A stretch of 33,557 bases of DNA from a virus, in IMG/VR virus record IMGVR_UViG_3300028840_001115, positions 1 to 33,557 of that record; one strand, 5' to 3'. Every line of letters starts with the position of its first letter. Position 1 is the stretch's first letter. This document shows, one piece after another, positions 1 to 33,557 of the stretch. A model generated the notes under the pieces. That model ran no database searches. It was given only the letters and a program-made list of their open reading frames with translations, and was not told the origin of the DNA. Position numbers and translations under genes: made by a program.

Positions 1-22
1 CATCGCCCCCCTCGTTACCCGT

Positions 23-1522
23 TTACTCTATCAATATTGCGCTGCTCGACGTTGCTGTCACGCCGCCCACCCCCACGGCGTGGTTTGGCCCGCAACAGGC
101 CAGCGCCGCGAACGGCCCCGATGCAGTCGTCAGCGCGCCGATGTCGTTGGGTTCGTACCAGCGCCCGCCGGCTCCGCCGTCTACGTTGCGGTAGATGCGC
201 CCGGCCACGCCGCCAGATTCCTCGGCAGCCAGGAACAGCACGTCGCAGCCGCAGCCGACGATGTCGTGGATTGTGACGTTGGCTTTGACCGTCGCGCCGG
301 GCAGGTCTACCTGTTCGGTCCAGGTCGTGCCGCCGTCCACCGTCTCGAATACCTCGCCGGCGTCCGTGCCGACGAGTACCGTAGACTGGTTGATCACGTA
401 CAGCGATGTAGGCCCGGTGCCACCTGTGCCCGTAACCGTGACTGCGAACCAGGTACGGCCACCGTTTTCGCTCTTGACGACGACGTCGGCGGCGTTGGAG
501 GTGGCATAGATGACCTGCGGGTTGTCGCGTGCGATCATGATGTCGGTCAAGTTGCTCGCCGTCGCCTCGCCGCTCAGTACCGTCTCCCACGTGCGTGCGG
601 CGTCGTAGCTGACGTATGCGTAGCCGTTGCTGCCACCCATCACGATGTAGGTCTGGTCGATCCCGTCGATGCAAGAAGGCGGATTTGCCGTCCAGTCGGA
701 AACGGTCGCCTGGTCGATGTTGACCTGTGTGGTGCCCAGGTCGTCGGAGTAGATAATGGACGTATCGGCGGTAGAGATAGCGACGAAGAAGTTGCCCAGG
801 CACTTGACGGCGTTGGCATCGTTCGCGCCGAAGTCGGTCAACGTCACCGCCGTCCAGTTGTCGTCGTCGCCGCCGGTCAGGTTATACAGCAGGTAGCTAT
901 TAGAGGTATCGTCCTCCGTCACGGCCACGGCGACACAATCCTCCTGGTCGTCGCAGCGGTCGGGGCAGCGCTCCGGCTGGCACACGTCCACATCCAGAAT
1001 CTTGATGCTCTTGCTGGCGACGCTGGTTTTCTCGGACCCGCCTACTCGATAGATGTCCTCCGTGTACAACGCCACCCACGGCAGGTTGACCATCGCGTCC
1101 TCGTCGCCTTCCCAGTTTGAGCCTGACAGCCCGCGCTCGTTGAACTTGACGTAACACTGACGCGTGATCTCCTCCCATTTGTATGGCGAGTCGCGGTCTA
1201 GGCCGCCGCACTGCATCCGCTGGTCCAGAATCCACTTGCAACGTTTCAGGTCGGTCTTTGCCCGGTCGGCTTGCAAACGCTTCATCACCAGCGTGCCGCT
1301 GGATTCGCCCGGTGGCTCGTCGCGTACCGTGTCTCGCTCGACGCCGCCACGCGGATTGAAGCGGGACGTGATGGACATGCCCCCCAGCGTCTCGGAACTG
1401 TCGTCCAGTCGCCAGCAACGCCCACCCCACACGAACGGATTGAGCGTTCCGTATTTCTTGATGTAGACGCTGGCGTCTACCAGGCCGTATGCGTTTCCGC
1501 TAGTCAGCCAACTCTTTCCCAT
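23..1522 (-). CDS. Tail protein with Asp-box beta-propeller, 499 aa
   Basis: Residues 1-200 resemble a tail-tube or sheath-like structural module (beta-rich, no enzyme motif) with a cysteine cluster CQPERCPDRCDDQEDC at 181-196. Residues about 205-499 hold repeated BNR/Asp-box blades: SYDAARTW (305-312), SENGGRTW (351-358), TVDGGTTW (394-401) and a looser NVDGGAGGRW (446-455), each in a VxxG-type strand context. Such propellers occur in sialidases and carbohydrate-binding tail proteins. The sialidase Arg triad cannot be assigned, so binding rather than cleavage is the safer call. GGAGGTAGAAG precedes the ATG. The stop is TAA at 25-23. Confidence 0.75.
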   Translation of the reverse strand: MGKSWLTSGNAYGLVDASVYIKKYGTLNPFVWGGRCWRLDDSSETLGGMSITSRFNPRGGVERDTVRDEPPGESSGTLVMKRLQADRAKTDLKRCKWILDQRMQCGGLDRDSPYKWEEITRQCYVKFNERGLSGSNWEGDEDAMVNLPWVALYTEDIYRVGGSEKTSVASKSIKILDVDVCQPERCPDRCDDQEDCVAVAVTEDDTSNSYLLYNLTGGDDDNWTAVTLTDFGANDANAVKCLGNFFVAISTADTSIIYSDDLGTTQVNIDQATVSDWTANPPSCIDGIDQTYIVMGGSNGYAYVSYDAARTWETVLSGEATASNLTDIMIARDNPQVIYATSNAADVVVKSENGGRTWFAVTVTGTGGTGPTSLYVINQSTVLVGTDAGEVFETVDGGTTWTEQVDLPGATVKANVTIHDIVGCGCDVLFLAAEESGGVAGRIYRNVDGGAGGRWYEPNDIGALTTASGPFAALACCGPNHAVGVGGVTATSSSAILIE

Positions 1523-1835
1523 CTTCTACCTCCTCCGGCCCTTCGTCTGCCGGTGGTCTCTGTTCCTTCGGCCTCAAATCGACCGCTTCTCCCGGTTTCA
1601 CGTCGAACTCACCCTCGAAGTTCTCGCGCCCCCCGTCCTCTGCCAGGCCCGGCATATCTCGCTTGTCGACCGGTTTGACCGGGTGTAGCGATGAAAATGC
1701 GTACAGTCGCCCCGTCACACGTCCCCGGAAGTCGCGCGCTTCGTCACACTTCCAGCGCACGAAGCGGATGCCAAACTGGCCGAAGATGATAGCCTCCGCC
1801 GGCGCTTTTCGTTTCCTCTTGAATGGCGATCCCAC
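1500..1835 (-). CDS. Conserved phage protein, 111 aa
   Basis: I recognise the motif FRGRVTGRLYAFSSLHPVKPVDKRDMPGLA (about 36-65) from small phage proteins beside tail genes; their function is unknown. The C terminus is acidic (DEGPEEVEDGKE). The start is a GTG at 1835 after GGGGGGATCT. It overlaps the downstream tail gene by 23 nt. Confidence 0.65.
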   Translation of the reverse strand: MGSPFKRKRKAPAEAIIFGQFGIRFVRWKCDEARDFRGRVTGRLYAFSSLHPVKPVDKRDMPGLAEDGGRENFEGEFDVKPGEAVDLRPKEQRPPADEGPEEVEDGKELAD

Positions 1836-1874
1836 AGATCCCCCCTTGGTATCTCCTCAGCTCAACTCGCCCTC

Positions 1875-2411
1875 CTACACGCTTCTCAAGATGCGCCGCC
1901 AGGCGTTCTCCATCTCGCGCCTGTACCAGTCCTTTTCTCGGTCTGCGATCCATTCCTCGAACTTGCGCGGCTCGTTGCCGGGGTGGTCGACTTCCTTGGT
2001 TCGCACCGTCTCACCGCCGACCACGGCCCCCATCCCCCGGAAGCTCGGCCCCGCGATCCCGCTACCGGGCCGCGTCCTGGGCCTGTAGCTGCCTTTGCCG
2101 CCCCACCTGAACACGAGGAACGGCGCATTCCTGGCCCGTATCTTGTGGCGGCGCGTGCCCCGGCTAACGTACTTCCATATCAGCTTGTGTTCACCCGCCG
2201 GGTAGACCGCGATCTGTATCGAGTCGGCCCGCACGTACTTGCGCGCCTTGAAGTCGGGCTTGTTCTTCCAGTCTGCGACGATCTCCTCGAACTGCTCGAC
2301 GAAATGCGGCTTGACCACGGCGTCCATGAACGCCGCCAGTTCTGTCTGGATCTCTTTCGATTTGTTAAACTTGCGCCGGGAGCGCTTGGCTCTGTATGCA
2401 ACCTTTGGCAT
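1875..2411 (-). CDS. Putative tail-completion/minor tail protein, 178 aa
   Basis: This is HK97 gp10-like by position and pattern: a strongly basic N terminus (YRAKRSRRKFNKSKEIQ), an amphipathic helix with VVKPHFVEQFEEIVADW, a beta-rich middle (SIQIAVYPAGEHKLIWKYVSRGT), an Arg/Gly-rich loop (RWGGKGSYRPRTRPGSG) and a helical end. It would join the neck to the tail tube. The start ATG 2411 follows GGTAGGTAAAAGCTA and the hairpin pair. Confidence 0.55.
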   Translation of the reverse strand: MPKVAYRAKRSRRKFNKSKEIQTELAAFMDAVVKPHFVEQFEEIVADWKNKPDFKARKYVRADSIQIAVYPAGEHKLIWKYVSRGTRRHKIRARNAPFLVFRWGGKGSYRPRTRPGSGIAGPSFRGMGAVVGGETVRTKEVDHPGNEPRKFEEWIADREKDWYRREMENAWRRILRSV

Positions 2412-2424
2412 TAGCTTTTACCTA

Positions 2425-2465
2425 CCGGCGGGGGCCGCCGGAGGGCGTCTAGCAACCCCCGCCGG
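2425..2465 (-). promoter_or_regulatory. Two competing RNA hairpins before the tail-completion gene
   Basis: On the minus strand CCGGCGGGGG (2465-2456) can pair with CCCCCGCCGG (2434-2425), a perfect 10-bp stem. Alternatively CCGGCGG (2441-2435) and CCGCCGG (2431-2425) form a tight 7-bp stem with a CCC loop. The two exclude each other. No T-run follows, and the ATG is 14 nt away. Confidence 0.55.
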
Positions 2466-2473
2466 ATAGGCCG

Positions 2474-2926
2474 TTATGAGTTGCGCAGTATGTCGTTGGC
2501 GACAATCCGCGCAGCGTTGAAGTCGGTCACGGATTGCTCTGCCCACGCCAGCGCCGGGTAATCCGGCCCCGTCGCGCCGCTGCACACGTCGATCTGGCCG
2601 GTGCGTATCAGTTCCAGTTGATCGTTGAGCCACGTGTAGTAGAACTCGCGCTGCGCATCCGTGAACCGCCGCGAGCAGTCCGGGCACTGGATCAGCAGCG
2701 CAGCCGCGATCAGGTTCAACTCTTGCAAGAACTCGCTCGCATAAGTGTCGTGCGTGCAGTCGCATTGCCCGGTCGCGTTCAGCGCCACGTTGATGCGCGC
2801 CGCGCCCTTCTTGATGTAGCGGTTTATGTCGTCCAGCGTAGGCTCGGAGCCCGCGCCGTAGCCCTCCCCACGGCAGAAGAACTCCGCCACCTCGTCGGCG
2901 GTGACGTAGGAGTCAGAGCAACCCAC
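2474..2926 (-). CDS. Putative head-tail adaptor, 150 aa
   Basis: The position after the capsid region and before the tail-completion gene, the size and the helical pattern (VTADEVAEFFCRGEGYG, LDDINRYIKKGAARINVAL, SEFLQELNLIAAALLIQ) suit a HK97 gp6/SPP1 gp15-like adaptor. It has six cysteines in its middle and end (QCDC, CPDC), which is unusual. The start is GTG 2926, behind GGGAGGGCTAACCC. Confidence 0.6.
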   Translation of the reverse strand: MGCSDSYVTADEVAEFFCRGEGYGAGSEPTLDDINRYIKKGAARINVALNATGQCDCTHDTYASEFLQELNLIAAALLIQCPDCSRRFTDAQREFYYTWLNDQLELIRTGQIDVCSGATGPDYPALAWAEQSVTDFNAARIVANDILRNS

Positions 2927-2929
2927 GGG

Positions 2930-3013
2930 TTAGCCCTCCCGTTTGCCCTTCTCTCGTTTCTCGATTTCTTTCTCGCGCTTCTTCTTGATGTCCTGCTCGC
3001 TGTCTGCCATCAT
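2930..3013 (-). CDS. Tiny Lys/Glu-rich peptide, 27 aa
   Basis: The peptide reads MMADSEQDIKKKREKEIEKR then EKGKREG, a highly charged single helix. GAGGCGAG precedes tandem ATGs at 3013 and 3010. It fills the space between beta-helix protein 2 and the adaptor and carries the adaptor's ribosome binding site (GGGAGGGCTAACCC) at its end. Its main role may be translational coupling. Confidence 0.45.
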   Translation of the reverse strand: MMADSEQDIKKKREKEIEKREKGKREG

Positions 3014-3022
3014 CTCGCCTCG

Positions 3023-4012
3023 CTACGTCGGGTTGGTCACGCTCACGCCATCCATCAGGTAGTTCTGGTTCCACGAGTCCGCAGTCCCGGCGGTATTGCA
3101 AGCGTCATAGTCCCACGCCACACCGGCCGGTAGTACACAGGACAGCGTGTTGTGGTGTACCAGGTTGCGGCTACCGGCGGTTAGATTGATCATACAGTTG
3201 GCGGTCGTGCCGGCTGCGCCGCTCGCGGCGTCGTTGTTATAGATGTAGTTCTCGTAGATGTGGCAGCGGTCGGCGTCAGTCAACCAAATAGCACCACCCG
3301 TGCCGATGTCGTAGAACCAGTTGTGATGGACGCGTGCGTAGGCCGGGTCATTACCGCCAACGTTGGCGGTATAGACACCATAGCTGTCGCATTCGTCGAA
3401 CAGATTGTGGTGGATGTCGGCGTACCACGAGTATTCGAGCTGGACACCCTCGTCCATCGCGTCGTCGAAGAAGCAATGGCGCACGGTCAGATTGTCGCCA
3501 TAGCGGGTACTGTATTCGGCATATATGCCCGTTCCGCCGCCGTTGCCCATGAAGCAAAAGCCCTCGATGAGCACGTCGGGCTGGTAGACGGTGATGCACA
3601 CGCCATCGGCAGTCGCCGGCGTCCAGGGCACGCCCAGTGCGCCCGATGGGCATACGCCCACGATGCGCACGCCGGGCGTGTTGACGGTCACGCACTCTTG
3701 CACTGCCGTTCCATATCCTTGCGTGGCGTCGTTGTAGCCCCAGGCGTTGTTCGCCATGACGGCTATCACGTCTCCCCGGTACGCCTGGCACTTGGTGATC
3801 GCCGTCGCCACCGTCGCCAGCGGCGCGGTCGGGTCGGTCCCGTCCCGATTGTCGTTGGCGTCGGTGTTGTTCGGGTCGACGTAGAAGATGGCCCCGGTAC
3901 AGTGCTGGCGTAGCCCGGTCTCGGTCCAAGCACCGGGCACGCCATATTGCCCTGGATAGAGAGCATTCTCCCTCGTCAGCGGAAGCGACCAGTTTACATT
4001 TGCACTCGGCAT
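3023..4012 (-). CDS. Right-handed beta-helix protein 2, 329 aa
   Basis: This is a paralogue of the upstream gene: LYPGQYGVPGAWTETGLRQ, IFYVDPNNTDANDNRDGTDP and APLATVATAIT match its N terminus. The beta-helix coils include LTVRHCFFDDAMDEGVQLE, ADIHHNLFDECDSYGVYTA, ARVHHNWFYDIGTGGAIWL and CHIYENYIYNNDAAS (about 170-270). The coils are more regular than in protein 1. GGAGGCGGCT lies before the ATG. A depolymerase or adhesin role is possible; no active site is assigned. Confidence 0.78.
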   Translation of the reverse strand: MPSANVNWSLPLTRENALYPGQYGVPGAWTETGLRQHCTGAIFYVDPNNTDANDNRDGTDPTAPLATVATAITKCQAYRGDVIAVMANNAWGYNDATQGYGTAVQECVTVNTPGVRIVGVCPSGALGVPWTPATADGVCITVYQPDVLIEGFCFMGNGGGTGIYAEYSTRYGDNLTVRHCFFDDAMDEGVQLEYSWYADIHHNLFDECDSYGVYTANVGGNDPAYARVHHNWFYDIGTGGAIWLTDADRCHIYENYIYNNDAASGAAGTTANCMINLTAGSRNLVHHNTLSCVLPAGVAWDYDACNTAGTADSWNQNYLMDGVSVTNPT

Positions 4013-4025
4013 AGCCGCCTCCTAT

Positions 4026-5039
4026 CTAGGCTGCGGGCGGGTCTACGGTGATTCCGTTATCTCCCACCTCGGCCTCGGCCGTGTCTTCGTGGTAGTTGCC
4101 GGCCCACACGTCGCCGGTTCCGGCGAAGTAACCGCCGGTCTCGGAGTAGTCGTCGCCGCCCAGGCAGTTGTCGCACACGCGGTTGTAGCCGTTGCTGCCG
4201 CCGCGCATGTCGATGAACACGCTGGTGCCACCTGCCCCGGCGGGGAAGCTGGCGTCGTGCGTGCCGTCGACGAAGATGTTGTGCGCGATGACGGTCTGGT
4301 TCCAGCCGCCCGCACAGTCGCGGGTGATGTACTCGTCGCACTCCTGGAACGTGTTCCCGAAGATGTGCGTCTGGTACGGGTCGGCGGTGCTCGTGTCGGT
4401 GACGGTGATGGCCGCGCCGGTCGCCGCGAACTCCGCAAAGCGGCAGTTCTGGATGGTGCAGTTGGCGGGCGCACCGTTGAACTCGACGCCGAACCCGGTG
4501 CCCGACCACTGGCCGTCGAAGAAGCAGTTCTCGACGACGGTGCCCTCGGCCCCGCTGCCCGATGGCCGGGACAGCAGCACGCCGGCGTAGCCGTTGCCGG
4601 GGCGGAAGTGGAAGTTCGCCACCCGCCAGCCGTAGGCGGTGATGGTCAAACAATCACCTGAGTCGTCGTCCCAGATGACAGGATAGCGCCCGTTCCCGCC
4701 GCCCATCAGCACGCCGTAATCGGGCATGGTGGTGGCAGCGAGGGTCAGGCTCTCGGCATAGGTGCCGGGCGAAACGACGATGTAGCTGTTCACGCCGTGC
4801 AGCGAGCCGACCGCGCCATAGCGCGCGTGCCAGGTCGCCAGGTTCGTAAACGCCTGGGAGATGGTCGTCAGCGGCGCGTCGGGGTTGGTGCCGTCGTTGG
4901 CGTCGCTGGTCATCGGGTGGATGTTGTTCACGTACAGCACGAATCCAGCCGAACGCCAGCGCAGCCCGCGCTCGACGTCGCTGCCCGCTACCCCGAACTG
5001 TCCGGGATAAAAGGCCGGTTGTCTCACAACTGGAAGCAT
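4026..5039 (-). CDS. Right-handed beta-helix protein 1, 337 aa
   Basis: Pectate-lyase-like parallel beta-helix pattern: an N-terminal cap FYPGQFGVAGSDVERGLRW, then VLYVNNIHP, a TNPDAPLTTISQAF start seen in many phage beta-helix proteins, and repeated coils such as TVVENCFFDG, CTIQNCRFAEF, THIFGNTFQECD and TVIAHNIFVDG (about 160-270). No convincing catalytic acid cluster can be assigned by eye. Likely a virion spike or fibre-like protein that binds or cuts polysaccharide. GGAGGATACT precedes the ATG. The next gene is a paralogue. Confidence 0.78.
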   Translation of the reverse strand: MLPVVRQPAFYPGQFGVAGSDVERGLRWRSAGFVLYVNNIHPMTSDANDGTNPDAPLTTISQAFTNLATWHARYGAVGSLHGVNSYIVVSPGTYAESLTLAATTMPDYGVLMGGGNGRYPVIWDDDSGDCLTITAYGWRVANFHFRPGNGYAGVLLSRPSGSGAEGTVVENCFFDGQWSGTGFGVEFNGAPANCTIQNCRFAEFAATGAAITVTDTSTADPYQTHIFGNTFQECDEYITRDCAGGWNQTVIAHNIFVDGTHDASFPAGAGGTSVFIDMRGGSNGYNRVCDNCLGGDDYSETGGYFAGTGDVWAGNYHEDTAEAEVGDNGITVDPPAA

Positions 5040-5051
5040 AGTATCCTCCTG

Positions 5052-5486
5052 CTATCCGCTGCCGACCGTGCCCGACACGGGGATGCCGCTGGGCACCCAC
5101 AACGGGGGCGAGTAGTTGGCCGCGAGCGGGTCGTCGCTCTGTGGTGCCGGGGGTGGTTCGAGCTGGTGCACCTTCTGCATCAGAATCGCCTTCAGCATCT
5201 CCGCTTTGGCAGTCACGCCAAAGGCGGTGATGTCCTGCAAGACGTATCCCCGGTACTCCAGGCCGATCTCGCCCTTTTCCTCTTGCGCCTTCGCGCGCGT
5301 CACTTCCTCGTCCGTCGCCTCGCGCAGCCCCAGAAACGCGACGTGCCTGGGGCTGCCGTGAGCGATGTAGTCGGGCCGCTCTTCGAGCGGGATGTCTTTC
5401 TCGTGCGGTACACGCCCGGTCAGTTGCGCCAGTTGCTTTTCCAGCGCCGCAATCCGTGCCTGCATCGCGTCGGTTTCCTTCGTCAT
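5052..5486 (-). CDS. Coiled-coil structural protein, 144 aa
   Basis: The N terminus is a coiled coil (DAMQARIAALEKQLAQL, about 6-22). A middle domain follows (IPLEERPDYIAHGSPRHVAFLGLREA), and the C terminus is Pro-rich (PPPAPQSDD). GGAGGGCAGACAA precedes ATG 5486; the longer open frame lies antisense and out of phase over the capsid gene. Its position just after the capsid gene suggests a head accessory protein. I recognise the HGSPRHVAFLGL motif from other phage proteins of unknown role. Confidence 0.7.
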   Translation of the reverse strand: MTKETDAMQARIAALEKQLAQLTGRVPHEKDIPLEERPDYIAHGSPRHVAFLGLREATDEEVTRAKAQEEKGEIGLEYRGYVLQDITAFGVTAKAEMLKAILMQKVHQLEPPPAPQSDDPLAANYSPPLWVPSGIPVSGTVGSG

Positions 5487-5511
5487 TTGTCTGCCCTCCA
5501 TTTGGTCGGCG

Positions 5512-6657
5512 CTATTGCGCCGTGCCGGAGCTGTAGTATGCCCCGCGATAGTCGAAGTAGTTGCCTTCCGTGGTCGTGTCGATGTAGGTGCCCCACTGGT
5601 CCTCGACCTTGATGACCACGTTCCCAGTCGCAAAGTCCCCCATGATGGGCGGGACGCTTCCGCCGGAGCCAAGCAGGGAAGTCACGCTCTCGATGTCGCT
5701 GCGCTTGCGCAGGATCATCGGGGCCGGCATCCCCTGCCGCCGGGCCAGCACGAACGGGACGATGTTCGATTCCTTCCAGTCCACGAACCCCCACCAGCGC
5801 AAGTTCGGCGCGGTGCCGCTCATGTGCGGGTCTTCGATGGGTTCGAAGTCGCCGGCGATGACGTTCTTGGCGTTCGTCGCCAGCTCGGGGATTAGCTCAG
5901 ACTGGCGGATGACGCGCACCGTGTCGACCAGGCCGCTGTGATGCACCAGGTACTTGAGCCGGGCGCGGATCGGCACGCCCCGGGCGTCGGTGCGCTGGTT
6001 GAAGGCCATGCGCGCCTCGCTGATGCGGCTGGAGGTCAGGCGTCCGTTCTGGCTGTACAGAGCGCCCAGCCCGGTCAAGCGGGCGACACTCACGGCGTTG
6101 GTGTACATCCGGCTCACGTACTTCTCCAGCGTGCGCCGGGCTGCGAGGCCCATGTCGCGCGCCTGGTCGTTGAAGTATCCCAGGTCGTCGTTGACCAGCG
6201 CTTCCATCGAGAAGTCGAACTGCTTGGCCCACCTGTACACCTGGTACTGGCGCTTGGTCGCGTCGGCCACGTAGCCGGGGCGGGTTTCCCCTTTCTCGGT
6301 GACGTATTCCAGGTCGTCCACCCCAGACCGCTTCTGGTAGCGGTTGACGGGCAGGAAGTTGGGGGTCGTGTCGGGCTTGACCAACGGCTCGAAGGCAAAA
6401 CCCTTCACCTCGTAGCCGGGCACCATCTGCCGCTGCACGAACTCGGTGATGGCGTAGGTGAAGTCGGCGGAGATCATAACCTCTTGCAGTCGCGTCTCGG
6501 GTCCGTCGAGGCCGGCTTCATTCAGCGTCGCGCCGGACAACGCGCTGTCGAAGAAGTGGTACATCTCCTTCATCGTCGCCACGCGGTCGGCGGGCGCTTT
6601 GTGCTTTTCCAATTGGAGCTGGCGGATGTCCGCCAGCATAGAGAGAACCTGTCTCAT
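5512..6657 (-). CDS. Major capsid protein (Mu gpT/HK97-fold type), 381 aa
   Basis: The shell subunit. The pattern FAFEPLVKPDTTPNFLPVNRYQ, then ALVNDDLGYFNDQARDMGLAARRTLEKYV, resembles Mu gpT-like major head proteins, which adopt the HK97 fold: an N-terminal arm with ADFTYAITEFVQRQMV, an E-loop-like region, and a C-terminal beta-rich domain. The length is typical. GGGAGGTAATGAAACG precedes the ATG. It follows protease and decoration genes in the standard order. The N-terminal 40 residues may be removed on maturation by the upstream protease, as in related systems. Confidence 0.85.
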   Translation of the reverse strand: MRQVLSMLADIRQLQLEKHKAPADRVATMKEMYHFFDSALSGATLNEAGLDGPETRLQEVMISADFTYAITEFVQRQMVPGYEVKGFAFEPLVKPDTTPNFLPVNRYQKRSGVDDLEYVTEKGETRPGYVADATKRQYQVYRWAKQFDFSMEALVNDDLGYFNDQARDMGLAARRTLEKYVSRMYTNAVSVARLTGLGALYSQNGRLTSSRISEARMAFNQRTDARGVPIRARLKYLVHHSGLVDTVRVIRQSELIPELATNAKNVIAGDFEPIEDPHMSGTAPNLRWWGFVDWKESNIVPFVLARRQGMPAPMILRKRSDIESVTSLLGSGGSVPPIMGDFATGNVVIKVEDQWGTYIDTTTEGNYFDYRGAYYSSGTAQ

Positions 6658-6675
6658 CGTTTCATTACCTCCCTG

Positions 6676-7272
6676 CTACGATGCACCCATACCGTGATCG
6701 TTGACGATCATCACGCACAGGGTCAGCACCTCGCTGGTGTCGGTCGCGGCGGGCTGGTTGATGCCCTGGCTCGTATTCGGCCCGCCCACGGCCTGGTCGT
6801 CGAACTCGTCCTGGCACCACCACACATAGCCCGCGAGGGGGTTGTTGGCCCCCGCGCCGTTCACGGACGCAAACGACAACGTGCAGCCGGTGCTCAGTGC
6901 AAAGATGGGGTTGGAGTCGTCCACGTAGACCGGGTCGCCGGGGTAGACCGTGTTCTGCCAGGCGTTCGCGGCCTGCTGGCCGTCGTAGGCGCTGATGTTG
7001 GCGACATACGCCTTGGTGATATGCTTGTCGGCTACGTTGAACGTCGCAATGTCGGTGGCAGAGTCGTAGCCGATGACCGTGCCCGTGATGTTCTTGGGCC
7101 GGTTAGCCTTGCGGCCAATCGCGAGGACGGGGTGTTCCCCGTCGGCCAGCGTGTCCCAGTTGCCCCCCTCGGGCCACACGAGGGCGGTCGCGTCGTCGTC
7201 CGCCATGTGGACCTTGCGGGTCACGAGAGGCTCGCTGGACTGCTCATAGCTCGATCCACTGTAAAACGTCAT
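6676..7272 (-). CDS. Putative capsid decoration protein, 198 aa
   Basis: The position between the prohead protease and major capsid protein is where phages encode decoration or stabilising proteins. The sequence is beta-rich without enzyme motifs: VWPEGGNWDTLADGEHPVLAIG, ITGTVIGYDSATDIATFNVAD, TLCVMIVNDHG. The start is ATG 7272, behind GGAGGAAACAAA; the longer frame to 7335 runs into the pseudogene. A duplicate of its ends lies directly upstream. The function is inferred from position. Confidence 0.65.
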   Translation of the reverse strand: MTFYSGSSYEQSSEPLVTRKVHMADDDATALVWPEGGNWDTLADGEHPVLAIGRKANRPKNITGTVIGYDSATDIATFNVADKHITKAYVANISAYDGQQAANAWQNTVYPGDPVYVDDSNPIFALSTGCTLSFASVNGAGANNPLAGYVWWCQDEFDDQAVGGPNTSQGINQPAATDTSEVLTLCVMIVNDHGMGAS

Positions 7273-7283
7273 TTTGTTTCCTC

Positions 7284-7504
7284 CTACGGTACTAAAGGCA
7301 CGCCCCGCCCGTGGTCGTTCACGAGCATCACGCACAAGGTCAGCATTTCAGTCGTGTTGGCCGCTGCGGGCTGATCGATCCCTTGCGTTTCGTGCGGGCT
7401 ACCTATTTCTGATTCTGCAAATTCGTTCTGACGCGAGCACCGGGCGTTTGCCGTCGTTCAGCATGTCCCAGTGCGGCTCGCCCGATTGCTGCCATCTCGC
7501 GCAC
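7284..7504 (-). pseudogene. Decayed duplicate of the decoration-protein gene
   Basis: This stretch has no intact gene but aligns with the next gene in two blocks. One frame gives WQQSGEPHWDMLNDGKRPVLAS, like WPEGGNWDTLADGEHPVLAI. A shifted frame gives QGIDQPAAANTTEMLTLCVM and LVNDHGRG, like QGINQPAATDTSEVLTLCVM and IVNDHGMG. The start, about 90 central codons and the common frame are lost. The amino-acid divergence says it is an old duplicate, not a recent copy. Confidence 0.85.
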
Positions 7505-10102
7505 CTACCGGCTCAGGTGATACCGCTCCTGGATCTTCTGGAAGCGCTCGTCGTACTCGTCATCGGTCATCGCCTGCTCGGACGCGGGCTTGCTTCCGCC
7601 CTGTCCGAACGGCTGGCCGGCCCCGGTCAGCTTCTTGACACGCTCGACCGCCTTCTGGACGGCCTCTTGCAACTGCGCCTCGTCGGCGTAGTTGCCCTCG
7701 GCCACCCAGTCCTTGGCCACTTGCGGCAGGTTCGTCTCGGCCAGCGCGGCGTCTACGGCTTCCTTCGCCAATGGCTCGGGCTCAGGCTCGCTCTCGGCCA
7801 TCGCCACGGCGTGACCGCCGGCCCCGTCCCTGGTCACCCAGTCGACGTCCGGGCGCGGCTCGGCCTTGATGGCCTCCACCAGGTCGCCCTTGCGCCCGTC
7901 CTTCTCGAAACCGGGCTTGACGCTGCCCTTGGCGTAGATGGAGCACCGGAGCGTCTGGAGCTGGCCGGCGCGGGCGCGGTTGCGCGTCTTTTCCGCAAAG
8001 TCGGGGTCGAAGATGCGCGCCAGGGCCACGGGGCTGCCATCCTCTGCGAAGTAGACCGGGCAGCGCTCGATGACGCTAACCTCGGTGCGCTCGGACTTCT
8101 CGCTGCCTTTGTGGTCGCTCGTGTACATCTTCGCGCCCTCGAAGACGCCCGCGTCCCTCTTCAGCATCTCGGGCGGGTAGTACCGGTTGTCCTTCTGGTT
8201 GCCCCACCCCGGCTTGATGACGTTGACGTACACGCCCAGCGGAGCGCGGTCGGGGTTGACACCCTCGGCGGGCTGCGCTTCGGCGGCCAGGCCCAGGATA
8301 CCCGCTTCCCCGCCCGATTCGGACAGGTCGGCCTCGACGGTCTCAACCTCTGCCGTCTCCGCTTCCTGTGCCTCCACCGGCGCGGCCTCGGGCTCCTTCG
8401 ATTCGGCGTCCTCCGCCTCTGGCTCCGCTTCCGGCGCGCTCAGGCTGTCGAGTAGCGCCTGTGCGTGCTGGCGCGCGGCGTCCAGGTCGAGTCCGTCTTC
8501 CGCCAGTGAGTCGACGAGTGCCTGCACTTGTTCCTTCTCCATAGATTCCACCTCCTTCGATGCCTCTAGCCAAGGCATTTCTTCAGCTTTGTATAGCGCC
8601 TTGAGATCACTAATTGCTTTCTGTTTGTTCGGTCCCTCGTACTTGTTGCCCCGATGCCCGCCTGGCGCTGTAAGTGCGGCCTTTGCACCGCCCATCAGGT
8701 CATGATCAGGAGTGCCATTGCGCTTGACTTGTAGGTGCCAGGTCGACGGGTTCTCTGGGCTCTCTACCACCAAAAAGTCGCTGGCAGGGAACTTCTCGCC
8801 GCCCACGGTCTTCATCGTTTTTTCTGCCATATCCACCTCCGCCGCCGGCGTCGCCCACGGCAGCGTCTTCCTCTCCGGCTCCTCTTCCTGCTCCTGGTCG
8901 GCGTAGCTGGCCCACTGGATCATGTCTTCCAGGTCGCCTAGCTCGCTCTCGAAGTCCTTCAGCTTGGCTTGCAAGCTGTCGATGATGCCTTGCAATTGGG
9001 TCACCCGCTGCTGATTCAGCCGCCGGCCCACCTCGACAACCTCGGTCTCCTTCGCCGGTTTGGCCTTCTTGAGCGCTGCAATCGCGCCCTTGGCGTCCTT
9101 CTTCTTGACCGCCGCGACGAAGGCGTCGCCCAACCGGTTGAGCTGGTACGAGCCGTCGTCCGTCGGCACTACCAACCCGGTCGCCGCCAGTTTCTTGATC
9201 AGTTCGTCCACCTGCGGCTTGCCGCTGGCGAAGTCGAGCAGGTTTTGCACGTCGGCGTTCGAGATGCCACCGCCGTCCGTGACCGCGCTCATCAGGTCGC
9301 CCGGCTCGCCTTCGGGTTCCTCGGCGGGTGCTTCTTCCTTTTCAGGCTCTTTCGCCTTCTGCGCCTGTTTCTTGCGCTTGGCCGCTGCCTTCTCCCGCTT
9401 CGCGGCCCGGTCGGCCTTCGCGGCCTGCTGTGCCCCGGCCAGTCCCATCACACGCTCGATCTCGTCTGCGTCCTTGTTCTTGGTCGCCTTCAGGACCGCG
9501 CGCCCGTAGGTGTTCAGCCCCCCGGTCTCGGTTGCCAGGCCCAGGCTTTGCAGCTTGGCGAGCGCTTCCTGGTCGATCTTGCCCTCACCACTGGCGATCT
9601 GGGCCAGCGCGTCGGTCAAGCCGGATTCGATACCCAGGTCGGCGGCAGGTTCTGCCGTCCCGCCCCCGCCCCCTTCGTCGCCGCCCCCACTTGCACCGGA
9701 GAATTTGCCGCCCGCGCCACGGTACAGGTTGCCCGCGATGCGCCCGCCTTTCTTCGCGGACCAGTCGGCATACTGTTTCGGTTTGCTGGCTTCCTCCAGG
9801 TCTCCCTGTAACTTTTTCAGGAACCGGTTCGCGGTCTCACGGTCGATCTCGCCGCTGTCGTTCACCACGGCCAGGGCTGTCTCGATAGCGCTGGCTGCCA
9901 GGCCGGTAATTTCCTCGTTTTCCTTCGCCCGGTCTACCATCGCGTTTGCGGCGCGGATGGCCCCGCCGTCACACGAACCATCGTCACCGCCCTTGTCGAT
10001 GCAATCCTGGCGATGGCGGTTGGCGACCTTGACCCAGAGCTTTTTTTGCCCCGCGTCCAAGCCCTTCTTGTGTTCGTCTACGTCGTCAATCGTCCACGGC
10101 AT
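7505..10102 (-). CDS. Prohead protease/scaffold fusion, 865 aa
   Basis: This is a multi-domain head-maturation protein. Residues 1-60 (PWTIDDVDEHKKGL...AIRAANAMV) are ChaB-like. Residues about 215-260 are Lys/Ala/Glu-rich coiled coil. Residues about 425-520 hold a STWHLQVKRNGTPDHDLMGGAKAAL-type domain seen with phage proteases. Residues about 615-765 form the serine protease: YYPPEMLKRDAGVFEGAKMYTSDH with His664, then LRCSIYAKG with Ser721, and VDWVTRDGAGG. A C-terminal helix bundle is suited to scaffolding. It should cut scaffold and capsid after assembly. Strong internal ribosome binding sites precede Met425 and Met521, so shorter products are likely. Confidence 0.83.
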   Translation of the reverse strand: MPWTIDDVDEHKKGLDAGQKKLWVKVANRHRQDCIDKGGDDGSCDGGAIRAANAMVDRAKENEEITGLAASAIETALAVVNDSGEIDRETANRFLKKLQGDLEEASKPKQYADWSAKKGGRIAGNLYRGAGGKFSGASGGGDEGGGGGTAEPAADLGIESGLTDALAQIASGEGKIDQEALAKLQSLGLATETGGLNTYGRAVLKATKNKDADEIERVMGLAGAQQAAKADRAAKREKAAAKRKKQAQKAKEPEKEEAPAEEPEGEPGDLMSAVTDGGGISNADVQNLLDFASGKPQVDELIKKLAATGLVVPTDDGSYQLNRLGDAFVAAVKKKDAKGAIAALKKAKPAKETEVVEVGRRLNQQRVTQLQGIIDSLQAKLKDFESELGDLEDMIQWASYADQEQEEEPERKTLPWATPAAEVDMAEKTMKTVGGEKFPASDFLVVESPENPSTWHLQVKRNGTPDHDLMGGAKAALTAPGGHRGNKYEGPNKQKAISDLKALYKAEEMPWLEASKEVESMEKEQVQALVDSLAEDGLDLDAARQHAQALLDSLSAPEAEPEAEDAESKEPEAAPVEAQEAETAEVETVEADLSESGGEAGILGLAAEAQPAEGVNPDRAPLGVYVNVIKPGWGNQKDNRYYPPEMLKRDAGVFEGAKMYTSDHKGSEKSERTEVSVIERCPVYFAEDGSPVALARIFDPDFAEKTRNRARAGQLQTLRCSIYAKGSVKPGFEKDGRKGDLVEAIKAEPRPDVDWVTRDGAGGHAVAMAESEPEPEPLAKEAVDAALAETNLPQVAKDWVAEGNYADEAQLQEAVQKAVERVKKLTGAGQPFGQGGSKPASEQAMTDDEYDERFQKIQERYHLSR
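8550..8555 (-). promoter_or_regulatory. Internal ribosome binding site for a 345-aa product
   Basis: GGAGGT lies 7 nt before an in-frame ATG at 8542 (GGAGGTGGAATCTATGG). Translation from here gives residues 521-865: an acidic Glu/Ala-rich leader, the whole protease domain and the C-terminal helices. Confidence 0.55.
8835..8840 (-). promoter_or_regulatory. Internal ribosome binding site for a 441-aa product
   Basis: GGAGGT lies 4 nt before an in-frame ATG at 8830 (GGAGGTGGATATGGC). Translation from here gives residues 425-865 of the protease/scaffold. Confidence 0.55.
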
Positions 10103-10114
10103 ACTTTATTGCCC

Positions 10115-10591
10115 TCATACCGGTCGCAGCGTCGTCGTCGTCGAGGTCGAGGTCGAGGAACTAGTCGACAGGCTCACAGTCGTACTCGTAGACTGCGTTA
10201 GGCTGGTCGAGACGCTAGTGCTCGATAGGCTGGTGCTAGAACTTGTGCTTTGCGTCGTTGACGTTGTAAGAGATGTTGAAACCGACGTGCTCGTCGTTAG
10301 GCTGGTCGAGACACTAGTGCTCGATAGGCTGGTGCTAGAACTTGTGCTTTGCGTCGTTGACGTTGTAAGAGATGTTGAAACCGACGTGGAGCTACTGGTC
10401 GACACAGTCGTGCTAGAACTTGTGCTGACCGACGTGGACGTTGTAAGAGATGTTGAAACCGACGTGGAAAGGCTCGACGACGAGCTGGTGCTGAGACTGG
10501 TACTGGTCGAGCTAGAGGTCGACGTACTCGTCGTCGTCGACGTGCTGGTCGTCGTGTTGTATTCAGTCCCGAAGTTATGGAAGAATCCCAT
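10115..10591 (-). CDS. Second mucin-like Ser/Thr-repeat protein, 158 aa
   Basis: After a 12-residue start (MGFFHNFGTEYN) the protein is entirely Ser/Thr-rich with Val/Leu spacers (TSVSTSLTTSTSVSTS style) until STSTSTTTTLRPV. The same ending (STSTTTTLLP) closes the Ser/Thr tract of the 766-aa protein, so the two share an origin. There is no globular domain. GAAGGATGAAG lies before ATG 10591. It probably forms a flexible, glycosylatable appendage; whether it is virion-bound is unknown. Confidence 0.75.
   Translation of the reverse strand: MGFFHNFGTEYNTTTSTSTTTSTSTSSSTSTSLSTSSSSSLSTSVSTSLTTSTSVSTSSSTTVSTSSSTSVSTSLTTSTTQSTSSSTSLSSTSVSTSLTTSTSVSTSLTTSTTQSTSSSTSLSSTSVSTSLTQSTSTTVSLSTSSSTSTSTTTTLRPV
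10201..10388. repeat. Two 89-bp direct repeats, 99-bp period
   Basis: Positions 10201-10289 and 10300-10388 match at 88 of 89 bases inside the small mucin-like gene. The 99-bp period is 33 codons, so gain or loss of one copy would keep the frame. Confidence 0.9.
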
Positions 10592-10597
10592 TTAGCT

Positions 10598-11089
10598 TCA
10601 TCCTTCGGCGTAAAAGACCGCCGTCACCTCGGCCCATCCTGGTACCGCTTGCGATACCGAGTCCTCGCGGCAGAACACGCGCAGGCGCTCGATGCAGCCA
10701 CCCAGGTGAATCGGCGGGCTGATGAATGTCTCGACGTCCCCGCTGGTGGCACAGTACGAGATGTATTCTTGCTGCACCATCGAGTGCTGAATCCGGCAGG
10801 GGGTCATCTTGCCCGGTACGTACAACGAGCCGTGGAACCACTCTTGCGTGGAGCCGCCGGCGAGCGCGGCGATGGAAAACGGGCTCAGGTCGTAGTAGTA
10901 GTCGACGCCACCCTGAACCGGGTGCTGGCGCTGGTATGCGAAATACAAGCGGCACCACCAGAAACCTTGCACCACGGCTACGGTTGGGTCTGCGTCCCAC
11001 GCGCCCGCAGCCGGCAGCGCGGCCCAGGTGCGCAGCACGGTGGGGTTGGCCTGGCCGGTCGGGTAAGTCTGCGAATTAGAAAGAGGCAT
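10598..11089 (-). CDS. Conserved virion-type protein, 163 aa
   Basis: The protein is beta-rich and aromatic: FWWCRLYFAYQRQ, DYYYDLSPFSIAA, EWFHGSLYV, FISPPIHLGGCIERLRVFCRED, EVTAVFYAEG. I have seen this arrangement in phage proteins next to Ig-like and fibre genes and would expect a small jelly-roll head or tail decoration. No enzyme motif is seen. It lies between the two Ser/Thr-rich proteins. Confidence 0.65.
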   Translation of the reverse strand: MPLSNSQTYPTGQANPTVLRTWAALPAAGAWDADPTVAVVQGFWWCRLYFAYQRQHPVQGGVDYYYDLSPFSIAALAGGSTQEWFHGSLYVPGKMTPCRIQHSMVQQEYISYCATSGDVETFISPPIHLGGCIERLRVFCREDSVSQAVPGWAEVTAVFYAEG

Positions 11090-11391
11090 CAGTCAAACTC
11101 CGAACTTTTCGCGTCGAACCGGTTCTCGCCTGCCGCCATCCCGGTCCCGGTCGAGTACCAGCGGTAGTACCAGATCCCGTGCACGGTGACGTTGACGCTG
11201 ATCTGGTACGTGCCCGTGGACGGGTTCGTGATCTCCGGGTCGACGCCGTAGGTGTAGGTGGTGATAGCCTGCGTAGACGGGTTCTTGATCTGGAAATAGA
11301 CGGCAGTCGGGTCGACCGCCGCTCCGGTGTCGGCGTCGGTGAACACTGCCGTGCAGACGACTTGATCTCCGATGTCATAGGAATGGCTCAT
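11089..11391 (-). CDS. Ig-like beta-sandwich phage protein, 100 aa
   Basis: The pattern YDIGDQVVCTAVFTDADTGAAVDPTAVYF, ITTYTYGVDPEITNPSTGTYQISVNV and GIWYYRWYSTGTG is a small beta-sandwich that I recognise from many phage structural modules (BppU/Ig-like accessory domains). It probably decorates head, tail or fibre; the exact site is unknown. The start is ATG 11391 because the longer frame begins inside terminator T2. The ribosome binding site is weak. The stop overlaps the next start. Confidence 0.7.
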   Translation of the reverse strand: MSHSYDIGDQVVCTAVFTDADTGAAVDPTAVYFQIKNPSTQAITTYTYGVDPEITNPSTGTYQISVNVTVHGIWYYRWYSTGTGMAAGENRFDAKSSEFD

Positions 11392-11407
11392 CGTGTAGCC
11401 CGAAAAC

Positions 11408-11447
11408 AAAAAAGAGCGCACCTCCACCCGGTATGGTGGAAATGCGC
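11408..11447 (-). terminator. Intrinsic terminator T2, related to T1
   Basis: On the minus strand GCGCA pairs with TGCGC and TCCACC with GGTGGA around the loop ATACCG, followed by TCTTTTTT. The preceding GTACCGCACTGGGCGCA parallels GTACCGTACCGGGCGCA before T1, and both loops contain CATACCG, so the two terminators look like diverged tandem copies. T2 ends about 17 nt before the next ATG. Confidence 0.75.
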
Positions 11448-11486
11448 CCAGTGCGGTACGCTAGAATGTTTGTTCTATTGTCGGAC

Positions 11487-11525
11487 AAAAAAGGGGGCGC
11501 AGCCCTCGGTATGAAGGCTGCGCCC
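11487..11525 (-). terminator. Intrinsic terminator T1
   Basis: On the minus strand GGGCGCAGCC (11525-11516) pairs perfectly with GGCTGCGCCC (11504-11495) across an 11-nt loop TTCATACCGAG, followed by CCTTTTTT. This is a textbook rho-independent terminator. It lies about 30 nt downstream of the predicted transcription start. Confidence 0.85.
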
Positions 11526-11563
11526 GGTACGGTACGCGTTACGGTTTATGCAATTATGTAAAC

Positions 11564-11592
11564 AGTGTACCACAGTGCAAGAATTTGGTCAA
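11564..11592 (-). promoter_or_regulatory. Sigma70-like promoter with extended -10
   Basis: On the minus strand, TTGACC (11592-11587) and TACACT (11569-11564) are separated by exactly 17 nt, and TGG precedes the -10 as an extended element. The site lies in a locally AT-rich gap after the large mucin-like gene and would start RNA near 11556, upstream of two terminator hairpins and the genes from 11391 onwards. Confidence 0.5.
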
Positions 11593-11613
11593 TAGTACCA
11601 TTCTCCCACCAGG

Positions 11614-13914
11614 TCAGCACCCGTGATCCGTCAGCACCACCTCGTAGGCCAACGCATCTGTCACCGTCACCTCGTATGCCAGCACATCCGTGAGCGCCAC
11701 GGCGTAGGCCGGCTCATCGTCCGTTGCTACCCCATACGCCAGTTCATCCGTCAGTACCACCTCATACGCCAGCGCGTCGGTGATGACCAGGTCCGCCTTC
11801 TCATACGGTAGCAGCGTCGTCGTGGTGCTGGTCGAGCTGGACGTAGAGAGGCTGACCGTGGTGCTCGTGGACTGGCTCACGGTCGTGGACGTGGACTGCG
11901 ATACCGTCGTCGAGGAACTTGTGGACTGGCTTACAGTCGTACTTGTAGACTGCGAGACAGTCGTCGACGTGGATTGCGTCAGGCTGGTGCTGGAACTCGT
12001 GGACTGGGTAGTCGAGGTCGAAACAGAAATTGTTATGCTTGAGCTGGTCGATTGCGTGGTACTCGTGGACTGCGAGACCGTGGTGCTCAGGCTCGTGGAC
12101 TGCGATACGGTCGTGCTGGAACTGGTCGACGTCGTAAGAGAACTTGAGGTCGATACGGAGACCGTGGTCGAGGAACTTAGGCTGACCGTCGTGCTAGAAC
12201 TCGTGGATTGTGTCGTGGACGTTGTAAGAGAAGTTGTAAGCGAGCTGCTGGTAGACTGCGACGTTGTACTGCTAGAACTTGTGCTGACCGTGGACGACGT
12301 AGAAAGAGACGTTGTAAGGCTGCTGGACGTAGACTGAGAGGTCGTCAGGCTAGTCGAGGTCGAGAGCGAGACCGTCGTGGAAAGACTCGTGCTTTGGCTG
12401 GTACTCGATGAAACAGAAGTTGTTGACGAACTGGACGTTGAGACAGAAACCGTTGTGGACGAGCTAAGGCTGGTCGACGTGGTACTGGTCGATAGCGAGA
12501 CGGTCGTGCTCAGGCTCGTGGACTGGCTGGTGGACGTTGTAAGAGACGTTGTTAGGCTGGTACTCGTCGTAGATGTAGATTGCGAAACCGTCGTGCTGGA
12601 ACTCGTGCTCTGCGTGGTCGAAGTAGAAACAGAAATTGTTGTGCTGGAACTGGTAGACTGCGATACCGTCGTGGACGTGGACAGGCTCGTGCTGGTCGTC
12701 GAGGTCGAGAGCGAGACCGTGGTACTGCTGGACAACGAAGTCGACGTCGTGAGGCTGCTGCTAGAACTCGTGCTCTGGCTGGTGCTGGATGAAAGCGACG
12801 TTGAACTGCTAGAACTCGTGCTGACCGTGGACGATGTCGAAAAAGTCGTTGACGTAGACTGCGAGACGGTCGTCGACGTGGATTGCGTCAGGCTGGTCGA
12901 CGTGCTGCTAGAACTTGTGGATTGTGAGGTCGATGATGAAACAGAAGTTGAGGTCGAGACCGTCGTCGTGAGGCTCGTCGAGACGCTGGTACTGGTCGTG
13001 CTGGTGCTAAGGCTCGTGCTCTGGCTGGAGCTAGATGAAACGGAAGTTGTCGTGGACAGGCTCGTCGAGACCGACGTGGACGTGGTGCTGGTCGACTGGC
13101 TGGTGCTAGAACTTGTGCTTTGGCTGGTTGAACTCGAAACAGACGTTGTACTGCTAGAACTTGTGGACTGGCTGGTCGAAGTTGTAAGAGAAGTTGTAAG
13201 CGACGTGCTCGTTGTCAGACTGGTACTGGTGCTGGTCGTCGAGGTCGAGGTTGTGAGGGTTGTTGACGTCGACGTGCTGGCCGCGCACGGGCCTATCTGT
13301 GTATCATCATCCCGTAGAATGAAATCGTCCAGATATAGCGTGCCACTGGTGCCAGCGTCCACGCCGCTGACAGCGCCTATCCGCGCCCGGTCGGGCTTGG
13401 AGATGTCCTCCACGTCCAGGCCGGTCTTGTTTTCTTGCTGCACCCCATCGATCCACAGCGTGATCGCAGCGGCACTGCCGCCGGCGTATTCGACCAACAC
13501 CTCGACGTAGTGACTGGCGTCGGTGATGTCGTAACTCGAGGTGAGTTCCCAGCCACCACTGTCGTTACGCACGCCGGTGATGATCTCGTAGTTCGAGCCG
13601 TCGTGGCGCAAGTACGTCTGCTGGCGCAAACCGGTGCCATCCAGGAGCGCGACGACGGTGAATACGTCGCCGGAACTCATCGACAGCCCATTCGGGTCGA
13701 TGTAGAACCGGTAGCGGTACTCCGTGTTGGATAGCTGCGTGAACGTCTTTTCGCCATAGACGTCGTCGGTATCGTCTATGGCGACGGACAGGCCCCAGGA
13801 ACCGCACAGCGCCGCAGCTTGCGCGGCGGTAAGCTCGCCAACGTCGGGGTCGACGGTGCTGGTGTATTCCGTTAGGTTTCCAACCTCGTGCGTGATGTTG
13901 AAAATCTGAGCCAT
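11614..13914 (-). CDS. Mucin-like Ser/Thr-repeat virion protein with a LamG-like head, 766 aa
   Basis: There are three parts. Residues 1-210 look like a concanavalin A/LamG-type jelly roll: YRYRFYIDPNGLSM, WELTSSYDITDASHYVEVLVEY, ITLWIDGVQQ and SGTLYLDDFILRD. Residues about 212-700 are almost only Ser and Thr with scattered Val, Leu and Gln (STSTTVSQSTSSS style). Residues about 701-766 are tandem decapeptides of the form LTDxLAYEVx. No catalytic motif is visible. Its place between the cargo operon and head genes suggests a virion surface fibre. The long Ser/Thr tract is an obvious acceptor for O-glycans made by the upstream enzymes, which is inference. Codons in the tract are varied, so the protein repeat is maintained without strict DNA identity. 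Confidence 0.85.
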   Translation of the reverse strand: MAQIFNITHEVGNLTEYTSTVDPDVGELTAAQAAALCGSWGLSVAIDDTDDVYGEKTFTQLSNTEYRYRFYIDPNGLSMSSGDVFTVVALLDGTGLRQQTYLRHDGSNYEIITGVRNDSGGWELTSSYDITDASHYVEVLVEYAGGSAAAITLWIDGVQQENKTGLDVEDISKPDRARIGAVSGVDAGTSGTLYLDDFILRDDDTQIGPCAASTSTSTTLTTSTSTTSTSTSLTTSTSLTTSLTTSTSQSTSSSSTTSVSSSTSQSTSSSTSQSTSTTSTSVSTSLSTTTSVSSSSSQSTSLSTSTTSTSVSTSLTTTVSTSTSVSSSTSQSTSSSSTSTSLTQSTSTTVSQSTSTTFSTSSTVSTSSSSSTSLSSSTSQSTSSSSSLTTSTSLSSSTTVSLSTSTTSTSLSTSTTVSQSTSSSTTISVSTSTTQSTSSSTTVSQSTSTTSTSLTTSLTTSTSQSTSLSTTVSLSTSTTSTSLSSSTTVSVSTSSSSTTSVSSSTSQSTSLSTTVSLSTSTSLTTSQSTSSSLTTSLSTSSTVSTSSSSTTSQSTSSSLTTSLTTSTTQSTSSSTTVSLSSSTTVSVSTSSSLTTSTSSSTTVSQSTSLSTTVSQSTSTTQSTSSSITISVSTSTTQSTSSSTSLTQSTSTTVSQSTSTTVSQSTSSSTTVSQSTSTTVSQSTSTTVSLSTSSSTSTTTTLLPYEKADLVITDALAYEVVLTDELAYGVATDDEPAYAVALTDVLAYEVTVTDALAYEVVLTDHGC
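11626..11784 (-). repeat. Tandem 30-bp (decapeptide) repeats, about five copies
   Basis: The C terminus of the 766-aa protein reads ITDALAYEVV, LTDELAYGVA, TDDEPAYAVA, LTDVLAYEVT, VTDALAYEVV, then LTD. The period is ten residues (30 nt), with conserved D and AY. The copies differ by several bases each, so they are not freshly amplified. Confidence 0.85.
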
Positions 13915-13928
13915 AGTTGCGCCTACTT

Positions 13929-13964
13929 AAAACGCAAAGAGGGCAGCCCTCACGGGTTGCCCTC
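13929..13964 (-). terminator. Intrinsic terminator-like hairpin after the cargo operon
   Basis: On the minus strand GAGGGCA (13964-13958) pairs with TGCCCTC (13945-13939), with an inner CCC/GGG pairing, followed by TTTGCGTTTT. The T-run is interrupted, so termination is probably partial. The next gene starts at 13914, leaving almost no room for a promoter between them. Confidence 0.6.
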
Positions 13965-14009
13965 CTGCAAGTTGTGTCGTGCTGTTGTTACTGTGTCAGC
14001 GGCGGTGCG

Positions 14010-14831
14010 CTAGAAGCCGAGCCGCGCCACCTCGGGGACGCGGGGAAGCGGTTCCTGGGTCTTGGGGTCTTTACCCCACAAATCATAGCCTTCCGGCCAC
14101 AAGAGGTCGAGCCGGTTCCACTGCTCACGAACTGGCGGTAGCGCCTGACTCAGACCGTCCGGCTCATCCTTGCTCTGTCCCCACCAGTGCCAAACCCACG
14201 ACAAGCTGGTAGCCAATGCCCGCAATTTCTGTTGATAAATCCGGGCCATTAGGTCATAATCTTCGCCGGCTCCGGGGAATGAGCGTTCATCGAACAGGCC
14301 AACCTTCTCCACCAGCAGTTCACGCTTGAACACGCTACACCAGCAGGTCAGGCCGTCGATCATCTGCCCGTTCTTTTCGTGAATCAGCCGCAAGATATTT
14401 TCTGGCTCGGCGCATTCTCTGAGCGTCAGGTGATAACGGAACCCATCTTCTCCATACCCCCATCCTGGCTCTTTCGGACTTGATGGGTTGACGCATACTG
14501 CCGTATCATATCGCTTGAACGTCTCCATTATCCCTGGCCACCACGTTGGGGTAATGAAAAGTACATCGTCATTGCATACCGTGACGTATTCAGTCGGTGC
14601 GAGTCGGATTCCGAGGTTGCTTGCTTGCGCGAACCCCAGGTTCTTCTTTGGTTTGATCCACAAGTCGCAGTGTTGGCGTAGCTCTTGCTCGAACTCGGCT
14701 ACCGGTTGCGTCTGATCTATGACGATGACGTAATAATTCGGTATTGTCATCACCTTGAGACTGGCAAGCGCATCCAAGATCCTGTCCCGTCGTACTATCG
14801 GAAAAACGAACGTGTTTATAATGTCAGTCAT
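14010..14831 (-). CDS. Glycosyltransferase family 2-like, 273 aa
   Basis: This is a GT-A enzyme: NTFVFPIVRRDRILDALASL start, YYVIVIDQTQP (about 33-43), NLGFAQASNLGIR (about 64-76), and the metal-binding VTVCNDDVLF (Asp88-Asp89). GLFDERSFPGAGEDYDLMARIYQQKL is the acceptor/catalytic-base region, as in rhamnosyl- or GlcNAc-type GT2 proteins. It is the last gene of the cargo operon and is followed directly by an intrinsic terminator-like hairpin and the large Ser/Thr-rich gene. Confidence 0.88.
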   Translation of the reverse strand: MTDIINTFVFPIVRRDRILDALASLKVMTIPNYYVIVIDQTQPVAEFEQELRQHCDLWIKPKKNLGFAQASNLGIRLAPTEYVTVCNDDVLFITPTWWPGIMETFKRYDTAVCVNPSSPKEPGWGYGEDGFRYHLTLRECAEPENILRLIHEKNGQMIDGLTCWCSVFKRELLVEKVGLFDERSFPGAGEDYDLMARIYQQKLRALATSLSWVWHWWGQSKDEPDGLSQALPPVREQWNRLDLLWPEGYDLWGKDPKTQEPLPRVPEVARLGF

Positions 14832-15541
14832 TCTCGCCCTCCCTCCATCTCATACCCAAACCACTCTTGCACGTCCCCCGCCACCCGCGCGAACGTCTCC
14901 ACCTCCTCGAACGTCCACACCGGCGGCTCCTCGTCCGCCACGCTCACGTTGGCGCGCCGCCCCGCGTGCTTCAGCCACACGTCGTGGCTCACGCGTGCGC
15001 CGGCCTGATCCGCGAGCGCCATCACCGCTGCGAACGACGTGTTGAGTGCTTCCAGCGGGAAGATCGTCACCCCCTGCTCCGTCAGCCGCCGGTACGTGTC
15101 GGCCCAGTACCAGCAGCAGGCCGCGAATGGCGTCATCTTCCTCGGCGGCGCTATCGGCGGGTATCCCTCGCGCCTGTAGCACCCCCGCTCCAGCAGTGAG
15201 CGCACGACGTAGCGGCCATCGCGCACCAGGCCAAGGATGGGCACGAACGGGAACGCCTCGCGCAGCGCTGGGACGCAGTAGCGCAGGTAGCTGTTGACCT
15301 CTGCGTATCCCTGCTCCGGGTGCCGCTGCCAGATCCGCTCCATCCGCAAGCGCCGCTGGCGTAGGAACTTGTCGGCGTCTAGAGCGCCGGCGTACACGTC
15401 GGCGTAGCGGGCGGCGTCGAACTGCGCCAGCGGCTCGTGGTGCACGTTCACGTCGTCGTCGCACTGGTTCAGCAGCCGCGCCAGCCACAGGGTGCCGGAG
15501 CGCCCGTGACCGGTGATGATGAAACGTAGGTCCATCTGCAT
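14828..15541 (-). CDS. Sulfotransferase-family protein, 237 aa
   Basis: The N terminus LRFIITGHGRSGTLWLARLL (5-24) is the 5'-phosphosulfate-binding P-loop of PAPS-dependent sulfotransferases. LGLVRDGRYVVRSLLERG (103-120) is the 3'-phosphate-binding motif, with Arg and Ser placed as expected. A helical C terminus ends WFGYEMEGG. The length suits a bacterial carbohydrate sulfotransferase. Members move sulfate from PAPS to a hydroxyl or amine, often on sugars. It lies between a membrane peptide and a GT2 gene with coupled overlaps (TGATG, ATGA). Sulfation of virion glycans is my inference. A P-loop kinase is a less likely alternative. Confidence 0.8.
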   Translation of the reverse strand: MQMDLRFIITGHGRSGTLWLARLLNQCDDDVNVHHEPLAQFDAARYADVYAGALDADKFLRQRRLRMERIWQRHPEQGYAEVNSYLRYCVPALREAFPFVPILGLVRDGRYVVRSLLERGCYRREGYPPIAPPRKMTPFAACCWYWADTYRRLTEQGVTIFPLEALNTSFAAVMALADQAGARVSHDVWLKHAGRRANVSVADEEPPVWTFEEVETFARVAGDVQEWFGYEMEGGRE

Positions 15542-15654
15542 CAGCCCTCCATCCCCTCTATCACCATCTCGAAAATCGCCGCAATCCCCATCACGTTGAG
15601 CGCCATCATCGCGCCCGCTGCGAACAGGAACGCGCCGGCGGCTTGCGGGGTCAT
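15541..15654 (-). CDS. Small membrane peptide, 37 aa
   Basis: The peptide MTPQAAGAFLFAAGAMMALN and VMGIAAIFEMVIEGMEG is almost wholly hydrophobic with one predicted transmembrane segment (about 6-30) and an acidic C terminus. The ATGA overlap upstream and TGATG overlap with the sulfotransferase downstream support translation. The function is unknown. Confidence 0.55.
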   Translation of the reverse strand: MTPQAAGAFLFAAGAMMALNVMGIAAIFEMVIEGMEG

Positions 15655-15878
15655 TCGGCCTCCGCTGTCTGTTCGTGCGCCCCCACGACGAGCTTGGCGA
15701 ATGCGACGACGTGCTCTCTCACCTCGACCGGCAGTTCGTCCAGCCAGTCGAAGAAATAATCCACGTCCTCGTTGGCGACCGGCGGCTGCGTGACCAGCCA
15801 CTTGCGCCGCCGGTGCTGGTCGCGGAGCACGACCTCGAAACGGTACGGGTGATCTGCCTCAAGTTGAAACGGGTCCAT
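15651..15878 (-). CDS. Hypothetical protein, 75 aa
   Basis: No domain is recognised. It has a beta-rich N-terminal half (YRFEVVLRDQHRRRKWLVT) and an acidic helical C-terminal half (VDYFFDWLDELPVEVREHVV). The start at 15878 overlaps the upstream TGA; ATG 15881 is possible. The end overlaps the next small gene as ATGA. Confidence 0.62.
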   Translation of the reverse strand: MDPFQLEADHPYRFEVVLRDQHRRRKWLVTQPPVANEDVDYFFDWLDELPVEVREHVVAFAKLVVGAHEQTAEAE

Positions 15879-16072
15879 CATACTTCCTCTTCCTGTGTGT
15901 AATATCGCAGTATTTCTCGTTCGGTCTTAGGGCCAATGCCATATAAAGTTTGTAATGCTGCTGCCCTAATATGACGGTGAACTTCCTCTGTCGTGTGAAT
16001 TCCAGCACGAGCTAGCTTAGTCAGAATACGAACTGGGACAATCTGCGGGGTGACCAGTTGTAATTTCTCCAT
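15878..16072 (-). CDS. Helix-hairpin-helix small protein, alpha-CTD-like, 64 aa
   Basis: The core ILTKLARAGIHTTEEVHRHI followed by LQTLYGIGPKTEREIL (about 16-56) is a helix-hairpin-helix with the GIGxKT loop that binds DNA backbone. The order matches the RNA polymerase alpha-subunit C-terminal domain (LLxxGIxTVEEL...GIGxKTxEEI). GGAGGTAGGG sits directly before ATG 16072, the strongest ribosome binding site of this stretch. The protein could bind DNA or mimic alpha-CTD; the latter is inference. Confidence 0.7.
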   Translation of the reverse strand: MEKLQLVTPQIVPVRILTKLARAGIHTTEEVHRHIRAAALQTLYGIGPKTEREILRYYTQEEEV

Positions 16073-16074
16073 CC

Positions 16075-17127
16075 CTACCTCCAACACCTGAACAACGGCC
16101 TTACCCCGTGGTCCTTCGTCGCCCCCAGGAACTCGACGCGCCCGAACCGCCGTTCCAGCACCGGTCGCCAGGTCTCCTCGCGGTCTGGCACGTGCCCCTC
16201 GAAGAAACACACCCGCTTGCACAGCGCGAACGCCCACGGGTCCGGGCGCGTCTGCTTGGCGCTCAAGGCCAGCACGACGTCGAACTCCGCGATGCCCGTC
16301 TGCCGCACGATATCCCCGGCCTCCCCCGGCAGCATCGCGCCTACGAAGTCCAGGTTCCAGTAACCGCGCCAGTTCGCCACCTCGTAGGCCAGTTTCGCCA
16401 CGTGCGGCTTGTCCACGCCCACCACGCGCAACGCGCCTCGGTCGTGCGCCTCCTGGCACAGCGCCCCCAGGTTGCAGCCCACGTCCAAGACGGTCGCGCC
16501 GGCCCAGTCCACCTCGTCCCACTGCATCGCCCGCGCCCGCGCGCCTGCGCCCGTGCGCTGGGCGTCCATCGCCAGCCCCGCCGCCTGGTATGCGTCGTTG
16601 CGGCTGCCCCAGGCTGCGCCGGCGGTGCAGCGGCGCACCAGGTCGGCCTCGTAGTCGCCGTGCAAGAAGTGATGCTGGAAGTCCACCATCTGCGAGCCTA
16701 TCCAGTTGGCGGGGTTCATGTCGCCGCTGCGACACCGTACCTTGTAACGGTCCACGACCTGCGTGCGGCAGGCAGCGCGGTCGAACTCTCTGCCGTCGTC
16801 CTCGACGTAGTCCGTCACCTGTGCCCAGTGCGCGCCGTTCACGAGCGCGACGTCGTACACGCGCGGTGCGAACCCTTCGAGCGCGAACAGGTTCTGCGCC
16901 CTGGTGCAGTCGGTCAGCAGGTTGCCCGTATCGCCCCAGTAGAACTCGTCCAGCGGTTGCGCATCGCGCCTGAACACCTTCAGGCACAGGCCCTCGCGCC
17001 CGTACTCGCGGGCCAGGATGCGCGCCAGGTCGGGGCCGTGAGCGACGTAGCTAAAGACGCCGGTCGCGCGGCGGTCGCCCTGGTGGGCGGGCGTGAGGAG
17101 GGCGGGTGGGATGGCGAGTGTAGTCAC
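16075..17127 (-). CDS. Methyltransferase with a kinase-like N-terminal region, 350 aa
   Basis: The C-terminal half is a class I SAM methyltransferase: motif I TVLDVGCNLGALC (about 212-224), VVGVDKPHVAKLA for the acidic loop, and FDVVLALSAKQTR for motif IV. The N-terminal half (about 30-115) has GLCLKVFRRD, NLFALEGFAPRVYDV and WAQVTDYVEDD, which resemble the N-lobe lysine strand and hinge of protein- or sugar-kinase folds. I see no convincing C-lobe, so phosphotransfer is not claimed. The start is GTG 17127, behind GGAGG and overlapping the zinc-ribbon stop. A longer frame to 17208 is low-complexity Ala/Gly. Confidence 0.78.
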   Translation of the reverse strand: MTTLAIPPALLTPAHQGDRRATGVFSYVAHGPDLARILAREYGREGLCLKVFRRDAQPLDEFYWGDTGNLLTDCTRAQNLFALEGFAPRVYDVALVNGAHWAQVTDYVEDDGREFDRAACRTQVVDRYKVRCRSGDMNPANWIGSQMVDFQHHFLHGDYEADLVRRCTAGAAWGSRNDAYQAAGLAMDAQRTGAGARARAMQWDEVDWAGATVLDVGCNLGALCQEAHDRGALRVVGVDKPHVAKLAYEVANWRGYWNLDFVGAMLPGEAGDIVRQTGIAEFDVVLALSAKQTRPDPWAFALCKRVCFFEGHVPDREETWRPVLERRFGRVEFLGATKDHGVRPLFRCWR

Positions 17128-17318
17128 GCTATCGCCTCCATCGTCAACTGCTCCGCCACCGGCTCCACTGCCACCGGCGGCTGCGGCGGCTGGTTCGGTG
17201 CCTTGCACCGGTCACAGACACCGGGCCGGCGCGCCAGGAAGTTGCAGAGAGGGCAGAGCCAGAATTTCTCGCGCCTTCTCTCGCCCGCTCTTGACCACAC
17301 GTTCCTACCCCGCTCCAT
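17124..17318 (-). CDS. Zinc-ribbon protein, 64 aa
   Basis: The sequence contains FWLCPLCNFLARRPGVCDRCKAPNQPP (about 19-45), two CxxC knuckles twelve residues apart, with basic residues before and a Pro-rich tail after. It overlaps the glycosyltransferase upstream by 14 nt. It ends in a GTGA overlap with the methyltransferase downstream, so it is co-translated. It is the third small zinc ribbon of the cargo block. Confidence 0.65.
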   Translation of the reverse strand: MERGRNVWSRAGERRREKFWLCPLCNFLARRPGVCDRCKAPNQPPQPPVAVEPVAEQLTMEAIA

Positions 17319-18147
17319 CCAGCACCTCCAGCCACCGCTCCCGCAGCCTCGGCCACAGCCAGCATTGACGCACGGCGTCAGCGCTCGCGGCCCCCAGCGC
17401 CAGCCAGTCTACCTCGCGCACGGCCTTCTTGAGCGTGTCCCAGTCGTCCACGATGACGATGCCTGCGCCCGTGCGGGCCAGGTCGCGGGCCACGCCGACG
17501 TCGAACGTGACGACGGGGCGGCCACAGGCGCACGCCTCCAGCAGCGGGAAGCAGAAACCTTCGCTACTACTGGCGCAGACGTAGACGTGCAAACGGCGGT
17601 AATACAGGTGCATCGTCTCCAACTCGTATGCGCCGGATTGACGCCCGCTCTCCATTTGGGATATATTTGGGATAAAGTCGATATCCCAAATCGTGGACAA
17701 TTCCTCCGTCAACTGCAAGAACTGCTTGCGCGGGTTCTTGAACTGGCCGGCCCATCCGACCTGTCGCCGCTCGCTCTTGGGCCACGGCTGCGGGTGGAAG
17801 TTCTGCGCATCCACGCCCCAGGGTAACAGATGCGCCCGGTCGCCGTAGCGCTTGGCGATGCGCTCGTAGACGCCGGTGCTGGCGGCGCACACGGTGCCCG
17901 CGTCCTGCGCCCAGCCGTACTCGTGTGGCTCCCACACGAACTTGACCACCTTCGCCGGGTCGCAGCCGGGCGCACGGTTGGGGCCCGGGAAGAAGGGCAG
18001 CACGACGTCGAACTCGTCCCAGTCGAGCGGCTTGTATGTGATGGTCGTCTCGTACTCCGGGCGCAGCGTGTCGGCCAGCTTGCGGGAGTAGTATTCGCTG
18101 AAATTGCGCCAGGATAGCCAGATGGCGAGTTTACGGGTCATCGTCAC
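17305..18147 (-). CDS. Glycosyltransferase, GT4-like, 280 aa
   Basis: This is a short GT-B enzyme. The N-terminal half is divergent. The hinge LLPWGVDAQNFHP (about 107-119) and QVGWAGQFKNPRKQF (about 129-143) mark the donor domain. The E-x7-E motif is intact as SSEGFCFPLLEACACGRPVVTFD (Glu196 and Glu204). The start is given as 18147; ATG 18141 is equally plausible. In contrast to the neighbouring 307-aa enzyme, the catalytic-region motif is complete here. Confidence 0.83.
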   Translation of the reverse strand: MTMTRKLAIWLSWRNFSEYYSRKLADTLRPEYETTITYKPLDWDEFDVVLPFFPGPNRAPGCDPAKVVKFVWEPHEYGWAQDAGTVCAASTGVYERIAKRYGDRAHLLPWGVDAQNFHPQPWPKSERRQVGWAGQFKNPRKQFLQLTEELSTIWDIDFIPNISQMESGRQSGAYELETMHLYYRRLHVYVCASSSEGFCFPLLEACACGRPVVTFDVGVARDLARTGAGIVIVDDWDTLKKAVREVDWLALGAASADAVRQCWLWPRLRERWLEVLDGAG

Positions 18148-18349
18148 TCGGATAATCGACTATGAACTCAACAGGAACACTGCGCCACATTGTGCGCCCT
18201 GTCGTCGCATCACGCCATTGTTGCTGTAGCGTGATGTGCATCCCTTTGATTTGCCATCGCAGTTGCCCGGTCGGCTCAATGGCATGGCGAGAACCATCAT
18301 CGCCAGTTATGTAGTCTGCCCTTAGCGGGCATTCAGTTTCATCACACAT
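18131..18349 (-). CDS. Hypothetical protein, 72 aa
   Basis: No domain is recognised. The sequence is beta-rich in the middle (LRWQIKGMHITLQQQWRD, TMWRSVPVEFIVDYP) with an acidic end. Two cysteines lie near the N terminus (CDETEC). GGGAGGGCG precedes tandem ATGs at 18352 and 18349, the latter overlapping the upstream stop. It overlaps the next glycosyltransferase by about 17 nt. Confidence 0.65.
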   Translation of the reverse strand: MCDETECPLRADYITGDDGSRHAIEPTGQLRWQIKGMHITLQQQWRDATTGRTMWRSVPVEFIVDYPSDDDP

Positions 18350-18675
18350 CATCGCCCTCCCCACTGCCTGAGTGCCGCCTCAAGTGCGGGCAGCAGCGCC
18401 AGCCCTATCTCTGTTTTCATCGCCTCAACGTCACGCTGGAACTGGCGCGCCGTCTTGCCCGGCCGGCGGTACGTGTGCAATGTCCCTTGCCGTATCGTCG
18501 GGCGCGGCGGTAGATGCGGCCTGACGCCCATCGTCTCGTGCGGTAGCTGAAGCGTGCACGAAGTGTCTAACTCTATCGTCAGCAGTGTCGCCCCGCAGCC
18601 GTCCCACTGCCCTTCGCCACAGGTCAGGGCGTCATCAGGGTTGACCTTGCCGCACCACTTGCAAACCTTTGCCAT
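18349..18675 (-). CDS. Zinc-ribbon protein, 108 aa
   Basis: The N terminus contains CKWCGKVNPDDALTC and a further Cys in WDGCGATL (about 5-29), a zinc-ribbon-like pattern with widened spacing. The rest is basic, then helical (ARQFQRDVEAMKTEIGLALLPALEAALRQW). The start is ATG 18675, overlapping the upstream stop (TGATG); six extra residues at 18693 are less likely. It is the second zinc-ribbon gene in the block. The role is unknown. Confidence 0.68.
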   Translation of the reverse strand: MAKVCKWCGKVNPDDALTCGEGQWDGCGATLLTIELDTSCTLQLPHETMGVRPHLPPRPTIRQGTLHTYRRPGKTARQFQRDVEAMKTEIGLALLPALEAALRQWGGR

Positions 18676-19598
18676 CATCGCCCCCCCAAGCAAATCTCGT
18701 CCAGCGCCGCCAGCCGCCGTTCCAGCGGGTAGCGGTCGGCCACGTGCGCCCGGTAGCCCTCCGGGTGATATAGCGCGCTCAGGAACATATCGACCGCTTC
18801 GTCGTGCGTGTCGAATACCCAGTTACGCGGCCAGATGTCGGTCGCGCCGTTCGTGTTCTGGATGACGGGGCGGATGCCCTTGGCAGCGCACTCTCCCCCC
18901 GTCTGTAGCAGGTAACTCTTGTCTTCCAACCACTCGTTCAAGTCGGGGATGAACTTGTCGACGAACGTCACCCGCTCGGCCAGTTCCGGGTTGGCGCGCA
19001 CGAACGCCATACAGTGCTCCCGCCACCAATTCGGGCTCCACTTGTATCCGCGCACGTACAGGTGCCACGGGTTGCGCGGGTCGCGTCGCACCAGCGCCAG
19101 GAACACCTGCAGAGCGCCGAACAGGTTCTTCGCTATCCAATAGTTGCCGATCCACGCCACGTCGTAGCCGCGTTTCGGTTCCCGACGCAGCGTCCAGCGG
19201 CTCAGGTCCACGCCGCCGGGGACGTGATGCACGGGCAGCGTGTCGGGCAGGTGCGGGCGCATGTACTCGTGGATGTGGCGGGCCATCACGACCAGGCCGT
19301 CCACCCAGGCCCAGTTCACCTTGCGCCAGTGACCGCCGTACACGTCGGCGTCGACGGCCTCCGCGATGATGCGCGTGTTTGGAGGCTTCTCCATCTCGTT
19401 GGATGCGCGGCATAGGTTGTTGTCGACCGGGTAAAAATACGCGAGCCCACCGTCGCACCAGTTCACGAGGTCAGGGCCCCACCAGATGCCCGTCCGCACG
19501 TCGTGCCCCAGGTCGCGCCAGTGGGCCAGCAGCGGCTCGTTGAACTTGGATAGACCGGTCTCTTTGACGCGCCAGGAGTCGAAAAGGTAGATGTTCAT
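18675..19598 (-). CDS. Glycosyltransferase, GT-B type, 307 aa
   Basis: The protein reads as a compact GT-B glycosyltransferase of a kind I associate with phages and bacterial surface-sugar loci: MNIYLFDSWRVKETGLSKF start, HHVPGGVDLSRW hinge (about 124-135), YDVAWIGNYWIAKNLFGAL donor-domain start (about 145-163), then LNEWLEDKSYLL and GIRPVIQNTNGATDIWP. Where the family normally has an HE(S/G)xxxxxxxEAMAxG segment, this protein has only TGGECAAKG (about 233-241), so the first glutamate of the usual pair and about nine residues are missing. Activity is therefore uncertain. Confidence 0.8.
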   Translation of the reverse strand: MNIYLFDSWRVKETGLSKFNEPLLAHWRDLGHDVRTGIWWGPDLVNWCDGGLAYFYPVDNNLCRASNEMEKPPNTRIIAEAVDADVYGGHWRKVNWAWVDGLVVMARHIHEYMRPHLPDTLPVHHVPGGVDLSRWTLRREPKRGYDVAWIGNYWIAKNLFGALQVFLALVRRDPRNPWHLYVRGYKWSPNWWREHCMAFVRANPELAERVTFVDKFIPDLNEWLEDKSYLLQTGGECAAKGIRPVIQNTNGATDIWPRNWVFDTHDEAVDMFLSALYHPEGYRAHVADRYPLERRLAALDEICLGGR

Positions 19599-19894
19599 AC
19601 CATTGACTGCCAGGTTTCGCCGCCGTCCAATGTCTGCCAGAGGGTGCCGTCGGTGCAGTATATCCTGATGGCCTGCCAGGCTTTGTCGGTGTCAATATCC
19701 AAATCCACCCAGGCCCTTCCGTCCTTGATGTGGGTTCCACCGACCGTGATAGCCTCTTCCAGCACGTCGTCGTCGATGCTATATTCCACAAACTCTGGAA
19801 ACTCCGGCTCCGAAACCTCCGGCGCAATGCCCAGGGCCGTAGCGCCGACGATCAGGCCAAACCCCTTGATAAAGTCACGTCGACTTATATTCAT
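19595..19894 (-). CDS. Tat-signal protein with a C-terminal Asp-box-like motif, 99 aa
   Basis: The N terminus MNISRRDFIKGFGLIVGATALGIAPEV matches a twin-arginine signal: S-R-R-D-F-I-K at 4-10, then a mildly hydrophobic h-region and an acceptable cleavage area. No lipobox Cys is present. The mature part is short and ends LWQTLDGGETWQSMV, an Asp-box-like DGGxTW turn also seen repeatedly in the tail protein at 23-1522. This suggests export of a folded small beta protein across the host membrane, unusual for a phage gene in a virion operon. Its start overlaps the upstream stop (TAATG), and its end overlaps the next gene (ATGA). Confidence 0.72.
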   Translation of the reverse strand: MNISRRDFIKGFGLIVGATALGIAPEVSEPEFPEFVEYSIDDDVLEEAITVGGTHIKDGRAWVDLDIDTDKAWQAIRIYCTDGTLWQTLDGGETWQSMV

Positions 19895-20133
19895 TACTCC
19901 TCTTCCTCAATCCACCAACACTTCCTGATACCGTGATAATGTAGCCATTTCTCTATCGGTATGATGAATCTATCAAGCCAGGTGTACTCAAACCAGATAC
20001 ATAGCCATTCCCACCGCGATAACGAGCCGGCAGTTGACGATTGAGAAGTCGTCGGGAATGTCGCCACCGTGCTCGTGCACCTGCCACAGTTGGCACAATC
20101 GCCATCGCACACAAAATCATCAGTCCACTCCAT
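19894..20133 (-). CDS. Small cysteine-cluster protein, 79 aa
   Basis: The N terminus carries CDGDCANCGRC (about 9-19), four cysteines spaced C-x3-C-x2-C-x2-C, plausible for a zinc or iron-sulfur site. A Ser/Thr linker follows, then an aromatic-rich C terminus (WEWLCIWFEYTWLDRFIIP) and an acidic end EEEE. GGGAGGGCAGG precedes ATG 20133. The TAA stop overlaps the next ATG (TAATG). No family is recognised. Confidence 0.6.
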   Translation of the reverse strand: MEWTDDFVCDGDCANCGRCTSTVATFPTTSQSSTAGSLSRWEWLCIWFEYTWLDRFIIPIEKWLHYHGIRKCWWIEEEE

Positions 20134-20284
20134 CCTGCCCTCCCGGCAATCCCTGCCCCCGATAGTGCACCCACAGCCCGCCCAGCAACCACAGCACCGC
20201 GCCCACGGCCACCGACTCCCAGGCAACCGGGCGCGCCCCCAGGCCCAGGCCGATGAACCAGGTGCCGAAGTAGATAGCGCGCAT
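20120..20284 (-). CDS. Small membrane protein, 54 aa
   Basis: The sequence is MRAIYFGTWFIGLGLGARPV, then ESVAVGAVLWLLGGLWVHYRG: two hydrophobic segments (about 3-16 and 24-38) with an Arg between, and a polar C-terminal tail. The ATG overlaps the FkbM stop as TGATG. The gene overlaps the next by 14 nt. The function is unknown. Confidence 0.6.
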   Translation of the reverse strand: MRAIYFGTWFIGLGLGARPVAWESVAVGAVLWLLGGLWVHYRGQGLPGGQDGVD

Positions 20285-20952
20285 CACCCCGCCGTCGTGA
20301 ACTCGAACGCCGTCGCGTCCTGGAACACGCTGCCGACCTGCCGGTACCCGAACCCGCTTAGGAATTGCGTCACCTGTGCGTGTCGTTGGCGGTTCCGTAT
20401 CTCGACGAACAGCGCCGGCCTCTGCTCGTCCAGCAGCCGTGCCGCCCCCTTGAGCACGTGCAGCTCGTGGCCCTCCACGTCGATCTTGACCAACCGTACC
20501 GGTTTGGCGTGCTCTTTCGCCACGATGCTGTCCAGCGTCTCGACGACCACGCTCTTGCCCGGCACCAGCCGAAACTGGCCCAGGTTGCCCCCGAACCGCT
20601 CCATCGCGCCCTTGCCGCCCTTGTCGCTCACGGCGCAGTTGTAGACGTGGACGAGCTTGTCCACCCGGTTGAGCGCGTAGACTTGGGCCTGGCGCAGGCA
20701 CGATTCCGGTACCGGCTCGACGGCGATCACGAACTTGGGCGCGCAGAACTTGGCGAAGAACAGGCTATGGTTGCCCAGGGCCGCGCCCACGTCCACGAAC
20801 ACGCCGCCCTTGTAGTGCCAGTAGATATACTCCAGCATCCGCGTCTCGAAGAACTCGCCCCGTTGCCAGGTGGCTTGCAGGTGCTCGACGGGTTCCTCGG
20901 TGACGACGGTCGCGCTGCCGGCGCGTGAGGTGATGGTGTGTGTGTGCATCAT
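20284..20952 (-). CDS. FkbM-family methyltransferase, 222 aa
   Basis: Motif I is FVDVGAALGNHSLFFAKF (about 52-69), with VIAVEPVPESC following. The diagnostic FkbM segment is VRLVKIDVEGHELHVLKGA (about 152-170). Members are mostly O-methyltransferases acting on sugars or small molecules. The start is ATG 20952 or the adjacent ATG 20949; both overlap the upstream TGA, with GGAGGGG 3-8 nt upstream. The length is typical for the C-terminal FkbM domain alone. It sits within the glycosyltransferase block. Confidence 0.9.
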   Translation of the reverse strand: MMHTHTITSRAGSATVVTEEPVEHLQATWQRGEFFETRMLEYIYWHYKGGVFVDVGAALGNHSLFFAKFCAPKFVIAVEPVPESCLRQAQVYALNRVDKLVHVYNCAVSDKGGKGAMERFGGNLGQFRLVPGKSVVVETLDSIVAKEHAKPVRLVKIDVEGHELHVLKGAARLLDEQRPALFVEIRNRQRHAQVTQFLSGFGYRQVGSVFQDATAFEFTTAG

Positions 20953-21518
20953 AGCCCCTCCGATTTCCTGAAGAACCCGGTCGCGTTGTTGCGCGGGTTG
21001 CCGTCTATCGCGCCGTCCACGCGCCCCCGGAACTTGGTACACTCCCACCCGTCGAGCAGGTGTAGCGCCCGTGCTACCGGGTTGTACCCCAGGTCGTCGG
21101 CCACGAGCCAGCCGCCGGGCTTGACCTTGGCGCGGGCGTCGCGGATGCACAGCGGGCGGGCCTTGCCGTCCACGTAGACGAGGTCGAAGTGCTCGTCGGG
21201 GTAGTGCGTGATGATGCTGGCGTACTGCTCGGCCTGAGTCTTGGTGCCCCGGTTTCGGTCGTCGAACTCCACCAGGTATTGCGTAATAAGCGCCGGCTCA
21301 CATAGGTCCAACTCTTTCAACTTGCGCCCGACGGCGTCGAACCATTCCTCGTTGTTCTCCACGCTGATGACACGGGTGCAGTGCTGCGCGAACCACACGG
21401 TAGACTTGCCGCTGCCGTACTCGAAGACGTGGAAGTGCGGCTTGACGATCTCCTTGAAGAAGGCTACGGCTCCGGCGTTGACGAGGGGGAGGTAGGGCGG
21501 GTAGACGTCAATTTGCAC
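20949..21518 (-). CDS. Class I SAM-dependent methyltransferase, 189 aa
   Basis: Motif I is FEYGSGKSTVWFAQ (about 32-45), followed by ISVENNEEWFD, where the acidic residue binds the SAM ribose. LVYVDGKARP and VKPGGWLVADDLGYNPVA are the later motifs. The family resembles methyltransferases found beside glycosyltransferases in phage and polysaccharide loci. The start is GTG 21518, behind GAAGGAGG at good spacing; the longer in-frame extension to 21602 would overlap the upstream gene much further. Sugar O-methylation is a reasonable but unproven role. Confidence 0.83.
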   Translation of the reverse strand: MQIDVYPPYLPLVNAGAVAFFKEIVKPHFHVFEYGSGKSTVWFAQHCTRVISVENNEEWFDAVGRKLKELDLCEPALITQYLVEFDDRNRGTKTQAEQYASIITHYPDEHFDLVYVDGKARPLCIRDARAKVKPGGWLVADDLGYNPVARALHLLDGWECTKFRGRVDGAIDGNPRNNATGFFRKSEGL

Positions 21519-22371
21519 TGTCGGCCTCCTTCGGCTCGCACGTCTGCCAGTCAATCCCCATCCGCTGCCATCCGTAGTGATTCGCGGGCGGCCATATCTC
21601 ACGGTGGCCTTCGTGGTACGTGCCCTCCGAGTAACCGTGCTGGTCCTCGCCCAGGTCGGGATTGCCGAACAGGTGGATGCACTGGATGTCTCTGCTATAG
21701 CCGGTCTTGTAACCTGCCTTCTGTAGTCGCTTGCAGATGAAGCGCTCCTCGTGGTTGCGGCTCGGACGTTTGCCGCGCTCCCACCCGCCGACCTCGCGCA
21801 CCACGCCAGCCCGCATCAGCCGCAACACGGCCCCGACGTGGTCCCGCTGCACGATCTCGGGCGCGTCCGCGAACATCCGCTTGACGTTGTCGCCGATCAT
21901 CACGTGGGGCCGGCAGGCGATGGCGGCATAATCCGGGTGGCGCTCACCCAGGTCCAGCAGCCGCGCCAGCCAGTCTCTCCCGTCGACGGGAACGGGCGGG
22001 ATGATGTCGTTGTCGGTGCAGATGTACGGGTCGGTCTGCGCCCAGTCGAGCAGCAGGTTGAAACCCCAGTGGACGCCGTTGTTGTCCACGCTCAACTCGT
22101 AACCGTCCACCAGCCCCTCGGCGGCCAGCGCCTTGATCAGTTCGTCGCTGCCGTCCACGCTGCCGTTGTCGAGTACCAACAGCCGGTGCGGCGTCGTGGT
22201 GCGGGCGCGAATGGCGCGGATGCTGGCCTCGGTGATGCGGCGGCGGTTGCAGGACAGGAGACAGATGTCGATGGGTAGGCGAAGTTGCAAAGCGCGCGCG
22301 CGGACAGCAGCGGCAGTGACGGGATGCGGGTTGAGGGAGTCGAGCAGTTGGCGGGTGTAGGTTAGGGCCAT
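21508..22371 (-). CDS. Glycosyltransferase family 2-like, 287 aa
   Basis: The GT2 start is PIDICLLSCNRRRITEASIRAI with LLVLDNGSVDGSDELI (about 33-80). The acidic metal site is ICTDNDIIPP (about 117-126). WERGKRPSRNHEERFICKRLQKAGYKTGY near the C terminus matches the usual GxxxEExxLxxRLxxxGY-type acceptor region. The start is taken as ATG 22371, with GGAG upstream. ATG 22392 is possible, and the longer in-frame extension to 22482 overlaps the small gene upstream and is unlikely. It is the second of three GT2 enzymes in the block. Confidence 0.87.
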   Translation of the reverse strand: MALTYTRQLLDSLNPHPVTAAAVRARALQLRLPIDICLLSCNRRRITEASIRAIRARTTTPHRLLVLDNGSVDGSDELIKALAAEGLVDGYELSVDNNGVHWGFNLLLDWAQTDPYICTDNDIIPPVPVDGRDWLARLLDLGERHPDYAAIACRPHVMIGDNVKRMFADAPEIVQRDHVGAVLRLMRAGVVREVGGWERGKRPSRNHEERFICKRLQKAGYKTGYSRDIQCIHLFGNPDLGEDQHGYSEGTYHEGHREIWPPANHYGWQRMGIDWQTCEPKEADSAN

Positions 22372-22517
22372 GGCGCTATCATCTCCAGCCATAATCCCTG
22401 GCGTTGGGTAAGATGGCACCATAGGCAGTGACGCTCTTGCCACTGCTTCGTATCTGATCCGTTGAGTGTCCACGGCGTCCACCTATGCAAGCCAAGTGCG
22501 CACAATAGCCGTTTCAT
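22362..22517 (-). CDS. Small protein with HRW motif and CxxC, 51 aa
   Basis: The peptide begins MKRLLCALGLHRWTPW and contains RHCLWCHLTQRQG. I recognise this as a recurring type of tiny phage or bacterial protein that starts KRLLCxLGxHRW and carries a single CxxC; its function is unknown. GAGGAGGGCAAA precedes the ATG, the best-placed ribosome binding site in the area. Its end overlaps the next glycosyltransferase start by 10 nt. Confidence 0.7.
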   Translation of the reverse strand: MKRLLCALGLHRWTPWTLNGSDTKQWQERHCLWCHLTQRQGLWLEMIAPWP

Positions 22518-22690
22518 TTTGCCCTCCTCAGTTTCCATTTCAGGTCTCTTTTCCTGGCGCGGAACCAGACTTTGATACAGTACCAGGCTAAGTGCACCTT
22601 GTAGAAGCGACTATACGGGTGCAAAAAACAAGGATGCGAATAATCATAAGAGATGGAGGGTGTAGTTGTGGATGATTCACAGTCAGTCAT
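22514..22690 (-). CDS. Hypothetical protein, 58 aa
   Basis: No family is recognised. The N terminus is Ser/Thr-rich (TDCESSTTTPSISYDY). The middle is aromatic (RFYKVHLAWYCIKVWF, about 28-43), followed by a strongly basic tail RARKRDLKWKLRRAK. This pattern suggests a membrane-associated or nucleic-acid-binding peptide. The stop overlaps the next start as ATGA. Confidence 0.55.
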   Translation of the reverse strand: MTDCESSTTTPSISYDYSHPCFLHPYSRFYKVHLAWYCIKVWFRARKRDLKWKLRRAK

Positions 22691-22691
22691 C

Positions 22692-22859
22692 TCACCCCGC
22701 CCTCCCAGTCCGTGCATCCTTTGACCGTTCCCGTATCGCCGCCGTTACCGCCGCCATCACGACGACCGCCAGCACGATGTCGCCCAGTATCCCTGCCAGC
22801 AGCAGCGGCCAGCCACCGGCCCCTGAGACGATGACCCACGCGATTGCCCAGGTTAGCAT
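22692..22859 (-). CDS. Small membrane protein, 55 aa
   Basis: The protein has two hydrophobic segments (about 2-14, WAIAWVIVSGAGG; about 17-40, LLLAGILGDIVLAVVVMAAVTAA), followed by a basic tail RERSKDARTGR. GAGGAGGGCAACT precedes ATG 22859. The size and topology would fit a small holin-like or accessory membrane protein, but no lysis gene is nearby, so I leave it as unknown. Confidence 0.65.
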   Translation of the reverse strand: MLTWAIAWVIVSGAGGWPLLLAGILGDIVLAVVVMAAVTAAIRERSKDARTGRAG

Positions 22860-22870
22860 AGTTGCCCTCC

Positions 22871-23698
22871 TCATCTCACGTAATGAACATAGAGCGCCGC
22901 ATTGATAGTATGCACGCGGAAGTGGCGCGTCAGTGCAAGAAGAAATGCGTGGTCATCGCCCCAGGGATTTCCTATGTGACCCCGGCCTACAAGTCCCCTT
23001 GCGACCGGTCCCCGTTTCCCGCTGCCGTAGCCCAGCGTGCCGAACTCCAGCCCCAGCCATTCGTCGATCCCGTCGGCGCAGTGGTCGGGGTGCTTCCACG
23101 GCGGCATCGGGCCGACCTTCTCGTAGCACTCGCGGGCGAAGATGAACATCCCCGTCCCTATTTTCCCAGACGCGAACAGCTCGTGCGCTCCGTTCGTGTC
23201 GACAGGGGGCAGCCACGCCGGCCGTATCTTCGTCCAAGCGATAGCCACACGGCGGTTAGGCTCTCCGACCTGCCCGTGTACCACGGCCCCCGCCACCCAC
23301 AGGCGCACGCCCGGCTCCTGCTCGATATTGTAGGCGAAGGTCTGGAGGTACATCTGATCCCACGCATCGTCGTCGTCCAGGCGACAGAACCAGTCCCCCG
23401 CCGATAGCGCCAAGCCCGTATTCCACGATATCACCCGCTGCGACCGCTCTTTGTGCCGCACGTACCGGAACCGCCCCCCGCGCAGGTACTCGGCACAGTG
23501 CTCGGGCGGGTCCAGTTGCTCGACTGGCGGCTCTAGGTACGCCGCTACCGCTTCTAGCGTCCCATCTTGGCTGGCGTCGTCCACGATGATGCACTCGAAG
23601 TCGTGGTGTGTTTGCATCACGATGCTGTCTAGCGCCCGTTGCAAGCGCCCGTCGGCGCGGTTGAATGTGGGGATGATGATGGAGAATTGTGGGGTCAT
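22871..23698 (-). CDS. Glycosyltransferase family 2, 275 aa
   Basis: This is a GT-A fold inverting glycosyltransferase. The opening FSIIIPTFNRADGRLQRALDSI and CIIVDDASQDGT (about 5-47) are the classic GT2 nucleotide-binding start. The metal-binding acidic cluster is FCRLDDDDAW (Asp108-Asp111). A GTGMFIFARECYEKVG segment follows in the acceptor region. GAGAGGAGGT lies upstream of the ATG. The 43-nt gap before it is one of the few in this block. Donor and acceptor are unknown. Confidence 0.9.
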   Translation of the reverse strand: MTPQFSIIIPTFNRADGRLQRALDSIVMQTHHDFECIIVDDASQDGTLEAVAAYLEPPVEQLDPPEHCAEYLRGGRFRYVRHKERSQRVISWNTGLALSAGDWFCRLDDDDAWDQMYLQTFAYNIEQEPGVRLWVAGAVVHGQVGEPNRRVAIAWTKIRPAWLPPVDTNGAHELFASGKIGTGMFIFARECYEKVGPMPPWKHPDHCADGIDEWLGLEFGTLGYGSGKRGPVARGLVGRGHIGNPWGDDHAFLLALTRHFRVHTINAALYVHYVR

Positions 23699-23741
23699 TG
23701 TGCATACCTCCTCTCAGACGGTGCAGAATAGGGCCTAGCCA

Positions 23742-23972
23742 TCAGCTTGAGATAGACGGTAAAAGTGATGTCGAAGTAGTGCACGTATATACTGCCCACC
23801 AGCCCCGATCATCTTGATATACCTTGATTACAGTTGCCCATCGCGGCAGTTTGTCGCCCGTCCCCCAGGCTTCATCTGCACTATCGAACGGCCCACGCTC
23901 AGGATAGCCGCTAAGTACAGAGTTAGTCTGTGTATTTAGTCGCTCCTCAATCTCTCGGTAACTCGTCGCCAT
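23742..23972 (-). CDS. Hypothetical protein, 76 aa
   Basis: No domain is recognised. The N terminus is helical (SYREIEERLN). The C-terminal half looks like a small beta sheet (TVIKVYQDDRGWWAVYTCT) ending in a Ser/Thr-rich tail TTSTSLLPSISS. The start is ATG 23972, with GGAGGGCGAGTG upstream, overlapping the previous stop. Confidence 0.65.
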   Translation of the reverse strand: MATSYREIEERLNTQTNSVLSGYPERGPFDSADEAWGTGDKLPRWATVIKVYQDDRGWWAVYTCTTSTSLLPSISS

Positions 23973-24217
23973 CACTCGCCCTCCTCCGACTCCAGGAACC
24001 GCACACGCATCTCCCAGAGATGGTCAGCCTTTTGCGTAGTTATACCCCAGCCACTTTCAATCGTCTCGATCAGTTCGGCCAATATCTGGTCGAATATCCC
24101 TTGCCGGGTATCGGGGATACCGACTTTCGGGATAGGGTTTCTCTTCACAGCCCAGTCGATCAGCGCTTTGCGTCTCTCTGCTTTGGCCCAGTTGCGTAGT
24201 TCGTCAAGGTCAGCCAT
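23972..24217 (-). CDS. Hypothetical protein, 81 aa
   Basis: The function is unknown. The start is ATG 24217 (MADLDEL), behind GGAGGGCAAAAGG; an in-frame extension to 24262 lacks such a site. The sequence is charged and helical, with a PIPKVGIPDTRQGIF turn in the middle and an acidic end (LESEEGE). The TGA stop overlaps the next ATG (TGATG). Confidence 0.65.
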   Translation of the reverse strand: MADLDELRNWAKAERRKALIDWAVKRNPIPKVGIPDTRQGIFDQILAELIETIESGWGITTQKADHLWEMRVRFLESEEGE

Positions 24218-24533
24218 CCTTTTGCCCTCCTCCTTCTGCCTCCCATCGCATACCCATTGCAAATGCGATGTGCACCAGTTGCAAGAGCATCATCTGACCT
24301 TGCGCCCACGCCTTGAGCACCCACTTCTTTTTCCGCGTCCTACTTTCCACATTCCCCGCTTCTGTCTTTACCAGCTTCAGCGCCAGCGCCCACAACAGTT
24401 GCGGCACGGCCTCGGCTCCCTGGATCAGCGCCCGGTACTCGTCGCCCGGCTCACCGATGATGGCGTCGGCCTCGTCGGGGGAGAGCAGGGATAGGGCAGC
24501 GGTGATGGCGGCGGTTTGTTGTTCCAGGGGCAT
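24210..24533 (-). CDS. Hypothetical helical protein, 107 aa
   Basis: No domain is recognised. The protein is mostly alpha-helical (TAAITAALSLLSPDEADAII; VPQLLWALALKLVKTE), with a basic patch RTRKKKW near residue 66-72 and a Gly-rich end. Its ATG overlaps the upstream stop as TGATG, and its own end overlaps the next gene by 8 nt. Confidence 0.65.
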   Translation of the reverse strand: MPLEQQTAAITAALSLLSPDEADAIIGEPGDEYRALIQGAEAVPQLLWALALKLVKTEAGNVESRTRKKKWVLKAWAQGQMMLLQLVHIAFAMGMRWEAEGGGQKDG

Positions 24534-24844
24534 CAGATCCGGCCTCCCAGACTTCCCTCTGTCAGAATCTCCATCATTCCACGCAACATCACTTCTGTTT
24601 CGTTGAGTGTTGTCTGAAGAGACTGCCTGAGTGCATCTTCTTCTTGCGATGTATCGACAAAGGGAATATCCCCATTTGCTTTACGGATGTCTCTTTCTAG
24701 CCGACTCTCAAACACTTCCCGCCAGTTCTTGAAAATCCTTTCCAGCACCATTGAGGCATCGTCGCGGTTCTCAAGTACCAGCGCCAGAGTTACCATCGCT
24801 GTTAGGTCAGCGAACAGAAGCATCATTGATTGCTTGTCGGTCAC
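24533..24844 (-). CDS. Hypothetical helical protein, 103 aa
   Basis: No family is recognised. The sequence is nearly all helix-forming (MMLLFADLTAMVTLALVL, then ASMVLERIFKNWREVFESRL), with a C-terminal helical segment. The N-terminal hydrophobic stretch (about 7-24) could be a membrane helix or a helix-bundle core. GGAGGGCAACCG lies before the ATG. The stop overlaps the next start (TGATG). Confidence 0.65.
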   Translation of the reverse strand: MTDKQSMMLLFADLTAMVTLALVLENRDDASMVLERIFKNWREVFESRLERDIRKANGDIPFVDTSQEEDALRQSLQTTLNETEVMLRGMMEILTEGSLGGRI

Positions 24845-24854
24845 GGTTGCCCTC

Positions 24855-26141
24855 CTAGACTAGCCCCTCTTTGAAGTAGAACAGCGGCTCGATATACCGT
24901 TTGAAGACATACGCCGGATTCCGCTCTTTCCGTATCCGCGTCCGCTGGGCCAGCACCGGGTTGTACTGCAACTCGTAGGCCACGCGCCCGGCGATGTTGC
25001 GGAAGTAACCGTCGGGGTCGCCGTAGGTGGTGTCAAACTTCGCCGTCTCCCCGGTGAGCGGGTTGACCGCGCTGCTGAACTGGAAGTACGCGGCGTGCGG
25101 GCCGTATACGCTGCGGAATACGGGCATGTCGCTGTTGAGTATCAGGAACGCGCCACACGCGGCAGCCTCTTGCGCGATCAGGCTGTACGTCTCGCTCACG
25201 CTCGGTTGGACGTGGACGTTGGCGAGCAGGCACAGGTCGCGCACTACCTCACGCGGCACGCGCAGGTGCCAGTCCTTGTGGAACTCGCTCGTGAACGTCA
25301 CGTCGATGTCGTTCAGCCCCATCTCCGGCAGCATCTTCTTGAGGTCTTTGCGGTACTCTACCTTGTCGCCGCCCGTACTGTGAAAGTCGCACGTCACCAG
25401 CCGCACGCTCATCCCGAAGTGCTTCTTGAGCGCGCTGGCGACGTGCAGCACGTGCTCGACCTGCTTGCCCCGGTCCAGGCGCACGGGGTAGACCATGATC
25501 ACGTCAGCACTGAGCAGCCCCTTCTCCTTGACCAGTTCCTTGGTCAATTCCTGAAAGCCGAAGAAGCGCCCGAAGTCGGTCGGGTGCGGCACCACGGCCA
25601 CGTCGTCGGGCTCGCACCGGAACGAACGGCACACGCGCGGCACGTCCCACGAGTTGGGGAAGCATAGTTTGGAGTTGGGGAAATGCCGCTGCAACGGCTC
25701 CAGCCGCCGGTCCTGTGTCGTCCAGATCGGGCTGGGGGTTGCGCTATGCACCCAGTTCAGCCACACGGCGTGCGGGTTCTGTTGCGCCCAGGCGCGGGCG
25801 GCGAAGTTCAGCGGCATGATGGCCGACTGGTAAATCAGGTCGTGGGTGATGATGACGTCCACGTCGGACAGCACCTCGTCCAGCGCCGCCTTCGTCGCCT
25901 TCACGTCGTCGCCAATCTCGGGGTAGAACTCGACGTGGTTCTTGCGCTCCTTCGGCGGCGGAATGTGGCGCAACTCGATGCGCTCCCAGGCGCGAACCGG
26001 CTTGAAGCCCTCGGAGACGACGCCGACGACGGGATAGCCCGCGTCCAGCGCCATGTTGATTTGCGCCTCCGCGATGATATTGAGGCTGTAGGTAGAATCG
26101 GCCTCGTAGAAGTCCGTCAAGATGCAAACAACCTTGCTCAT
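24855..26141 (-). CDS. Glycosyltransferase, GT-B fold, GT4-like, 428 aa
   Basis: The enzyme should transfer a sugar from a nucleotide-activated donor. The N-terminal Rossmann-like half opens with VVCILTDFYEADSTYS. The C-terminal half opens with VIMVYPVRLDRGKQVEHVL (about 214-232), the GT4 donor-domain start. The retaining-GT E-x7-E motif is present as SVSETYSLIAQEAAACG (Glu317 and Glu325). The length is normal for GT4. The start at 26141 has GGAGGGCACAGA upstream and overlaps the previous stop (ATGA). It is the first of six glycosyltransferases in the cargo block. The acceptor cannot be read from sequence; the Ser/Thr-rich virion proteins downstream are my preferred candidates by inference. 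Confidence 0.87.
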   Translation of the reverse strand: MSKVVCILTDFYEADSTYSLNIIAEAQINMALDAGYPVVGVVSEGFKPVRAWERIELRHIPPPKERKNHVEFYPEIGDDVKATKAALDEVLSDVDVIITHDLIYQSAIMPLNFAARAWAQQNPHAVWLNWVHSATPSPIWTTQDRRLEPLQRHFPNSKLCFPNSWDVPRVCRSFRCEPDDVAVVPHPTDFGRFFGFQELTKELVKEKGLLSADVIMVYPVRLDRGKQVEHVLHVASALKKHFGMSVRLVTCDFHSTGGDKVEYRKDLKKMLPEMGLNDIDVTFTSEFHKDWHLRVPREVVRDLCLLANVHVQPSVSETYSLIAQEAAACGAFLILNSDMPVFRSVYGPHAAYFQFSSAVNPLTGETAKFDTTYGDPDGYFRNIAGRVAYELQYNPVLAQRTRIRKERNPAYVFKRYIEPLFYFKEGLV

Positions 26142-26157
26142 TCTGTGCCCTCCTCAT
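26040..26157. repeat. 118-bp direct repeat, copy 2 (first copy 26523-26640)
   Basis: This is the downstream copy and contains the functional start of the glycosyltransferase gene at 26141. The three differences from the other copy suggest a fairly recent duplication. Confidence 0.93.
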
Positions 26158-26485
26158 ATTTCCGTTTCAGTTGCTCGTATAGGCGGCGCTCTTTGTCCTC
26201 TTCCTTCTGGCGTTTGATTTCCGAACGCCTTGCCTCACTTTCTCTATACCACTCTTGCACTGGTATCGACTCTATATGCACTACCTGAGCGAGTGAAGCG
26301 TATCCTATTCGGTTGTCCCAGTAGCCTATGTGGTCATCATCTCCTGGAATGCCGACGATGTCCCGTTTTAGTGACTCGATAGCATCCTCCAGCGAATCAG
26401 CGACGATGGGCCACATAGCATTCCCGCAGCCGATAGTATAGTCACATCCCCTGCTTTCCTGCTTGACATAGGCCCAAAAAAGCAT
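26138..26485 (-). CDS. Hypothetical protein, 115 aa
   Basis: No domain is recognised. The N-terminal half is mixed (MLFWAYVKQESRGCDYTIGCGN, WPIVADSLEDAIESLKRDIVGI), suggesting a small alpha/beta fold. The C terminus is a long charged helix or coiled coil (about residues 80-113: EWYRESEARRSEIKRQKEED). GAGGAGGGGGGCGAG precedes the ATG. The stop overlaps the glycosyltransferase start as ATGA. It lies inside the duplicated region between the chimeric ORF and the intact glycosyltransferase. Confidence 0.65.
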   Translation of the reverse strand: MLFWAYVKQESRGCDYTIGCGNAMWPIVADSLEDAIESLKRDIVGIPGDDDHIGYWDNRIGYASLAQVVHIESIPVQEWYRESEARRSEIKRQKEEDKERRLYEQLKRKYEEGTE

Positions 26486-26498
26486 CTCGCCCCCCTCC

Positions 26499-26624
26499 TC
26501 ACTCTGCCAGCCCGGCCAGCAGCGCGTCCAGCGCCATGTTGATTTGCGCTTCCGCGATGATGTTGAGGCTGTAGGTAGAATCGGCCTCGTAGAAGTCGGT
26601 CAAGATGCAAACAACCTTGCTCAT
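26499..26624 (-). pseudogene. Chimeric 41-aa ORF: glycosyltransferase 5' end fused to 89-aa gene 3' end
   Basis: The ORF reads MSKVVCILTDFYEADSTYSL and on to INMALDA, as at the start of the downstream glycosyltransferase (24855-26141). It then switches to LDALLAGLAE and stop, as at the end of the 89-aa gene (26858-27127). The switch falls in an 8-bp identity (TGGACGCG on the coding strand) shared by both parents. It has an intact ribosome binding site (GAGGAGGGCACAGA), so a 41-aa peptide could be made, but it contains neither parent's functional part. This is the expected junction of a tandem duplication, not an independent gene. Confidence 0.88.
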
Positions 26625-26640
26625 TCTGTGCCCTCCTCAT
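26523..26640. repeat. 118-bp direct repeat, copy 1 (second copy 26040-26157)
   Basis: Positions 26523-26640 match 26040-26157 at a constant offset of 483 bp with three mismatches. The repeat carries the ribosome binding site and first 33 or so codons of the glycosyltransferase that starts at 26141. The upstream copy is fused to the tail of the 89-aa gene. Confidence 0.93.
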
Positions 26641-26644
26641 TCTC

Positions 26645-26842
26645 TCATTCTGGTAGCGGTGCCCCGCAGCCTCGGCACTGCTCCCGTTCTGTGCTATTCA
26701 CCTGCCCACAGTAGGGGCAAGCGACTTTGGCTAGCGGTACGGTCGGTGAATCCAATTGAGGCGGCTCGGGATAAACCGGATAACAATAATGCAGAGCGTC
26801 ATCCCTATGACAGCCCTTATGCAATGGACCTAACGTACTCAC
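26645..26842 (-). CDS. Small zinc-ribbon protein, 65 aa
   Basis: The C-terminal half carries CPYCGQVN...CRGCGAPLPE, two CxxC knuckles about 12 residues apart and typical of a zinc ribbon. The N-terminal half is Pro-rich with no domain. The start is a GTG at 26842 with GGGAAGGG just upstream; spacing is short and the start is uncertain. It is one of three zinc-ribbon genes in the cargo block, and the fold alone does not reveal its partner. Confidence 0.6.
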   Translation of the reverse strand: MSTLGPLHKGCHRDDALHYCYPVYPEPPQLDSPTVPLAKVACPYCGQVNSTEREQCRGCGAPLPE

Positions 26843-26856
26843 CCCTTCCCGCCCCC

Positions 26857-26889
26857 CTCACTCTGCCAGCCCGGCCAGCAGCGCGTCCA
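26857..26889. repeat. 33-bp direct repeat, copy 1 (second copy 26498-26530)
   Basis: The segments at 26857-26889 and 26498-26530 are identical over 33 bases, both beginning CTCACTCTGCCAGC. They encode the end of the 89-aa protein and of the chimeric ORF. The second copy overlaps the 118-bp repeat by 8 bp (CGCGTCCA), which marks the fusion point. Confidence 0.93.
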
Positions 26890-27127
26890 ATGCCTCGCTC
26901 TTGTCCTTCGGCTCGATGTGCGTCACGCGCGGCGCGCCCCAGTGCAGCGGGTACCCGCGCTCGTCCACGATGATGTGCACCGTCATCACGCTCAAACCCC
27001 GACTCTTGCCCGCGCCTTGCAACCGGTGCACGAGCGGCAGCCACGGGCGCACGCCGGCGTCGTAGCCGGGGTTGACGTAGTTCACCTTGGCGTCTGAGAC
27101 GGTACAGGTCGTGTTATCGTTGGTCAT
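26858..27127 (-). CDS. Hypothetical protein, 89 aa
   Basis: The function is unknown. Residues about 45-58 (LSVMTVHIIVDERGYP) form a beta-rich core. The C terminus SEALDALLAGLAE is important because an almost identical tail (LDALLAGLAE) recurs on the short chimeric ORF at 26499-26624. This gene is the upstream donor in the rearrangement described there. No strong Shine-Dalgarno precedes the ATG. Confidence 0.65.
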   Translation of the reverse strand: MTNDNTTCTVSDAKVNYVNPGYDAGVRPWLPLVHRLQGAGKSRGLSVMTVHIIVDERGYPLHWGAPRVTHIEPKDKSEALDALLAGLAE

Positions 27128-27137
27128 AGGTTTGTTC

Positions 27138-27740
27138 TCATCGGGACAACTTCGGCAATGGACCTTTCGACATTGGCTCGTCGGTGGTCAAAAAAGTGCA
27201 GCCGCACCGAAAACCGCCACATGCCAAAGCTGGTGACTTCGGGTAAATCCCCTGTGCCCGCGCTGCTTCCCAAGTCGAAGAACGCTTAATCTTGCCGTTA
27301 AGGCGGATACAATCCCGGCAGTTCTCTTTAGCGGGGTCTAACACCCACTTTAGCTTCCTATCCCCACACGCCAGCATCTTGCCCAGGTCGCGCAGCTCCG
27401 TATACCGCCCCACCCACATCTCGGCGCGCCTCAGGAACTGCGCCAGCGGACGCTCGTTCTCGCTGCCCTTGCGCCCCTCGTAGACGGCATCCATAAACCC
27501 GCCTACGTGCGACAGTTCCTCTTTGATGCGGTCGACCAGCGCCTTGCGTTCCTTCTCCGTGCGCTCCTCCGGTTGCACGCCGCACACCGCCAGGCCCTCG
27601 TTGAACGCGAGCAGGAAGTAGCGCCGGATGGCTGGGTACAGTGCATCGCTGCCCTGGTCGGCGCTCGTGAACGCGCCGGTCCAGACACCGCGAACGGCGG
27701 CGCGAACGGCGGCGCGGTAGTCGGCTATGCGGTCAGGCAT
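27138..27740 (-). CDS. MuF-like head morphogenesis protein, 200 aa
   Basis: The protein follows and overlaps the portal, the usual place for a Mu gpF/SPP1 gp7-like minor head protein. The C-terminal half has the family signature: a Trp-Val-Leu-Asp-Pro start, paired cysteines (ENCRDCIRLNGKI, about residues 138-150), then SPALACGGFRCGCTFLTT (about 168-185), corresponding to the DxxVCxxC...HPxCRC pattern of MuF domains. The N terminus is helical. In related phages the protein is internal or minor in the capsid and needed for morphogenesis. At 200 aa it is short for the family. No toxin domain is fused to it. Confidence 0.75.
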   Translation of the reverse strand: MPDRIADYRAAVRAAVRGVWTGAFTSADQGSDALYPAIRRYFLLAFNEGLAVCGVQPEERTEKERKALVDRIKEELSHVGGFMDAVYEGRKGSENERPLAQFLRRAEMWVGRYTELRDLGKMLACGDRKLKWVLDPAKENCRDCIRLNGKIKRSSTWEAARAQGIYPKSPALACGGFRCGCTFLTTDEPMSKGPLPKLSR

Positions 27741-29550
27741 CCGTCAATTCCCCTATCGCCCACTCTGCCACCCGCTCCCAGTTCACGGCCCCGTCCCGCG
27801 CGTTCTGCGCAATCTCCCGTGCGATGGCCTCGACAGTACCCGCCGGCGGTATCTCCTCCTCCACCCCCTCCGGCCCCTCCAACGCCGCCGGTTCCTCCTC
27901 CGGCACCTCGGGCACCGGCTCCGGCATCTCCTCCTCCGGCGGCTCGAACGCTTCGTCGCTCGCCAGTTCGCTTGAGCGCGTGACGCCCAGCGCTTGCAAG
28001 ACGATGCGCCACAGTTCTGCCGCGATCTTGCGCCCGGCCTCTTGCGGTATCGTGCCATCAGCCTCCAGCGGCGTTAGCATCTGCCCCACCAGCGGCCCCA
28101 GCGTCTTGGCCACGGCGGGGAAGTCGGCCAGGGACAGGGAATCGACGGATACGTCGACGGTGTATTCGGGGAACGACTGACCGCCGAACTTCTCCCGCAT
28201 CCCAAGCACGATGCGCACCATACGCTTGAACTGCGCCGACCAGAACGTCTGGTACTGGCTGAACAGCATACTTTGCGTCTTGTCCATCTCCAGCGCGGTC
28301 GCGTACCGTTGCAGGTCCAGCCCCGCGCTGGCCGGGAACAGGCCCGCGCCCAGCAGACTGTACCAGGCGAATAGGCCGTTGTTCGTGCGGGCGTCGCCGG
28401 CCCCGGTCGTCATCGGCAAATCCTCCACGTCCATCGCCTGGTTCATGACCTCGCTCCCGCCCGGCGCGTTCGGCGGGTTCGTGTCGTAGGCACTGTTCGA
28501 CTGCGTCAGCTTGGAGGCGATGACGGCCTGGACGGCAGAGACGGCGCGCGAGCCACCCTTCACCTTGTAGCGCCTGACGAACTGCGCCTTGGACTCGACT
28601 ACGGCCAACGTCGACTCCATGAACCGTTTGTGCGCCTTCATCCAGCTCGAATCGGTCGCCAGCAGCGGCCAACCCCACAGGCTACCACGCTCCTTGTGGT
28701 TGCGGTGGAGGTGCTGGACACACACGCTCGTGCCAACTTCGTCGCCGCCGCCCAGCGTCCGGTCGCCGTCGCCCACGCGCCGCCCCGTATCGGCGCGGTA
28801 TGCGTTCTTGGGCAGCACCGTCTCGGCTAGTGTCTTGCCCGTGCCCTGGTACTCCTCGTCTAGCTCGCCGGAGAAGAACGCCTGCCAGTCGGGGTAGTAC
28901 CAGGTCTGCGATAGCGCCTGGCCCGTGGCGTCGCTCGTGTTGTCGGTCCACACCCGCTTGTAGAACAGCGGGCGCTTCGAGTTGCCGGGGTGGGTGACGA
29001 TCTCCGTGATCTCCTCCGGGTCGATCTCGGTCACGGTCGTCTCGCCCTCCACGGTGTCGGCATAGTAGGCGAGGAACTGGTTGCCGTCCACGAGCAGCCA
29101 GTCGGACAGGTCGTGGATGCAATCGTCGGCCAACACGGCCTGGTTGCGGTCGCCGGTCCAGAACTCCTGGAAGAACTCGTCGGCCTTCTCGTTGGACAGC
29201 GTGATCTCGACGTTCTCGCCCAGGCCCCAGGAGGTCCACAGCCAGATGGCCCACTGCGCCATCGGGCTATACTTCCACAGCCGGCGGCTCTCCTGGACGG
29301 CGCGCTGGCGCTCGGCGGTGCCGGTGAACCCGTAGCCGCCGATGACGTCCCACCCCAATTGCGTGAGGTAGTCCTGGATGAGCCACGGGTCGACCTCCTG
29401 AAGCTCGGCCAGCACCGTTTGCGGCGGTCGCACCCACGGGCCATCCATATAGGCATTCGCCAGCAGCCGGAACGCCTTCTCCAGCCGCTCTTGCTCGTCT
29501 ATGCTGACGACGCCCTCGACGCCAGCCCACTGCTCTGCTACGGTCGCCAT
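27733..29550 (-). CDS. Portal protein, 605 aa
   Basis: The portal forms the dodecameric ring through which DNA enters and leaves the head. The assignment rests on the order terL - portal - MuF-like protein, on a length (605 aa) in the portal range, and on a portal-like pattern: an N-terminal segment with RLLANAYMDGPWVRPP, a central region mixing WLWTSWGLGENVEITLS with VDGNQFLAYYADT and IDPEEITEI, and an acidic Pro/Glu-rich C terminus (PPEEEMPEPVPEVPEEEPAAL). The start is ATG 29550, overlapping the upstream stop as TAATG; an in-frame extension to 29631 has no ribosome binding site reason. The C terminus overlaps the next gene by 8 nt. Confidence 0.87.
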   Translation of the reverse strand: MATVAEQWAGVEGVVSIDEQERLEKAFRLLANAYMDGPWVRPPQTVLAELQEVDPWLIQDYLTQLGWDVIGGYGFTGTAERQRAVQESRRLWKYSPMAQWAIWLWTSWGLGENVEITLSNEKADEFFQEFWTGDRNQAVLADDCIHDLSDWLLVDGNQFLAYYADTVEGETTVTEIDPEEITEIVTHPGNSKRPLFYKRVWTDNTSDATGQALSQTWYYPDWQAFFSGELDEEYQGTGKTLAETVLPKNAYRADTGRRVGDGDRTLGGGDEVGTSVCVQHLHRNHKERGSLWGWPLLATDSSWMKAHKRFMESTLAVVESKAQFVRRYKVKGGSRAVSAVQAVIASKLTQSNSAYDTNPPNAPGGSEVMNQAMDVEDLPMTTGAGDARTNNGLFAWYSLLGAGLFPASAGLDLQRYATALEMDKTQSMLFSQYQTFWSAQFKRMVRIVLGMREKFGGQSFPEYTVDVSVDSLSLADFPAVAKTLGPLVGQMLTPLEADGTIPQEAGRKIAAELWRIVLQALGVTRSSELASDEAFEPPEEEMPEPVPEVPEEEPAALEGPEGVEEEIPPAGTVEAIAREIAQNARDGAVNWERVAEWAIGELTDA

Positions 29551-29768
29551 TATCGCGCCTGCTCCCTCGCCCCCCGGTTCTTCGCCTTCTGCACGTCCTC
29601 CAGCGTCAACCCCCGCACGAACCGCGCCCACTGCCCCGCGTCGACGCCGGCTACCACGAGCCCGTACCAGCGGCGGAACACCAGCCGCCCGTGACGGTCG
29701 ACGTGAGCGCGGTCGGCCTCGACGAACCAGGTGCGGTCGTCGTTACTGGTTACTGCGTAAGACTGCAT
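29550..29768 (-). CDS. Hypothetical protein, 72 aa
   Basis: No known domain is visible. The sequence has a compact beta-like N terminus (YAVTSNDDRTWFVEADRAHVD) and a charged helical C terminus (LEDVQKAKNRGAREQAR). GGGCAGGTAGCG precedes the ATG. Its TAA stop overlaps the portal ATG (TAATG), so it is probably co-translated with the portal. Small proteins at this site often assist head assembly, but nothing in the sequence proves it. Confidence 0.65.
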   Translation of the reverse strand: MQSYAVTSNDDRTWFVEADRAHVDRHGRLVFRRWYGLVVAGVDAGQWARFVRGLTLEDVQKAKNRGAREQAR

Positions 29769-30117
29769 CGCTACCTGCCCTTTCCATCAGTTCCTCGGCA
29801 AAGCGAGGGTGAATGTGTTGTGCAAGCAATAGCATCCGCGCTTCCTGTTCGCCGATCTCGCCCGGTATGCTGAGGCTCGCGTCACAGTCACGCCCGCTCC
29901 AGGCAAACACGTTGCCGCTCCTGGTGAATGGAGTACGCACATACCCCGAAATGCGGTAGCGCAACGTGCCCCGCTTCCGCATCACGCAGTAGTCGTACTT
30001 GGTGCGTGTCGCCAGCCAGTACGAGAACCGGCGCAGCCACAACAGCGGATAGGCCAGTACCCGCAGAATGAAGCCCAGGGCTTTGTCAGTTATGGCGTAG
30101 AAAGACACTTGACCCAT
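29743..30117 (-). CDS. Hypothetical protein with an N-terminal hydrophobic segment, 124 aa
   Basis: The function is unknown. Residues about 13-30 (LGFILRVLAYPLLWLRR) form a hydrophobic stretch flanked by arginines, compatible with one membrane anchor or an amphipathic helix. The remainder is soluble and rich in Arg and aromatic residues. The gene overlaps both neighbours (28 nt upstream, 26 nt downstream). AAGG abuts the ATG directly, closer than ideal, so translational coupling probably matters. Confidence 0.65.
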   Translation of the reverse strand: MGQVSFYAITDKALGFILRVLAYPLLWLRRFSYWLATRTKYDYCVMRKRGTLRYRISGYVRTPFTRSGNVFAWSGRDCDASLSIPGEIGEQEARMLLLAQHIHPRFAEELMERAGSDAVLRSNQ

Positions 30118-30389
30118 CCTTGAGACGTTCGGCTCATCATCCCTTGCTCGCTGAAAAGCGGCGTAATATCATCGGGCCAGTCGTCACAGTCGGCCAATTC
30201 GTGGAATGAGCATAACTCACCCGGCGTAGTGGCATAGACCGTGAAGTGATTCCACGACTCTCCCCGCTTGCTTCCGTAGAAGACTAGCCCCGCTGCACAC
30301 CAGTTGTAATCATCACATTCAACACAAACCGGCGCGTGCTTGAGGAGATGCACCACGAATCGCCGTTTCTTCTGCTCTATCTCACTCAT
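30090..30389 (-). CDS. Hypothetical protein, 99 aa
   Basis: I do not recognise a domain. The start is ATG 30389 because it sits behind GAGGAGGGCAACG, the ribosome binding site style repeated across this genome. The sequence contains a CVECDDYNWC cysteine cluster (about residues 26-35), which could bind a metal, and an acidic segment ELADCDDWPDD. It lies immediately downstream of terL and overlaps the next gene by 28 nt, so it belongs to the packaging/portal transcript. Confidence 0.7.
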   Translation of the reverse strand: MSEIEQKKRRFVVHLLKHAPVCVECDDYNWCAAGLVFYGSKRGESWNHFTVYATTPGELCSFHELADCDDWPDDITPLFSEQGMMSRTSQGWVKCLSTP

Positions 30390-30406
30390 CGTTGCCCTCC
30401 TCTTGT

Positions 30407-31762
30407 CTACCATCCCGGCCCTATCGGCCTAGTCGTGTCGATTACCGCCACCCGCTCGCCCGGTTCGCAGAGCCAGGCACAGGCGTAGCGGAGCGCATCG
30501 ACCATGTGAAACGCTTCCTTGTTTTCGATTCCCTCAGTCGGTTGTCCATCCTTCACCTTGCGCCGGTAGCTCCCGATGTCACTCAACAGGTTCGGGCAAT
30601 TGTCGTGCACGACCAGGTTAAAATTCTTGAGCAACTGGTACACCCGGTCGATCCCGGCCCACACGTCCCCGATGGGCGGCTCCAGCAGCGGTATACCCGC
30701 GCCGGCCCAGTCTGCCCGCGCCTGGCGCTCGCTGGGACCGCCGCCCACCCACGCAAATACCGTCTCGCCCTGACTCAGTTTCAGGATGTTGGCGACGTGT
30801 CCCGGCGTCGTCATCCCGAACGGCTCGTAATACTCGCGGTAGGCGTTGAGCACGCCGCTCTGTGCGTCCCACGCCAGCCACACGGCTGCGATGTATGCGC
30901 CGAACGGGTCGACGCCCACGATGCGCGGCCACAGCGGCGGCGGATCGAAGTGCTTGACGACGTGCTTCTCCTCGTCGAACACGTCGTAGATCGCGCCCTC
31001 TGGCACGGCCCAGATCCCGTGGCGCAACCGCAGCTTGCGCGCGCCCGTGAGTGAGTCCAGCTTGGAAAGGTAGCGCCGGCCCCCTGCCGTCCAGTCGCCG
31101 GCCTCCGCATCCCACAGCGTCGGGTTGTCGGTGAAGTCGCTGTCCAGGTACGCGGTCGGGCCGTCGTCGCAGCGGCGCTTGAGCCAGTGTAATGGGCTGG
31201 CCGGGTTGCAGTCCGCAATAATCTGCTGGAAGGGCAGCACGTTGTTGCGCAGCCGGGTCGTCAGCACCTCCCAGTCGTACAGGTTCAACTCCTCCGCCTG
31301 CTGGACGTAGATGATGTCGTATTCGCTCGACAGCACCTTGCCCGGCTTGTCCAGCCCGCCGGTGACGATCTCGCTGCCGTTGTCGTACGTGTACGCCCGC
31401 CGCCACGGTCGCTGGGGCCCTCCCATTATCAGCGGGTGGTCCAGCCCCAACACGTCCCGCTCGAACGTGACCAGCCCGGTGTCGCTGAGACTGGCGCGGG
31501 TCTTGCGTGCGATGAGGTGGCGGGAACCGGGATAGGTGAGCGCGCAATAGTTCAGCTTCTCCAGGCAAGCCCGCGACTTGCCCGTGCCCGCCGGCCCAGA
31601 TATGAGCAATTCTGGTAAAGTCCAATAAATCAGCTTGGCCGCCGAGCCACGCGGCGCATACTTGCGCCAGGGGTTAATCGTCCCCTTCGTTATCAGCGTG
31701 TCCAGCAGCCTCTTCTGGTAGCTGTTCGAGCATTGCAGCGAGTGCTGCCAGTCGCTCTGCAT
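30407..31762 (-). CDS. terL: Terminase large subunit, up to 451 aa
   Basis: This is the packaging motor ATPase and nuclease. Walker A is SGPAGTGKS (about residues 55-63). The Walker B region reads YDIIYVQQAEEL (about 138-149), in the YVQxA style of this phage terminase group. A motif III-like segment IIADCNPASP follows, and the C-terminal RNase H-like nuclease begins at VGVDPFGAYIAAVWLAW. The length suits the family. The start is uncertain: ATG 31762 overlaps terS by 89 nt and has no clear Shine-Dalgarno, whereas homologues I recall begin only about 25-30 residues before Walker A, so translation may begin nearer 31675-31700 at a non-standard codon. Packaging function is well supported. Confidence 0.93.
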   Translation of the reverse strand: MQSDWQHSLQCSNSYQKRLLDTLITKGTINPWRKYAPRGSAAKLIYWTLPELLISGPAGTGKSRACLEKLNYCALTYPGSRHLIARKTRASLSDTGLVTFERDVLGLDHPLIMGGPQRPWRRAYTYDNGSEIVTGGLDKPGKVLSSEYDIIYVQQAEELNLYDWEVLTTRLRNNVLPFQQIIADCNPASPLHWLKRRCDDGPTAYLDSDFTDNPTLWDAEAGDWTAGGRRYLSKLDSLTGARKLRLRHGIWAVPEGAIYDVFDEEKHVVKHFDPPPLWPRIVGVDPFGAYIAAVWLAWDAQSGVLNAYREYYEPFGMTTPGHVANILKLSQGETVFAWVGGGPSERQARADWAGAGIPLLEPPIGDVWAGIDRVYQLLKNFNLVVHDNCPNLLSDIGSYRRKVKDGQPTEGIENKEAFHMVDALRYACAWLCEPGERVAVIDTTRPIGPGW

Positions 31763-32270
31763 CGGTCAAGCCGACCTCTTTCGTTTGGATAGGCCCGCCG
31801 TCCTTGCCGGTGTGCTCCAGCTTCTGCGGCGCGTCTATGCCCAATATCTTGCACCGCTTGTCGATGCACCACTGCACGCCCTGAAGGAAGCGCGGGTCGC
31901 CGGCCTGTCCCTTGCTCGTCTTGACGACCTTGTCAACCGGAGGCAGTTTCTTGCTACCATCCTCACCCCTACGGCTTCCTTCCTGCCGTATCGTCTCGGC
32001 ATCCTCGCATGAGCGCCGCCACGCCTGCCAGTATTCGCGCTCCAACCGGTCCACCTTGGCGAGTTCCCGCGCCTTGGCCTCGTTGAAGTCGATCAGCGCC
32101 GACTCCAGCCAATCCGCTTGCAATGCCTTCAGGTCACGGGATACGGTAGGCGCAGATACGCCAATTGTGTCGGCGATGTCGGCCTGTAGCCATCCTTGCA
32201 AGTACAGGTCAGAGATACGCCGCCGGTCCCGTGCTATCTGTGCCTTGCTTCTGTGCTTACCCGTGCCCAT
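31674..32270 (-). CDS. terS: Putative terminase small subunit, about 198 aa
   Basis: The protein directly precedes the large terminase and overlaps it. Its N terminus contains a clear helix-turn-helix (residues about 15-50: ISDLYLQGWLQADIADTIGVSAPTVSRDLKAL) suited to recognising packaging DNA. A charged, probably helical middle (ARELAKVDRLEREYWQAW) may support oligomerisation, and the C terminus is acidic (NEGDD). The start is ATG 32270 (MGTGKHRS); a GTG at 32282 is the alternative, and neither has a strong ribosome binding site. Known small terminases bind the pac or cos site and feed DNA to TerL. The assignment rests on position and the HTH. A transcriptional regulator is the alternative. 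Confidence 0.75.
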   Translation of the reverse strand: MGTGKHRSKAQIARDRRRISDLYLQGWLQADIADTIGVSAPTVSRDLKALQADWLESALIDFNEAKARELAKVDRLEREYWQAWRRSCEDAETIRQEGSRRGEDGSKKLPPVDKVVKTSKGQAGDPRFLQGVQWCIDKRCKILGIDAPQKLEHTGKDGGPIQTKEVGLTDAERLAALAAMLEQLPEEAAGHADNEGDD

Positions 32271-32294
32271 AATTTCACCCAAGCGTGCAGGCTG

Positions 32295-33188
32295 TTACCC
32301 GTCCCCGGTCTGTGGCGGTTGCGGTTGCTGCTCGGCCAGTCGCGGCTCCAAGCCAGCACCGCCCAGTCTCTCAAGTGTCACCGCCACATACTTTGGCTCA
32401 ATTTCCATTCCGTAGCCTATGCGCTTGGTTTCCTCACAGGCAACAAGGGTCGTGCCAGAACCAAGGAATGGATCATACACCACCCATCCACGCTTGCTGC
32501 TATTTTCTATCATCTGTGCCACCAATTCTGGCGGCTTCATTGTTGGATGTTCTTCGCTTACTTTAGGGCGCGATACTTCAAAGATGGAGTCATGCTTCCT
32601 GCTATCCACAAAATAATGTGCCGCGTCGTGTTTCCACCCGTAGAGGATATTTTCGTGTCGGAAGTGATAATCACCACGCCCCAAAACAAGTTGGTCTTTT
32701 ACCCACACCAAACCCCAATGGAAGGTGAAGCCGCTCCCTGCAAATGATGCAATCAGTGTAGGGAGCGGCTTCCCCGCCGGGGACGCTGCGTAGAGTGCCG
32801 TCCCAGGCTCAGACACAGTTGCTGCCCTTGTAAATGCTGTTCGTATTAGCCTCTCCAATTCATCGGGAGACAAGTTGTCGTTCTTGATACCACGAACCCG
32901 ATAGCCCATCGGGTTCGTGGTATCAAGTTTATCCCCATAATTAACGCCATAGGGCGGATCTGTCCAGACTAAGCCAGCCTTCTCTTTATCGAACAACCGC
33001 CCCACATCTCCCTCGTCCGTGCTATCCCCGCACATCACCCGGTGGCACTTCCCCGCCACTGACTTGCTCGGCACTTCCCACACCTGCCCCCGTTTCACCT
33101 GCCACTTCTCTTGCAACTCCGCCGCCCGGTCCGTCTGCGCGCCAGGGTCAACGGGCAGTTCGTCGTCGCCCAGATCGAACCCCGCCAT
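32295..33188 (-). CDS. DNA methyltransferase (N6-adenine/N4-cytosine type), about 297 aa
   Basis: This is a SAM-dependent amino-methyltransferase acting on exocyclic amino groups of DNA bases. Motif IV DPPY is at residues 77-80 (WTDPPYGVNYG), and the SAM-binding motif I is near the C terminus (YDPFLGSGTT, about 238-247). The order IV then I is that of the beta group, with the target-recognition region between. The start chosen is the ATG at 33188, with GGAG about 8 nt upstream; a GTG at 33263 would add 25 Ala/Gly-rich residues. The N terminus (GFDLGDDELPVD) resembles the linker of phage ParB-methyltransferase fusions, but no ParB domain is present. No restriction gene is adjacent, so it probably protects or marks the phage genome. 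A perfect 20-bp palindrome encodes about residues 88-102. Confidence 0.88.
   Translation of the reverse strand: MAGFDLGDDELPVDPGAQTDRAAELQEKWQVKRGQVWEVPSKSVAGKCHRVMCGDSTDEGDVGRLFDKEKAGLVWTDPPYGVNYGDKLDTTNPMGYRVRGIKNDNLSPDELERLIRTAFTRAATVSEPGTALYAASPAGKPLPTLIASFAGSGFTFHWGLVWVKDQLVLGRGDYHFRHENILYGWKHDAAHYFVDSRKHDSIFEVSRPKVSEEHPTMKPPELVAQMIENSSKRGWVVYDPFLGSGTTLVACEETKRIGYGMEIEPKYVAVTLERLGGAGLEPRLAEQQPQPPQTGDG
32883..32927. repeat. Perfect 20-bp inverted repeat with 5-nt spacer inside the methyltransferase gene
   Basis: The left arm 32883-32902 and right arm 32908-32927 are exact reverse complements, beginning CTTGATACCA and ending TGGTATCAAG, separated by AGCCC. The structure would form a very stable hairpin in DNA or mRNA. 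It is fully coding (LDTTNPMGYRVRGIK) and lies between motif IV and the target-recognition region. It has no downstream T-run and so is not a terminator. Confidence 0.95.
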
Positions 33189-33293
33189 GCCCTCCGCTCC
33201 CACACCACCCGCGTCATCTCCCCCAGCCGCCGCCACGTCCACAGCACCGGGCGCTCTCGGCACGGCTCCGGCACCCGTGCGGCGAAACGGAAC

Positions 33294-33551
33294 CTAGCCG
33301 TAAGGCTCTTGAGCGATTCTGTCCCACGCTTCATCCCACACATCGAGAACCCTGTCCGCCTCCTGTCTATCTGCCTCTTTTTCCTCCTCGGACAGCGCAC
33401 TGTATGGCGTCGCTATTTGCCGTCTCCAACGTCGAACAGCCCAACGCGGAATTATCGCAAAGCCGCCGATGAAAAAGCACTTGCCGAAAAGGTGCTCCAT
33501 CCATCCTGACCACTGTTGATGTGCTAACTCTGCCAGCTTTTCACGCATCAT
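33294..33551 (-). CDS. Small conserved phage protein, 85 aa
   Basis: I recognise the pattern of a small phage protein that usually begins MREKLAELEHEQW and ends with an ETPYxELSEKEKxxDR-type segment; here these read as REKLAELAHQQW and ATPYSALSEEEKEADRQEAD. A hydrophobic insert (HLFGKCFFIGGFAII, about residues 20-34) lies between the two and is not what I expect in that family. The function is unknown. Two ATGs in tandem make the start 33551 or 33548, both at the window edge, so the ribosome binding site cannot be judged fully. Its TAG stop is in the same frame as the downstream methyltransferase gene. Confidence 0.75.
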   Translation of the reverse strand: MMREKLAELAHQQWSGWMEHLFGKCFFIGGFAIIPRWAVRRWRRQIATPYSALSEEEKEADRQEADRVLDVWDEAWDRIAQEPYG

Positions 33552-33557
33552 TCACCA

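Follow-up and report, generated by a model that had tools for sequence, protein, structure and literature searches.

A putative O-glycosylation module accompanying Ser/Thr-tract proteins in a caudovirus and other uncultured phages

The locus studied here raises the question of why a phage should carry a series of glycosyltransferases (GTs) and accompanying modifying enzymes beside two proteins that consist mostly of serine and threonine. The window, by which we mean the whole 33.6 kb stretch of an IMG/VR virus record, represents a virus rather than a host contig, and the head and packaging genes of a caudovirus make up its structural module. A preliminary description, made from the sequence alone, had listed six GTs, three methyltransferases, one sulfotransferase and two mostly-Ser/Thr proteins on a single strand (10115-26141, minus), and our analysis bears out this inventory in full; the six GTs lie between the minor head and capsid genes, and the block also encloses several small genes. 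Its gene content, strand and order are directly established. With a probability of roughly 0.7, we read the block as a mobile module for the O-glycosylation of Ser/Thr-tract proteins on the phage surface, a proposal drawn from sequence comparison. An alignment-based scan of bacterial genomes with the major capsid protein (MCP) gave no relatives, and the host is therefore not assigned. The features of the locus are as follows.

27733..29631, minus: portal protein, flanking the island (phrog_10963, 1.7e-22)
24855..26141, minus: GT1, 428-aa glycosyltransferase of GT-B/GT4 type, first enzyme and module marker (PF00534, 2.6e-7)
22871..23698, minus: family 2 glycosyltransferase (PF00535, 1.8e-25; relatives in phages G072 and G075)
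21508..22482, minus: family 2 glycosyltransferase (PF00535, 1.6e-8; 35-38% identity in G072, G075 and G084)
20949..21602, minus: methyltransferase, Methyltransf_24 (PF13578, 4.2e-6)
20284..21150, minus: FkbM-type methyltransferase, whose true ORF start may be more internal (PF05050, 4.6e-20)
18675..19598, minus: diverged GT-B-type glycosyltransferase, assigned via homologs (no direct Pfam match)
17305..18147, minus: GT-B-type glycosyltransferase (PF00534, 6.5e-13; also PF13692)
16075..17208, minus: methyltransferase, weak assignment (PF13489/PF13649, about 1e-3, below cut-off)
14828..15541, minus: sulfotransferase, Sulfotransfer_3 (PF13469, 1.2e-6; 29.4 bits against a cut-off of 27)
14010..14831, minus: family 2 glycosyltransferase, the module's last enzyme (PF00535, 9.6e-11; 34-39% identity in G072, G075 and G084)
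11614..13914, minus: 766-aa candidate acceptor with a ConA/LamG-like domain, a 495-aa Ser/Thr tract and C-terminal repeats (sequence and fold match)
10598..11089, minus: conserved 163-aa structural-module protein adjoining the Ser/Thr gene (same-place homologs in MCP relatives, 32-47%)
10115..10591, minus: 158-aa second candidate acceptor, nearly all Ser/Thr (sequence composition)
5512..6657, minus: MCP, on the other flank (phrog_4523, 3.5e-23)

Enzymes of the block

Five of the six GTs pass Pfam directly. The exception, at 18675-19598, is 27-29% identical to proteins of phages G075 and G084 (E about 1e-23 to 1e-25), and these homologs match PF00534 at 1.4e-10, which passes, and at 2.4e-5, just below the cut-off. 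The weakly assigned methyltransferase at 16075-17208 has a 59% identical copy in a sister block (L174), and the sulfotransferase, in which the PAPS-binding motifs GHGRSGT and VRDGR can be read, is 66% identical to its counterpart there and 48% identical to that of a further phage, L220. Single-sequence scans returned no relatives of the sulfotransferase and one of the LamG-like domain, so that alignments were needed instead. Of 50 module records only 5 have a sulfotransferase match, three of them exceeding the Pfam cut-off, and sulfation would thus be an optional decoration. For the last GT of the module, a Ser/Thr tract lies at most 4 kb downstream in five of the eight relatives with enough flanking sequence.

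GT1, which shares 28-44% identity with the GT1 of six tract-bearing phages, is a candidate initiating Ser/Thr O-glycosyltransferase. A profile of 34 GT1 sequences compared with solved structures gave generic GT-B matches (best 1.9e-6); a relationship to GtfA or GtfB was sought without success, neither appearing among these matches nor among NCBIfam models, and by the structure and NCBIfam comparisons GT1 falls outside the recognised families of protein O-glycosyltransferases. DNA glycosylation was set aside as a role for the block, no base hypermodification gene having been recognised in general annotation of the window.

Clusters for cell-surface glycans commonly include FkbM methyltransferases and sulfotransferases, both of which are present here, and similar phage GTs are often annotated as O-antigen conversion genes. 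An alternative is accordingly that the block remodels a glycan on the surface of the host, be it O-antigen, capsule or glycolipid, so as to change the receptor or exclude superinfecting phages, and that the Ser/Thr proteins are unmodified flexible fibre stalks. One family 2 GT has weak GtrB-like matches (6.1e-6), and the block resembles the gtrABC clusters of O-antigen conversion in being a phage-borne set of GTs. Unlike them, it contains no GtrA-like flippase, multi-TM GtrC or membrane-spanning glucosyltransferase; a multi-spanning flippase, a polymerase and a membrane-bound initiating enzyme are all absent, and no strong hydrophobic segment occurs in the GTs, only short single segments in small ORFs. 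We consider this explanation unlikely, also on account of the distribution of the tracts described below.

Composition of the Ser/Thr proteins

The tract of the 766-aa protein contains 400 serine or threonine residues out of 495 (80%) and is followed by a C-terminus of about 60 aa of LAYEVxLTD-type repeats; that of the 158-aa protein contains 121 out of 144. The other residues of the tracts (L, V and Q) stand almost exclusively at even spacings, and the long tract has a single proline, at its extreme end. Among the repeated 8-residue peptides of the long tract, 1782 of 3176 codon positions differ and only 2 copies are identical in DNA, which argues that this tract is not the product of DNA slippage. 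The short gene has undergone one recent tandem duplication of 99 bp, and in relatives its slot holds unrelated variable genes.

The N-terminus of the long protein (aa 1 to about 205) is a predicted ConA/LamG-like beta-sandwich (model pLDDT 70; best Foldseek E-value 9.9e-7). It does not reach the Pfam LamG threshold, and its Foldseek matches include calreticulin, NC4/TSPN, alginate lyases and a cyanophage tailspike.

Recurrence of GT1 with Ser/Thr tracts in other phages

IMG/VR contains 102 relatives of GT1, from which we examined a set of 80 loci retrieved by GT1 homology alone, scoring as a tract any region of at least 75% Ser/Thr over 40 aa. A tract lies within 10 kb of GT1 in 60 of these loci, and all 118 tracts detected are on the strand of GT1 (118/118). 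In 49 of 77 loci a tract is found no more than 2.5 kb upstream, where random placement gave a mean of 16 and a maximum of 25 in 1000 runs. The raw count of 60/80 was split up once 52 loci, 50 of them with a tract, proved to form a single large clade, in which the association may have been inherited once. Outside this clade, with the whole record read where the locus of 10 kb to either side had no tract, tracts occur in 16 of 22 records of at least 20 kb versus 0 of 12 control records (Fisher 3.7e-5); removal of the three records used to build the query leaves 13/19 versus 0/12 (Fisher 1.4e-4). Structural relatives without the module, each read whole, have a tract in 0 of 11 records. Some module records of at least 20 kb have none (G116, L178, G117 and G154), and in G151 one appears only at a looser threshold.

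The module also recurs across phage backgrounds. The tail genes of the L220 phage, with the tape measure upstream, do not match the window. This phage presents GT1, two family 2 GTs, a sulfotransferase, a GT like that at 18675, the last family 2 GT and then a Ser/Thr-tract protein whose carrier domain is 52% identical to that of the window; a tail-hub nature of the C-terminal half of this protein was suspected and is not claimed (model pLDDT 37). The MCPs of module-bearing phages show about 27% or no similarity to one another while GT1 and the tracts recur, and MCP relatives without the module retain the same MCP type. The GT block and the Ser/Thr genes are thus found together across phages whose structural genes are unrelated, the opposite of the independence that the preliminary description had set against its own proposal. 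On two MAG contigs a GT1 homolog adjoins a small protein with a terminal Ser/Thr tail, and on one of the two, L290, the GT1 homolog reads as fused to a sulfotransferase-like domain.

Loci that encode the carrier domain separate the tract from its carrier: module genes are present in 3/3 loci with a tract, L220 among them, versus 0/30 without (Fisher 1.8e-4, or 2e-3 once L263, a source of the query, is left out), which indicates that the enzymes accompany the tract itself rather than the carrier. Recurrence in unrelated phages and covariation with the tract itself are in this way observed directly. The link between enzymes and acceptors, proposed earlier from one genome, gains comparative support from this test and from the GT1 loci; glycosylation, sulfation and virion location of the tract proteins are putative. 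Remodelling of a host glycan leaves unexplained both this tracking of the tract and the clustering of all tracts nearby on the GT1 strand.

Thr/Ser-rich tracts are common in IMG/VR, frequently without GTs, and this fact, with the recent duplication in the 158-aa gene, favours a view of the tracts as low-complexity linkers or repeat-expansion products that co-occur with GTs only because a large accessory region lies amid the structural genes. We give this view very little credence: codons turn over while the peptide stays constant, the linkage is specific to the GT1 family and holds outside the main clade too, and the carrier-domain loci divide by tract. Many tract-bearing phages, for the most part with Thr/Pro-rich tracts, give no GT match (for example G026, G033, G076 and G077), and a tract is thus not necessarily glycosylated by its own phage. 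At least three GT domains were found in 8 of 20 tract-bearing records versus 3 of 46 others (p=0.002), a lead only, as records were selected by tract and the others are chance pattern matches.

Known systems and a model for the module

Virion glycosylation is documented for the mycobacteriophages Che8, Corndog and Myrna (Freeman et al. 2023, cited through PMC12363180, PMC12619734 and PMC11256854); there, capsid and tail-tube subunits reportedly bear glycans at their C-termini, and these have a shielding effect. As in those phages, phage-encoded GTs lie near structural genes and could modify the phage's own proteins. The capsid or tail-tube might be the target here also, with the Ser/Thr proteins as incidental neighbours, and the position of the block within the structural module fits this. 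We regard it as quite improbable, since MCP families differ among module phages while GT1 and the tracts recur, and module-free relatives retain the same MCP type. Unlike the mycobacteriophage case as reported there, the acceptors would be dedicated Ser/Thr-tract proteins, and up to six GTs are joined by methyl- and sulfotransferases. GT1, moreover, has no match among 50,697 GenBank phage records (tblastn, E<=1e-3), and hence none to known phage virion GTs in that collection. The earlier statement that no phage was known to pair such acceptors and enzymes needs amending, as many uncultured phages do so; among these records no isolate has the marker enzyme.

The glycosylation islands of serine-rich repeat proteins (SRRPs) in Gram-positive bacteria combine a Ser-rich acceptor, a first enzyme of GT-B type and accessory GTs in one locus; sugars are attached in the cytoplasm, and the glycosylated stalk bears a binding domain (PMC7661464). 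The window shares with them a long Ser-rich acceptor of alternating Ser-x-Ser composition, a GT-B-type first enzyme and several accessory GTs, and differs in that GT1 matches no GtfA or GtfB among solved structures or in NCBIfam. The accessory Sec components (SecA2/SecY2/Asp) of those islands found no match in a Pfam/PHROGs scan of the larger block proteins; export would presumably be unnecessary here, unlike for SRRPs, because virions assemble intracellularly. Eukaryotic mucins have long Ser/Thr PTS tracts that are thought to bear dense O-glycans, with sulfation possible (PMC9853417). The window has tracts of comparable kind, and in some relatives, such as that of phage G021, PTS-like tracts that include proline are linked to domains resembling beta-sandwiches; unlike mucins, the tract of the window has one proline only, shares no homology with them and belongs to a bacterial virus. 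In the open-licence literature we found no description of a GT module paired with Ser/Thr tracts.

From these comparisons we infer a relation of enzymes to acceptors, an order of reactions, a location on the virion and a benefit. In the proposed module, GT1 or a partner from the block would act in the cytoplasm of the host, transferring the first sugar onto Ser/Thr residues of the tract proteins, and the remaining GTs would lengthen the chain. The methyltransferases and sulfotransferase, enzymes that differ among phages, could then cap or charge it. Glycosylated tracts may form extended rods bearing the lectin-like beta-sandwich domains at the particle surface, where the benefit would be shielding, or adsorption to glycan-rich surfaces. 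The preliminary description had offered glycan binding, masking and evasion of defence as candidate roles. We lean slightly towards the broader view that this represents an undescribed and widespread O-glycosylation system of uncultured phages, in which a tract-dedicated GT1 family belongs to a cassette that moves between unrelated phages and carries an interchangeable load of enzymes for methyl, sulfo and sugar modification, giving each phage its own mucin-like coat; related genes on bacterial chromosomes suggest a cellular origin.

The module, whose marker enzyme is missing from the cultured phages searched, offers a defined genetic lead to a new kind of protein O-glycosyltransferase acting on simple Ser/Thr tracts, with sulfation optional. 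If the proposal is true, many environmental phages would make their own glycan coat on dedicated mucin-like proteins, and our view of the adsorption, particle diffusion and recognition of such phages would change.

Gene content and setting of the block

The genes of the 33,557-base IMG/VR virus record lie on the minus strand, in the order small and large terminase, portal, minor head protein and a 16-kb block; beyond the block lie two conserved proteins of 163 and 219 aa with a protease/scaffold-like protein between them, and then the major capsid protein. The preliminary description had assigned to this block six glycosyltransferases (GTs), three methyltransferases, one sulfotransferase and two Ser/Thr-tract proteins; our analysis confirms this content, one methyltransferase being weakly recognised and the sixth GT (18675-19598) being recognised solely by its homology to proteins of other phages with a GT profile match. 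The genes discussed here are:

24855-26141, minus strand, first glycosyltransferase of the block (GT1)
18675-19598, minus strand, sixth GT
14828-15541, minus strand, sulfotransferase
14010-14831, minus strand, last GT2
11614-13914, minus strand, long Ser/Thr protein (766 aa)
10115-10591, minus strand, short Ser/Thr protein (158 aa)

The enzyme block also contains a 99-aa protein with a twin-arginine-like N-terminus (SRRDFIK; 19595-19894) and two small ORFs with one hydrophobic segment each (15541-15801 and 24533-24844). Just past the capsid region, two neighbouring homologous proteins (3023-5039), conserved in relatives, have weak tail-spike profile matches.

Loci with a relative of the capsid protein (19 loci, 58-69% identical) keep the backbone without the GT block and without Ser/Thr tracts, which identifies the block and tract genes as an insertion relative to this backbone. 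Tracts are likewise absent from the 11 of their records that were read over the whole length, and a few carry a single unrelated GT. A scan of bacterial genomes with an alignment of the capsid protein gave no relative that would point to a host. The exception is L174, a sister locus found through GT1, which has the whole enzyme block (portal and terminase 56-60% identical to those of the window, GT1 68%, sulfotransferase 66%); its contig stops inside the last GT2, ahead of where the Ser/Thr gene would begin.

Linkage of the enzymes to Ser/Thr tracts

The enzymes and the tracts are linked, as seen in three sets of loci chosen in different ways. The first comprises phages picked by a DNA pattern search for Ser/Thr tracts, among them G021, G072, G074, G075, G078 and G084. 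Their terminases and portals do not match those of the window and their capsid genes match weakly at most, while their GT1 proteins are 28-44% identical to that of the window over the full length. Three share with the window the last GT2 and a middle GT2, and two of these also the 18675 GT. In these phages the capsid gene is followed by genes for small Ser/Thr-tract proteins, then by GT1, the remaining enzymes and the last GT2, and finally by genes for large Ser/Thr-tract proteins; these large proteins bear beta-sandwich-like domains, one of them Pfam LamG (4.6e-21). In G021, two large PTS-like proteins of 914 and 1223 aa (L155:1548-4289 and L155:7511-11179) have Thr/Pro/Ser tracts between other domains, and their genes are followed by GTs and two proteins resembling hexapeptide acyltransferases by eye. 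In a different phage, G029 (L157:1-17000), in which no GT1 relative was seen, a long poly-Thr stretch (contig 34645-34884) adjoins a very large GT/sugar-metabolism cluster.

The second set was chosen by enzyme alone, through a GT1 alignment search of IMG/VR that gave 102 relatives, of which 80 loci were fetched. A tract (at least 75% Ser/Thr over 40 aa) lies within 10 kb of GT1 in 60 of the 80, and in 35 of the 45 groups formed at 70% protein identity; all 118 tracts share the strand of GT1 and are densest 0.3-1.7 kb upstream. Kinship matters here, as 52 of the 80 loci fall into a single clade when judged by capsid, terminase or portal. Within this clade 50/52 have a tract, against 10/28 outside it within 10 kb; whole-record reading outside the clade revealed very long, more distant tracts in several more (G121, G136, G149, G157). 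Among non-clade records of at least 20 kb, tracts occur in 16/22 versus 0/12 control records (p = 3.7e-5), or in 13/19 versus 0/12 when the three phages that contributed to the query are removed (p = 1.4e-4), values that are upper-bound evidence and not exact because some of the counted records are mutually related. No tract was seen in some phages with the module, and no GT in many phages with tracts, chiefly of the Thr/Pro-rich kind. Of 50 module records only 5 contain a sulfotransferase, in three cases over the Pfam cut-off.

The third set was chosen solely by the lectin-like domain of the window's Ser/Thr protein (33 loci). Module genes are present in 3/3 loci with a Ser/Thr tract versus 0/30 without (p = 1.8e-4; p = 2e-3 without the query-feeding locus); the enzymes accompany the tract, not the carrier domain. 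The window's arrangement recurs in L263, one of the three tract-bearing loci (L220 is from the same record): downstream of a tape-measure gene lie GT1, two GT2s, a sulfotransferase (48%), an 18675-like GT, the last GT2 and a 1504-aa protein, whose first domain is 52% identical to the window's and is followed by beta-sandwich-like domains alternating with Ser/Thr tracts. At L013:8792-10813 a relative of the lectin-like domain is set in AGALTPAGSL-type repeats rather than a Ser/Thr tract; this phage record has no detectable PF00535 or PF00534 genes.

Two proteobacterial MAG contigs (L289:9698-11805, L290:9317-11700) hold a cellular counterpart of the module: a GT1 homolog adjoins a small gene, and the protein encoded by this gene has a '(V/I)NTVV(L/V)PxHAQ' segment followed by a terminal Ser/Thr tail. 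The L290 GT1 carries a fused N-terminal sulfotransferase-like domain, read by eye.

Architecture of the Ser/Thr proteins

The 205-aa N-terminal domain of the long Ser/Thr protein has a predicted ConA/LamG-like fold (pLDDT 70; top structural hit E 1e-6); behind it come a tract of 495 residues and a short C-terminal part rich in repeats. Where the same 8-residue peptide recurs in this tract, the codons differ at 56% of positions, with Ser codons from both classes in use, as expected from selection on the peptide and not from copying of DNA repeats. Leu, Val and Gln in the tracts of both window proteins lie almost only at even-numbered spacings (2, 4, 6, 8, 10), so Ser/Thr alternate with other residues; this regularity may serve GT recognition or reflect a strand-like backbone. 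The tracts of G149 and G121 resemble the window's by eye, with spacing counts that are not clearly even.

Proposed function and known systems

GT1 matches generic GT-B structures and does not match the GtfA/GtfB pair of serine-rich repeat protein islands (PMC7661464); the module would thus work like these islands without being one. GT1 has no relatives among 50,697 phage records, so we place the module with known phage virion glycosylation (PMC12363180, PMC12619734) by proposed function only.

The position of the tract proteins among structural genes suggests that they are located in the virion, and an L294 protein, read by eye as a tail protein with a C-terminal tract, is a further hint of this. 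For the enzymes we infer the reactions, their order and the identity of the sugars: the block would O-glycosylate the tracts in the cytoplasm during virion assembly, with GT1, a GT-B enzyme usually encoded nearest the tract, starting glycosylation, the GT2s extending the glycan chain, and the methyl- and sulfotransferases finishing it.

Follow-up and report, generated by a model that had tools for sequence, protein, structure and literature searches.

We consider it somewhat probable (roughly 0.55) that the 766-aa protein encoded at 11614-13914 is a virion-surface adhesin, carried on a stalk that is glycosylated by the phage's own cassette of sugar-modifying enzymes, encoded upstream. The window analysed here is a whole virus record (IMGVR_UViG_3300028840_001115; 33,557 bases), in which the recognised structural genes all lie on the minus strand (Table 1); judged by its capsid relatives, whose longest records are of 54-67 kb, it probably covers some half of a tailed-phage genome. 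The ORF (minus strand, ATG at 13914) is uninterrupted by stops, and its translation bears out the three-part architecture of the original prediction: a head (residues 1-210), a Ser/Thr tract (213-700) and a decapeptide tail (701-766). The same prediction likened the protein to a cell-surface adhesin; an adhesin of a cell is ruled out, as the window is a virus record in which the terminase, portal and capsid genes share the strand, and from the position of the gene we infer that "cell-surface" should read "virion-surface". A 377-aa plus-strand frame (12377-13510), antisense to the tract, was rejected as a true gene because the conserved head is in the minus frame, and is judged to be an artefact of the repetitive codons of the tract.

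The lectin-type, LamG-like nature originally proposed for the head agrees with its predicted structure. The AlphaFold2 model of residues 1-210 is a confident lectin-like fold (pLDDT 96.2, pTM 0.92), an all-beta jelly roll of the concanavalin A (ConA)/LamG type, whose strand at residues 3-7 shows that the folded part begins almost at the N terminus. The best solved structures are ConA-like jelly rolls, such as glucuronan lyase 2zzj (Z 20.7, 200 residues, rmsd 2.7), with calreticulin and many others also among the matches; with Z up to 20.7, the head has the two-sheet jelly roll of the ConA-like lectin/glucanase superfamily (LamG-type). The Pfam family Laminin_G_3 matches it below threshold (E 7e-4; 20.2 bits at a curated cut-off of 27.6), which leaves the head outside that family as curated. 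Many uncharacterised LamG/ConA-type phage proteins match the fold as well. Clostridial neurotoxins are represented high in the ranking by their cell-binding domains, at 8-13% identity, which reflects the common jelly-roll fold only and gives no hint of a toxin activity. A LamG-type fold may also serve a purely structural role.

The head alignment places residues 1-210 with 41 relatives (42 rows), encoded at loci of viruses and of Chloroflexota. No match to the head was found in 50,697 isolate phage records (tblastn), and none to profile A3 among PDB sequences. Nearly all genomic loci with the head module (24 of 25) belong to Chloroflexota, in whose proteins Thr/Pro-rich linkers often flank it. 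Chiefly on this indirect ground, the host is probably a member of Chloroflexota; a search of 400 genomes, all of that phylum, gave only distant capsid-like matches, in 42 of them, and is not decisive in this respect. Phages of Chloroflexota are mentioned barely and only in passing in the full-text literature searched.

Of the 488 residues of the tract, 228 are Ser and 172 Thr (82%), the others being only Leu (30), Val (29), Gln (25), Ile (3) and Phe (1). These other residues are never neighbours, and of the 87 gaps between them 80 are even, as against 39.2 +/- 4.7 in shuffled sequences, none of 5000 of which reached 80. Neither this alternation nor the second Ser/Thr gene and the cassette described below figured in the original prediction. 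The constant parity holds only Ser (78%) or Thr (22%), while the variable one holds Thr, Ser, Val, Leu, Gln, Ile or Phe. Random low complexity does not describe the tract: it has an alternating-serine pattern like that of bacterial serine-rich-repeat (SRR) adhesins, and this two-residue alternation speaks for a stalk that is extended and probably glycosylated, its flexibility, as first proposed, being less certain. Its codons are mixed, as had been noticed from the letters (TCN and AGY for Ser, all four for Thr). Pairs of internal repeats diverge mainly synonymously, with omega of about 0.08-0.11 in the coding frame vs 2.5-3.9 in shifted frames; as the pairs were chosen by DNA similarity, the value is approximate, the contrast between frames being strong. 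Together with the even-gap rule, this sustains the view that the protein pattern is selected and is not mere slippage. The full-length single-sequence model is uninformative on the tract (pLDDT about 24), and a DNA pattern search with QSTSTTVSQSTS gave no result.

A second gene of the window, for a 158-aa protein, obeys the same alternation (18 of 20 gaps even; 9.1 +/- 2.2 expected), and its ATG is preceded by the ribosome-binding-like site AAGGA. Among 598 candidate stretches, none was confirmed by tblastn as a relative of this protein.

As to the C terminus of the 766-aa protein, the decapeptide repeats end in DHGC; a search of viral contigs for the tail decapeptides found none. The 112-aa protein encoded next gave chance-level matches only among PDB sequences. 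Locus L046 comes from a phage that is more distantly related and whose terminase is homologous. There the head module continues into a linker of the LSGSG type and the protein ends in decapeptides; the gene that follows encodes the homologue of the 112-aa protein. The two phages share head, tail type and neighbour gene, whereas the linker has been exchanged.

Directly upstream of the tract gene lies the cassette (14010-26141), with three glycosyltransferases of family GT2, two of GT1 and one further probable glycosyltransferase, together with an FkbM methyltransferase, two other methyltransferases (one only probable) and one sulfotransferase. The GT1 at 24855-26141 is 34% identical (2e-58) to a GT1 of locus L039; a search of viral contigs for GT1 gave no result, and three cassette proteins had no match in isolate phages. 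A close capsid relative encodes a GT1 56% identical to the same protein, sited after the tailspike-like genes instead (L006:5224-6354). At 26368-26640 (minus strand), about 140 bp from the 5' end of this GT1 gene recur out of frame as a partial duplicate, which suggests a recent rearrangement within the cassette. A 99-aa ORF of the cassette (19595-19894, minus strand) starts with MNISRRDFIKGFGLIVGATALG, which resembles a twin-arginine (Tat) signal and is unusual for a phage structural region.

Table 1. Annotated features of the window, in the order of the minus strand
Feature	Position	Strand	Basis
Terminase	30407-31762	-	Recognised structural gene
Portal protein	27733-29631	-	phrog_10963, E 2e-22
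MuF-like conserved protein, bounding the variable block on its upstream side	27138-27740	-	Position and homologues in relatives; no family match
Glycosyltransferase, Glycos_transf_1; homologues in L039 (34%) and L006 (56%)	24855-26141	-	Pfam E 3e-7
Glycosyltransferase family 2	22871-23698	-	Pfam E 2e-25
Glycosyltransferase family 2	21508-22482	-	Pfam E 2e-8
Methyltransferase (Methyltransf_24)	20949-21602	-	Pfam E 4e-6
FkbM-family methyltransferase	20284-21150	-	Pfam E 5e-20; NCBIfam TIGR01444
Probable glycosyltransferase	18675-19598	-	Sequence and context only; no Pfam match
Glycosyltransferase, Glycos_transf_1	17305-18147	-	Pfam E 7e-13
Probable methyltransferase	16075-17208	-	Pfam E 1e-3, below cut-off
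Sulfotransferase (Sulfotransfer_3), RSGT and RDGRYVVRS motifs	14828-15541	-	Pfam E 1e-6, above cut-off; sequence
Glycosyltransferase family 2 (Glycos_transf_2), 95 bp upstream of the Ser/Thr gene	14010-14831	-	Pfam E 1e-10
Head, residues 1-210, ConA/LamG-type jelly roll	13285-13914	-	AF2 model, PDB fold matches, 42-row alignment
Ser/Thr tract, residues 213-700, alternation [S/T]-[T/V/L/Q/I/S]	11815-13278	-	Composition, gap parity, omega
Tail, residues 701-766, about 5 decapeptides [VLA]xTDxLAYEV	11617-11814	-	Sequence; similar decapeptides end the L046 protein
112-aa protein	11089-11427	-	In L046, a homologue (42% identity) immediately follows the LamG-repeat gene
163-aa protein, conserved across the phage's lineage, bounding the variable block on its downstream side	10598-11089	-	Relatives
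Second Ser/Thr-tract protein, 158 aa, without head domain	10115-10591	-	Composition, parity
Probable prohead protein, next conserved gene downstream	7505-10102	-	Relatives; identity from position
Major capsid protein	5512-6657	-	Pfam PF25209, E 8e-21; PHROGs head proteins
Two consecutive tailspike-like proteins, 329-337 aa	3023-5039	-	Weak tailspike matches

Both the cassette and the tract gene lie inside one variable block. The distance from the MuF-like gene to the 163-aa gene is about 16 kb in the window vs about 0.6 kb in L009, 1.5 kb in L012 and 2 kb in L016, and the same neighbourhood carries other adhesin-like domains in relatives (Laminin_G_3 in L009, Lcl_C in L007). The tailspike-like pair right after the capsid gene is conserved throughout the lineage. 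Glycosyltransferases were found among the capsid relatives only in G013 and G021, which are near-identical records, in G006 and, by tblastn, in L006. Conservation of the tract, the lack of which was part of what would refute the original prediction, is mixed: the tract is absent from all 18 capsid relatives, in the sequence covered by their records, and is replaced in the syntenic L046, while Ser/Thr tracts stand beside the head module in two further phages, L039 and L040. In L039, five head modules are separated by poly-Thr/Ser tracts, which are poly-Thr without alternation, and genes for GT1, GT2 and GT2 abut the tract gene. In L040, three glycosyltransferases are encoded just upstream, and two proteins have Ser at 95-100% of alternate positions. 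The second of these (L040:7254-9143; 630 aa), encoded directly after the LamG-Ser-x protein, keeps alternate Ser at this level over about 400 residues and, judged by its sequence, appears closer to the canonical SRR type than the window's own protein. Two phages or more, distantly related to each other, carry the stalk together with linked glycosyltransferases, namely the window and L040.

The adjacency of glycosyltransferases to tract genes gave p 0.009-0.022 with the window and 0.033-0.066 without it, counted over independent records of the head module that contain the gene whole; as the records are fragments, the counts were set by hand and the tract-positive phages number three with the window, the association is suggestive, not conclusive. 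Glycosyltransferases also occur near a LamG gene without a Ser/Thr tract (L047), and far away in L037. Sulfotransferases are encoded in only two of 23 records, those of the window and of the L039 phage, both of them tract phages; in the latter they are about 53 kb from the tract gene, and the sugar-modification set is far from the poly-Thr LamG gene. This distant region (L089, G035:100000-119094) encodes a UDP-sugar dehydrogenase, an epimerase, two sulfotransferases and FkbM methyltransferases.

The proposed sequence of events is as follows. The upstream glycosyltransferases would add sugars to Ser and Thr, one of which is present at every second residue of the long stalk, in the cytoplasm during virion assembly, and the methyltransferases and the sulfotransferase would cap the glycans. 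We infer this modification because SRR stalks share with the phage stalk both the alternating Ser and glycosyltransferases of the same locus. The glycan coat could keep the stalk extended, soluble and protease-resistant, allowing the ConA/LamG-type head at one of its ends to reach glycans on the host, a sheath or a biofilm. The adhesin is likely attached by its repeated tail, after which the conserved 112-aa protein is encoded, and would enter the virion through this end. The 158-aa Ser/Thr protein may be an additional substrate of glycosylation.

Three other explanations deserve consideration. According to the first, which we regard as rather unlikely, the protein is a LamG-headed virion adhesin whose tract is an unmodified hydrophilic linker of a kind that phages exchange freely, and the cassette has some other purpose. 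The LSGSG-type linker of L046, found together with a similar decapeptide tail and the same 112-aa gene downstream, fits this explanation, as do other repeat linkers in L003, L031, L033, L034, L042 and L047 and the records of L034 (54 kb) and L042 (41 kb), in which no glycosyltransferase was seen. However, glycosyltransferases are directly upstream in all three phages with Ser/Thr tracts, and strict alternation with omega of about 0.1 is more than a spacer requires. LamG-type modules are fused to varied long repeats in L031, L033, L034, L042, L046 and L047 (AGxLxPAGxLxR, GAVSKxLxTAxLTAxGQ, SVGITDSISKIGTF, LSGSGxLxAxG), which probably represent a family of exchangeable phage linkers.

The second explanation, that the cassette glycosylates the host envelope, as in serotype conversion, or the phage DNA, and is sited beside the tract gene by accident, seems to us improbable. 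PHROGs matches of the 22871-23698 protein do include GtrB-like O-antigen conversion families, and DNA hypermodification by phage glycosyltransferases is possible, judging from a reference listed in PMC12619734. Nevertheless, the cassette is within the structural operon, on the same strand, between the portal/MuF and capsid genes; its proteins have no apparent transmembrane segment (best 19-residue mean hydropathy 0.86-1.48), which would be expected of GtrB-like enzymes, and no base-hypermodification enzymes were recognised in the window, which is a genome fragment. As for the tract being a neutral outcome of repeat slippage, identical octapeptides share the same codon at 44% of sites vs 30% expected from codon usage, and some copies hence arose by duplication, but the mainly synonymous divergence of the copies and an alternation maintained across 488 residues and in the second gene make it very improbable.

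The preferred reading, an adhesin on a glycosylated stalk, can be compared with several known systems. Virion glycosylation is known in few phages, mostly on capsid or tail proteins. In mycobacteriophages (Che8 and relatives), phage-encoded glycosyltransferases modify virion proteins (PMC11256854, PMC12619734); their targets are capsid and tail tube subunits, whereas the window encodes a dedicated Ser/Thr-stalk protein as the putative substrate, and its cassette includes a sulfotransferase and methyltransferases. LamG/ConA-like proteins of Caudovirales have the same fold as the head, which in the window is instead fused to an alternating Ser/Thr stalk. The secreted proteins of Chloroflexota with the head module are long, several of them have a signal-like N terminus, and their linkers are of the TP type, in contrast to the Ser/Thr alternations or poly-Thr of the phage linkers.

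Another close likeness is to the serine-rich repeat glycoprotein adhesins (SRRPs) of Gram-positive bacteria (GspB, Fap1, SraP, Srr), which combine a non-repeat region of binding type, an alternating-Ser stalk and adjacent glycosyltransferase genes. In SRR stalks the alternating Ser residues are separated by Ala, Val, Thr and others, and their Ser/Thr are O-glycosylated before export by glycosyltransferases of the same locus (PMC6973325), the genes of which are beside the adhesin gene (PMC6973325; PMC7661464); SraP, according to a title cited in PMC7661464, has an L-lectin module. The window's protein has a long alternating-Ser region, which is looser (Thr-rich) than the canonical one found in L040, and a folded non-repeat region, i.e., the ConA-like head of predicted fold and putative binding role. 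It starts directly with the folded head (MAQIFNITHEVGNL), having no extended N-terminal signal peptide for accessory Sec, and lacks a C-terminal LPXTG anchor; the cassette glycosyltransferases match SRR-type GtfA (TIGR02918) weakly, far below cut-off. No SecA2/SecY2 was seen among the genes examined in the window, which is a fragment. Unlike SRRPs, the phage protein has its head at the very N terminus and a Thr share of 43% in Ser+Thr, and its gene belongs to a phage structural operon. The 766-aa protein falls outside the SRR adhesin family, as it has neither the signal peptide nor LPXTG, and its cassette no SRR-type GtfA above cut-off. The analogy nonetheless suggests that the phage makes and glycosylates its own adhesin, as some Gram-positive bacteria do. 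Text searches of the literature found no description of an SRR-like stalk in phages, which is weak evidence of absence. We tentatively suppose, at somewhat less than even odds, that phages built such a system independently of bacteria, with an alternating-serine stalk, linked glycosyl-, methyl- and sulfotransferases and a sulfated mucin-like virion coat. If so, the substrate of phage glycosyltransferases would be predictable from sequence, the cassette could offer a compact heterologous O-glycosylation system, and the phage and bacterial adhesins would be convergent.
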